From: Golubevia sp. BC0850
Taxonomy: Eukaryota; Basidiomycota; Exobasidiomycetes; Golubeviales; Golubeviaceae
DNA length: 64,000 nt
Reading direction: 5' to 3'
NCBI GenBank assembly: GCA_012976225.1
Contig: JAAVVG010000037.1
Span: 35,018 to 99,017 of the forward strand
Shown in pieces: positions 1-64,000 of this stretch. The notes beneath the pieces are model-generated. The model had not been told where the DNA came from, made no database searches, and saw only the letters and a program-made list of their open reading frames with translations. Each line of letters starts with the position of its first letter. Position 1 is the first letter of the stretch. The position numbers and the translations under genes are program-made.

Positions 1-634
1 AGAGGTTCATAGAGGAGAGAGACGGTACCAGAACAGAACAACTAGAGAGGTGGGAGTCAATTGAATGTAGGAACGGAGGGTGCACAACTAGAAAAGAGAA
101 CCTAGTAGGGCCAAAAATCAAGTGGAAGGGAAAAGAGGGGGGAAGAGAGAGAGACAGTCCGAGAGAGAAGACTCGACGTTCAGTTGTTTACTCTTATGGC
201 ACATACTCGCAAAATTCTCCCTGTACCCCGGGCCTTTGAAAGATGTTTGATACTTTTTCAACCCTTCTGGTCTAGTACACTAAAGAACAAATCGCCTGTC
301 CTCGAAGTCATCTCGATCTCTCCTTGTGTAGACACTTCTTCGCGCTCAAGCCACCTCTCTCAAGGGGCTCTACCTTCCTTTCTAGCTGAACAACTCGGTC
401 AAACGTTGCTTCACTTATAAAAAAGTTCGATCGATTGGTCCGACGTTCAACCTCTGCCTTTTGCGCAGTGAGAACAAGGAGAGACCGCATGGCGCTCAGT
501 CAGTGAGTCATCGCACTAAGAAGACTACTTAAGAAGAGGACTTATTTCCCTCCAATACTATCTTTTCCCCCGTATACTCCTCCTAATCCTTTCCAACAGT
601 ATCCAGAAATCAATCTCAATCTACGCCAGTCATC
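1..634. other. upstream region, no gene recognised
   Basis: The first 180 bases are purine-rich on the plus strand and hold no convincing coding frame. The short open frames here lack recognisable domains. Bases from about 540 to 634 are pyrimidine-rich and end in an ATG context (atcATGag) that suits the 5' leader of the WD40 gene. Confidence 0.5.
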
Positions 635-2160
635 ATGAGGTCCTCCTACAGCAGCTGGGATCAAGCACAAGCTCCTCTTATTATCGACCACGATTTCGGA
701 AGAAATTACGGAAGTGATGAATTCGAAACTGCCAAATTCAGAGGCCACCCCCAATCAGATAAAGATGGGGGAGTTGAGGAAATACCTTTGGTGTGGGGTC
801 AAGAAGCTATGAAGTTCCTTTCACCAATTCCATTCAAAAGTTGGAAGGTCCATGGCATAGTTTTTGGACTTAATAAAGACGGATCTAGGTTAGCAGTTTC
901 GAATTCGGAGAAAGCCATTATCTTTGAAGTGAGAAGTAACGAAGAGCTATTTGGTTTACAGCACGAGGATAAGTGAAAGGGTTGGAATTCTCTTCGGATG
1001 GAAAATTCCTCCTTGCTAGTACGGAGTCCAGGAGAGATAACATATATTCCGAGAAGATCAAGGTTTGGGATGTGGAAGAGGAAGCTGAGCGCAGTGGTGC
1101 TCGAAATCTTAAGTCAAAGGCGAACATGAACCAAATGATGGAGGAAATGCTCAAGACTGCTCAGACGTACCTAACCGATTCGACTCAAGACTGGAGCTTG
1201 GAGCAATTCAAATCACAAGCAGAGGAAGAACTCAGATCTCATCTCACCCCGCTTCTAGACCGCATAGAAAGAAAGCACCAATCGTCAACAGGTGGTTATG
1301 AGCTTTCAGAAGCTCATCTCTCAAGTTTCGGATCAAAAGCCTGGCATCCCTCAAAGTCAGCTTTTCTCTTCCTCAGAAATCTCAAGAAGCAGCCTGAAGG
1401 AGTCAATGGAACTGTAGCTGATCTGGTACTCTTCGACGCTGTCTCAAAGAAAGAGGTCTTCGCTCTGGAAGGGCACGACGGCCCAATCATGTGGTCAGGA
1501 TTCTCTCCGGATGGAAATTGGGTAGCCTCTTCAAGTTGGGACTCCAAAGTCAGAGTCTGGGAAAGCTCAGCCGGAGAGCTCAGACATGTCCTTACGGAAG
1601 AAGGTCTCAATCAGTCATGGACAGGAAGGTTCTCTCCAGATTCGAATTCTATAGCCGTCGGGAATGGAGATGGAAGGCTCAGAATCTGGGATGTCAAGTC
1701 TGGAGATCTCAAATTCAAATTGGAATTCAAAAAAGAGGACAAGGATGTAAAATGCTGCCGAGGTTGGGTTAGAGGAATAGAATGGGTCTCTGAAACCCTG
1801 ATCTTTGCCTCTCAAGGAGACGGCATCGCTTCATTGTTTGACCTCTCAGCCATAGATCCGATCTCTGATCTTTCCGCTTCAAAAATCCAGAATTTCATTC
1901 AAGGCCAAGACGAATTCAGACCTTGGGAAATTCAAGCTGTTATGGCATCTCAAGATGGCAACAGGCTGGGGTTCAAAGTTGGGGCTGATGAATTGGTCGT
2001 CTACGACAGAAAGAGAAACGAGAGGTGGTCGGTAGTTCAAACTCTGAAGTTGGAGGAGAGGCAGCCTGGGTACTCCAAGATAGAATTCGCAAATGACGAA
2101 GGAACAGATTTGTGGGATGGAGGAAGCGACGGGGTTTTGAGGTTTTGGAAGTTGGAGTAG
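635..2160 (+). CDS. WD40-repeat protein gene with a one-base frameshift near 970
   Basis: Two overlapping frames together encode a WD40 protein of about 508 residues. The first (635 to about 972) ends in a beta-blade start (residues EELFGLQHEDK). The second resumes with VKGLEFSSDGKFLLAS, the canonical continuation of the same blade. One extra G in the string GATAAGTGAAAGG would join them, so a single base seems to be missing. Further blades are visible: GHDGPIMWSGFSPDGNW with SKVRVWES, and GRFSPDSNSIAVGNGDGRL with RIWDVKSG. An acidic, helical insert (about residues 150-230) separates the early blades from the later ones. No intron is needed. I do not recognise a specific orthologue; it is probably a cytosolic scaffold. 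The break may be an assembly error or a genuine pseudogene lesion, because the remaining 395 codons are intact. Confidence 0.75.
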
Positions 2161-2970
2161 ACGTGTTAATGTATTTCCTTCAATTTATGGAATCTTAGTT
2201 TCTGACCTTGAAGATTGTGAAACCTCTCTCTAGCTATGTCACATCTCCGGGATCTTGAGAATCCACCCGAGGGATCTGCGATTGAAACGCTCGACTGAAA
2301 GTGGTGATGCTTTTAGTCTCTTTGTTTTGAGCTTTGAATCTGAAAGATGGAGAAGGGAGTAGGTTTGATAGCCCAGAGAGAGAAAGAGTCCTTTCCAAGG
2401 TGGCGAACAAGGGCAGCGAACGAAGTTTCGAACCCTGCCAATCGACTGGGCGTCTAATGATCCAGAAGAGAGGTGTTTATAGAATTGACCAGGTATTGGA
2501 GTTGAATTGAAGTCTCTTTTAGAGGGGACAAAAGGACTCGTTCCAACCTTCAACCCTTCTAGAGATGCCTCCATGACTCTGTCTGTTCCGTCTTCCACTC
2601 GTTCTGAGGGATTTCTGAAATCCTATACTTTTTTGAAGGCCGAAACTTGAGTTTTGAGAGCTGAGAACCCATGACCATGGCTCGTGCTCATCGTTTCGAA
2701 AGCCGCGAGTGTCGTTCGACATCAAGAGTTCCTATAAAGAGCTCATTCCGTCTTTTGACTTCTCTTCTCCCCTTCCCTCACAAACTTCATCTTTTTGAAT
2801 CTTTTCATATCAAACCAATAAACTCTCTCTACCAACCTCAACTAAATAATGTGAGTTTGAATCTCTTGTCTCTCTTTCCCAACTTTCCCTCTCCACATCT
2901 CACCCACTCAATCACCTTCTGACTCTTTTTCCGTTCTCTGTCTCATTGGTCCCATAATCTTCTAGCAATT
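2161..2970. other. intergenic region with probable 5' leader intron of the GFA gene
   Basis: No protein in this stretch has a recognisable domain. A candidate leader intron runs from GTGAGT at 2851 to TCTAG at 2965, with a CTGAC-like branch site (CTGACTC near 2922), placing the spliced leader directly before the ATG at 2971. A minus-strand open frame (2239-2598) looks like chance: composition is mixed and there is no domain. Confidence 0.45.
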
Positions 2971-3812
2971 ATGCCAGTCAAAGGATCTTGTCTATGTGGA
3001 AAGACCACTGTCGAAGTCAAGGGTGGCCCGTGAGTGCCGTATGAGTTTCGGGTTCTATTCATCGCTCTCGTTCGTCGTTCTCCCACTAATCCCTTCTCTT
3101 CCCACCATGACTGACTTTTCTTCCTCAATCCAGCTACGATGAGCAGATCGCCTGTCACTGCACCGATTGCGCCCAGGTGAGTTTGTGTTCCCGCATTGCT
3201 TCGACAGCGAATGAGTGCCAACGTCTCTAACTGATTGTCACTCTTATTCTCGCTCCCTTCGAAACTGTTGTTAACAGACCTCTGGCTCTTGTAAGTCTCC
3301 GTCGCTTTAGTCGTCGAGATCGGGTCGACCAAGAGCTGATCTGCTTCTGCCTTTCCCCTCTCCTTCCATATTCAGGCAACTCTACCAACATCCTTCCAAA
3401 GCAATCCGATGTCAACATGAGTGGAGCTATTGGCTCTTTCAAGATCAAGGCACCATCTGGTAACACCGTCGAAAGACTGTAAGTCTCGGCGTTCTTGTTT
3501 CATCGACCCAGTCGACCTCCAACTCACACCCCTCTTTCTCTCACTCTCTTCATCTCCCCTCCCTCTCCCCCGCTTTTTTTCTGCCTTCTCTCATTCTCTT
3601 TCTCTCTCTCTCCGATGCCCAGATTCTGCAAGGAATGCGGTTCAGCTATGGGACATAAGTCTGTCTTCTTCGGAGATGCCATGGCTCTCCAAACTGGAAC
3701 CATGTACCAACACTTCAAGAATGTCCCCATCAAAACCGAACTCTTTGTCAAAGATCGTTGGTCAGGTGTTGCCCCTATCCAAGGAGCTGCTCAAGTCGAG
3801 GCTATGCCATAA
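2971..3812 (+). CDS. GFA-family (glutathione-dependent formaldehyde-activating-like) zinc protein
   Basis: Five exons (2971-3029, 3134-3176, 3278-3290, 3376-3478, 3623-3812) join to 408 nt, encoding 135 residues. The protein shows the GFA/CENP-V cysteine pattern: CLCG near residue 7-10, CHCTDC around 27-32, and FCKECG with AMGHKS in the last exon. These cysteines bind two zinc ions in the family. Members either condense formaldehyde with glutathione or act on other thiol adducts; the specific substrate cannot be read here. One exon is only 13 nt. Donors are GTGAGT/GTAAGT and acceptors YAG. The gene converges on the RTA1-like gene at 4469-6086. A second copy lies inverted at 58524-62411 and is broken by insertions, so this is the intact copy. 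Confidence 0.88.
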
Positions 3813-4468
3813 GGAGATCTAGGTCTAGGAATTGAGAATGGGAAAAGGACAACAACCACTTCAAGAAAGTCTTTGGATTCTGTTCACAGAGTCTGATTCT
3901 TCTCTCTTTTAGCTTCTCGTTTTGTTTCCGACTTGCTCTCCTACAAATTGCTCTTTCTTCACAACAATGCTCTGCTTCTCTACTACGAACCAAATGAAAG
4001 GAAAATACGTTCTACAATTATTACATCTTGCCTGGACTGAAGTTTGAAAGAGTCTTTCGAGCTCATTTCACTGCAGCAAAGTGGCGACGAGATTCACTGG
4101 TCAGTGTTGATATGACAACGACGCATCATCAAGGCAGGGAAGAAAAGTTTCAAGCCAAAATGGTGAAGGAAGATCTGAGTTTATAAATAAGAAGAAAAAA
4201 AGGGGTTGAAGAACGACGTTGACCTGGTTCGATCGCCAGAATGAATCAATAAGGGATTTAAGGAGTGCAGTATAGCTTCTCACGATTGGATCAATGGGGT
4301 CTCTGGAGCTATGCTTTGCTAGCATAGAAACCAATGTTAACACCGAGATTAAGAGTTGAAGAAGACTTGGTGTAGCCGTAGGAACTCGGATCAATCGATC
4401 CACTTCTACTGTTTTTTCCTTTGAGCAAATTCTTGATCTTTTGCTGACTACTCAATAAGGACCTCTAA
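3813..4468. other. convergent 3' regions of GFA and RTA1-like genes
   Basis: About 650 bp between two convergent stop codons. No third gene is recognised. The sequence has a diverged counterpart at 58001-58523. A 100-codon minus-strand frame (4101-4403) is partly conserved in the other arm, but so is the surrounding DNA, so conservation does not argue for coding. Confidence 0.5.
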
Positions 4469-6086
4469 TTAGACGGTCTTGTTCTCAACATCTTTATCTT
4501 CGGCTTGAACTTGGACACGTCCTCTTGCTCTTTTACCAGGGATGTCGTAGAATGGCACATAAGGTCTAGTAGCTGCATCGAACTTCTTGGAAATTGGGTA
4601 GAGAGAAGATGGATATAGTGGAATGTAGATGATGACCGATAGGATGAGTGGTAAGGTGTCGAGGCAAATGGCCAGCACTGTGAAAGAAGGGATGGCAAGA
4701 GCGGAGTGATCGAGATTCGAGGGAGTCTTTCATCAGTGACAAATTTCGAGACTTCAAAATTGGATGACCGAAATTTCATACTCGCCATCATTGGTAGTCA
4801 TGCTGAGGCTGTTGTCCATGGAGAGAATGATCTTGGAAAAGCCTCTGAGCTGCAAAGGCAAGGACAGGTGAGTAGAAGAGGTATTAGCTTCAAGTGTGAT
4901 GTAAGAGTAGGACAAATGATGACACTTACCATCAAGAAAGCGCTAGAAGTACCAAGCACTCTGAGGATGAGTTGGGTTGAATCTTCCTCAGAAGGTCCCT
5001 CGTTGACCAAGGTCGACCTACTATCACTTCTTTGAAGGTAGTCTGACTTTCTGAATTCACTGAAAGCTTTGATTGCCATAGCTTGACATCCACCACTAGC
5101 TTTAACAAAGTTAAGGACGAAGAAGCTGAAAGCTGCTGCTTGTAAAACAGTGCCAGTAGTTGCTAGCTTCGAGCCGACTTCCGGAATGATACTAATCTTG
5201 ACTAGCAGTTCACCTTTCAAAACACATCCGACAGTTTCTAAGAAGGTTCCAATGGTAGTTAAGCTAATCAAAGAGACTAAAGTAGCATTTGAGTCGAAGA
5301 AGATGAAATGAGTTTCAATCCCATTGCTTTGATACTTGCGATCTAGCTTCTTGACCAGACGATGGAAGTAGATGTAATTGAATAAAAAGTAGAAAGTTGG
5401 TGGGAACTTGAAGAAGATGGTCATGAAAATGTAAGGAATTGTGCCTTTGGCGAACCCCATAATTTGAACCATTCTTAAAGCGAAGCCTGGATGAAGGAAG
5501 ATGAAGCGAATTGTTAGACCTCACACATCAAGCGCGCGAGGAATGTCAGGAGTCGACGCTCACCTGCTGCTTGAAAAATCATGGCGAGAGGGAGAAAGAG
5601 AAGGTACCAGTCCTTCCATGAACGAATGTTCTGTGGTTTGAGTCAAAAGCGAGACATTAAGGGCGAGAAATTAGTAAGATGGAAGATGGGGTAGCCTCGA
5701 TGAGGACGCTGAACTGAAAAGAGAACTCACCCAAGCGAGGCCCATTCCGACATTCGAGATGACAAAAGCAAGTAGAGCGGATGATGTACTAGCAGCTTTG
5801 AAGTCTAGAAGACACCAAGAAATCGAACCGCATCGAAGGTTAGCGAGCGGCATTGCCACTTCCCTTATCGTCACTTCCCCGTCTTCAACCTCCTCACCAT
5901 CTTTACCTGACCGCCTTTCTGCCACTCACAGCTCATGATATCAGCAATCATTTCAGGACTGAGACCCATCTGGGCCATTCCAGCCATCTGCTCAGGGGTT
6001 AGCTCCATCGCCGCCATGGCAAATTGAGGTAAAAGAAGAAGAGAGAGAAAAGAGACGAGTCCGGCCCGTTTGTGGAAGGAGAACAT
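4469..6086 (-). CDS. RTA1-like polytopic membrane protein, left copy
   Basis: By exact mirror of the right copy, six exons encode 375 residues. The N-terminus (MFSFHKRAGLVSFLSLLLL, then AMA) looks like a signal peptide. About six to seven hydrophobic segments follow, including ALLAFVISNVGMG, WYLLFLPLAMIF, PYIFMTIFFKFPPTFYFLF, TTGTVLQAAAFSFFVLNF and LPLILSVIIYIPLY. The late pattern LRGFSKIIL, then a segment, then a C-terminal basic/acidic tail resembles RTA1-like lipid-translocating exporters of fungi. I infer that family from topology and weak motif similarity, not a firm signature. The last intron (4785 down to 4678) appears to use a GC donor (G|GCGAGT). The copy at 56383-58000 seems identical in protein, so both may be expressed. 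Substrate is unknown. Confidence 0.8.
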
Positions 6087-6640
6087 TGATGTGTTAAAGG
6101 CAGTTCTGATGCTAGTTGAGAAAAGAGAGTTTGCAAAACGGAGAGTTGGGTTTTTTACCAGAAAAAACTTGATGGGGGAGGAGAAAAGGGCTGAGATGAG
6201 ACGAGAATCAGAAACTCTCGACTTCTATGAATCCACTCTTTTGAGAACGTGGTTCGAACTTTCGATGTTTAGATTTTTAGACTACTCACCCTCTCCGATT
6301 AGAGTACCAATCCAGATAGCCAAAAAACTCCGTTGGGAAAAATGTACTGAAGGAGTTGTGCATTTTCCAAAGGAGCTTCAGACGCTGAGATCTTACGCCA
6401 CATAGTGAGACGGTTTGTGGCTCGATCAAATCTATTCTTATCTTCAGCCATCGATTTCGATCATTGAGCGGGTCAGATAGTTGATATCGATAGCAGATGG
6501 AGGGCAAGATCGAAGGTGACGTATGTGACGTGGTTCAAAAGACTGAGAGAAAAATCTTGATGAGACTGAGAATTTAAATTGAATGCGACGAAAATAGAAG
6601 TACAAGTGAATGAGGGAAACAGAAAGAGAAAGAGAGAGAA

Positions 6641-6822
6641 GAAGGAGAAGAAGAATCGGGTTGACAAGGGAACAATGGTTGAAAGGCAGAAACAGAACAG
6701 GCATACACGAGTGGGACCTTCGAGAAGACAAAGAAGTTTGATGAAGTCTGGAAGATAGAGAAAGCCAAGTGGATCAATGTGCTTTGATTGAAAGGCAAAA
6801 GGAGATCTCAATCTTACCAGCT
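6641..6822. other. short spacer between duplicated block and PAM2-motif gene
   Basis: Purine-rich on the plus strand. It marks where homology with the right arm fades out, at about 6640. No gene is seen. Confidence 0.4.
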
Positions 6823-9800
6823 TTACTCATTTCGATTTGAAGCAACGATACTGGCAAAAGTAATCTTCTCCTTTTCCTTATCTTTCTCCTTCTCCTTGGA
6901 TTCTTCCGGAGGAGGGATAGGACTTGAAAAAGGGAATTGACCGGTAATAGGACTATGAGGTTTGGAAACTGATGTAAGCCCACCTAAAGGAGGTGTCTTA
7001 ACGATCCCACCATCCTTATTTTTACTTGCAACAGTTTTTGAATCTTTCCCTTTTTTTCTATTCCCACCAGCTCCGGCTCCAGTAGTAGAAGGAGGAGAAG
7101 TAGTATTCCCTCTCAAAGAAGGAGTACTTCTCTGATTTTTCAACCCTTTCCTTTTATCTTTAGAATGACCTCTTTTCTGTTCTCTTTCTCTTTCATTAGG
7201 GTTCGGATTAGGGTTTGAAGAAGTTGAAGGAGAAGGAGGAGGAGAGATCAATAGATTCGAGTAATTCAGGTTTGAACTTGGGTTGTTGATGAGTCTTGGA
7301 TGTGATAATGTAGGAGTTGAAGTTCCAGATTCTCTACCACCACCATTTAGATTTCCATTTGGAGAGATGAATCCACCTCTACTCATGTCATCTCTCAAAT
7401 GATTGATACCAGGTATAGAAGCTCTTCTATTCTCAAAAGTCTTATAGAAATGATCTAATTGATCTGAATCCGAAGAATCGAAATTGGAATAGGTTTTAGA
7501 TGTTTGATTTGGAAGAAAAACACCAGGTTGAGAGTGGAAACCATTGTGAGAAGGGAGTTGTTGATATTGATTTAATTGAGGACTTGAGTTTTGAGAATCG
7601 TAGTTTTGTTTGACCGGTTCCATTCCATTTCCAATCCCAACCCCAACTCCACCAACCCCATTGAATCCGCCAAGTTCCGAATTGAGGTTCAAATTATTGG
7701 CATATCTTTGATTAGAAAGATGACTTTGAATCGAAGGGTGGTTATTGCTATTCCCAACATTCTTCGAGAAAGATGGAACAAACTCAGGTTTGTTTGGATC
7801 TAAGCTATGATTAAGACTTCTTGAACTCATTCCCATTCCAAGACCTATTGGCTGATAGTGATCTCCATACACATAAGCTTGTTGAAGATGATGTTGAAAG
7901 TGCTGATTTTGATTGGGATTTTGAAGTCCTTGATTGAAAGTTTGATTTCCAAACCCATTATTTCCAATCGGACCACCTCCAATAGGCCCAGAGATAATCC
8001 TTCCACCAACCCCGCCACTTCCATTACTACTTTTGTTTCCTCTAGAATTCTTTCCTTTCTTTTCATGATGATGCTGCTGATTTTGTTGATGATGATGATG
8101 ATTGGAATGATGATGACCCTCCATCCTTCTATTATTTTCCTCATCTAAATCGATTTCACCCTCCAAAACCTTCCTAACTATCTCTTCTAATCCACTGATT
8201 TGATTTTCTTTCTCCTCCTTAACCTTCCTCAACCCTTTCAATTTCTCCTCTCTACAATCATCGATTCTTCTCCAACCTTGTAATTTCTCCTCTCTTTCCT
8301 TTTTTCTGTTCCTAAATTCTTCATCCTTAACCTCCCACTTTTCTTTTTCCTGTTCTTCCTCTTCTTTCCTGTTTTTGCTTTCTTCTGATTCTTTCTTTTC
8401 TTCGATTTCCAATCCTTCCAATCCTTTTTCAACTATTTCGAATTCCTCTTTCAATCCTTCAGAAACCAGACCTACTTGTCTAATACTTTCCATCAAGGCC
8501 AAAACCTTTTGCTTGTTCCTACTATCCACTCCTAAGTTCTTTTCCAAACTCTTCTTTAAGATTTCCATTTCTTGTCTTAGGGCTGATTCTTGTCTAGAAG
8601 AATCTCGACGGAAAGTTTTGATCGAGGAATGTAAGGATTGTTGATGTGAAAGTAGAGTTGCAAGGTCGGGGTTTGTTGAGGGGGAGGGAGGATTTGAATC
8701 CGAGATCGAAATACCAGCTGATGGAAGTTGAGATTGATTTGATTGGAGAAGTGGAGAGATTGGAGGTGAAGGGTTTCTTGAAGATGGAGTGGATCGGATT
8801 TCTGAAAGTGTTGGATCCGATTGAAGACGAGGTGGAAGTGAAGATCCAGGAGGATAAGAATGGGAGACTGCGAGGTGGGTGACAATGATTGAAAAAGAAT
8901 GGGGATGATGATCAACAAACGAGAAATGGGATAGACCAGGGACAGTCCAGAAGTACAGGTTTGTAGGGAGCCCCCCCCTCTCGCTCTTGGCTTCTTTTGG
9001 TTTCTGAACTTGATTCCTTCGTTACTCTCTATAAGTACTCCGTTCGAAATACGATCTGATCAGGGGAGCTCAAGAAAGGGTTGTGGCACTCACCTTCAAC
9101 CTCTTCCCCTTGACTTTCTCTCTCATTCCCAGCATTGTGATCTTCCTTACTTCTAACTTCCAGTACAATTTCACAATGGATTCCATCAGTTTTAATCCCA
9201 GTAGTTCCGATAGGAATCGTTTTACCCCCAGAAATGGATCCACCAATTGAAGTATGACCTTCCTCTATCCGACTTGTACTTGCAACTCCCTCAAGATTCC
9301 CATTCCCATTCCCATTTCCATTTGCACTCGTCCTTCTCCTAGAGTCGGAATTCGAGGTGCCATTTTCACCCAGTTGCTTATTGATCTGACTCTTAACATC
9401 TCCTAAACCGAAAACCACGATGATAGCTTCATCTTCACCCTTTTCAGCGACTACGACTCTGGACCAAGGTTGATTGTTAACCAGAATTGTCAAACCAAAT
9501 GGAAATAAAGGGATAGCATGATTGACTGAAGTTAAATCATACACTGGAAGATTCTCTTCTGGATCGACTGCAGTTTCATCATCTGAAAGTTCTGATGGCC
9601 AAGAGGCATCTTCTTCTTGATTGGCTTCTTGATCGGCTTCTTGATCTGATTCATCTTGAGCTGAACTTCTACGACTATGAGTTTGAGATTGTGAAATTGA
9701 AGGTCGAATGGAAGTTGAAGAAGTTCTTGTCGGAATTGAAAGAGAAGAGATTGGTAAAGGTCTTCGAGAACATCGAATGGTAATTGAGAGAGGTGATAAG

Positions 9801-10012
9801 TCAATGACGTCTAATCTTAGTGGATGATGGTTACCATTGTAAGAAGAAGAAGAAGAGGTTGACTTTGGCTGAGAATGAGTGGAAACTTCAGGTTGAAGAT
9901 CAGTTGTTGCTGATTGAGTTGGTCCAGTTCTCTGAATGAATGAAATTCTTTGATTGGTTAATGGATTGAACTGAGAAGAAAGAATAGATGACGATGCTGA
10001 CGATGATGCCAT
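6823..10012 (-). CDS. large low-complexity protein with a PAM2-like motif and a charged coiled coil
   Basis: Two exons (10012-9094 and 8867-6823) join in phase 1 to give 987 residues. The donor is G|GTGAGT at 9093 and the acceptor is CGCAG before 8867. The N-terminal part is Ser/Thr-rich, then has an acidic Asp/Glu stretch and a more ordered segment (VNHAIPLFPFGLTILVNNQ). Exon 2 carries a Glu/Lys-rich coiled coil (roughly 430-560), a His/Gln/Asn-rich tract, and the string SLDPNKPEFVPSFSK. That string fits the PAM2 consensus (L-N/D-P-x-A/x-x-E-F-x-P) that binds the MLLE domain of poly(A)-binding protein. The C-terminus is basic and Pro/Ser-rich. The architecture suggests a translation or mRNP factor, an inference from the motif. 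The gene is divergent from the KH-domain gene across 122 bp. No named orthologue is recognised. Confidence 0.72.
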
Positions 10013-10134
10013 CCTAATCCTAATCTAAATGCCAGAAGACTGAAGAGGGTAGGAGTAGGAGTGCGATGAAGGAAGAAAGCTGCGAGTCGAATCTTGAATC
10101 GCAACTTCTCATTCTCATCCAGCCAACGTCAACA
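10013..10134. promoter_or_regulatory. 122-bp divergent promoter between PAM2-motif and KH-domain genes
   Basis: The two start codons point away from each other with only 122 bp between them, so the genes must share a promoter region. No TATA-like box stands out. Confidence 0.45.
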
Positions 10135-12135
10135 ATGAGTGAAAGGAAATCCAAATGGGATACAACGACCACAGCGACAGCGAATTCATCTTCGCCTGTT
10201 CCATCAACTTCAACTTCTGCTTCAGATGCAGCTGCTGCAGGTGAGTATGAGTGACTACCCACTACCTGATACTCCATCCACCCACTCACTTCTCTCCTCT
10301 TTCTTCCCATCATCTTTCATCTCAGCCGCTCAAGCAGCAGCTAAAATAGCAGCTCAATTCTCAGCCGCATCAAATCCAAACCCACCAGCTCAATCTCAAG
10401 ACCAACAAGATTCGAATCCAAAGAAAAGACCTCATCAAGATTCCGAGGCTGCTTTTCAAAAGGAGATAGAGATCAATGATTTGAGGAATAGGTACATGTT
10501 GACCAAAGGTCAGAATCAACAGCAAATCTTCCAGGAAACTGGGGCAAGCGTTACTACAAAGGTGAGTGAGTGAGAGGGGAGAGAGAGAGAGAGCATGCAG
10601 TAGACCTGTAGTCGAGAGAGTCGAAACACCAGAGAAATGGCTGTACGAGGACCTTTCAACTCTCAATTAAGATCCTAGAAGCAAATCAATTCAAATTTCA
10701 TCATCCATACCATCACTTCAAGAGAGCGAGAACTAAGATCTCCTTCTCTAGTCCTCCTTCCCCTCCATCTAACCCAGCCTCTCCCCCTCCCGTCCATCTG
10801 ATCAGGGTACTTGGTTCCCTGACATAGCTTTAGCTCCTCCAGGCTCAAAACCTCTCTATCTACACGTGGAAGCAACGACTCAAGAAATGTTAGATCAAGC
10901 GGTTGCCAAAGTGGAAGACCTGATCAAGAATGGCAACGTACCGGATTTGAACGTAGTAGATAGGAGGACTAGAGAAAGAGAGATGGAAAGAGAAGATAGG
11001 GAGAATGAGAGGGATAGGAGAGGGGGTGCAAGAGGGGTTAGTATCAGATCCATTGGGAAGGAGAACAGAGACGAAAAGAGACCAGATACGAGAGGAATAA
11101 CGGAATGATCTTTCGTATGGATTGGGTCTTTTACTGTTTTCGTTTGTTGAGGGTTTTGAGATCTTGCTGACTCTTCGTCTCCTTTCCTTTCGCTTTTGGT
11201 TTTCAAAAACAGCGTCATGAAGCCAAAGTCTTCATTCCATTAACTCCTCTGCCGAATTTCAACGTAAGAGCTAAAGTAGTTGGGCCTGGAGGGTTATTCG
11301 TCAAATACATTCAATCAGAAACCAACACTCGAGTTCAATTGAAAGGTCAAGGGAGTGGGTTCTTAGATCATGAAAGTGGAAGGGAAGGAGATGAAGCTAT
11401 GCATGTTCATGTTAGGTGAGTAGTCCTCTTCCTCCTTCCTCCTTCCTCCTTCTCTTTTCTCCCTTGTTCTTCCCCCCTACAACATTCACTGAAAGCAATT
11501 TTTTTCACATTCTTTTCTCTTCTCACAGTGGTCAAGACGAAAGTTCAGTTGCAGAAGGTAAAATCCTGGCTCTCGATCTTTTAGATGCAGTCACTACAGA
11601 ATATGAAAAGGCTAGAGGGTTTTCTGGGAATGGTCCTAGAGGTGGTCCTATGGGTAATTTTGGACCCGCTGGAAATGGATGGGGTGGAATGGGAGGACAA
11701 GGTGGGATGAGAATGGGTGGAATGATTCCAGGTCCTCCAGGAGGTGGGGGAGATTTACCTCCTCCACCTCCCGAAGAAGAACAGCCGCGTGAGTAGATCG
11801 AAGTGAAAGAAGATCTTGAAGATCGGGTTCTGGAGAGAAACTTGGAGAGAGATACCTGCGATTTCTGACCACTCTTCTCGTTCTTTCCTTCCCTCTCTTC
11901 TTTCTTTAAACAAACGATAGCCCCACCTCCAGCTGGAAGTTCATCTTATAATCAGATTACTTCAAATCCAACTATCATTCCCGTCAAAGTTTCACCTACT
12001 CCAGTTCCTCAAGTTGATGAGCTCACCAAATATTGGAATGATTACATCACTTGGGAGAAAAGTTTCAAAGCTTATCATAAGAAATTGCCTAGTAAGGAAG
12101 AAGGGGGACAGGACGTACCTCCTCAGTATCGATGA
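10135..12135 (+). CDS. KHDC4 (BLOM7)-like KH-domain RNA-binding protein
   Basis: Six exons (10135-10240, 10326-10561, 10806-11036, 11213-11415, 11529-11788, 11921-12135) give 416 residues. Exon 2 ends with EIEINDLRNRYMLTKGQNQ and GASVTTK, matching the first KH-like region of KHDC4. Exon 3 has GTWFPDIALAPP and PLYLHVEATTQEMLDQAV. Exon 4 has FNVRAKVVGPGGLFVKYIQ and VQLKGQGSGFLD, the second KH domain with its GPGG loop. The family is linked to pre-mRNA splicing and snoRNA host-transcript processing in animals. A Gly/Met-rich and Pro-rich tail follows (PPPPPEEEQP), then a short conserved-looking C-terminus (ELTKYWNDYITWEKSF). An Arg/Glu-rich stretch separates the two KH regions. Nuclear location is inferred. 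Confidence 0.88.
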
Positions 12136-12479
12136 GATATCACCGTAAGATTATTTGTTCTCTTTCTTTGTATTGTATCGTTATCCAAATTCATTTTTGA
12201 TTCTTGAGAAGTTAGGTGAATCTCTGTCGTTTTTCCTTCCGTCTAGCTTTTAAGGAATGACTTTGGAGATGCTAGGAGATCGTCTCTGGTTCTGAAGTCG
12301 AATGTCATCGAAGCAACAGATTCTTATAGAACATCCATTTCCTTTTGCAATCGGAGGTCAGGGAGACCTGCTCTCAAAATGGTCGATACGCAGGTGGGCT
12401 CATCCCTCGTCCTCTGTGCGAGGACTAAGTACTCGTCCTGTTTGAAAGCTGACTGATCCCCCTATCCTCCCTCCCCGTT
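12136..12479. other. 3' region of KH-domain gene
   Basis: No gene recognised. A short ATG frame at about 12379 (MVDTQ) runs into a donor-like GTGGGC but no continuation could be supported. Confidence 0.4.
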
Positions 12480-13750
12480 ATGTCTCAACCATTTACGTTC
12501 TCTTTTACTCAATCGAAAGATCAAGTCAACCAAGCAGCTTCTGTAAGTCCTGCTGGGTTGAGTTGGCCAGCGACTTCTCGTTCACATGTCCCCACCTCCA
12601 TGTTCTTCCACTCTTCATAGATAAACGGAACATTTAGATCTCGAACCGAAGTCTAAAGATGCATATACCCGAAAACCAAGCAGTCGCAGTCAACGACGTG
12701 AGTGTATAGACTTTCGCGTCGCTTTCAACTGCTCACTGACTCTTTAAGGAGCCTTCATTTTTCTCACTTCAGCCTCCCCTGGCTCAATTCATCCTTCCTC
12801 TCGATACTTGGAAATGGACTGTCCAGGCAAGTGGGTCTGAGTTGTGCCGGTGCAGCTCAAAGAGTCGACTCGAGATGATGAAGAAGCTCTCCCAATGCTG
12901 TAAAGCTTTCTACTTTACAGCGTCTCCTCTTAGGTTTCGGAATGTCGTCATTCAGCGTATGTTGAGTAACGGGCCACTGTTAAATCTTCTTGAAACAAGA
13001 GCCTCTATATCAACATCCATCAAGAAGGTTACGATCCCGTGTGGACTTCATCATTCTTCTCTTGAAAGGCTTTGCAAGTTACATCTCTCAAGCCTCAAAT
13101 AACCCTATGCTCAATTCTCACAAATGACATAACTGGTTTCTGGAAGTCTCTTTTTACCAACGCTCCATCTTTGAAGAGAATCGCCTGCCCAGCTACCGCG
13201 TCGACTACTGGCCGTCACGCAACAATCTAATCGAACACGGCAATGGAGCTCCAACTTTCTCTCACAGGTTATCTTGGATTTCTCAATCAAGCCTTGCGTT
13301 CTTACAGCAGAGAGACTCAACTTAAAACTAGATGAATATACCCAAGACCCTGAAGGTAGTGGGGTACAGTTGGGTTTTTACTTGGGTAGATATGCGTCGT
13401 TGGAGCTGGCGAAAGTTGTTGGCATGATTAAGATCTGGGAAACTCATAGATCTGAGGAAGAATTCTCTCTTATCGTGGTGGCTCCGGAGAGAGACGTCAA
13501 CAGATCTAATTTCTCCTCTTTACTCCAAGATCACAAGTTTCTCACAATTTCAATACAAGTGAAGATGTATCGAGAATGCGACTTTCAGTTCTTTTGGTTG
13601 GCTTTAGATTTTATCCATAATGGTTTCGGTGGTCTACCCCGGGGGTACCTTCCAGATCGAAGAAATCTTTGGTTACACTTTTTGAGATCTCGTTTCACGA
13701 CTCCTCAAAATCCTCGTCTTGAATGTGATGTAAAATGTTTTTGCGATTGA
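12480..13750 (+). pseudogene. degraded F-box/LRR-like locus
   Basis: A possible first exon starts at 12480 (MSQPFTFSFTQSKDQVNQAA) before a GTAAGT donor. After an acceptor near 12772 the frame reads PPLAQFILPLDTWKWTVQ, resembling the start of an F-box. It continues through FYFTASPLRFRNVV, typical of fungal F-box proteins, and LRR-like text (HHSSLERLCKLHLSSLK) up to a stop at about 13100. A shifted frame then carries ITLCSILTNDITGFWKSLFT and APSLKRIACPA. A last long frame (13274-13750) reads on with LNLKLDEYTQD and RRNLWLHFLRSRF. The frames do not join with convincing splice sites, so I call it broken. A gene with several short introns is the alternative. It is not clearly the same family member as the F-box copies at 16.7 and 52-53 kb. 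Confidence 0.5.
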
Positions 13751-14196
13751 TTGAAAAAAGTACAATCTTTCTTTGTGAATCTGTAACGGGTTTTTATTTC
13801 TGGAGACAATAAGAGAATTCAAGAAACGAAAGATGAAAAGAGTGACCGACTAGAACGGTAGCGTGTCAATGCCATTTCCGTTGTCCTTTCCTTCTGAAAC
13901 CTTCTCTGCGAGCTCTAAACCACTTCAAAGATCAGGGGAAGATAGGAAATCAAAGTGATGAAGCCGGAGAAGTCCGGAGAAGCGAGTCACCGAGTAGAAC
14001 TGTTTCACTGAAGTTCAGGATGTGAAGGAGACGAGGTCAAAAGACAAAGAGATCTCTTCCTTTGAGATGCACGTATGAGATGGAATTTGCGGTATGAGTT
14101 TGACGTATTTTGTTACAAATGCGAGGCAAGGAAAGAAAAGAAATGGAAACTTGAAAGCGACGCGTAGGCAACAGAAGCAGCTCGAGCTTTGCCTTT
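13751..14196. other. intergenic region, no gene recognised
   Basis: Lies between the degraded F-box-like locus and the 3' end of the WDR5-like gene. Nothing in it has recognisable coding character. Confidence 0.4.
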
Positions 14197-16501
14197 TTAG
14201 AAATCAGAGGAAGACTTGTCCAGCCATACCTAAGGCCAGAGAGAAACAGAGGAACAAAGGGAGGAAGAGAAATCGAATAGAGCGGGGTCAGTTTGGCAAG
14301 GGGAAAGAAGAATAGGAGGTAGGGAAGCGGATCGGCGATTCTCTTCCTCAGAACCCCTGTCTAACACCCTAGATCTTCCTTAATGAGCACGGACTGACCT
14401 TGACACATGGATCTTGATCCAGACTAGCGGAGGCGATAACCGGCAGAGTAGGATGAACGTCGACGGCCAGAACCGAATCTCTGTGACCCAGTAGAGTTTG
14501 AACGATTGTCTTCCTTTGTAGGTCCCAAATGTAAACTCTCTGATCTTCCGACCCACAGACGACATAGACTGTAGGTAATCCTGAAAGATCCATCTCGAAT
14601 TCCCTGGAAAGATCCTTAGAAAGATCTTTCGAATTTTGAGATTGAGATGATGATGGATTGCTCGAGGATTTCGAATTCGAATTTGAACTGATGTGAGAAA
14701 TGTCAGCACTTGTATCTCCGATATCGATCATTTCTCCATTCTCTCCTAGCCTCTTGGTCACTCCAAGAACCACTTTCTTTCTTCTTCGACCTTTAGTCAG
14801 GACTGCCCCTCCTGCGAACTTTTCCCGCAGATGTCCTTTGAAGGTCTTGAGGATTTTGGAAGTGTTCACATCCCATAATCGGATTGTTGAATCTAGAGAA
14901 GTCGCTAGTAGTTGACCTGAAGATGGAGTGAAGACTACTGAAGCGATGGGAGAGGTTGTTGAGCCTGGATTGACTAGAGTAGCTAAGCAATGTCCAGTTG
15001 AAGTATCCCAAAGACGACTGAAAGTAAATGAAAGAGATAGTAGAGGATGCAAAAGCAAGAGAACAAGAAATAGGAGAAGGGTTAAAAGAACAAGAGAAAG
15101 GAAAGGTCAGACGAAAGGATCGGTTGGAGATGGAAATTCTTGGCCGCCTCCTCTTCCTTGCATTCAACTCACATTAACCCATCGTACGATCCTGTGACTA
15201 TCGTAGTTCCATCTCTGTTAAATGAGACGCCACTGACCGCCTCCGAATGAGCTGGAATGGTTCTATGACATGTTCCTCTTCTGACATCCCATAATCGAGC
15301 AGTCTCATCGAAGCTTCCACTGACTATCAGACTGCTCTGAGGATTGTAGGCCAGGCAGAAAACGTACGATGTGTGCCCTGTTAGAAGCCTCAATTGCTCC
15401 CCCTTGTCGAAAGAAGCGGAAGGGAGTAGAGAAAGAGAAGGAATGGGAAAAGAACGAGCGAGTCAGCAAGGCAATAAAGGTACGACCTCAAGCGTGATCT
15501 ACAGATCTGTTATACAGGCAAAAGTGGCCCTATCAAAAGGTCCAATTCAAGATAGAGATCTGTTGAGGAGAAGAATTCTAGGTTGCGACCATCTCGAGAA
15601 CAACACAGATTCGAACTCGATCGACAAGACCTGCCTATCCCACCTGCTCTGGGTATATTTGCGATAATATCCAAATTCATCAGATCTTTTCCTCTCTCGC
15701 TACCCTCTACAAGTGGGATATGTCCATTCGTTCCCCTCTCGGTGTATCCTCTCTATCTCTCTTCATCCCAGTGACGTCGCTACTCACGCTCTTCATCCCC
15801 CAGATCCTCAGACTCCCATCATCACTAGCACTACTGAAGTATTCTCCGCAGTTGCTCCAACCAAGGTCGTTGATCCCCTTCATATGCCCCTTGAAAGTTT
15901 GAATCAGTTGACCAGTTCTAACTGACCACAGCTTGATTAGACAGTCCGATCCACCCGAGATCAAAAGAGTACCGTCCGGTGAGAATTTGATGGTAGAAAT
16001 GGATCTCTGATGACCTCGAATGGTGTAGAGGAGTTGGTAGTTTGGAGTTGAGGTTGAAGTTGAGGTGTTGTAGGTAGAGGGAAGATTTGGATTGGAGCTC
16101 GAAGGAAGGGGACTGGAAGTAGCTGGATTTCCATCTTGAGAAGGTTCTTTTGGGATGCTATTCTTTTGTTGATGATTGGAGTTTGAAGGAACTGGATTGC
16201 TATCGAGGTTTGTCTGTCCATCTTGATCTATCTGTCCTTCCACCTGCATCTTAACTCCCTCTCCCCTTTCGACTCCCTCTTCGGCTCCGTTTTCCCTGAG
16301 ATCTTCTGAACCAGCAGGAATCGCTCTCGCGTTGTGACCCTCTACTTCCCGCATCTCTGTATCTTCTTGTCCTGATACTTCTTGCTGTCCTTCCAGGAGT
16401 TCCTTCTGCTGCGTTTCGGTTCCATTGATGCGTGCGGCTTCTTCAAGAGTGGAAATCGATGCTTCTGGCCGCTGATTATCTTCTCGGAATTCGGAATCCA
16501 T
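14197..16501 (-). CDS. SWD3: WDR5/Swd3-like WD40 subunit of the COMPASS histone H3K4 methyltransferase complex
   Basis: Four exons (16501-15788, 15402-15173, 15017-14399, 14229-14197) join to 1,596 nt and 531 residues. WDR5 hallmarks appear in order: [124 protein letters not shown] and [12 protein letters not shown]. The tiny last exon supplies [10 protein letters not shown], the closing strand. Splicing between exons restores [15 protein letters not shown] and YDGLI-RLWD exactly as the family requires. Compared with the usual 310-335 residues, there is an N-terminal extension of about 170 residues, acidic then Ser/Thr/Pro-rich. There is also a Ser/Asn-rich insert of about 60 residues before the penultimate blade. 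It should act in the nucleus in Set1/COMPASS; that is inference from homology. Confidence 0.9.
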
Positions 16502-16569
16502 TCAGAGAAAGGAGGATGAGGAGTCAAAGAGAGTTGCAGGTTGAGACGTTGAGGAGTGACTTGCCATCA

Positions 16570-17947
16570 TCTGCTTCTAAACTTCTTCCTTCCCGAACAT
16601 TCATCATCCAAAGAGAAGCGTCTTTACTTCAAATTCAAGGTAAGCTCCTATTTCTTTCACTCTAGATATCTGAATTCTGACTTTCTCATCGTCCTTCTAT
16701 CTCAATTCTCCATCCAGCATCAAGATGACTTCTCATTCGATCAACGACCGTCTTCCTTACGACCTTCTCTTCACCATCTTCAAATGCCTCGATTCGACCC
16801 AAGTCTTCAACATCAGAGGAACGTGCAAGACTTGAAAGGAGATAATAGATGAGAAGAGAACCTTTTGACACACTCTGGCAGTCGAAAGAGAGTTGAGTGA
16901 GGAGTCCATCCAACCGCCGCTCCTGGATCTCTACGACGAGAAAAGTGGCTCTACTCTCAAGGAGGTCTCATCGAACTGGGAATTAGCTGAGTTTGAAGCC
17001 ATTGATCTTGAATTCATCATCAAAACTCTAGACAAATCTAAAGCAACTCCTCTACTTTTCCCAGTACCATCTGGTCGAATACTTCAGGATCGGTGGGGAT
17101 TTACTTCCAAACGAGCTATTGGGGGGAGAGTCAATGATGGAACAGTTTGGATTCGAGAATAGAACCCCTGGTAAATGGTTCCGCAATTCTCGCATTAGAC
17201 TTCTCAGAGAGACCCCAACACAGAGAAGGGATGAACTAGAGGGTTCCCCTCTGCGAGTTTTCTGGTCTCGGAACATCTACATGAACATGAAGGTCGGCTC
17301 CAAGATCAACTCAAAGGTGTTTAACAGTCTATCTTCTCTTTATATACATGAACATCAAGATCCTCATGAATGGAGGGAGCTGCTGGAACAGCCCTCGAAA
17401 ACATTGAAGCATTTGGGAATCATCTAAAAAAGAGATAGAGACACTAACGGAATCGCACCTCTTCAATTCCCACTTCTGCAAGCTTTCGAGTTCACAAACA
17501 CCGGTTCCGGGTTCCCTGACTGGATGTTGGTACCTTCAAACATTAAGCTCCGAATCTTCTCTCTCACACCCAATCTACCGCAGGCTGATGAGTTGATGGT
17601 GTCTTCACTACGCAGTCACCCAACCGAGCTCTCCGCTGGACTCCCAAGGCTTCAAATTCTCAAGAATTACTGTCCCAGCCATGTCGGAAACATCGATTTT
17701 TCTAGCCTCTACGATCAAATCCGTACCGAGGAGCCAAGGAGGGTACTGGATCTTCTTCAGACAAGAAATCAAAACGTCGAAGCTGAAATGGACGTTGGTG
17801 GAACGAAGATGGAACGTATCAAGAAAATAGTCATCGCCTTTGACAAGTACACTGCTCAACAACTAGATGAGCTTAGAGGGCTAGTGGAGAAAGTGGTAGA
17901 GATGACTGAAGAGAACGATTTCTTGGAAGTCAAGATTTGAAATTGGG
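16570..17947. repeat. left arm of the inner inverted duplication (F-box copy)
   Basis: This block matches about 52136-53515 in inverted orientation. In the 3' part the pairing is x to 70083 minus x without indels (17524-17940 against 52143-52559), and it slips by about 10 bp at the 5' end. Matching fades at the leader near 16570 and just past the stop near 17947. Confidence 0.9.
16725..17940 (+). pseudogene. F-box protein gene, broken copy 1
   Basis: Starts MTSHSINDRLPYDLLFTIFK and continues CLDSTQVFNIRG, an F-box-like helix pair (LPxDLLxxIFxxL) as in fungal F-box substrate receptors of SCF ubiquitin ligases. Stop codons then interrupt the frame: TGA within the string GCAAGACTTGAAAGG (TGG in the other copy) and TGA in CCTTTTGACAC (again TGG). 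The frame goes on as GSTLKEVSSNWELAEFEAID and FIIKTLDKSKATPLLF, stops again at about 17160, and a last intact piece (17524-17940) ends the protein. The second copy has Trp at the first two of these stops, so the damage arose after duplication. Introns cannot explain the stops. Confidence 0.78.
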
Positions 17948-18582
17948 AGGCTTCAACTTTGATAGGTGAGTTGATGTTTGTCTTTCATTCTGTAAGCTTG
18001 TTGGAATGAGATCCTTTTGACTGATTTTCGAACCCCTTCGTTTCCCATCGCCTAATTCTTTAAATGTTGACGTTGCCCCTACTGATATCTTCTCCTGGTC
18101 TTACCTGCCTCTTCCACCTTCAGCAAAGAAGCGTCGATTAGTTTTCTAGAAGTCTACAGTTCGGTATCCGAGTTAACGAAGATAGGCGCTAGCCATCAAC
18201 GCCTCAACTACTATTTCGTTTCTCTCTTTGCTTTCTATGCCTCAACCGTCCCCTTGGCAGTCTTTCTCACGAATCTCCCTACCGCAAGTTTATTCCCTCT
18301 CACCTCTCGACGCCGCCGTTCCCCTTCCTTTCTTCAAAACGCTCGTTGAGGATCCCATTGCCAACTTATTTCCCTTTTTTTTCTGCTTCTCCTAACCGAT
18401 GACGTGTCTTCCACCTCCTCTTTCGTCCTAATCTAAACCTTTGAAAGTCTGAATTCTAGTGGAAAATGGTCAGAGTTAGCACCAGAATGCCGAACAATCG
18501 AATGGAAGGATGATGAGAGCTATTAGGGAAAGAAACATTCCCTTCTCGAACCTCATTCCCATTTCATCGTCAGCTCGTCTTG
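17948..18582. other. intergenic region, no gene recognised
   Basis: Pyrimidine-rich on the plus strand from about 18060 to 18430, a likely promoter and leader of the NUS1 gene. No coding frame is convincing. Confidence 0.4.
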
Positions 18583-20244
18583 ATGATCGCTGCTTCTTCT
18601 GGTTCAGCTCCAATCCTCAAACAAAACCCAGATCCAATTAATTCAAGCACTGGCACAAGCAAGAAGTCCTTCAACATCGATTCCAGGCTCGATTCAATCC
18701 TTCCAAACGGGAACAACCAAAATCTACCTGACCTGAATTCAATCCTCAACCAACATTGCAAACAGAAGCAGAAACAGCAACATGATCATAAAGCTCATCA
18801 ACCTGTACCGATAGCAACCTCCTCAGATTCAACTCATTCACATCCACGGCGGCAGCAACATCGATCTTCCGCTGCAGCTAGATCTCCACTCACATGGATC
18901 CCTTTCATCCTTCTACTCCTCATCCACTTCTTCTATCAACTATATCTTTTCACAACATCCTCCACTCATTCGATCAAGAGGCTATCTGAAAGAGAGGAAG
19001 ATCTTTTCAAGAAAATCGAGCAGCAAGGAACTTTCAAGATTCCAACTCATCTAGCATTAGTTCTATCGTCTCCACCACAAACGAGAACTCGATTTTTGGT
19101 TCTGAGATCTTTATTTGGTGGAAGTAGAAGATCAGAAGGATTAGAAGAAAGTCGGATAAAGGAGAGAGAGAGAGCAAAGAGAAAGGAGATGGAATCTTTG
19201 ATTAGAGATGCCAGGAATCTAATACTCTGGTCAGGAATGATTGGAGTGAAGGAGGTGAGCGTTTATGATAAACAGGGTATACTGAAGAATGAAAGTAGGA
19301 GAAATCAGGAGCTGTTCAATGAGATATCAATCAAGAGAAGGAATTCTGAGAGAGAGGTGGTGGAATTCAACATCAAAGTCAAGCCATTTATCAAGGGTAT
19401 GCCAATTTCTTCTGAAGCTGAACGTGAGATTATCCCTACAGAACAAGAATTTGAGGCTAGAGCCTTGAGAAAAAGACGGAAGATGGGAATTGAAATTCAA
19501 AATTCGGCGAGCTCCTCCTCTACCCCTCCTGAAATGGAAGAAGAAACCTCGGTTCAAATGGTTTACATCAAATTGAATTTATTATCCTCAATCGATGGTC
19601 AACCAAGTTTATCAAAAGCAGCTTCTCAAAGTGTCGGCCAGACTTCTTCTAGAATCGAAGGATTGAAACAAAAACTTGGGAATGCGATTGAAAAGGTAGA
19701 TGCTTATGGTAGAGAATCTATGAAGGAAAGAAGAGATCTAGCGATCAAGGAATTAACTGTTCCGATTGTTGAACAGATTCTCAAAGGTGAGTCCTTTTAT
19801 TTCTTCCATCTTCTACATCAACTTGTTATCCCAACTTCCTTCGTTCTCTGACCGTCTCTGCTTCTCGCAATTGATTGGCACTCTTCAGAGCAAGGATCGA
19901 TATCAGAACCAGACCTTCTATTAATTCATGGAGGGATCTCAAGGGTCAGGAAATTAGATGGATTTCCTCCTTGGATCGTTAGGTTGTGTGAGATTGCGTG
20001 AGTACTATCCCTTTATAGCTCTTCCCCTCTTCCCCTCCCAAATAGACTGGCTTCATAACTGAATTTTGTCACGAAGATGTTGGATCGGGTCCTTGGGTCT
20101 CAACATGGGTTACTGATTCTCGACCTTTCTGGAACCCCTAACAGATACAATCCTCTAGATTCCCCAACTTCACCTCTTAGTCTTCAAGTCTTCGTAGAAG
20201 CTTTAAAGAGGTTCTCTGGATCCGAACAGAGGTTTGGGAAATGA
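18583..20244 (+). CDS. NUS1: NUS1-like subunit of dehydrodolichyl diphosphate synthase
   Basis: Three exons (18583-19786, 19889-19997, 20145-20244) give 470 residues. A Ser/Gln-rich N-terminus is followed by one membrane segment (WIPFILLLLIHFFYQLYLF). A helix with HLALVLSS and the pairing WSGMIGVKEVSVYDKQGIL match the cis-prenyltransferase-like fold of NUS1/NgBR. Exon 2 carries EPDLLLIHGG then LDGFPPWIVRLCEI. Exon 3 carries SLQVFVEALKRFSGSEQRFG plus a final Lys, the conserved C-terminus that completes the active site of the partner (Rer2/Srt1, DHDDS). The complex makes dolichol precursors at the ER for N-glycosylation and GPI anchors. The protein is longer than yeast Nus1 because of low-complexity inserts. 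The next gene is het-C, in the same direction; no functional link is known. Confidence 0.9.
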
Positions 20245-20707
20245 AGGGGCTTTCCTCAAAACTATCAAGACTCAGGCATGTCGAATTTCTCATGTCCTAT
20301 CTTTTCTATCTTTGATCCTGCCTGGATTTCAAGATCAATGCTCTGTTATGAATCGGAATTAGATGACAAATGTACCAATATTGCTCCCAGTCACTCTCAC
20401 GCTCGTTTCTTGTCAACTCAATACTTTGCTTTATAGAAACCATGAACATTTCATCCTTTGTTACTCAAGTTCTCACGAACTGTGAAGTTCATCTTCAGAT
20501 TCATTACGTTCTCAAAACAAGTTCGAAGGTTGGATGGAGCTCAGATTTCCAAGAACCTCCCTCGCCACTTCACGCGGTTGATGAGGCAGTGCTTTTTTAG
20601 CTTTATGAGGCGCTGAGACGTTGAAAGTTCGAGAAGGGGAACTCTCCAGCAACAACTCCCTCCAAGTGTTCTCTTTCCTTCAAATCACAACTTTAAAAAT
20701 ATAAAGG
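20245..20707. other. intergenic region before het-C
   Basis: No gene recognised. A 76-codon frame at 20370 has no domain. A leader-like stretch (TTTAAAAATATAAAGG) precedes the het-C start. Confidence 0.4.
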
Positions 20708-23700
20708 ATGAGCTTCTCAACCAGCTCCAATCGCAGTGGGCGTTCCACTTTTGGTCTTTCGACCACGACCATCCTTCTCTTGGTCTTGACCATCGTTATC
20801 CTCTCTTCCCTTCCTTCTGCTCATGCATTCGGTGCTGGAAACATTCCTAGCTATGCTTATATGGAAGGAAAGGCTTTCAGACATGGTGATAGTGAGTTTG
20901 GCAGCTCGAGATCTGGGGTAGTGTCACACGAGAGAGAGCACAAAGATAGGGTGGAGAAGGAAGGAGTCGAGAGACTGACTCCTCTGAGCTTCAGCAGCTG
21001 GATCGAGATCAGTGAATTTGGCCTGCTGCATACAGTAGCACCAACTCTTCGATTCCACAGTCGTTCTCACCAGCGGAGCGACGAGGAAAGCAGGATGAAG
21101 TGGCAGGTGGAATGGAGGAAGCCAAAACCAAGGAAGCCAGTCCTCTCAGCTCTTCAGAGCTTGATCAGAAGCTCCTATTTTGTAGGAGCGATAGTGATGT
21201 GACATCAAATTGTTCTGGAGATGGGTACTGACCATGGCTTTCGTCTCCTCCCTTTCAGTCGAGGACATTCTAGCTGAATTGATCAAGAAGGCTGGATCTG
21301 GCATCTTGTCTAGAAGTTCCAAGTTCGATGGAATGGCAATCAAGCAGGTACGTAATTACAGTATCGCTACAATTGCTTACTGTATGCAAAGTCTTACAGG
21401 CAGGCACTTTGGTCGGAGAGGGACCTACTTAGCCGGGACAAGCCTCGCTCCCTTTCTAACCATTTCGTCGACCTCTCCATATCTTCTCTTCTGATTTTTC
21501 AATTTGGGATCTGATGAATTCCCAGGTTTACTTGTGAGTGCTATCATCCTTCGATGAAGCGTCCATACGAGCTCTCTTTCTGTCTTACTGCTCAAGCGCT
21601 CACAACCCTATCTTTGTCTCACTTTTTCCATGGATCCTCACTTCAAATGCTCATTCTCGATATCACCATCTCATCTACAGTGGGTGAGTGGCTTCTCGGC
21701 AGCCCTTCTATGTGTGGGACCTGTAGAAATCAATGGCGGCGTGCCCTTATCGTTTCTCCCTCGTCACACCGCTGATTTTTCTCGCAACCATTTTTCATTC
21801 TGACAAACACTCTCCTTCAATCTGAAAATTTTAGTAATTGGCTGTGTGATTATTCACAGGCGATGGATATTGCTGGATTAGAGAAGTTAACAAAGGTGAG
21901 ATCGCACTTCGAGAGAGAGGGGAGAGAGGAGAAGATGCTGACCTCCCCCTCCCCTCTCCATCTCTTCCCATCTTTCCCTTTTCTTTTCTCTTCCACAGCA
22001 AACCATCATCAATATTTGCATGGTCCTAGGGTTCCTCGCTCACGGATACGCCACCAAGGAGTTCCAAGTCACCGAACAACGTCTGGGAGCTTATCTACCC
22101 GTAACTCACATCGACAATCCAAAGGGCTACGGAGAAGGCAAAGATCCTAGAAAGGTAGACCCTAGACTTCGTGGACCAATAGATCCAAGAGAGCTGGAGG
22201 TCGATCCAAGAAGTGGAATGAAGAACTACATCGCCAACGAGAATGGAAACTGGGATACCTCTTCCGCTTTGTTAAGAAGAGAGCTCAAGCGTTGTATCGA
22301 TGTCGGAAGGAGAGCTAGAGCTCAGGGAAACTCCGATGAGCTCTACGAGGCTTACAGACTTCTAGGGCAGTGTCTACACACTCTGGAAGATTACCCAGCT
22401 CACTCGAATTGGTGCGAGATGTGAGTATAGGCTTGTCTGTCAAACCTCCTGCCTTCCATTGACCCCTCACCATTTCTATTCAAAACAGAGCTCTTTTCAA
22501 GCTTGGACATCGCAACGTCTTTCAACACGTAGGAGACAACGTCAAAGTCAGAACCCCTGACGGACAGAACGTAGCTCCGATTGTCACTGGTACCTTTGGT
22601 AAGTCGATGGGACATCTTTGAACTGAAACGAACACTTGCTGACTCTAGCATCATGGTCGGTCGCTTCTCTTCACAGGTGGAAGCGACTTTGTTCACTCTC
22701 TTCTTGGAGAAGCCCAAGATCATCTTTCTGAAGCTTCTGTCTCAGACCTTTCAAAGTCGGTCGAAAACGCCAAGTCTACTTCTCGTGGAGGAGGTTCCGA
22801 TCCAATCCAAGATCTTCTAGGATTAATCGCTGGAATTCCAGGCGGAGGAGGTGAAGGAGTCTCTCGTGACGCTGAAACTTTGTCGAGAGGCCCTTCTTCT
22901 GATCCAAATCAGATGAGTCCCGAAGAGATGTACAAGAATCTATGGAGAATTCTCGAATTCAGAGACAAGATCATGAAGAACATCTCTGCTACAATCGAGA
23001 AGATCCCTGGTCTCAACGCTCTAGTCGAGAAGATCACCAACTCTCTCACTGTCTTCGTCTTTACTCTGCTGGAACCTTACATCAAGCCTCTTATGCAGCA
23101 AGCTATGGGCGGTCTTCACACTACTTCGACTGCTGTAGTCAGTGGATCTGATCAATACGAGGTGAGCCATTCGAGCCTCTCCTGTTGGTTCTTTGGCTGC
23201 GTTCTTGTGAGATCTCTCTAATGTCACCTTCTATCTCTCCTTCCCAGGTCTTCAACAACCCAAACTGCAGTGACCCAACTCACTCGATTCTTTCCAAGGA
23301 TCATTTTGGTCTGATTTTAAACGAACCAGCCGGAAACATCGCAATAATCATGGTCCGCTGGGCTGTCAATCTCGTCGTTGGAGCTTGGGACGATACCTCG
23401 AAGGATCCTGAGCAAGTTGCTGACGCTTGTTTGGCTCCTCTATTCCATGTGAGTGTTGTCAGCGCTGAATAGAGCTCAGATTCACTCTCTCCTCGCATTC
23501 ATTCACTCTTTCTCCGTCCTTTTCTTCCAGCCCTATTGGTACAACCCTAGAGCTGAAGTCCAAAGAGAGATGATGGAATACATCGAAGGATGGGCTCGCA
23601 ACCACCCAGAAGAGATCAGACGTCTAGACAAAGGAAACGTCCGTGCTCATACCAACACTCGTACCGGAAAAGCGGGTAAGTTCAGAAGTGGAAGATGTGA

Positions 23701-24872
23701 TCGGAGGTTTGATAGGTGCAGAGAGAGAGGATCGGGATACATTGGATGTCGGATGACTCCTTCAGATCTGACCTTGTGATCTGTTCGATCGAGCTTCCAA
23801 ATGACGAATGGATGATCATCAAACTACATCAGCTCACGTTGTCGTGGAGGTATGACGCTCACGTCTTTGTTCTATCCCCAATTCTTTCACTTGCTGCAGC
23901 TGAGAACCACTCCTGTGGAGAAGGGGGACCCTCCCTCGCTCAATTCCAAGGTGGAAGTCACAGTCAAGCTGCTCAGTCTTTTATGCCTTCTGGTCATCAT
24001 TCATCTCACGTTCAGAACCACGCCAACTATGGAAGTGGAGGACATCACAGCCAAAACCAGAACCAAAGTTCTTACGGAGACGGATCTGATCTTCCAAAGC
24101 CTTCTCAACAAGACACTGGATTCGGAAATCAAATGGCCGGCGCTGCTCAGAATTACATCAGTGGAAAATTGGGAGGAGGTGGGGGAGGAATGTTAGGTCA
24201 AGCTGCTGGCTTTTTGAGTCGTGATGCTGATGGGTATGAAGGACGTCAAGTCTCGAGCCAAGACGAAGATCAAGATGGTGGCTACCGACGTCATCAGCAA
24301 GCTCCCCAACATCACGGAGCTCCTCACGGATCTGGATCTCACGGAAGTTATGGACGTGATCATGAGTCCTCTGGTGAAAGCGGTGAATTCCCTGCAATGC
24401 CAGACGAGAGACGTTATGGAGGAGGGGAGCACAACGCTCCTCACTATCCTCCTCCCCAAGAAGGTGGATGGCAGCAAGGTGAGTTTACACAAGACAAAGA
24501 CAGATCCAGAAGCTTAAAATGATTGAAAGACTGAAGTCTCCTGTTCTCTTTCATCCACTGTCTGCTCTTTCAGGCGGACCTCCTCCAATGGTAAGTTTTG
24601 ATCTCTCACGAACCCCGCAAGTAGCACAGGAAAATGCTGACCTTTTCGATTTCTACCCTCTCTCCTCACCAAAACAGCCAAACCCTCAATTCGGAGGCGG
24701 CGGCTACCCAGGTTCCGATCAGCATCAAGGAGGCGGTTATCCTGGACAGCAAGGTCAAGGCTACCCAAATCAAAATCAGAATCAAGGCTACCCAGGTCAA
24801 GGTTATCCAAATCAACAGTACGGAAATCAGAGCCAGTATGGTCAAGGAGGAGGATATGGGGGAGGGTATTAG
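20708..24872 (+). CDS. het-C: Het-C-like heterokaryon incompatibility protein
   Basis: Thirteen exons, including ones of 8 nt (21526-21533), 3 nt (21681-21683) and 17 nt (24574-24590), join to 2,499 nt and 832 residues. The N-terminus has a signal or anchor helix (TTTILLLVLTIVILSSL) then HAFGAGNIPSYAYMEGKAFR and HGDIEDILAELIKKAGSG, the Het-C signature. VYFGNWL, DYSQAMDIAGLEKLTK, INICMVLGFLAHGYA, YLPVTHIDNPKGYGEG and DPRLRGPIDPRELEVDPR follow. Later come LLGQCLHTLEDYPAHSNWCE and FGGSDFVHSLLGEAQDHLSE. The C-terminus is Gly/Gln/Tyr/Ser-rich with repeated GYP, as in known Het-C proteins. Het-C mediates non-self recognition in Neurospora when alleles differ in a variable segment; elsewhere homologues are general and need not be incompatibility loci. 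Secretory or plasma-membrane location is inferred. An Arg expected in NWLRDY is Cys here. Confidence 0.92.
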
Positions 24873-25178
24873 GTGGGAGTTAATCTGCGTTCGAGTTTCT
24901 TCTTCCAGTGTGTTCTGGAAAAAAAAAGGTTAAGGTATCACGTTTTTGACGAACTTCTGTAATTGAGAGGGAATAGCAATAGAATCAACGTCTTTTGTCT
25001 GAGTTGCGTTGGAAAGTCTGAAAATGATAATTTCGAAAATCTTTTTCGACTCTTTCCATCCTTCATCAACAGGATAGCCATACTGAAATGGCAGGGGATT
25101 TTCTATGGTATGATTGCGAGGATAATATTGAACAAATCAAAAGAAGAAAAAGTAAGAGCTAGATTAATGGTTCAACGC
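24873..25178. other. convergent 3' regions of het-C and MFS genes
   Basis: AT-rich stretch with no recognised gene between the het-C stop and the MFS stop. Confidence 0.4.
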
Positions 25179-27497
25179 TCATCGTCTGAAAAGACTGGAG
25201 ATTCCAGCTCGCCTGGCAATTAGAGCGAAGGAGAGGACCAAAGCTATGACCGAACAGAAGGCAGTAATGACAAAGACCGATCTATAGCACTCCTCTCCAA
25301 GAGGGCAACTGTGGGAAGGACTATCTTTGGGGACATGGCTATCAAAGACTCGTCCAAAGAGAAGGTTGAAGACATTTCCAGCGACGACTGGAGATAGCGA
25401 GACCTGTCAGGAGAGAAGCGGGTCGAGTTAGTACTGGTGAGAAAGAGAGAATGCCGAAAACGGTGAGGTCGAAGTCATACTTACCAGACCCCAATTTTGA
25501 CTGAAATGTTTCCCTCCGAAAGCCTCGAAGCAGAGAACTGGAGCTGTTCCAAAGAGGAAACCGTAACTGATTCCAGTAAGAGAGCTGACTATCAGTAACC
25601 TGCTAACGTCTGTTATGAGTTCTGGAGTGGCAGCTAGAGATTGAGATGTCAAAGCTAAGAGACAAACGGTTACCAAAAGCCAGACTCTCATCTTTGGAGA
25701 TCCAGTGAGATTGACTAGAAGATCGGAGAGTAGACCTGGACCAGAAGAAGCAAGCAAGAAAGATAGTCAGCCCCGATTGAAAGGAGAGAAAGTACAATCC
25801 AAACACTTGCTAGAACTCACCAGCCACGATTCTACCCGAAGCGTTACCGAGACTGATCACCGAAACTTGATGAGCCTGAAGTTGTTGAACCTCTGCCTTT
25901 TCGTCTTTGAACATATCAGAGAACTCATCCTCGGCTTGGAATCTAATGACTGGAGAACTGTTAGGAATATGATGATGATGTTTGCCATCATGTGACTTGT
26001 TGAATTCATAAAGAGTTCTAGTGATAGTTCCGACGTTGTTTATGAGCAGAAGGCCAGCTCCAGAGACGAGAGCCATGATCGTGAAGAGAATGATGAAGTC
26101 TGTGTTTCGAACCTGAAGGACATCGAGTAGATTTAGCTCAGAGATCGGAAAGTCGGTGACTGATGCTTGGAATTCCGACCTGCACTCACAAGCTTCCAAC
26201 CAGTGATGTCTATAGCTCCAGTCTGTTTATCCACAGTAGGTGGCCTTCCATCTCTCTGGCCCAACAATCCGGCTCTTTCACTCTGAGACTGTCCTACTCC
26301 TCCATCTCCAGAACTTCTACCAACCCCTATCCTATTCTCCTCATCCTCATCTTCATTCTCAGTAATAGAGAGATCGTCAGGATCAGCAGACCAAGCTCTG
26401 GCTCCAATATCAGAAGAAGTTCGACGACGAGTGTAATTTGCAGGTCTTGAGTATCGTTCTCCTTCCTCTTCTTGCTCTTGAGGAATGGAAGCAGCTGCTA
26501 AATCTTCTTCGAAAGGTGGCAAAATTTTGACTACAAGTAAACCAACTAACATTGAAGCCATACTCCCAAAAGCCATTAGACGTAGATATTCGACTGTGTT
26601 TCCAGCGAAGAATAGGTGAGATAGAGTTGCATACATGAATGCTGAGAGACCAAATCCTGACAGAACTAGTGCGGTTGCAGAACCACGCTAATGGATCAGA
26701 AGAAAAGAGGAAGAATGTTAGGAGAAGAATGGAAATGAGCTCCTGGCAGAATGAGGAGAAGCTCCAATCCTTACACTCCACTCACTCTAGCTCCTCCCCA
26801 CGATTTAGCCTGAGCATTCATAGCAGCAGTGAAAGCTGATGAGTTTCCAATTCCAGTCAAAAGATTGAGAAACGCTAGCACGAGAGTAGAGCTAGTATTC
26901 AAAGAACCTCCCACAGCAAAGGATAGCCCGAGGTAACCGCAGAGCACCAGTCCAGCTCCAGCAGTCAGAGCACTGGAAGGATCGTTATCAAAAGCCAGGA
27001 GAGCAAGGTAAGAGGGAGTTGTCTATCTTCTCAAGCCTGCAGGAAAGCAAGCAGGAAGTCACACTCACCTCTTTGGACCTCTCTTGTCCACCCATCTACC
27101 CAAGAACGGACCCGAACAATAGACTCCCATGTTTCCAGCCAGACCTTTTTGTAACCAACGAAATGATTGTTCAGAAGGAGTGAATCCATGGTCAGCCTTC
27201 CGAGGTGCAAGGAGCTCTTGTCCTCCTGACCGATACTACTTCTTCAATTGCTTGGTTCTACTCTTACTCACCTACGACATTGATCTGAGTGCTTGTCAGA
27301 TGGCAAGATTCTTGCAGTTGAGGAGCAAAAGATGAGAAAGCATAATTGGATCCAGCACTTAAAGCCACCAGAGTTGAACCGAGTAGAGAAATGATTCTCT
27401 GCTTACGGATTGAATTGATTTGCTGCCCTGATAGGTCAGAGGTTGAGATGGATCTTCTTGAAGCTCCTGAAAGGCTTCGGTTGCGGCTTGGCGTCAT
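25179..27497 (-). CDS. major facilitator superfamily transporter (nodulin-like/Mch1-like)
   Basis: Several exons run from ATG at 27497 to TGA at 25179. Exon 1 ends at 27272 (donor GTGAGT). Exon 2 starts at 27144, restoring INVVG-LAGNMGVYCSGPFLG then RWVDKRGPKR, the MFS loop 2-3 motif (G-x-x-x-D-x-x-G-x-R/K). Further membrane segments include LVLCGYLGLSFAVGG, LVLAFLNLLTGIGNSSAFT, MAFGSMASMLVGLLVV, FIILFTIMALVSGAGLLLI, VWLLVTVCLLALTSQSL and a last one (VFVITAFCSVIALVLSFALI). NNVGTITRTL and ISYGFLFGTAPVLCFEAFG fit nodulin-like/Mch1 proteins. A long acidic, Ser-rich cytosolic loop sits between the two six-helix halves. Yeast Mch1 is a vacuolar protein of unclear substrate, so none is assigned here. 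Exons after the second were assigned by domain continuity, not splice by splice. Confidence 0.85.
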
Positions 27498-28085
27498 TAC
27501 TTAGAGAAACCTAGAAGGATCGAATGGAAGTTTTCAGGTTTCAATTGAGCTATAGGGTCTCCAGAAAGAGCGTGGAAGTGGAGATTCAAGGGACTGCAGG
27601 ACTGCTGCCAGTGCTACAGGCTGAGATCCCCCTAGTATTGATGATAGAGAGCTTGTGAGATGTCAAGGTAGACTTAACCCTTTGAGAAAGAAAGTGTTTT
27701 TGAGAAGATGTGTCAATTGGACGTGCAGTTGCTGGAAAAGACAGGGCAAGTCAACTACTAGAAGACGCGTTTTAGACACCTTGGAATTGAGTATTGGGAC
27801 ACTTCTGAGGAAAGATATGCATGAAAGAGGCCTAGATTAAGAGTCAAAGGATTATTACAAAGGGACGGAGGCAATACGTGCGAGAGAGGGGAAAGAAAGA
27901 GAAGAAGGGGGGGGGTTGAACTGGATGATAAACAGAAATCTACGAAAGCAGAGAAGAATTACAAACGAAAAGAAAAAAGGGTTACACAAGTGTAAAAGAG
28001 AAGAGCTCCCATAGATGCAGAATAGGATCCAAAAGAAAGGCAGAAGAAGCTGGCGAGGGCCAAATTCTCTCTCCTCCTCATCTTT
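27498..28085. other. region between the MFS gene start and the RRS1 stop
   Basis: No gene recognised. It should hold the promoter of the MFS gene and the 3' untranslated region of RRS1. A poly-G run (about nine G) lies near 27907. Confidence 0.4.
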
Positions 28086-29788
28086 CTACTTCTTACCTCT
28101 CCCACCCCTTCCTCCTCTCCCACCCCTTCCACCTCTACCTCCTCTAGTTCCTCTTGACATTCCAGCCGAACCTCTTCCACCACTTTCGAATCTAACTGCT
28201 TTCCTAGTATTAACCAAAGATTCATCTCCTTGACCTTTAGCGGAGGCTTCTTCTCTAGCGCGTTTGGCAGAAGACGAAGAACGAGAAGGATCTAAAGATT
28301 TTAGTAATGCTAGAGAAGAAGTACGTTCTGTTGTTGAGGAGAGTTCGTTTGCTTCGAACTGAGTAAAGAGAGAAAGGGGGGTGGAGAGAAGAAAGAAAGT
28401 AAGGTCAGAGAGATGAATTGAGCTAGAAAAAGTCGAATCGGAAAGTAACTTCGAAACGAGCTGACAGATCTTCGAGGGTTTTCAGAGGAATTGAAGACAT
28501 CCAATAATCTCATCCTCAAAAGCCTTTTGAACATCTTCCTCTTCTTTTCTTCCAAAAACTCACCTTTCTCTTCTCTCCCTTCTTCTTCTCCTCTCCAGTC
28601 AACCTCTTATCAAATTTACCCATACTAGCCGTACTAGCTCTATTTCTATGAACCTCAGCTTCAATTTCTCCCTTTCTTTTGTTTCTCTCCAAAGCCTTCG
28701 CAGCTTGACTATTAGGAGGCGGAGGAGCAGATAGAGCTCCAGCAGCCACAACCCCTCTACCAATGATAGAGGTGGCAGGTTTGATAGACAGTGAAGATCC
28801 GGTGGATTTGGCTTTGGCAGCTGCTTCGGAAGCGGCCGCTCTTGCTAGGTTTCGTTGACGTTGACCTTCGTTTTTTAGGCGCTTGTCTTTTGCTGCTCGG
28901 GCAGAGGCTCGGGCTGGGTTGTAGTCGTCCTCTGAAGGGGATGAGTGAAGGAGAAGAAATTAGGAAAGGGAGGTGAGAATTGGCGGGAAGAAGGGAAAGA
29001 TGTTGTAGGGTTCCAGGTAAGTTGGAGGATCTCGGTTCATGAAGATCTTTCGAACTCGAATCTGCTCCGAAGAGGGTAAGTGTTTAAATCCAATCAACAG
29101 TGTGAGATCAGACCTGACAGTGATATCGAAAGAGCTGATAACCTCGTTGGCTCTTCTTGAAAAGTTTCTTCCTGATCCTACCACCAATTTTTCAAAATTT
29201 CTCCACCTTCTTCCCGAGTCTTTATCAAGATGACTAGAAATCAAAATCCAAAGGTGACTCACCAGCATTGACAGGAATTTCATGAATCCATTCTTCATCT
29301 TCTTTCTTATTAGCACCTTTGTAACCCCATCTTGGAATCCAAGTTTTAGATTCTTCATCATAAACCAATTTCTCCTTCTTTGTATTCTGAATGCCTTTCT
29401 GTTTTGCGAATTTTTCCCATTTGGTTAAAGGTTTAGGTTTTGGAAGAGGTTTTTCTCTTGGAAGACGAGTGGTTGGAGCTGGAAGAGTGACTAGAGGTCC
29501 ATGATCTGCATGCCTTTGAACTGGACATGAAAAGATTGAATTCAACAAATGTTGAGTTGAATTCCTGGTTCGGTTCAGTAAATAATCGTTTAAAGAAGTC
29601 GGATTGGTTGGATCGTAAGTTGAAATAGTTTCTAATCCTTGACGTAAAGAAGTTGAATCTTCTAAATGATGAGGATCTAATGAAACCATTAATCCAACGT
29701 CTAAACTGATCGGAACTGATCCATGTGACACTGAAGTTGGCTTGTAAGCTGCTTTACTTGCAACTGGAGTTGTAGATGTAGAAGCCAT
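28086..29788 (-). CDS. RRS1: RRS1-like ribosome biogenesis factor
   Basis: Starts MASTSTTPV at 29788. The first exon carries LDVGLMVSLDPHHLE, NDYLLNRTRNSTQHLLNSIF, RLPREKPLPKPKPLTKWEKF and PRWGYKGANKKEDEEWIHE, the Rrs1 signature. Later exons add a Lys/Arg/Ala-rich helix (DYNPARASARAAKDKR, then KALERNKRKGEIE) and end in an RGG-rich tail before the stop at 28086-28088. Rrs1 pairs with Rpf2 to bring the 5S RNP into pre-60S particles in the nucleolus. Length is about 380 residues; yeast Rrs1 has 203, and the extra length is the basic C-terminal part also seen in animals. Internal splice points were judged by reading continuity only. The start codon is 184 bp from that of SPT5 on the other strand. 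Confidence 0.9.
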
Positions 29789-29972
29789 CAGGAGAGAAGG
29801 ATAGGAAGAAGGATAGGATGCTTGCCAATCAAAGAAAAGTTGCAAGCACTTTTGGAGAGGTTTAGACCTCGGCGATACCGAACCTTGCAACCTCACCTCC
29901 AACCTACAATCCATCCCTCATCGTTCCTTCTCTCTTCTGTTCTCCATTCTTCTTTGAATCTCTCAGTAGATT
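29789..29972. promoter_or_regulatory. 184-bp divergent promoter between RRS1 and SPT5
   Basis: The two start codons lie back to back with 184 bp between, so both leaders and the core promoters must fit here. The plus strand is pyrimidine-rich close to the SPT5 start. Confidence 0.5.
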
Positions 29973-32900
29973 ATGTCAGAATCTCCACCTCCTGCAGCCT
30001 CTCTATTGAGGAACAGAGAAGATCAGGAAAGGGATAGACAGCCAGAAGGTTCATCAAGTCCAACTTCAAACAAGAACAACAGCTCAGACGATCAAGATCA
30101 AGATGATGAAGAGAGCACCGCTTCAAGTCCAGTCAAACAAAAAGATTCAAAGGCGAATCAAGAAGATGATGACGATGATGAAGACGACGACGAAGATGAA
30201 GATGATGAGGATGAGGAGGAAGAGGAAGATCAGAGACCAGGTGAGTGTGGATGAGAGAGAGATTGGAGGAAGGGGCAAGAAGTAGGAGTAGTCATCCATC
30301 AGAGAGATGTCTCTGAATCTGAAAATCACTGTCAGAGAGCCATGAATAAAACCGTTCTAATAGCACCCTCTTAGGAAGGAGTGATCTATCTGTCGGTCGA
30401 CTCATCCCACCTCCCTCTCCTCAAACTCGCCTTCTTTCAACCCCCCCTCTCTCGCTTCAATCATGCAGGTCGTAACAAGTCACGTAAAAGGAGAAAAGCT
30501 GGAGTCAATCGATTCATTGAAGATATGGCTGATGTCGATGATGACGATGAACAGATGGACGATGATGAAGAGGATCTAGTTGGTGAAGGTGAGTGTCTTC
30601 TTCTTCTCAACTTGCATTTCTCATCAACTTCAACTCTTGAAATATGTCTCATCGAAGCGATTCAACTAAAACCTAACCGAGCAATTCGGGAAGGAAAGAA
30701 GGACTCTTCGAAGTGGTCTCTCCAAAGCTTCCTCCCCTCCGCCTCCAACGACTGAGCTCCATCCCCTCTTTTCCCCTTCGTTCCTTCGTTCCTCCATTCC
30801 TTGATATCTCCCCTCTTTCTATCAGATGGTTTCATCGATCAATCGCTTCCTGACGAAGGAGATTCCTCAGCCAGACGTACAGCAGCTCAAAACCAACATC
30901 TAGATCGAATGCGTAGACAAGAAGATGATAGATCTGCGGAAGCCATCGCGGAGGAATTGAGACAGAGGTATAAGAGATCCACTAGATATGGTGCTCAATC
31001 CGATTACGCTCAAGTTCCTCAGAGAATGTTGATGCCTAGTGTTGAGGATCCGAATCTGTGGAGTGTTCCTGTTAAGGTGAGTGACTGGTTTTCTGGGATT
31101 CAGTTTTCTGGCCTATCTGAGACTCATGCGAGGTAGGATATGTTATGGGCCGAAGAGCTGACCCACTCTTTCTTCCTTTGCCTTTCTCGTCACCAGCCTG
31201 GAAGAGAAGCAGAAATCGTAATGACACTTCTACGTAAATCCTTTTCTAGATCTGCAACTTCCAAACCTCTAGGATTCATTTCTGCATTTTTCAGAGATTC
31301 GATCCCAGGTAGGATTTATATTGAAGCTAGAAGAGTAGAAGATGCAATTCAAGCTTGTGCGGATGTCGTTGGAACTTATGCTAGGCAATCGACTTCCTTA
31401 AAATTGATTCCAATCGAAGAAATGGCGGATCTTTTGAGAATTGAAAAAGTTGTCAAGAACATTCCAATTGGTGGATGGGTTAGAATTAAAAGAGGAAAGA
31501 ATGCTGGAGATTTAGCCAAAGTTTTAGATAAGTCAGACAACGGAGTTGAAATTGGAGTTCAGTTCATTCCTAGAATTGATTTAACTCCTAAAGATAATAC
31601 TTTGATGACTGATTCTATGGGAAGGAAGAGGAAAAAGGGAGCTGCTGGATCTGCTGCCATTGCTTTCAGACCTCAACAAAAGTTCTTTAATGCTGAAGAA
31701 GTTAGAAAGGCCTTCGGTAGACCTGCAGTTAAGGAAAGTCAAGGTGAACCTGGAGTCTATCTTTATGGAGGTGAAGAATATAGAGATGGTTATTGTCAGA
31801 AAGATATTAGAGTCACGGGTTTGATCACGGAAGATGTTAACCCAACTTTGGAAGAGATTACGAAGTTCTCTGGTGGTGATAGTTCAGCTAATGGAATTGC
31901 AGGAGGGATGGGAGGAGAAGACACTCTAAGTAAAGCTAATGGTTTAGATTTACATCTTTTAGCTGAAGCTTCCAAGAAAAAACAGAACTTGATTTTACAG
32001 CCTGGAGATCATGTTGAAGTTTTCGAAGGAGAACAAAAGGGAGTTACTGGAAGTGTCTATTCGATTTCTGGTGATACTGTGACTATAGACATTCAACACG
32101 AAGAATTATTAGGTCAAAGAATCGAAACTCAAATCAATCAAGTGAGGAAGAAATTCAAACCTGGTGATCATATCAAGGTAACTAATGGGAAACATTTGGA
32201 TGAAACTGGTCTGGTATTGAAAATTGAAGATCAAATCATTACTTTCCTAAGTGATTTAAGTTTCTCTGAAGTCGAGGTTTTTAGTAAGGACATCAGAGAA
32301 GCTATTGAAGTTGGAAGTGGTGTTAATGTTATTGGTGGTTATGAACTTCATAATTTAGTCATGTTGGACGCTCAAACTGCTGGTGTTATCTTCAAGATTG
32401 AAAGAGAAAGCTTTAGAGTTTTGGATCAAAATGGGAATGCTATCAGTGTTAGACCTAATCAGATTTCTATGAAGAAAGATTCTGTTAGAGCGGTCGCGCT
32501 GGATAGGGACGGTGATGAGATTAGGACTGGTGATATGGTGAAGGAAGTTCAGGGAGAGGTGAGTTTGCTCAATCGAATGAGAAGAAGAAGAGACGAGAGG
32601 AGAGGAGATAATCTGAACATTTTAGAAGTCTCTCACCCCTATCTCTCTCTACTTTCTCCCGTCCCTTCCGACTCTCTCAGCTTCGTCAAGGTCAAGTTCT
32701 TCATCTCTACCAATCCTCAATCGCTTTCCTTCACAATCGAGACTTCCATGAAAACAACGGAGTTTTCCTTGCAAGAACTCGACACTTGGCACCTTTAGCT
32801 CCAAAGACTTCTTCAACGAGTGATTTGTCAATGATGAATCCTGCTCTAGCAGCTAGAGGGGCTGTTGCGGCTGGTGGTGCTAACAGCTTTAACAAAAGAG

Positions 32901-34352
32901 GTGGTAGAGATATGCTAGCTGGAAAGAATGTGGCTGTCGTCAAAGGTCAATATAAGACTCATAGAGGAATCATCAAGGACACTCAAGGGAATATGGCTAG
33001 AGTTGAGATGCACACTACTGGTAGAATCTTGAGTTTACCTATTGATATCCTGATTGAGAAAGAGTGAGTCTAGCAAGTCGATGGAAACGATGTGCATGAC
33101 AAGGTTTGATGCTGACTTCTTCATCTTTTCCTCTTCCATTCTTCTCCCCTCTTCCTTTGAGTCCTCATACTGGTCGAACTTCCAAGCTGATGGGAAATGC
33201 AGGTCCTCGTCCAGGAGGGAATTCTGGCTTCGGAGGAGCCTCTCAATCCTCGAATCCTTATTCTCAACCATCTCAGCCTTTCGGAATGCCAGCTGCTGGA
33301 TCTAGAACTCCTGCTTACGGGACATTTGGAAACAAGACTCCTTCTTACAATCCAAGTTATGGCGGGAACAAGACTCCAGCTTACAATCCGTACGGAGATG
33401 GATCCAAGACGCCGGCTTATAATCCTTATGGAGATGGTTCGAAGACTCCAGCCTACAATCCGTATGGAGGAGACGGAGGGAAGACGCCAGCTTACAACCC
33501 TTATGGAGACGGAGGAAAGACACCTGCTTATGCTGGTGGAGATGGAGGTAAAACTCCAGCTTACAATCCTTATGGTGATGGCAGTAGGACGCCAGCTCAG
33601 AATCCTTACGGTGGTGCTGCAAGAAATCCTCGAGTGAGCAGATGTGTGGAGCTGTAGAGAACGAGAAGAAAAGATAGTGTCGTTGAGAGGTTCTGATACT
33701 GATTCGAATCTTCCTCTCTCGCTTCTTTCTGTCCTCTCAGGAGAATCCTTACGCAGCAGCAACGCCAGGAGCTTACGGAGCTGCTCCAACCCCTGGAGCT
33801 TCAACTCATACGCCTTATGGTGGATCTACTTCTTACACTCCAGCAGCCGCCTACACTCCAGCAGCGACTCTTTCTGGTGCGACGGCTCCGACTCCTGCCA
33901 TGGGAGCTCCTACTCCAGCTGGAGCTGCAACGCCTTGGGGAGGAGCCCCACCTCCGAATCGTTCCTCCTACTCAAATTCAACAACTTCCAAAGCTCCTCT
34001 AGTCGAAAATATTCAGGTCAGGATCGTCAAGGATCGAATCTCGAACACTACCTTCCAAAATGGACTTCATCTTAATCTCACAGGTCAAGTTCTTACCGTG
34101 TCCCCTAACGGAAATTGTACTGTCAAGGTTTCAACTCCAACTGGGAATGTTGTGGTGAGGGAGGTTCCAAGTGTCTATTTAGAACCAATGCCTCCTAGTA
34201 GAAGAGGTGATGCTTTCGTCGTTCTTGGTGGAGAGAAGAGAGGTGAAAAATTCAAAGTTGGGGCTATCGATGGAGATGAATATATGGGGATCTCTGATGA
34301 TGGAAGCAGGGATAGTTTCTTCTCTAGATCTAATATCGCTGTCATTGTTTGA
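29973..34352 (+). CDS. SPT5: SPT5-like transcription elongation factor
   Basis: Seven exons (29973-30240, 30469-30588, 30826-31076, 31197-32558, 32681-33063, 33162-33633, 33741-34352) give 1,155 residues. In order: an acidic N-terminus; [20 protein letters not shown]; the NGN domain ([20 protein letters not shown], then [20 protein letters not shown]); and KOW domains ([79 protein letters not shown]). A C-terminal repeat region follows with units like [12 protein letters not shown], then Ala/Pro/Thr-rich repeats ([18 protein letters not shown]) and a last KOW-like domain ([35 protein letters not shown]). Spt5 with Spt4 clamps RNA polymerase II during elongation, and the repeats are phosphorylated by Bur1/CDK9-type kinases. 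One acceptor, TTTGAG before 33162, is slightly weak but the only one keeping frame. Confidence 0.95.
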
Positions 34353-34658
34353 TCGGAGAGGAGGGAAGCGGGAAATCGTCGGAATGGGTTGATATTCTCT
34401 TGTTTGCTGCATGTAATTTCTCACTGAACTCAATAGCTGTTGATTCGATCTGATGTGTGTTCGATGCGTTTGACGAATCAAGAGAAGGAGAAAGAAGGAC
34501 TTAGTTTAACCTAGGAATCTAGGATACTAATGGGGCACAGACCTTGGCTATTCTCGACCACGCGAAGCGCTGAAGAAAAGTGTGGGGGAAGGGATTTCTT
34601 CCGTCCCAATTCTACCTTCTTTTCTTATTCTTCTCCCTCCTGCAAGTTGGCTGCAAAT
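34353..34658. other. spacer between SPT5 and the bHLH gene
   Basis: No separate gene. An upstream in-frame ATG at 34530 would extend the bHLH protein by 43 residues, but these have no conserved look. I prefer the ATG at 34659, which begins MTINVQTNSEFSST. Confidence 0.4.
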
Positions 34659-37600
34659 ATGACAATCAACGTTCAGACCAACTCGGAGTTTAGTTCCACT
34701 TCTTCTCCTAGAAGGAAGCAGCAAGGATTCGTTCTTTCTCCAACAGACTCAACCTCTTCCTCTTCCTCAGTGTCAATGTCCTCACCTCCTCAATCTAACA
34801 TCCAACAAAATCACCCCTTCAACCATCAACCTTCTACTTACTCTTCTTCTTCAAATGCAACTTCAACTTCAACTTCAACTTCAACTTCAATCATCGATAC
34901 TGAATCTTTAATGGACGAAGATTGGCTCAAACCAAACTTCTCATCCAATTCACAGCAACAGAGTCAATCTCTTCAACCACCACCGCCTCCTCCATCTTCT
35001 CATCTTTATGCTCATTTAGATCAAAAGATTAACGATTCAAGAGATGTTACCATGAACGATCAACTTCAATCCAATCAGTCCAACTCCTCTTCTTCCGCAC
35101 CCACTCATTGGTCTCACCTAGACAAGCCCTTCAACTTTTGGGGTTCAGATCTGCAAGGAAATTCTCCGAACCACTTACAGCAGCAAGACGTAAGTCCAAA
35201 TAACTACATCAGTCCGGCTGCTGCTAGTGGAAGTGCGAGCGCTGGGAGCGAGACAGGAGGACCTGGAGGGAGACATCATGCTGGAAGTGGTTCGAGTGGG
35301 GAGAGCCTAGAGGATTTGGATGGAGCTGCACCTTCTACACCAGCGACCTCCATCAGTCATGTCTCTTCGGGTTCATTCGATCCCAATTCAAGCTACCTCA
35401 ACTCCAAGACCGGAGGTTCTTTGGTCTTCCACGCATCCTCAGTCCCCTCCGCCTCTTCCTTGAGTAGCCATCACTCCCGGCAGAGAAGTGTCGGGCATAA
35501 CGGCGTGGGAAAAGCAAGGAAGGAAAGGAGTCTCAGTAGACATAGAGCCTCCCCAACGGATTCCAATGGTAGACCAATGAATAGGACTTCATCTCAAGAC
35601 GCTGAGGACCAACCCACCGGAGGAGGCAAGGTCCCGTCTCAGAGGTCAAGACCAAGTCGAAGGAACAGCGTTGGTCCAGCAGCGGCTGCTGCAGCTCTAG
35701 CCGCAGTAGGTTCTCCCAATCTAAGAATCGATGCTGCAGGAGCTGCTAACGCTGTCGGTCCTTCTGGGAAAGGAGAGAAGAGCAAAAGCCCAATCTCACC
35801 TCGCAACCGTCGTGGATCCTCAAGCTTGGACAAGAGGAGCTCGCAAGCTCAAGGAAGTCCTCATCATGGTCAGATCAACGCTCCTACTTTCGCCTGGCAA
35901 AACCCAAACGCAAACTCCACTGACATTCAGGCGATGCAACAACAGAACTCAAGTCACGGCGGGATGCCTGCCTCTGCTGTCGAAACCTCCCAATCGCCAA
36001 GTTTCTTCGGGGCTCCAAACAACGTTCCAATGCAGAATTCTTTTCAGCAAAGGAACAACTCTTTCTATTCCAGTATGCAGAGTCTTCAACTTCAATCTCC
36101 TACCATGAACACCTTTTCTCTCCACCCCAACGGAAATCAAGACGGAAAGAACGACAATCCATTCGAATTCCTAGCTCAACAGTATTCAGATCAATCTCCA
36201 AATCTAATGCAATCTCATCATTCAGGTCAAGGTTCAAGTTCAGATCAACATCTACTTCAACATAGACCTCACGAATTGGGAGAAGGAACTTTCTCACTCG
36301 AAGACCTACTTCGCACTGGTGGTGAAGCTTCAGATCTTCATGAGAGGCAGATCGAAGGTCAACAATTCAGTCAAGCTCCAAGTCTAGCTCGAGGAGGAAG
36401 GAGAGGTCATAACAGAACTCTCAGCTCAACTTCTGTATCGACTGATTTCGATACTCCTCAATCTGGAGGACCAGATCAGTTCCCTACTCATGCTATGAAC
36501 CTCTCTTTCAACTCAAACGGAGTCGGAATTCTCAACCCATCTTCCCAATCTATAGCTGGAACTCAAGCCAACAGAATCTTGGAAGACGTTCCTGAAAGAG
36601 GTAGATCTAAATCTTCTACTAGAGGTGTCAACAACAGAAGCAAAGCTAGAAAGAACACTTCTTCAGTCAGCGCTTCCAGAGAAAGAGAGAAAACTCTAGG
36701 AAAGGGCAGATCTGTCGAGAGAAAGAGTGGAAGGAAGGCTAGCAAGGTCGAAGAAGAGGACGAACCAGAGATTGAAGATGAACAAGATGAGGATGAAGAA
36801 GAGGAAGAAGAGGAGGAGAAGCCAGTCAAAGCTGCGAAGAAGAAAGCAGCTCCCAAAGCTCCAAGAAGCAGAATCGTGATCGATACGACGGGAATGTCTG
36901 AGAAGGAAGCGGAAGAGGCTAAGCAGTGAGTGAACTTTCTCTTAGCTTTTTGGTCATCAATTCAGCTTGCTGAGCTGCCTACTGATCTTTACTCTTACAC
37001 TTTCAATTTGTGTTCACCCCACCAGAGCCGAGAAACGTCGTCGCAGAAGAGAATCTCACAATGCTGTTGAACGTAGACGTAGAGATCAGATCAATGATCG
37101 AATCACTGAGCGTGAGTAGCGCATGCAACGTTCGGTTCGGAAGCTGGGCTCCTGTACCGTGCTGACTTAGTTTTTCCTTCTCTTTTACAGTCGCTACCCT
37201 CCTTCCGGAGGCTATGCTGGTCGAGGCCATCGCGTAAGTTCTGACTCTGCTTAGGAGTGTGCTTCTGCTTCTTCAATTAATCTAATCCGCCTTTCCATTT
37301 CTGTTTCGCAGTGCCTCGACTCAGGGTGGAAATTCAGGAACCTTCAACACCGATGCCGCCATCGAGTTGGTCCAAGCTGCCGCTCTAGCTGCCAAAAAAT
37401 CTGGAGACAAGAACGATCCTCGTACCGCCCAAGCTGCTTATGCAGCCGCTTTAGCTCCGGTTCAAGCTGATAGTGCCGCTTTAGCTGCCGCTCAGGCTAA
37501 ACCCAACAAGGGTATCATTCGTCAGTTCTCATCTCTGAATAGTTCTATGAGCAAGGGGCACTTTCGAACCTCTTCTCATTTTCCTCCCTCCCTTTTGAAT

Positions 37601-38358
37601 CTTCTCTCACTTCTGCAGTCCGAAAGTCTGTCGAGTACATTCGCCATCTTCAGCAATTCCTCGATATGCAGATGACTCAAGCCGCTCAGCTCGAAGAAGA
37701 GAATCATCGTCTTCGTCAAGCTATGGTTTCTCAAGGAGGTAACGTCAACGAACAACTGGCTTCCTTTCCATCTGGTCAGCTCCACCATCAACCAGGAAGC
37801 TTTTTCGGGAACGCTCCTGCTCAAGGTCGTATGGAACAAATCAACTTCATGGATCTCATTCCTGAAAATCAAGCTCATCTACTCGGATTCGGCAATCATG
37901 GAAACGAGGACTCCCCTAACTCGAACAACGCTGATGGAGGAAGTAGTTCAAATCATGAATTTGACGGCCAAAGCTTCAATGGTTCGACTTTGGAGCAGGA
38001 TCAGATGAACGTGCCTCGAAACGAAGGACTTGAATTTCTTCCAAGCCCTTCTTGGTTCCAAAACTCCAATCAACTTCAACCTCTAGCTTCTTGTAGTTCC
38101 CCAAGAGCTAAACAAGCTGGCGCTGGAGAGGAGAGAGGTAGAAGTAGAACTAGAATCTCTTCTAGCAAAGATTTTTCGCCCGACACGAAAAATAGAGTCA
38201 AGCAACTTTCTAAAGATCTCAAATCTCATTTGAGTGCTAGGATTCCATCTCCAAGCTCTTTGCTCAGAGAATCTATCACTCAAGAACAACTCGAAAGTCA
38301 GCAAAGAGAGGTTGAAGGTTTGACTAGTCCGATTTCTGATGGAAATATGGAGGAGTAG
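34659..38358 (+). CDS. bHLH transcription factor with an unusually long loop
   Basis: Five exons (34659-36925, 37026-37111, 37191-37233, 37312-37520, 37619-38358) give 1,114 residues. The first 750 residues are Ser/Gln/Asn-rich, with a Lys/Arg and Glu-rich patch before the DNA-binding part. The basic region reads RRESHNAVERRRRDQINDRI, with the His-Glu-Arg residues that contact E-boxes (CANNTG). Helix 1 ends near LATLLPEA. About 70 Ala-rich residues follow (such as AAYAAALAPVQADSAALAAA). Helix 2 is KGIILRKSVEYIRHLQQFLD, running into a coiled stretch with regular hydrophobics (AAQLEEENHRLRQAM), so it is probably bHLH-Zip. The best general match is the USF/MITF/Cbf1-like group. Target genes cannot be deduced. 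The C-terminus is Ser-rich. Confidence 0.88.
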
Positions 38359-38977
38359 AATTTCTGTAGTGGTAGATGGCTTTAGATGTAAGATGCGAGA
38401 ATCTGGAAGGCGGTTGGTCTCGATTGGGAACATCTCGCAAAATATCTGAGCTTGGTAGAGAGATACCAAGTTGATTTCGTTTACCCTCCCTTTTCCCCGG
38501 TTTCTTCTTTCTTTTCTTTCAAGTCAGTACCGTATATCATTGCTACTCGATACACTCACTTCCTGCTTCTGATCAGTTAACCCTAACCCTAACCCTTCCA
38601 TGCCTCTTTCTCTCGAATGGCCGTGTTTTCCCCTTCCCTTTTCAAGTGTAACACCTCCAACCTCATCATTCTATCCTTTCTTGTAGAGATACAAACAGAT
38701 CATCGGTTTTTTCCAAATGTTCTTGTCACGCTCTCTCTCTTAAGCCTCGCCCATTTCATTCTTTCCCTTTCTTTCTCATTTCCCCACCGCTTTTTGACTT
38801 TGCCTTTGTAAATGACCTAAGCCTACCTACCTTAAGAATCTCTAAGCTTTTCCCTAAGCCCTTCCGCTACTGTTGCAACGTTCGTTGACGATAGTTCATC
38901 TGATCATCTCTCTCGCCCTAAGTCGAATCCTGAGAGAACTGAGAAGTCGCCCTCCATTCTCTTCTTTCTCTCCAATC
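38359..38977. other. intergenic region with a telomere-like repeat
   Basis: No gene recognised. It carries three TAACCC units at 38578-38595 (listed separately) and pyrimidine-rich stretches up to the aldo-keto reductase start. Confidence 0.45.
38578..38595. repeat. interstitial telomere-like repeat (TAACCC)3
   Basis: Three perfect TAACCC units, the complement of the TTAGGG telomere repeat used by most filamentous fungi and basidiomycetes. They lie between the bHLH and aldo-keto reductase genes. Confidence 0.75.
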
Positions 38978-40301
38978 ATGTCTGCTTTCAACATTTCAAC
39001 GAGATTGACGCTCAACGACGGGTGGAAGATTCCAATCTTCGGATTAGGAGTATACCTATCGAAGGGAAACAAGGGAGTTCAGGCTGTCAGCGAAGCTTTA
39101 AAGGTCGGGTGAGTGCGAAGAGAACGAGGTCGAAGGACAAAGAAGAATCATGTTCCATTCAGAGTCTGATCTTAATTGTCACCTAACCTCTGAATCCTGA
39201 CACTGCAGATACGAACATATCGATACAGCTCAACTCTATGCCAATGAGAATGAAGTCGGAAAGGCTGTGAACGATTCTGGTTTGCCTCGGGAGAAGATCT
39301 GGGTGACTTCAAAGGTAGGTTCTCCCCTCTCTCGGTCACAGTCGATGTCTACGAAACAAATGTTTTTAAAAGGCATCTAACACAAGAAGACAAAGAATGA
39401 CATGCTATGAGGGGCGCTGATCTCCTCTGTTCTTTCATTCTGAATTTCTGAGTTCTGACACATCACATCACATTATCACACATCACACATCCTCGAACTT
39501 CGTCTTTCTCGCAGATTTGGGACTCAGAACATGGCTACAATTCAGCCTCGAAATCGATCAAAAGCTCCCTATCAGCTGCCAATCTTTCTTACTTCGATTT
39601 GATGCTAATTCACTCGCCAAATCCTGGAAAGAAACTTCGTTTGGAGACATACAAAGCTTTGATCTCCGCAAAATCTCAAGGTCTAGTCAGGTCAATCGGA
39701 GTCTCGAACTATGGTGTCAAACATTTAAGAGAACTAGAGGAGAACTTTCCAAACGACCCACCTTCAGTCAATCAAATCGAGCTTTCTCCTTTCTTCCAGA
39801 GAAGAGAGATTGTCGAGGAGTGCAAGAAGAGAGACATCAAGATTGAAGCCTACTCACCTTTAGGAAAAGGTGCTCATACTGATCTACCAGAGCTTCACGA
39901 GATCGCAAAGGTGAGTTTGGAAGAAGGAAAAAGGCAGAAGGTTGTTGAATTCTTGGGCTCTCGACTGATCCGGTAACCGTTTTGTTTTCTTTTTAAGCCG
40001 TTATGCAAGACACCAGCTCAGATTCTCATTCGCTGGTCTTTACAGTCCGGGTTCATCTGTATCCCAAAATCGTCGAATCCAGACAGAATTAAGGCAAACT
40101 CTGACATCTTTGATTTCGCTCTGTTCGAGGAGGAGATGAAGCTCATGGACTCGTTGGAGACTGGAGCTGGAGTTACCTGGGATGTGAGTTTTGGGGTTAA
40201 GTTGCAGAAAACGATGGACGAAGCCTGTTCCGCTGATATATTCTTTCCCTTTCCTCTTCGACGAATTCTCCAACGCAAATCAGCCGACAACTGCTCCTTG
40301 A
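38978..40301 (+). CDS. aldo-keto reductase
   Basis: Five exons (38978-39108, 39209-39314, 39515-39910, 39998-40183, 40284-40301) encode 278 residues. The catalytic tetrad is readable: Asp and Tyr in [15 protein letters not shown], Lys in [13 protein letters not shown], and His in [12 protein letters not shown]. Other signatures are [39 protein letters not shown] and the NADPH-binding [10 protein letters not shown]. The last exon is 18 nt and supplies PTTAP after WD, a common ending in fungal family members. The enzyme should reduce aldehydes or ketones with NADPH in the cytosol; the natural substrate is not readable. A GTGAGT or GTAGGT donor follows each of the first four exons. Confidence 0.92.
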
Positions 40302-40728
40302 GGGGCTTAAAAACCCTCTCGCTCTGAAAGTGTATCTCATATCAATCTCTTTGTGTGTCTAAAGTCCCCATTGCCTGCAAATATTTCCATCAATCTGTGG
40401 TCAAACAATCAATCTATCAAGCGAATTGTCAGGAGTAAAATGTGGCTTTCGTTTCTTTTGGAGTCTGTCTATATTAATTAACTAAAGCAGGTATCAGAAA
40501 TGAAGTCTTTTTTGATGAATGTTGATGGGAGTTCGTGATAGAAAGAAGGTTTCAAGTGGGGGGTTGAAACAAAAAATTAGAGGTCTTTTGGGTCATTAAG
40601 TAGTAATTGTAAAGAGAATGCTATGAGAGGCTTTTATCCTGAAAATGAACTTGAAAATTGGAGCTAGAAGAGATTCTACTCGGAGGTAGAGCCAAAATCT
40701 CTTTGGAACTCCGAAGTTTCATCTTCGT
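40302..40728. other. convergent 3' regions of aldo-keto reductase and NAP gene 1
   Basis: AT-rich, no gene recognised. Confidence 0.4.
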
Positions 40729-41740
40729 TTATTCATCTTCTTCATCTTCCTCCTCGTCATCAACATCTTCGAATCCATCATCCCCATCGTATTCTCCTGA
40801 GTAGATCGCCAAAGCTGACGGGTAAAGCTCGTCAGTGATACCACTTCCGATTGAGGCCTTTGAGATTGAAGGAAGGGGAAGAAGTGGAAAAGATTGATCA
40901 GTCCTTTTGACTCTTCGATCAGCAACTTCTCAACTCAAAACCAACAACACTCACAGCAAGAGACTCATCACTTTCAAAGAAAACGGTAAAAAAGCTACCT
41001 GGCTCATATTCATCATCCTCCTCAGAACCTTTGGTTGGTTGAAGTTTAGTCAAGTTCTTATCGTCAGATTTCCAATCGATCTTGACCTTTTCATGAGTAG
41101 AGTGTTCCTCTACATCGTATTCAGAGTAATCTGGAGCATCTGGCTTTGGAGTAAAAGTCTTGACTAGGGTGGTGTTTGAAAAATAAGGATTTTCCGAAAA
41201 CTCGAAAGTGATGACAGTTTTACGAGAATCGGTTGGGTCTTCTAGAGCTTCCAAGTTGGTTAGGTAGGTTAAAGCATCTTGATCTTCTGGGGAAAGGTAG
41301 ACTCCAACTGGCATGTAGTTCAGAAGCTGGAGAAGGGATGAAGAGGGATAAGAACGATGAAAAGAAGGAGAAGGAGAAAGGTTGGTGAAGTAACTCACGA
41401 CTTGTAACCAGAAACCTTTGATGTCTTTAACGATTTCAGCTCTTTCTTTGTATAGAGGTGCGTGCAGCTTGTTGGCGAGCTTGGCTGCGGGAGTGAGAAC
41501 GTTGCGAGAGAAGAAGATCGAAAGGCAAGAAAGGGGTTTGTCCGATTTAGCAAGTACGATTCTAGGTAAAGTCAGGGAGAACATTGAAACCTTCGAAAAG
41601 TGAGGTATTGGACTATGCGACTAACCAATCTCTTCAGCGGCAGCTCCGAATTTCTTCTCTAGAGCCTCGATCTGGGTGTCTAAGAAAGATGGTCCAAAGA
41701 AGGAGACGAAAGTGAGCAGATAAGAATAGAAGAATATAAG

Positions 41741-41774
<34 letters not shown>

Positions 41775-41943
41775 GACAAGAGAAGAGAGGATAGTTAGTG
41801 AGCGAGACATGGAGAAAAGGTTTGAAAAAGAGAAGATGTCAAACGACACGCATGAATCTCTCGTCTTCTCCCCGATTGAAGTTTGATTGCTACTCACTTT
41901 GTTCATCAGAGAAAGTCTTATCTTCTTGAGTGACAACAGCCAT
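40729..41943 (-). CDS. NAP/SET-family histone chaperone, paralog 1
   Basis: Begins MAVVTQEDKTFSDEQ at 41943. The following exons supply TQIEALEKKFGAAAEE (dimerisation helix), KLANKLHAPLYKERAEIVKD and IKGFWLQVV. The earmuff domain has VGVYLSPEDQDALTYL, VITFEFSENPYFSNTTLVKT, VKIDWKSDDKNLTK and YEPGSFFTVFFESDE. The last exon reads ITDELYPSALAIYSGEYDG and ends in an acidic tail (DVDDEEEDEEDE). This order is that of SET/Vps75-type nucleosome assembly proteins, which bind H3-H4 or H2A-H2B; Vps75 also works with the Rtt109 acetyltransferase. One intron holds a GA microsatellite (41744-41772). Two further paralogs follow directly, of which the third (plus strand) is the most similar by eye. Confidence 0.88.
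41744..41772. repeat. GA dinucleotide microsatellite in an intron
   Basis: About fourteen GA units inside the first intron of NAP paralog 1. Probably neutral. Confidence 0.8.
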
Positions 41944-42172
41944 TTTGTGTGATATGTATGAGTGTGGAGGTGAATTAACGTGTGGATTTGAAGAAGAATC
42001 TCTTCTCGATTTGCAGGCGATGAAAAAAATTCCACGTGGCAAAACACCGAGGCTCGGTATAGTGACTTCTCTTCACTCAAATCGAGTTCAAATCAAGCAC
42101 TGTTGTTTTCACATAAAACCGAGAAAACATGAGGCAATTAGGCAAAGTGATAACAAAAGGTGAGGGGTTTTC

Positions 42173-43256
42173 TTAATGAGAGCAATCAGCTCCGTGAACA
42201 TGGCTTTCATCACCTAGATCTGGAAGGTCTCCTTCAAATGCTGGGTCCGTATACTGTCCTGTGTAGATCTCTATAGCGTTTGGATGAACTTCATCAACGA
42301 GTGAAGAGGCGATTGAACCCTGTTAGAGCAGGCCCGGGAGAAGACAGGTTGGAGAATAGATTCGTCAGAAAGAGCATCTCATCGATTCACTAGATTATTC
42401 ACGATGACTCACAGCTAAATCCAAACCACTTTCAAACAAAACACTAAAGAAGCTACCTGGATCGAAATTAGGATCTTTGACTGGATCTTTCCCAACAGTA
42501 GGATGAGTCTTTCCTAAATTCTTCTCTTCACTTTTCCAATCGATCATCACTTTTTCATTGTCAGAATGGGATTCCATCATATATTCATGTTGAAATTTTG
42601 GAGCATCTTTCTTTGGAGTGAAGGTTTTACTAATAGTTGTGTTGTTAAAGAATGGGTTCTCAGCAAAATGAAAGATTAAGGTATGTTGACGAATATCAGC
42701 TGAAGAAGTCTGGATTTCGATATCTCGAAGATGAGAAAGAGGTTCATGATCTACGTCATGAAGGTAGACTCCTAGAGACGGGAAGTTGGCGAGCTGGGAG
42801 AAAGAGAGGTTGGGGTTAAAGCTGTGGGATAGAAAGAGGGAAAGAAGACTGCCAATTGGACTTACGACTTGTAACCAGAATCCTGGAACTGTTTTTAGGA
42901 ATTCAGACCTCTCGGCATAGATTGGTGAGAAGACCTTGTTTTCGGCTTTGGCTGAAGAAAAGAGAGGCAAAGAAAAAATTTCAAGGGAAGAAAAAAGGGA
43001 GGCTCGAGAATGGTGGGTTCAGCTCACCTAATTCCTCGGACACTTGGACGAATTTGGCTTCTAGTTGTTTGATTTTCTCGTCTAGGTAAGTTTGAGAGAA
43101 GAAAAGAGAAGAGGGAAAGGTAGAAGAAGGGGGAAGCAGTGAGTGTCACACGACAGCAGCTTCCAACAACCAATGATTCTTCTGTACCTCAGTTTACTTA
43201 CTATGAGCTTGATCGAATTCTTGTGGACCTGCTTCGATCATCTTTGATTTAGACAT
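42173..43256 (-). CDS. NAP/SET-family histone chaperone, paralog 2 (divergent)
   Basis: Starts MSKSKMIEAGPQEFDQAH at 43256. Next come the helix KIKQLEAKFVQVSEEL and VFSPIYAERSEFLKTVPGFW. The core has LGVYLHDVDHEPLSHLRDIE, LIFHFAENPFFNNTTISKTF, VMIDWKSEEKNLGKTHPT and FDPGSFFSVLFESG. The last exon reads VDEVHPNAIEIYTGQY and ends SHVHGADCSH without the long acidic run seen in the other two. Loss of the acidic tail and the more diverged core suggest a changed role. The family assignment rests on the shared NAP motifs. Its start codon is 150 bp from that of the plus-strand paralog 3. Confidence 0.85.
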
Positions 43257-43406
43257 AACCTTGAGTAATAGCAGCGTTTGTTGAAAGAAAGAGAAGATTC
43301 TCTCAAAAGCACGCGTGCAAAAAAAAAAAACTCCACTTGATAAAGAGTTGGAAACGGTGCCCAAACTTTCTTCCTTCTTTCCACTCATCCACAACCATCT
43401 ACAATT
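43257..43406. promoter_or_regulatory. 150-bp divergent promoter between NAP paralogs 2 and 3
   Basis: Back-to-back start codons 150 bp apart; the two chaperone genes must share this promoter. It includes a run of ten A at about 43320. Confidence 0.5.
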
Positions 43407-45193
43407 ATGTCACACGTTTCACCAGATAACAAAGCTTACAGTGAACTTCAAATTAAAAAGCTCGAGGCTTTGGAGAAGAAATTCGAAGCTGCTCAATGGG
43501 AAATCGGTCAGTAGCAAGACGTGTTCTCTGCTGTGGAGACTCAGACTCAACAAAGCATGACTTTCCTTCCAAGATGACATAACCTTGCTTTACTCACTTT
43601 AAATTTGTTTTCACTCACCTAATAACTCCCTCTCCCTACGTGATCCTTTGGGGTGTGCAGCCCAGTTGGATAGTAAGCTACACGCACCTCTATACAAAGA
43701 AAGATCCCAGATCGTAAAGGATATCCCTGGTTTCTGGTTACAAGTCGTGAGTTGAATACCTTCAACAAAGAGTTGTATTTTCAATTTCATCTCATCAAAT
43801 CCTTACATCATTTCGCGGAATTGAAACCCACGACTACTTCTTTCCACCCCACCCACGTTTCCTCACATTCCTTACTTCCTTCTCTTTCTCTATTCATCAG
43901 TTCATCAACTGCATCTCCACCTCAATCTATTTCGACGATTCAGATCATCCAGCATTCTCTCATCTAACTGATTTAGAAGTCGAAAAAGATTCAAAAGATC
44001 TACGTTCCTTAACTTTAACCTTTCATTTCTCTCCAAACGAATATTTCAATAACTCAACTCTAGTAAAGACTTTCAAACCAAGTCCAGGAGCTCCAAAGTT
44101 CCCAGAATACGAAGTCGCAGAAGATTCTGAAAACGAAATCGTCAAGCTCGATTGGAAGAATGATGAGAAAAACTTATGTAAATTGAATCCAACAAAGGGA
44201 GATCCGGATAATGAGGATTTCGAACCTGGTAGCTTTTTCTCTACTTTCTTTGAGAGTAAAGCTAGCACTGCTGTGAGTACGAGGAAGTACGTGACTGCGA
44301 GTATAGGGAGGAGTGAGGGGATGGAGAGATAATTGGAGGTTTGGAGATTTGAGGAGAGGAAGAGTTTGCAAGAAATCGAGAAGAGGGAGAAGCTAAAAGA
44401 CACAGGGAGCTCACTGGAGGAGTAGAAGGTCTGGGCGATTCTTGCAGATTCAGTCCCAAGTCGCTGAGAACAGGAGCTTCGTTATTCCGAGGAAGTTTGA
44501 GTTCGGGAGAAGAGATGCAGCTCTACTTTGCCCAAAAACGGGAATTCTCTTCATTAGGAAAAGGCAAAATTCTCGCTCCTTCCTCTTTCTCAGGTATCTG
44601 CAGATCTTCCATCAGAAGAAAGTGGACAAATCCTTCTCTCTTTCCAGTTTACTTCTGTTCGCCAATCTGACTATCCCTCTTTCTTTCCCCCAATCAACTC
44701 ATCTCTCGAAACTCTACCCTCCAATCACTTTGATTCTCCTCTCTCCTTCTCAATCTCTTGACAGGCTGGAATCGCAGCTGTCATAGCTGATGAATTATAC
44801 CCCAATGCGCTGGATATCTACACTGGAACCTACCAACCCGAAGGTTTCGGGTAAGTCTTTTCCTTCTTGTCCTTTCGATACGATTCTCTCTCTTTCTATC
44901 GCACTTGATCCTTCTTTTTCCTTCTCTTCTGACTTCCTTCTCTTCTGACTTCCTTCTCTTCTGACTTCCTTCTCTTCTGACTTCCTTCTCTTCTGATTTC
45001 CTTCTCCTGTTCCATCATTCTACTCCCCCCTCTTCCCTTCATTCCAACACTCGTTCATTCCTCCAACGTTTACAGTGGATTCGAAGGATTAGAAGAGGAC
45101 GACGACGACGACGACGACGACGGTGATGAAGACCCAAATGCCGAAGTCGATTTGGAAGAAGGTCCTGCTAAGAAGAAGACGAAAACTGAATAA
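43407..45193 (+). CDS. NAP/SET-family histone chaperone, paralog 3
   Basis: Five exons (43407-43506, 43661-43746, 43901-44272, 44765-44850, 45076-45193) encode 253 residues. It starts MSHVSPDNKAYSELQIKKLE, then KLHAPLYKERSQIVKDIPGF. Its core has LTLTFHFSPNEYFNNSTLVK, VKLDWKNDEKNLCKLNPTKG and FEPGSFFSTFFESKA. ADELYPNALDIYTGTYQPEG follows, then a pure Asp run and a basic end (AKKKTKTE) that could be a nuclear signal. The fourth intron contains a 16-bp tandem repeat, and the third is 492 bp long. The first intron uses a GTCAGT donor, a variant also seen in the bHLH and WDR5-like genes. Confidence 0.9.
44921..45000. repeat. 16-bp tandem repeat, five copies, inside an intron
   Basis: Five adjacent units of cttctcttctgacttc, the last with one change (gatttc). 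The array lies in the intron 44851-45075 of NAP paralog 3. Each of the first four units contains CTGAC, which matches the branch-site type used in this genome. Confidence 0.9.
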
Positions 45194-46342
45194 TTGCTAG
45201 GTTTTCTCTCTGATTTGAATGGATTAAAGGGTTTACTATCTTCACCCAGAAGATGGAATCTCGCCTCGATTTGCTCTTTGCTATGATATCTTTCTCTCTC
45301 TCTCCACAACCAAAATTGTCAACATTCTCTCCAGCAAAATGTTTGACAACTCAACGTCTTGTCTTAAAAACTTTAAGATTCAATCTTAATTCGTCCCCCC
45401 CCCTTTTTGCTATATCTTCTCGTGGTTTCATGATTGCCTTGAATCTTTTTGTACCCTTTTTTTTAACGAACTTCTGACATTGATTCTGTTTTCCGTAAGG
45501 TCTCATATCTTCTCGTTTGTTCAATCCTGGCTTTTCTACTCCCTTCTTCGAGAAGTGGAACGCATCACACAGCGATCTCAATCAAGTGGAGGGGAGGGGG
45601 CTTCTCAAATTGAAAAGGACTTTGAAAGTCAAAAAATGAAACCAAAATTAAAGTTTCGTCTTCCACGGACCAAGGCAATCGGAGGGTGATGACCTCAGCT
45701 TTGGGCTTTGGCGGGCTATTTGCGAGTACGCGTGCTTTCTTGAATCTCCTGACGACGATTCATTCCCAAAAAACTGGTATTCGTCGTTGGGCGTCGAGAC
45801 GGTGAATGGGAAGAACTGGTACATAGGATCGTTCCATGGAAGGGAGGATGACGAGACGCTGACATGGGAAGGTTATTCAGGAGAATCTCTACGATTTTGT
45901 CTTTCGACTCCTCTTCTCCTTAAGATTTTCACCTTCTCTATATCCTTTCAGGCTGCAGCTTTGAGGGAAAGAAGGTTTGAAACAGCGGTGAGTGATCTGC
46001 AAGGGGTGTTTCTGGAATCTGTTGCTCTCTTCAACGCTTCAGCGTTTTGACCTTGCTTTCTGGACCGCTTCCCTTTCCCCTTTCTTCCTCTCTTATTCTC
46101 CTCTTTCCTCTCTTATGACAATCATGATACCACATTGACTACTTCTCTGCTCACTATCAATTTCAATTCAATTCACCCAACACAACACCCGCAAGTTCAA
46201 GCAAATCATCTCAAGAACAAGAACAAGAACCCTTCAAACGCCCAGATCAGCTTGGGCAACTAAAATTCCTCAATCTTCGAAGGAGAGGAGCCTTCTTTTT
46301 CTTCCTTCCCTTTCCTTTCCTTTCTATTAGAGAGCGTAGGAG
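45194..46342. other. 1.15-kb intergenic region
   Basis: No gene recognised. An open frame at 45787-46050 has no known domain. From about 46060 the plus strand is pyrimidine-rich and then A-rich (AAGAACAAGAACAAG), a likely promoter and leader for the ankyrin gene. Confidence 0.4.
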
Positions 46343-49300
46343 ATGTCAACTTCCAACTTAACTGTCTCACTCCATCAAGCTTGCTCTTCGGGAAACATTG
46401 GTCTTGTGGAATTTGCCTTATCAAACGGACAATCCCCTAACACTTCAATTAATGGACTATCACCTATTCACATAGCTTCTTCATATGGGAATTTAGGTGT
46501 CGTCAGGGTTCTAGTGAGGAGAGGGGTAGATGTGAACAGTAGAAGGACGGCAGGTGGTGGTGGGAGTAGTAGCATGTCTGCAACCTTATCAGGTATGTCA
46601 ATGTCTGGAGCTGGTCAGATTAGAGCAAGGGGTACTACAAATGATGTCAGCCCTTCAAATCAAGTCGCAAGTGCAAGTATGAACGTATCTTCTGGAATCA
46701 GTAAGCTCGCAGAAGGTTCAACTGCTTTGCACTTCGCAGCTGCAGGTAATCACATTTCAATAGCCAGATTTCTATTAGAAAGCGGAGCTGATAAGAAGTC
46801 CAAAGATGCTAGTGGGTTAAGTGCTGAAAGTTTAGCATCTGAAATGGGAAATGATGAAGTAATTGAACTGCTAAGGAATTGGAATGGTCATGAACGTGAA
46901 CTGAGCAATGGGTTCACAACTTTAAGTCCATCAATTGAAGAATCTAATAACTATTCAAACAATTTCAACAGCAGTTTTAGTAGACCAAGAGGAAACACAG
47001 AAAACTCAACTTCTTCGACCAATTCCACTTCGATTTCAATTTCCTCTCCTTCACCAACTCCAACTTCCTCTTCAAATCCAACAACGATTTCCAATTCTTC
47101 TTTGAAACCTCAAAGATCTTTTGAACAGATTCATTCTGCTGCTATTGGAGTGAAAGCAAGTTTATTGTCTGCTGGTACCAATTTAAGAAGGAAAGAAGGA
47201 AGTGGAGTTGGGAAAGTTTGTTCAAATCCGAATTTAAGGGGAAATGGATTGAAAGAGAAGGACAAAGATAAAGAACGAGAAAGAGATAGAAATGGAGAAG
47301 GTGGAAGTGGAGGAATCGTTTTACCTCCATATCCAGGATCATTAGCTTCAAATACTGCCTCTTCACCAAGAACTACCTTATTTCCAAGTCATCTTCAATC
47401 TCAACAATCATCTCCTGGAAGAACGCATTCACCATCCACTTCAACCTCAACTTCAAATAACCATCAGACGGACCAAGATTTAGGCTTCTCATCATCTCAA
47501 ACTCCATCCTCTTCAAACGAACCTCGAGTCTTTGAAAAAGAGAGAGAAGCGAGAAGAAGACCATCTTTGCCTTCAATCTTAGAGAAAGCAAGTCATCCAG
47601 CTCAAAGTCTGAGAAATGCTCTCGCAGATAGAATTGGAAGTTCAACTTCAAATTCAACTCCCACTACCGCCTTTTTCGAGTCCCCTACTCAAAACTCTTC
47701 GACGGATTCAAGACATGCTCATTCTTCAAGTGGCGGCTCGACTGCTCATGGTGGATATGGAACTGTGTTCTCAACTAGCAATCAAGAAATGATCGAGGAA
47801 TTAAATTCGGAAGTTCCTTTCAGTTACTTACCTCATGGTCAGAATCAGAACTCTTCAAGTAGCGGTGGACCTCCTCCTGCAAGTCCAGGATCTATTGCCT
47901 TGAGACTGACTGGGAAAAGAAGTTTGGGGAATATGTTGAGGAAGGCTACTTCGAGTGGAGATGGGAATAATGAAGCTTTAAGTCCCAAGAGATCTAATAG
48001 AGCTTTGTCTCCTGTTTCTGGTAGGATCTCTGAAGATGAAGCTTCAGGCAGTGGCTTTTCAAACTCGATCTCCAGGTTCAATTCCAACAGTAACAAAAGT
48101 TTAAACAGAAGTTTCAGTAGTAGTAATTCTGGAGGCTATAGTTTGGACATTGAAAGGTCAAGGATAAGTTCTCCTAAGATTACAAGTCCTTTCTTACCTC
48201 AAGCAGTATCGATTATGGCTGAACAAGGAGTCACAGAGAGTAATGGAAAAGGAAAGGAGAAGACTAAATTCACAGGTTTGTGGGCTAGAGGTGAAGTTCT
48301 GCCTCCCAAAAGCGTTCTCAACTCAAACTCAACTCAGAACTTCAAGGCTAGATCAAGGGGATCCGGATCTGAAAGTAATGGAGTCTCACCAAGTCCAAGC
48401 CCTAGTAGATCGAATTTTGGTGGAAGTGCAAGTGGCGATGGAGATAGTTTGGGGAGTGGAAGTCTCAGAAGTGGGAAGGAAACAAGGAATAGACGCTCTT
48501 CAAACGAAGTGCCTAATAGAAGCAATGATCTTAATTCTAATAGAAGTCTAGGTGGGAAATTGAGTACGGAGTTTTACAGACCCAGGAAAAGTTCTACTCT
48601 TTCAATTTCAAGTAACGCTACTTCTCCAAAGGACACTGTCTCAAATTCGATTCCTGCTTCGAAATCGTCGGATCAAGAGATGGGGAAGAAGAATGAGAAT
48701 GAGATTTCTCCGATCGTCAATAGGAGGAGGACTCAAAGTTCTGCTGCTTCTACTAATTTTAACAGAAGGTTCTTACTAGCTGATAAGGAACCTTTACCTA
48801 ACAGTCCTGTGAGAGGGGAGTTCTTGATTGGCTCAAATGCTGCTGTGAATGCTAGTTCTGACAACAAGACTGAAGACGAACAAGAACTGTTAGACTCAAA
48901 CGTAAGCTCGAGGAGCGGGAACTTAACAGGACGAAATCGAACCAACTCGGATGGTCTAGGGAGAGGTGGAATCATACCTAGTTCTTTGAGAACAATCGCT
49001 TTCAATGAAACTTCAACGATTCTTCCTATCACTTCTCAAATGAATTCAAATCTCGCCTATCCAACTCCATCTAAATCTGAAAGTTTGGTCAGACCAGCTC
49101 CCACTCGATCTCTACCTTCGAATGGTTCTAATTCCGAAATTGAGAACTCTGGTAATTCAACTCCTTCAAGTCCAGGTGGGAATCGAAATCGATCTAATAG
49201 CAGTTTGACCCATCCTTCTCTGCTAAGCTCAGGTTTACCAGAACAAAGACTGTCGCCTAGGTTCAGATCAAATGATAGAGTAGGTTCTGAAGAACAAGAA

Positions 49301-51033
49301 TCTTTGAATGAAAGTTCAGATATTCAAGAGGAGTCCACTACTGGTTGGAATATATCGAAGAGTAATGTTCCATCCAGTGGCAAAAGACCTAGATCTCATT
49401 CAAGAGCTGGTTCCATGGTTTCTAGACCTTCAACTTCTTCTTTAAGGTCTGAAGGTTTCATGAATGTTTATGGAATTTCTCCAAGTAGTAACGGAACTGG
49501 TCCAATTCATCAATCTCATTCAGCCCCTGCAACTCCCGGTTTATCAACTGTTGAACAAGCCCAAAGCATTTTGAAAAGAGCGAATGAAGTTGTTAGTAAT
49601 AATCGAAGTAGATCCGGATCTCAAAGTAATGGATCTGAAAATCCAACTTTAGGCGGAAGTTCAAATATTACAGATCTCTTAGCTGCTTTCGGTGAAACTT
49701 TGGCTTTGGAAAGAAGAGCTAGAAGTACTAGTAGATTAAATTCTCCGAATTTAAGTGGAAGTAATTTGGATGGAAGTAACATTCAGATGAAAGACTTTTT
49801 GAATTCCAATGGTTCGACAACTGCGCTAGCTTCAGTCAGTGAGGATCAAGATGTCTCACTACATCCTAATTATAGATTCAGTCATGCTACTTCTCCTAGG
49901 CTTTCGAGTAATAGATTGGAAGTCGAAGATGGGAGTCATGGAAGAGAAGAGGGGTCTGGTGGAGGGGGTGAAAGGTTTGGTAGTAACAATAGTAGGAGAA
50001 GAACCAGTGTTGGCAGTAGAACTGGGAAACAACCTCCTAGTCCATTGTTAAGGGAGCTGTTCCTTGGTGAGTCACAGGCAGCAGCCAACATGTCGAATAG
50101 TCATTCAAGCTCAAATGTTTGACGAGACTTGTGTTTGTTTTTCTTCTCTCCCCCTCAACAGATGCCAACGCTACTTCCAATTCGCCTCACTCCCATCCTT
50201 CAGAGCTAATTCGATCTTCCTCGGTGGCTGCCATGATTTCGGCTCACTCACCTCAACCTGGTCAACCTTGGCCACCACCTGCCTCTCCAGCGAGCACCAG
50301 ATCTGCCAACATCACTAGGTCTTCCGCAACTGGAGTCATTCCTCCTCCAAACCACAGATCCAATACTCTTCCAGTCATACCAAGAGTCGAACGAGTTAGC
50401 GAAGACTTCCTGAGAGTTGGCAGGGGGACTCAAGGTGGATCTACAGCAAATCCTGCCACTCCAATCATGAACTCTTCAAGTCCTTACTCTGACGGACCTA
50501 GTTCATTCGCTTTTGGAAAGAATGGCTGGACAACTCCTGATGATGGAAGAAATGGGAATGATCCTCAAAATCCTTCACTTGGTAGATCAACAATTGTTAA
50601 CTCTCAACATAAGCATTCTCCTTCTATGCCAACTGAATTAAACTCTATGAGAAGGAACTTGGATCAACCCTCGACGGTAATAGGTAGAGAAAGAAGACCT
50701 TCTTATGTTACTGGAATTCCAAGACAGTTGGATTTTGGTACTGGATTGGGAGGAATCGATCTGGCTCCTTCAAGTTCAAATGCTAACACCATCACGGATT
50801 CAAAATTCATCAATAGTGTCGTTGGATTGGGTTTCAAGGATAATGAATCCAATTTGGATTTGAAGGATTATGCTGAATTGAATAATCAAGCTGAACATCC
50901 TCCTTCTAATAAATCAAATGTTGAAATCAGTAGTGGTAGTAATGGTCCTTTCAAAAACAAGAGGACTATGGTCAGAAACTTCTTCAGTGGGATTAAAGAA
51001 TCTAAAGCTAGGAAGGGAAGTTTTGAAAATTAA
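46343..51033 (+). CDS. ankyrin-repeat protein with a very long Ser/Asn-rich tail
   Basis: Two exons (46343-50066 and 50162-51033) encode 1,531 residues. Ankyrin repeats occupy roughly residues 1-185: SLHQACSSGNIGLVEFAL, GLSPIHIASSYGNLGVVRVL, STALHFAAAGNHISIARFLL and GLSAESLASEMGNDEVIELL, with a Gly/Ser-rich insert between the second and third. The other 1,340 residues are Ser/Asn/Pro/Arg-rich with many basic-Ser-Pro sites, as in proteins regulated by kinases. Near the end, KNKRTMVRNFFSGIKESKAR is more ordered. A named orthologue is not recognised; a signalling or cell-polarity scaffold is a guess. Bases 47419-47529 recur exactly at 63890-64000. Confidence 0.85.
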
Positions 51034-52142
51034 AAGACTTTCACTGCAGCTTCAACCTCAACAAAAATGAGATCAAATTCGACGACCTTTTCTATTTCTC
51101 AGTTTATCATACTCCTTTTTTTCTCTTTTTTAAAGTCAAATAAAGTTTTGCTTCTTTTCTTTTTCCGGGTTCCATTCACCTTTCATGTGTTTCAATCTTC
51201 TCAAATCATCATCTCTCAATTTCTCTTCTTGCATGCACGCAAACAAAAGGTCCTCTTTATTTTCTCCCTCTCCCTCTCTCCATCTCTCTCTTGCATCCAA
51301 CCCAAACCTCTCTGTTTTTCTCGGCCAATCATTCTTCTTTCACTGATCCCAAAAAACCAACATTTTCTTTCATCATTTCTCTTTCTCTCTTCACACCAAA
51401 TACTTGCATGATTCGAACAATTTTTCATCTTTACCTTTCTCTTCACCTTTTCTCAATTCAATTTTATCATTCTCACCATGGCTCTTCAAGATCTCATGAG
51501 AAGTTTGAGTGTTGATGATCACTGAGGTTCACTAGAGTTTGAACTTGTGCGACAAGAGAGTGAGAATGAGAAGCGAAAAGGAAGGAAAATATTGTGGCGC
51601 AACACTGGAAACTTTTTGATAGGAAGAGAAAGGCGCATGTGAGGCGAGATAGAAGGGAACTTGGGTTGCGTCATGGGGAGGAGAGACAAATAAGCGAGAT
51701 GGAAGGAGGGCGCTCAATCCGGAAAAGTGGAGATTGAAAATTTCTCAATTTAATCCTATAGGGAAAGGTTCTTTTACAACCAAAGGAGAGGGAGGGAAAG
51801 AAAGCTTGAACGAACTGGATGACGGACAAAGAATCTGAATGTAGAAGAGACTCTTTTGTTTCATCTTCGAGCAAGGAAAGAGATCACTGATGGGAAAAGT
51901 TAGAGACAGAAATTAAATGAAATTGGTCAGAGTTGGCAGTGAGGCGAGAATCTGACAGAAAAACCAGAGAAAGTTTCAGATGGAAGTTGACTCACAGTTT
52001 CCAGCCTCAGTCACCTGCCATCGTCGCCAGCTCTAAGGATTGAAACAGGATCTGGGAATGGCAAGGATAAGGATTGGTGAGCGAAGACCAAGAGCAATCA
52101 CCAGGTGAAGAAATCAAACTCACCAAACTCAAAAGCTTTCTT
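51034..52142. other. 1.1-kb intergenic region, strongly pyrimidine-rich at first
   Basis: From about 51070 to 51480 the plus strand is almost all T and C with A; the remainder is purine-rich. No gene is recognised. It probably holds the 3' region of the ankyrin gene. Confidence 0.45.
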
Positions 52143-53515
52143 TCAAATCTCAACTTGCCAGAAACTATTCTCTTCAGTCAACTCTACCATTTCCTCAACC
52201 ATCCCTCTGAGCTCATCCAGCTGTTGAGAACTGTATCGTTCAGGATGTATGACCAGTTTCTTGATGCGTTCCATCTTCATTCCACCAACATCCATCTCAG
52301 CTTCGACGTTTTGATTTCTTGTCTGAAGAAGATCCAGTACCCTCCTTGGCTCCTCGGTGCGGATTCGATCGTAGAGGCCAGAAAAATCGATGTTTCCGAC
52401 ATGGCTGGGACAGTAAATTTTGAGAATTTGAAGCCTTGGGAGTCCAGCGGAGAGCTCGGTTGGGTGGCTGCGTAGTAAAGACACCATCAACTCATCAGCC
52501 TGCGGTAGATTGGGTGTGAGAGAGAAGATTCGGAGCTTAATGTTTGAAGGTACCACCATCCAGTCAGGGAACCCGGAACCGGTGTTTGTGAACTCGAAAG
52601 CTTGCAGAAGTGGGAATTGAAGAGGTGCGATTCCGTTAGTGTCTCTGTCTCTTTTTTAGATGATTCCCAAATGCTTCAATGTTTTCGAGGGCTGTTCCAG
52701 CAGCTCCCTCCATTCATGAGGATCTTGATGTTCATGTATATAAAGAGAATATAGACTGTTAAACACCTTTGAGTTGATCTTGGAACCGACCTTCATGTTC
52801 ATGTAGATGTTCCGAGACCAGAAAACTCGGAGAGGGGAACCCTCTAGTTCATCCCTTCTCTCTGTTGGGGTCTCTCTGAGAAGTCTAATGCGAGAATTGC
52901 GGAACCATTTACCAGGGGTTCTATTCTCGAATCCAAAGTTCTATCATTGACTCTTTCCATAGTAGCCCGTTTGGATGTAAATCCCCTGATTTCCCACCAA
53001 CGAATGCCCCTTCGTCCAGAGAGTACATAGAAAAGTGGAGGAGAGTTGCTTTAAATTTGTCTAGAGTCTTGATGACTGAATCAAGATTAATGGATTCAAG
53101 CTGAGTTACTGCCAAATTGAATGAGACCTCCTAGAGAGTAGAGCCACTTTTCTCGTCGTAGAGATAGATCCAAGATCGGTTCGATGGACTTCACACTCAA
53201 TTCTCTTTCGACTACCAGAGTTTGCCAAAAGGTTCTCTTCTCATCTATTATCTTCTGCCAGTCCTTGTACGTTCCTCTGATGTTGAAGACTTGAGTCGAA
53301 TCGAAGCATTTGAAGATGGTGAAGAGAAGGTCGTGAGGGAAACGGCCATTGATCGAACGAGAAGTCATCTTGAAGAGAGCTGGATGAAGAGGAGGTGAGT
53401 AAGTGGGGGTGAACGTCAATTTCTATATCTTTAGAGAGAGGCAAAATACTGACTCACCTTCCAGCTGAATGATGATGAACTTTTGGATGAAAGTCCGGGA
53501 AGGAAGAAGGGAATG
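52136..53515. repeat. right arm of the inner inverted duplication (F-box copy)
   Basis: Inverted counterpart of 16570-17947. Coding sense is minus here. Differences are scattered single bases plus small indels, so this pair is older than the identical tract in the outer pair. Confidence 0.9.
52143..53368 (-). pseudogene. F-box protein gene, broken copy 2
   Basis: Reads MTSRSINGRFPHDLLFTIFK, then CFDSTQVFNIRGTYKDWQKI and IDEKRTFWQTLVVEREL, an F-box with Trp codons where copy 1 has stops. A frameshift follows in the piece encoding ILDLS (copy 1 keeps LLDLYDEKSGSTL). A second frame picks up AVTQLESINLDSVIKTLDKF and stops near 52945. A third (52559-52143) encodes the intact C-terminal segment, with VVPSNIKLRIFSLTPNLPQA and DELMVSLLRSHPTELSAGLP. 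Copy 2 is thus dead by different lesions from copy 1. Expression of fragments cannot be excluded. Confidence 0.78.
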
Positions 53516-53754
53516 AATCAATTCAAATTTCAACACCCCACGGCACGCATCACCAATTTAAAATTTCTGAAAAGTTAAACAGTGTTTCAGCGTGTCAGAG
53601 AGCAAGGAAATATATAGCAGAGAAATGATTGATTGCCCTTTGTTCTCATTGCTTTATGCTTTATTGTTCTGTCTAACTTACTACATATCCCGCCTTATAA
53701 ACTAGCTGCAGCTGCTCCTCTCAACTAACCTCAGATCCCTTCTTCTCATCAAAG

Positions 53755-55460
53755 ATGAACACTGCCATGTCTTCTAGAATTGGAATAAGCTCTCCCAACA
53801 GAGTCTTAAGTCAAAGTCACATCATCAAGTCACTTCTATCAACTAGAGCCTTTTCATCCACGAGTAGAATCTATCGTCCTCTCAGCAGTCAAGAACTTCC
53901 CAGTACGAAAGGCAATCAGAATCCATCATTCAATCCGCCACCATCTACTTCAACTTCCACCTCCTCTTCCTCCAGCACTTCCTCACCTCGAGATTGGTCA
54001 AATGCAGAACCCCTACACCCAGAACATCTAGTCAATCATAATGGTCGAATCTTAAGCACTCGTATTCCTCCAGATCCTCCAGAGCAGGAGCGTTCCCTTC
54101 CATTCACTCCTCAACCTCCTTCCATCTGGAGAGCTCTCCTCTTCTTCTCCTTCGTTTCAATCTCTTCTTACTCTGTAGCAACTTACTGGGCCATTAAAGA
54201 CTCCGATCGAATCGCTCAAGAGATTTCTCAATCAAGATTCTCCAACTTTGGTAGCTTGTCATCCTTCTTCGGTGGAGGAGGCAGCGGAGATGCTGCTGCC
54301 TCTATCGGAGAGAGGAAATTGAGAGTGGCAAAACAGCAGGAGATAGCAGAGAGATTGGGGTGGAGAATGGAATGGGTGACTGGATGGTGCGATCAATTAG
54401 GGATTGGCACAGGGCCAAAGGAATTCGTGGGAACTGTTTATCTGGCTTTGGCTGAGAGGTGAGTTCGAGGTGATTGTCGGTAAGAGTAGTAGGTATAAAG
54501 AAGTAGAGACTCTCTGAAAGGAGGGAGCCAGACTGGAAGAGAAGAAGGAGAAGTTCCATTCAAGACCTTCGAAATTGAAACTGTCCTATCGACCTTCACT
54601 TCACAGGTATCTTGCACTCCCCCCTTCTCAACAGGCAATCGTACCTATCATAGCTCTCAATACTCTAGTGTTCATAGCTTGGAGAGCTCCAGGAAAAGCA
54701 GCCTATCAATTCCTCTCTTGCCACTTCATCCATTCCCCCGCCTCTGGAAGACATTATCCGATGCTTACTTCAGTCTTTTCTCATCAATCACCCCTTCACT
54801 TCCTCTTCAACAACTACGCCTTTTGGTCTTTTGGGGCCATGGCTTTCGTCTCTCCTCTATTCATCAAATCTTCCTCAAGGTCTTCTGGAAATCACATTCC
54901 AGAAGCTTCAATCGCTCCTCATTTCTTAGCCTTCTTTGCTACCGCTGGAGTATTTGCAAGTCTAGTCTCTCATACTGTGGTGGCCCTGAGATTCAGAAGA
55001 GTTTCCCTGTTGAAAGGTCTGGACTTTGCAAAGAAGACTGTTGGTAGACATTCAGGTTTAGGAGCTAGCGGAGCCATTTACGCCGCAATCGTTGCCACAG
55101 GTTTGGGTTTTCCTGACTCTAGACTGAGGTTAGTATTGTCCTACTTCTCTTTCGTCTTGTCTATCTTCTCTCTGTGTGTCTCGCTAATCGAAACTTCTGC
55201 CATCTATCCATTTCCACAGTATCATCATTCTACCTTTCATTTCCTTCCCAGTTGGAACCGGAATCAGCTGTATGGTGGCTTTGGATCTCATAGGAGCTAT
55301 TAGAGGCTGGAGAATGTTTGATCATTTCGCTCATCTAGGAGGTGCCTTCTTTGGCTTCACTTATTTTAAATTTGGATATCAGTGGTGGGAGGACTGCAAA
55401 AGGTTGGGAAGGAGGATAAAAGATGAGTCTTTGAGATCAAAGAAAGTGGTTGAGGCTTGA
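53755..55460 (+). CDS. PCP1: mitochondrial rhomboid protease (PARL/Pcp1-like)
   Basis: Three exons (53755-54458, 54607-55128, 55220-55460) encode 488 residues. The N-terminus is basic and Ser-rich (a plausible mitochondrial presequence, with STRAFSSTSRIYRP). One membrane helix (IWRALLFFSFVSISSYSVAT) precedes the rhomboid core. The core has IVPIIALNTLVFIAWRAPGK, HYPMLTSVFSHQSPLHFLFN (the first conserved His/Asn region) and HSGLGASGAIYAAI with the catalytic Ser of GASG. MFDHFAHLGGAFFGFTYFKF carries the catalytic His. The mitochondrial inner-membrane enzyme cleaves proteins such as Mgm1/OPA1 and cytochrome c peroxidase in yeast. The order of an extra N-terminal helix followed by six is typical of PARL types. 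Confidence 0.93.
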
Positions 55461-56382
55461 AAGTAAATTCACTGTTGAATTATATATCGACAAGTAATAC
55501 CACCTCTCACAGGATGATGGCTGTCAACACTTGTATGTTTTGCTGCTCCATCCTTGTACCTTTCTATTTAACTCTCTGCACTTTTGCATTTCTGAAGAAG
55601 GTCCACCACTTAGCAGGAATGACTCAAAAAGCAAAGGATGATGACCATGCGAAGTTCAAAATCAATGCTCCTCAGCACCCTTTCCTCTGTGTTTTGGATC
55701 ATTGCCGAGCTCCTGAGCACAGAATAATGTCCATGGAATTGTGACAAAATTAGGGTTTCTAAAAGGACAAACACAGATCTTGAGACCAACTTGAGAAAAA
55801 TAGAGCTGGGAAAGAGGGATCTCTCTCACTCTCCCTCGCTCCCATTCACATGTACTTCCATATTTGTTGCAGTCGAATTAAATCCTCAGTCTTATCAAGA
55901 TCTTTCTCTCAGTATTTTGAACCACGTCACGTACGTCATCTTCAATCTTGCCCTCCATTTGCTCTCGATACTAACTATCTGATCAGACCTCAATGATCGA
56001 TATCGATGGCAGAAGACGAGAATAGATCTGATCGAGCCACAAATCGTGTTACACTGTGGCTCAAAACATTTGAACCAGATCTGAGCATCTGAACCTCCAT
56101 TGGAAAATGAACAACTCCTTCAGTACATTTTTCCCAACAGAGTTTCTTGGCTATCTGGATCAGTACTCTGATCGGAGAGGGTGAGTAGTCTAAAAATCTC
56201 AACATCGAAAGTTCGAACCATGTTCTCAAAAGAGTGGATTCATAAAAGTCGAGAGTTTCTGATTCTCGTCTCATCTCAGCCCTTTCTCCTCCCCCATCAA
56301 GTTTTTTCTGGTAAAAAACCCAACTCTCCGTTTTGCAAACTCTCTTTTCTCAACTAGCATCAGAACTGCCTTTAACACATCA
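55461..56382. other. region between rhomboid and RTA1-like genes
   Basis: No gene recognised. A 95-codon frame at 55457-55744 lacks any domain apart from one hydrophobic run. From about 55820 it belongs to the right arm of the outer duplication. Confidence 0.4.
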
Positions 56383-58000
56383 ATGTTCTCCTTCCACAAA
56401 CGGGCCGGACTCGTCTCTTTTCTCTCTCTTCTTCTTTTACCTCAATTTGCCATGGCGGCGATGGAGCTAACCCCTGAGCAGATGGCTGGAATGGCCCAGA
56501 TGGGTCTCAGTCCTGAAATGATTGCTGATATCATGAGCTGTGAGTGGCAGAAAGGCGGTCAGGTAAAGATGGTGAGGAGGTTGAAGACGGGGAAGTGACG
56601 ATAAGGGAAGTGGCAATGCCGCTCGCTAACCTTCGATGCGGTTCGATTTCTTGGTGTCTTCTAGACTTCAAAGCTGCTAGTACATCATCCGCTCTACTTG
56701 CTTTTGTCATCTCGAATGTCGGAATGGGCCTCGCTTGGGTGAGTTCTCTTTTCAGTTCAGCGTCCTCATCGAGGCTACCCCATCTTCCATCTTACTAATT
56801 TCTCGCCCTTAATGTCTCGCTTTTGACTCAAACCACAGAACATTCGTTCATGGAAGGACTGGTACCTTCTCTTTCTCCCTCTCGCCATGATTTTTCAAGC
56901 AGCAGGTGAGCGTCGACTCCTGACATTCCTCGCGCGCTTGATGTGTGAGGTCTAACAATTCGCTTCATCTTCCTTCATCCAGGCTTCGCTTTAAGAATGG
57001 TTCAAATTATGGGGTTCGCCAAAGGCACAATTCCTTACATTTTCATGACCATCTTCTTCAAGTTCCCACCAACTTTCTACTTTTTATTCAATTACATCTA
57101 CTTCCATCGTCTGGTCAAGAAGCTAGATCGCAAGTATCAAAGCAATGGGATTGAAACTCATTTCATCTTCTTCGACTCAAATGCTACTTTAGTCTCTTTG
57201 ATTAGCTTAACTACCATTGGAACCTTCTTAGAAACTGTCGGATGTGTTTTGAAAGGTGAACTGCTAGTCAAGATTAGTATCATTCCGGAAGTCGGCTCGA
57301 AGCTAGCAACTACTGGCACTGTTTTACAAGCAGCAGCTTTCAGCTTCTTCGTCCTTAACTTTGTTAAAGCTAGTGGTGGATGTCAAGCTATGGCAATCAA
57401 AGCTTTCAGTGAATTCAGAAAGTCAGACTACCTTCAAAGAAGTGATAGTAGGTCGACCTTGGTCAACGAGGGACCTTCTGAGGAAGATTCAACCCAACTC
57501 ATCCTCAGAGTGCTTGGTACTTCTAGCGCTTTCTTGATGGTAAGTGTCATCATTTGTCCTACTCTTACATCACACTTGAAGCTAATACCTCTTCTACTCA
57601 CCTGTCCTTGCCTTTGCAGCTCAGAGGCTTTTCCAAGATCATTCTCTCCATGGACAACAGCCTCAGCATGACTACCAATGATGGCGAGTATGAAATTTCG
57701 GTCATCCAATTTTGAAGTCTCGAAATTTGTCACTGATGAAAGACTCCCTCGAATCTCGATCACTCCGCTCTTGCCATCCCTTCTTTCACAGTGCTGGCCA
57801 TTTGCCTCGACACCTTACCACTCATCCTATCGGTCATCATCTACATTCCACTATATCCATCTTCTCTCTACCCAATTTCCAAGAAGTTCGATGCAGCTAC
57901 TAGACCTTATGTGCCATTCTACGACATCCCTGGTAAAAGAGCAAGAGGACGTGTCCAAGTTCAAGCCGAAGATAAAGATGTTGAGAACAAGACCGTCTAA
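56383..58000 (+). CDS. RTA1-like polytopic membrane protein, right copy
   Basis: Six exons (56383-56539, 56665-56738, 56839-56905, 56983-57539, 57620-57683, 57792-58000) join to 1,128 nt and 375 residues. The protein appears identical to that of the left copy. Membrane segments and the C-terminal charged tail (RVQVQAEDKDVENKTV) are as described there. The last intron needs a GC donor at 57684 to keep frame: GAT G|GCGAGT then TTTCACAG|TG. With a stop otherwise at about 57712, the GC-AG intron restores NDVLAICLDTLPLILSVIIY, the seventh membrane segment. The family call, RTA1-like, is an inference from topology. Confidence 0.82.
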
Positions 58001-58608
58001 TTAGAGGTCTCTGTTGAGTAGTCAGCAAAAGATCAAGAATTTGCTCAAAGGAAAAAACAGTAGAAGTGGATCGGTTGATCCGAGGTTCCTACGGCTACAC
58101 CAAGTCTTCCTCAACTCTTAATCTCGGTGTTAACAATGGTTTCTATGCTAGCAAAGCATAGCTCAAGAGAACCCATTAATCCAATCGTGAGAAGCTATAC
58201 TGCACCCCTTAAATCCCTTATTGATTCATTCTGGCGATCGAACCAGGTCAATGTCGTTCTTCAACCCCTTTTTTTCTTCTTATTTATAAACTCAGATCTT
58301 CCTTCACCATTTCGGCTTGAAACTTTTCTTCCCTGCCTTGATGATGTGTCGTTGTCATATCAACACTGACCAGCGCATTCACTTCTTCTTGCCCGTGTTA
58401 CTCGTCGCCACTTTGCTGCAAAAAAGTGAGCTTGAAAGACTCTTTCAAACTTCAGTCCAGGCAAGTAGTAATAAAAGTGATCGTTTTCCTTTTCCCATTC
58501 CAAATTCCAAGACCTAGATCTCCTTAAGGCATAGCCTCAACTTGAGCAGCTCCTTCGATAGGAGGAACTCCTGACTAACAATTTTTGACAAACAACTCAG
58601 TCTTGATG

Positions 58609-59947
58609 TAGTCTGCTTCCAGCCCTTCCGCGCCCCTCAGCCCAAGACACGGCGTTACGACGATGTCCTTGCGAGCGGAGCAAGGAAGGTCTTGTTTCCA
58701 AAGTTGATGCTTTGGCTGTGGTATCCCCCTCCAAGTGGTTTTTCTCACCCATCGTCCCAACTTCAAGAAAAGATATTTATCAAAGCTTCGCGTCATTCTG
58801 AATAGGGTAAAAGTTTTGTTGTGTGCACGAAATTCATGTCCCGCTTCAACCAGACGATTCGAATCATGAGTAGGATGGAGCTTTTCACTTTTGTCCGAAA
58901 TTCAACTTGGCTTCAATGGTCTCCCCCCCCCTTTGGTGTAACGGGGTTAACTAGTAGAAGATAGGTAGAGTGCTAAGGAGGTAGACTTGAGACTTGACAA
59001 AGGCTGAGGGCAGTTGGGAATCAGCGTTGGGAACTTGGTGGTAAAGGCTAAGGGTGGAGTGGCAAAGACTTGAGGTTGAGACTTGACTTAGGGGACTAAG
59101 GAACTTGAGCAGGTAGAAAGGACGTAGGAATTCAATATCAGATGAGGAACTATCTATGTACAATTGGGGAGTGCTTTATATATGTTTGAGAGTTAAAAAC
59201 AAAGGGATTTAGGAACAAAGGTTGGAACAATGTAGCACAGGAATAGAGGCAAGGGAACAAGGGACAAAGAGACATGGAGACAAAAGAAAGAACAAAGGGG
59301 TCAAAGGTACCAAGGATCTGTGACACTTGGTCAAATTTGGGATTTCCCCAACTTCAGCTGAGAAGCTCCATCCCACAAAATGTCCAATTGCCCTGATAAC
59401 TTCGATTAAATCCAACTTTGATGCCCAAATATCACTGTGGTGGCACTTTAATTGGACCAAATTGAGTAATGTTTGTACAATCTGAGCTTCTTTTTGACAT
59501 TCTTGGCCATTTGAGACCTATTTTCTGCTACTCAGCTACATTTCGCTTCCTGTGAACCACCTCCAAGATGCAAGTGTATTTTTTTGTTGAACTATTCAAA
59601 ACCTTGTACGAAGTGTTGAAAGACTCAAAGCGCCATGGGATCATTCTGTGGAGAGTGGTTTTGGGCCAAAAGTCAAGGATTGTGTAGATTTCAAGCCTTT
59701 TTGTGAAATTGAAAAAATCTGCCAATGTAAGTGGCTTTTTGACCATTAGAAAATCGTTTTTTTCAGGCAAAATAACATATGATAGAAAAGGTTTGGAGGT
59801 ATCACATTTAGATTTTGAGGTGTGAAAAATGCCAGAATTTGGCTGGTGAGAGAAAAAGGTGGTGGGAGACCACCAGCAACTTGTTGCAGGGGAACAAGAC
59901 CCTCCGCAGTCGGCCACCCTAAACGCAGCGGGGACTTGCTCAAGACT
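58609..59947. mobile_element. 1.34-kb insertion with a 10-bp target duplication
   Basis: Flanked by agtcttgatg on both sides (58599-58608 and 59948-59957), while the intact left GFA gene has a single homologous site. Its ends are GC-rich and begin TAGTCTGC / finish CAAGACT, so a short AGTCT terminal inverted repeat is possible. No transposase frame is visible. A 9-11-bp duplication is typical of Mutator-like elements, so it may be a non-autonomous MULE, with a nested LTR-like segment inside. Confidence 0.7.
58937..59325. mobile_element. candidate solo LTR nested in the 1.34-kb insertion
   Basis: Starts TGTAACGGGG and ends ATCTGTGACA, a TG...CA pair with near-inverted tips (TGTAAC / GTGACA). 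The flanking pentamers are TTTGG and CTTGG, a target duplication with one mismatch. A TATATA element near 59176 and short GACTTGA repeats fit an LTR. The element family is unknown. Confidence 0.4.
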
Positions 59948-60124
59948 AGTCTTGATGGGGATATTCTTGAAGTGTTGGTACATGGTTCCAGTTTGGAGAG
60001 CCATAACATCTCTGAAGACAGACTTGTGTCCCATAGCTGAACCACATTCCTTGCAGAATCTAAAGGTCAGAGAGAAAGAGAATGAGAGAAGGCAGAAAAA
60101 AAGCGGCAGGGAGAGAGAGAGGAG

Positions 60125-60182
60125 AGAGGGAGAGATGAAGAGAGGGAGAGATGAAGAGAGGGAGAGATGAAGAGAGGGAGAG
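60125..60182. repeat. 16-bp purine tandem repeat in the broken GFA copy
   Basis: Three full units of agagggagagatgaag and a partial fourth. They lie in the homologue of intron 4; the left copy has only one unit-like stretch. Confidence 0.85.
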
Positions 60183-60240
60183 AAAGAGGGGTGTGAGTTG
60201 GAGGCCAAGTGGGTTCATGGAAAAAGAACACCGAGACTTT

Positions 60241-61966
60241 GTAATGATCGGGGTTTGGCGTCAGCTGAGCCACGAGGCACTTCACCTTCCTTTTGCCAAT
60301 TTTGTCAGTTCTCTTCTGCTCCTCATCCTATCTTGCTTTGCTCTTTGTTCAGGTATGTTACCGCAATTCATTAGCTAGATTCAATGAGAGTTGGTTAACT
60401 AATACACTGCTTTTCTCTTCGTTCAGCGTCTCTCCCAAGTGTCTCTGACTAGGTTCTATCGTCAGACCTTCTCAGCGTTTCAGAAGATAGGATTCAAAAG
60501 ACACCCCAAGACTTGCTATTCCCACAGACTCCTTCTTCCACCATGAATCCGGACGCACCTGGAAAAGCTCCTTGGACCGTGTGGGAACTCACAACCATCA
60601 TCTTCTCCCCACGCCATGGAGGCCTTTTCCCAATTCTCGAGTACCAGCAAGTTCTTCAACTTTCACCCTTCCAACAATCATAGACTCTCTCTGAAGACAA
60701 TCGTGTCTCCAACCTTCTCTGGTTACTTCAACTGAAGCGTTGGCTTGATGCAGTCATTGCTCACGATTCTAGGATCAAGGGAGCTAGGACAAAGGAAAAG
60801 GTCTCAGAGCTCTACTCTAGAACTCTGGGAAGTGGTGGATCGATCACCTTCAGGACGGATGTGGTGGCATCCTTTGAAGAACACAATCAAACAAGAGGAA
60901 GACAAAATATTCAAGGATTCGACTAGACCATTGGTATCTCTTTGAGGAAATGAAGGCTGTCGGAGTCGGGTAGCCAAGAACAGGGGCCAGCCAATGCGGC
61001 TCCACCTCACCAACTACTCTAAGATCCTGAACGCCTTCCAGCTGGACCAAGACAAACCAAGTGCTACTACCTACGCTGCTATGGTCATCATCAAACAGCT
61101 ACCCCCAGCCTGGTACAAAAGCATGGTGATCAAGTTCTTCCTTAAGACTAAGAGAGGAACGAGAATGGTCTTCAGCCCAATGGAGCTTCAAGCCTACTTC
61201 CAGACGGAGCTAGATGCAGGTTGCCTAAACGGAAATGGGGTTAACCCTGGTCAGAAGAGGTCCTTGGACGAAGCCGCTGGTGGAAATGGAGCTGGGTCAG
61301 GAGGCCCAACTGCTGCTGCTGGAGCTGGGAACGGGAACTGGAAATGGAAAGGAAACGGAATGGAAACAGAAACAGAAATGGAAGAAGAAGAGCGGCCGTA
61401 ACGCAACTGCTTCTATGCAGTCTGCTGATGAGCCACCGCCATCACCACCTCAGCAACCAGTGGCCTCCATGCAAGCTCTCCCTCCTACTCCCACCTTCAA
61501 TCACCCACCTCAATTGGCCCATCCAATTCCTCATTACCACCGCCCTCCTACTCCTCAATCTCCGTGCTATCATCAACGTCTGTCAACCCCTCAGACTTTT
61601 CACAGTGCTTGCAATCCTCCTCCCCCACCTCAACAACTCGAAGACTTCCGCACAGATGGGGGAGTGACCTACAAATTCAGATCTGGATAGACTCAGCCGG
61701 CAATGGAGGGGTTTAAGAGCGCTGGCGTCGCATCGTTAAGTCAACCTCTACCACCAACTTCTCCTCTGTCTCCGCCTCCATTCCATCTCACTGGCAGCAA
61801 GCAACATCAAGTTCCCCTTCAACACACCAAGCAGGAAGCTCGCTATCTCACATCCCCGTCACATCAAGGTTGTCCCTATGCTTGTGTCTCCATACAAGGA
61901 TCGATGTCAGCTCAGGAGGTCTTGGTCTTGGTCGATTCTGGAGTTCACTTCTTCCTCGCCTTCTTG
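60241..61966 (+). mobile_element. retrotransposon fragment with Gag-like and protease-like sequence
   Basis: Flanked by a 6-bp repeat GACTTT (60235-60240 and 61967-61972). From 60543 a Gag-like protein can be followed through several stops and frame changes: MNPDAPGKAPWTVWELTTII, LLQLKRWLDAVIAHDSRIKG, KILNAFQLDQDKPSATTYAA and IIKQLPPAWYKSMVIKFFL. A Pro/Gln-rich stretch follows, then VLVLVDSGVHFF, which resembles the aspartic protease motif of copia-type elements. Reverse transcriptase is absent and no LTR was found at either end. It is dead. Confidence 0.65.
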
Positions 61967-62411
61967 GACTTTCAGTCTTTCGGCAATGCTACCAGATGGT
62001 AACTTAATCTTGAAAGAGCCAATAGCTCGACTCATGTTGATATCGGATTGCTTTGGAAGGATGGATGTTGGTAGAGTTGCCTGAGTATGGAGAGGGAAAG
62101 GCAGAGGCGACCCAGTTCTTAGTCCACTAGATCTAGATTCTAGATGACTAAAGTGACTCAGACTTGCAAGAACCAGAGGTCTGTTGATAACAGTTGCAAA
62201 GGTAGTGAAAATCAGAGTGAAATGGATCAGAGACATTGGCACTCGAAGCAATGCAGGAACACAACCTTACCTGGGCGTAATCAGCACAGTGACAGGCAAT
62301 CTATTCATCATGATGAATTGAGGAGAAACGTCAGAACTGTTAGAAAGAGAAGAGATTAGTAGGAGAATAAAAAACCAGAGCAAAAATTGAACCCAAGACT
62401 CATACAGTATT

Positions 62412-63889
62412 CACACAACACCTTTCAAGACCAGCTCCCAGGTTGGACTGGGATCCAGCGTATGGTGAAGAGTTGACGAAGGATGAGGTTGAGTAGGAGG
62501 AATTTGAGCAGCTAGGTGGCAATGAAACTAATCTATTTGCAAGAAGAAGTGTACAATACGAAGAAAAGGGTGCCACTGACACATGCGCAGGCATGTAAGC
62601 AAGAGAGTGAGAGAGAACCCTTTCAGAGACGATCGAGGTCTTGATGACATTTGGGTTGCTTTGAAACTTCCCCTATCTGCTCTAGTCAAGATCAATTTCT
62701 AGAATTTGAAGAAGAGGTCAGAAGGTGATTAACTATCTCCCCCTCAAATGAAATTTGACTAAGATGGATTTCTTCTCATACAGACATCCTTGGAACCTAC
62801 GTAGCTGATGAAGAAGTAGAGCTGGGTGCTGTGGGGGCATATGGCTGTTTTTGGTGTATGGCCTTTTCATTATTTCGGAGGTCAGTATTTCCTTTGAATA
62901 GATTTCTAGCTACTCAGGTACGTAGATGAAAGGATTCTTAGAAATCTGAAGTCCTTTTGGAGGGAGAACCAAGAGCCTCGATACTCAACAGTGCACTATC
63001 CAGATGTACTGCCAGTATCGATATTGTACTGACAGTAGCAAGTATAGATCAGTTTCATGGTTTTCAGAATCGAGGTGTACCAGTACAGATCAGTATGGGC
63101 TTGGAGGGGCTTCGTACATACCATACGCCATACAGCGCCCAGCTCTATGAAGAAGGCCAATTAAGTTAGCAGCAATAGAAGCCATGTATCCAATCCCATC
63201 CTCATCTTCTAATTCTTCCAAATTCTCAGCCTTTTCTTTCTCAGCCTGCAAGAGAAGCATCAAAGGAGAGAAGAATAGACAAGGGGGGGGGGTTCAATTC
63301 AAGAATTCAAAGAGAAACGGAAAGGAAGAGACCTCAACAACTCCAAATCTCTACCTTAAATGGCCAAGACACATCCTCTCCAGATATTTACAAGCTCAAA
63401 CAGGTTATGAGAATTCAACGGATACCATCTCAAGTTTAACCAACCTCTAGCAGACAGAAGACCTTAATCTCATTGCAAGAATGCCAAAACCTCCAGATCT
63501 AATCCTCTCATCTCATGTCAAGCGACAGAAGTATATCGACACAAGATCTTGATCTCCCCTTCAGCTGACAACAAGGTTAGACTCTATCAAATTCTAGATT
63601 CCAGCTTGTCTTAAAGAATTTGTCGAGAAGAAAGATGCCTTTCAAAGAATTCCCAATCTATTCCTCCTTCCTCTTCCACGTTTCAGACGTAACCCTGCTT
63701 TGCCTCAGAAGAGCAGTAGGGTAAGTGAAGAAGAGAAAGCAAGAAGTCTCAAATCTCAAACCCAGTTCAAAGAATCAAACCTCAACATTCGTTTTCAATT
63801 TTCATTTTTGTTTTTATTTTCATCTTCAACCAAATCCTGACCAATCATCTCACAAGTTTCGTTTCCCAGTTTTTCTTCGAGACCCATGA
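62412..63889. other. 1.5-kb region without a recognised gene
   Basis: No intact gene. On the minus strand, GAGGGGGAG at 62745-62737 looks like a polypurine tract, and the 320 bp between it and 62412 could be a decayed LTR; no clear TG...CA ends were found. A poly-G run lies near 63283. The rest shows nothing recognisable. Confidence 0.35.
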
Positions 63890-64000
63890 AAGAACGCATT
63901 CACCATCCACTTCAACCTCAACTTCAAATAACCATCAGACGGACCAAGATTTAGGCTTCTCATCATCTCAAACTCCATCCTCTTCAAACGAACCTCGAGT
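63890..64000 (+). repeat. exact 111-bp direct copy of part of the ankyrin gene
   Basis: Bases 63890-64000 equal 47419-47529 base for base, in the same orientation, and run to the window edge. The sequence upstream (pyrimidine and T-rich, ending ACCCATGA) does not match the ankyrin gene, so the junction lies at about 63890. The copy may continue beyond the window. Confidence 0.93.

Follow-up and report, generated by a model that had tools for sequence, protein, structure and literature searches.

Two overlapping processes, namely an inverted duplication of a GFA/RTA1 gene pair with recent homogenisation and the pairing of two members of a dispersed F-box family, probably gave rise to the nested inverted repeats of the window, i.e., the whole 64,000-nt stretch of DNA analysed here (C30:35018-99017 in a genome of 25,771,031 bases and 64 contigs); we put the probability of this reading at roughly 0.75. 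Self-BLAST of the window detected both inverted pairs that the original prediction had described: an outer pair, in which 3030-6637 aligns with 62414-55820, and an inner pair, in which 16707-17942 aligns with 53390-52141, the latter nested within the former in mirror order. The E-values of the inverted pairs ranged from 4e-37 to 0, therefore these matches are not due to chance, and the gaps between outer and inner arms were unequal as predicted, namely ~10.1 kb on the left (6637-16707) and 2.4 kb on the right (53390-55820). Besides inverted homology, the region displayed mosaic identity, insertions with flanking repeats and copies on other contigs. From these observations we infer gene conversion as the mechanism, an ability of the segment to flip and the following order of events. 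A GFA/RTA1 gene pair of ~3.6 kb would have given rise to an inverted duplicate ~50 kb away. The two copies would then have diverged, in most segments of their flanks by Jukes-Cantor (JC) distances of ~0.11-0.22, insertions would have entered the right copy and split its GFA-like exon, and the RTA1 part would recently have been made identical again through ectopic gene conversion or a crossover inverting the ~50-kb centre. In a separate process, F-box family members would have exchanged short tracts and come to lie in mirror placement by coincidence.

The outer GFA/RTA1 pair is a real inverted duplication, as supported by the aligned segments 3030-3485/62414-61967, 3481-3736/60239-59949, 3728-3861/58608-58475 and 3997-6637/58492-55820. 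Its left arm (3030..6637, plus strand; self-BLAST and Pfam) carries a GFA-like fragment and an RTA1-like gene, the latter on the minus strand, and its inverted right arm (55820..62414, minus strand; self-BLAST) is split by two insertions. Of the gene labels assigned earlier to these arms, RTA1 held, the 720-nt frame at 4801-5520 of the left arm reaching 24.7 bits in Pfam at a cut-off of 24, and GFA was recovered in part: in both arms (3483-3809 on the left) the C-terminal part of the profile alone was matched, below the cut-off. The JC distances, for which gaps were left out, amounted to 0.222 for 3030-3485, 0.113 for 3481-3736, 0.166 for 3728-3861, 0.051 for 4018-4384 and 0.135 for 6190-6637. 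The flanks beside an exactly identical tract around RTA1 were 81-95% identical, i.e., 5-19% of aligned columns differed, and the part of the left arm directly beside this tract (4120-4459) was 96-97% identical to the right arm. Searches of the genome scored the best candidates, and a missing match is not proof of absence. In these searches, left-arm DNA matched beyond C30 just 69 bp on C26 and 255 bp (78%) on C24, and the outermost end of the right arm had a 96% copy on C24, the DNA matched outside C30 being the outermost part of the outer pair only. The RTA1 family itself gave 16 exon-wise matches in the genome, these two copies counted. Except for its outermost part, the outer pair consists of DNA that is single-copy apart from this duplication, and its two inverted copies bound a segment. 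In Drosophila mojavensis, according to the portion of the study drawn on here, staggered-break inversions leave inverted duplicates, and the inversion was shown against a related species (PMC3355041). As there, inverted duplicates of otherwise single-copy DNA, one of them degraded, lie at both ends; unlike there, where the orientation relative to relatives was shown, that of the window is known from one genome alone. The outer, and perhaps the inner, pair might be the scar of such a staggered-break inversion, which would explain the origin only and would be compatible with later gene conversion. The fact that most of the outer-pair DNA was found in these two inverted places only is the signature of the Drosophila type (PMC3355041, as far as that portion goes), but the dispersed family accounts for the inner-pair copies without an inversion, and we regard this origin as rather unlikely.

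The evidence for recent homogenisation comes from the exact tract of 1,727 nt around the RTA1-like gene, located at 4460..6186 (plus strand) in the left arm and, by sequence match, at 56283..58009 (minus strand) in the right arm, with 50,096 bp between the two copies. The tract comprises the 720-nt RTA1-like frame and about 1 kb more, and it thereby provides identical inverted repeats of kb scale that bound a segment. The longest mismatch-free stretch of the outer pair spanned 1,764 aligned columns; when the mismatches were permuted 20,000 times, no permutation reached this length, and the longest stretch was 411 columns. This mosaic identity is consistent with homogenisation of the repeats, here in one genome, with a putative mechanism and a possible contribution of assembly collapse, which could have boosted the exact identity. 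Judged by the sequence, the simplest explanation of the exact tract appears to be that old inverted duplicates recently underwent ectopic gene conversion or a crossover with each other. The 1,727-nt identity points to a recent exchange between the arms and gives good support to the original prediction that they could recombine. Purifying selection was considered as the cause of the identity and rejected: the tract is more than twice as long as the RTA1 frame scored by Pfam and holds zero differences of any kind, synonymous positions included, therefore selection on the protein would not explain it. It is quite improbable that the tract is an assembly artefact in which near-identical arms were collapsed and reused. 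Both ends of C30 have stretches (111 and 114 bp) that copy other sequence, which implies that the assembly may err at repeats, and an exact repeat of 1.7 kb exceeds the span of short reads. However, the flanks differ by 5-19% of aligned columns and only one arm has insertions, N is absent from the window, and long contigs (C7 with 718 kb; C11 with positions to 2.16 Mb) suggest, without proof, long-range data. On the same flank differences and one-sided insertions, misassembly of a whole arm was rejected.

The right arm is longer than the left (6.6 kb vs. 3.6 kb) because two insertions split it, and the left arm is continuous at both points. The first insertion (58609..59948) lies in the right GFA-like exon and consists of a ~940-bp element, LTR left out, which is bordered on both sides by the 10-nt repeat CATCAAGACT and has relatives on C63 and C64, both without the LTR. 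Nested in this element is a solo LTR of 389 bp (58937..59325, TGT...ACA), for which the scoring of 40 out of 63 candidates yielded at least 27 near-full-length copies with 94-98% identity; three same-strand pairs of LTR copies lie ~5.5 kb apart (C12, C55, C9), a spacing like that of LTR retrotransposons. The second insertion (60240..61966) is bordered by repeated AAAGTC, and its part 60591-61549 recurs on C24 at 94% identity. Loss on the left side was rejected as the source of the length inequality, the extra right DNA being two insertions with short flanking repeats and relatives elsewhere. Directly outside the right arm lies a repeat (62415..63886) that is found on C24 at 87% over its length and, mostly from ~63147 on, also on C55, C46, C33, C9, C38, C2 and C3 (74-78%). 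On C24 (2053-4702), the copy of 60591-61549 is fused directly to that of 62174-63886, with 61550-62173 absent. The right edge of the window is the end of contig C30 (99,017 bases), and the last 114 bp (63887..64000, plus strand) show one mismatch to 47416-47529 and are perhaps an assembly tip; at the other contig end, outside the window, C30:1-111 has an exact copy in C8:1917-2027 and may likewise be an assembly tip. The hexamers TTAGGG/CCCTAA were found neither in the first nor in the last 2 kb of the contig.

By contrast to the outer pair, the inner pair is not made of otherwise single-copy DNA; as far as can be read from homology, it is two members of a dispersed F-box family. Searched against its own genome, the left copy (16707..17942, plus strand) gave 16 matches, self counted: the right copy at 89%, a third copy on C30 at 127-885 (96%) with a short match at 1-100, three copies at 80% (one on C7, two on C8), two on C8 at 67%, and seven shorter matches on C32, C34, C22 and C9. 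The original prediction had held that many more copies elsewhere would turn the pairs into ordinary dispersed repeats; the inner pair has such copies, whereas none were found for most of the outer pair. The left copy is probably a pseudogene, its F-box region being interrupted by two in-frame stops, and the right copy (52141..53390, minus strand) has a frame open across the F-box domain, which scored 21.1 in Pfam at a cut-off of 20.5. A central tract of the left copy (17146..17779, plus strand) is 98% identical to the right copy and has flanks of 79-82%; this match at 98% is limited to ~0.63 kb and may represent a conversion tract. In successive 100-nt intervals, left and right copies were 57-88% identical in the 5' flank, 96-99% over 17180-17779 and 73-79% in the 3' flank, and the right copy and its C7 relative were 91-100% identical in the flanks and 78-98% in the centre. 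The flanks of the inner pair gave JC distances of 0.207 and 0.244, and its longest mismatch-free run (102) was reached in 10 of 5,000 permutations, a weaker result than that for the outer pair. In the trees of both flanks, the right copy grouped with the C7 copy with 100% support; the left copy grouped with C30:127-885 in the 3' flank (94%) and with C8 in the 5' flank with a support of just 76% and 54%. AU tests rejected a grouping of left and right without C7 for both flanks (p 4e-5, 2e-4, 7e-38). For the centre, the best tree united left and right; the test did not reject a grouping of left with C30:127-885 (p 0.172) but did reject the arrangement seen in the flanks (p 0.007). The centre tree thus differs from the flank trees, which implies a separate history of the F-box centre, as expected of conversion, and the family seems to exchange short tracts. 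The mirror position of the inner pair within the outer pair is probably coincidental; nested mirror repeats need not mean one duplication when a dispersed family can explain the inner pair.

The right F-box copy sits inside an ankyrin/F-box/rhomboid block (47952..55693, plus strand), pieces of which, 88-96% identical, recur in the same order with some parts absent at C7:253-5499, near the start of C7, where the C7 sister of the right F-box copy is located. The C7 homology ends 127 bp before the right outer arm. Part of this stretch had been counted as unique centre, which does not apply to it. These data bear on the earlier proposal of one ancestral inverted block of ~15 kb (GFA-RTA1-interior-F-box), considered here with the interior later lost or replaced on both sides. 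The mirror order of both pairs agrees with it, as do the flank distances, which are close (JC 0.051-0.222 for the outer pair; 0.207 and 0.244 for the inner one), so that equal ages are possible; moreover, a 5'-flank tree with the left copy beside right and C7 was not rejected (AU p 0.28; 0.465 on a shorter stretch). However, no clear remnant of either interior was found on the opposite side. At the DNA level, the left interior (6640-16570) and the right side (51500-64000) shared eight short matches with E-values up to 1, the best being 34 nt with E 0.002. At the protein level, the comparison of 130 ORFs gave eight weak matches of 17-43 residues (best E 0.002), none of the 24 rhomboid-block ORFs matched in the left interior, and in the positive control all 28 arm ORFs matched with E 2e-10 or better. 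Furthermore, the homology of the left F-box copy starts at 16583 with C8 and only at 16707 with the right copy, and the ankyrin and rhomboid genes beside the right copy recur on C7, with no copy found on the left side. Under the single-block model, both interiors would have to be lost almost completely, and F-box copies at other places would still be required. The dispersed family, the sister relationship of right and C7 and the grouping of the left copy with the third copy on C30 therefore do not support a single 15-kb block, and we regard it as improbable; an inverted duplication is supported for the GFA/RTA1 pair but not for a block with the F-box genes, which belong to a dispersed family and have other sisters.

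The arrangement of homogenised inverted repeats proposed for the outer arms is of an already known kind, and its nearest analogue is the flip/flop region of S. cerevisiae chromosome XIV. In the parts of that report drawn on here, 4.2-kb inverted repeats with gene conversion and occasional inversion of 24 kb are described; the repeats are almost identical and genus-wide, both orientations are documented, and assembly error is argued against via independent long-read assemblies (PMC9731477). The same parts give the orientation as unchanged over ~53,800 mitoses and 950 meioses (PMC9731477), therefore flipping is rare even in yeast. As described there, homogenised inverted repeats that are kb in size and contain genes lie on either side of a segment with several genes (24 kb in yeast, ~50 kb in the window), gene conversion has been put forward as the cause, and a mobile element splits one repeat (in three strains of yeast). 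Unlike the yeast repeats described there, just 1.7 kb is identical here within older, diverged arms, in one genome and one assembly. By analogy to yeast, it is plausible that the outer arms could flip the ~50-kb centre. That the RTA1 arms act as an active flip/flop switch, with recurrent conversion, occasional crossover and both orientations of the centre in the population, is a doubtful extension; if true, gene-bearing inversion toggles would extend beyond the cited yeasts, with SPT5, Het-C and RRS1 in the centre of this one. In Ogataea (Hansenula) polymorpha, two MAT loci carry identical inverted repeats of 2,049 bp, and the mating type is switched by inversion, as stated in the section of the source used (PMC4238957). 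In both cases identical inverted repeats of ~2 kb bound a segment (2,049 bp there, 1,727 here), whereas no mating-type Pfam family was detected among the 50 of 129 window ORFs scanned. The window offers a clear single-genome case in which old inverted duplicates have regained identity over one gene and have decayed in their flanks, and the homogenised RTA1 tract would be a fresh inversion substrate.

The gene content was analysed via Pfam profiles with curated cut-offs for the same 50 of 129 ORFs. Besides RTA1 and the F-box of the right copy, families above the cut-off were KH_12, WD40, Het-C, SPT5 domains, RRS1, NAP, ankyrin and rhomboid. Genes split into short frames, SPT5, Het-C and RRS1 being among them, suggest a fungal origin. 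Among the labels given in advance, this confirms KH and a WD40 protein in the left interior, rhomboid in the right interior and SPT5 and Het-C in the centre; WDR5 was the best propeller family for 14372-15106, below its own cut-off, and this set of ORFs gave no confirmation of PAM2, F-box/LRR or NUS1. Scans of the window for tRNAs and against Rfam gave no match. Whole-genome DNA queries from the centre and interior (6600-12000, 12000-16600, 18000-27000, 27000-36000 and 37800-46300) returned, among the best candidates scored, six short matches of at most 95 bp elsewhere, in addition to a local NAP-like cluster. In the latter, two NAP-family ORFs lie on the minus strand at 40922-44329, and an inverted stretch (43657-44257) is 67-81% like one of them. 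Just 3' of the SPT5 domains, a 36-bp tandem repeat (33370-33608) encodes a repeated peptide motif, as read by eye.
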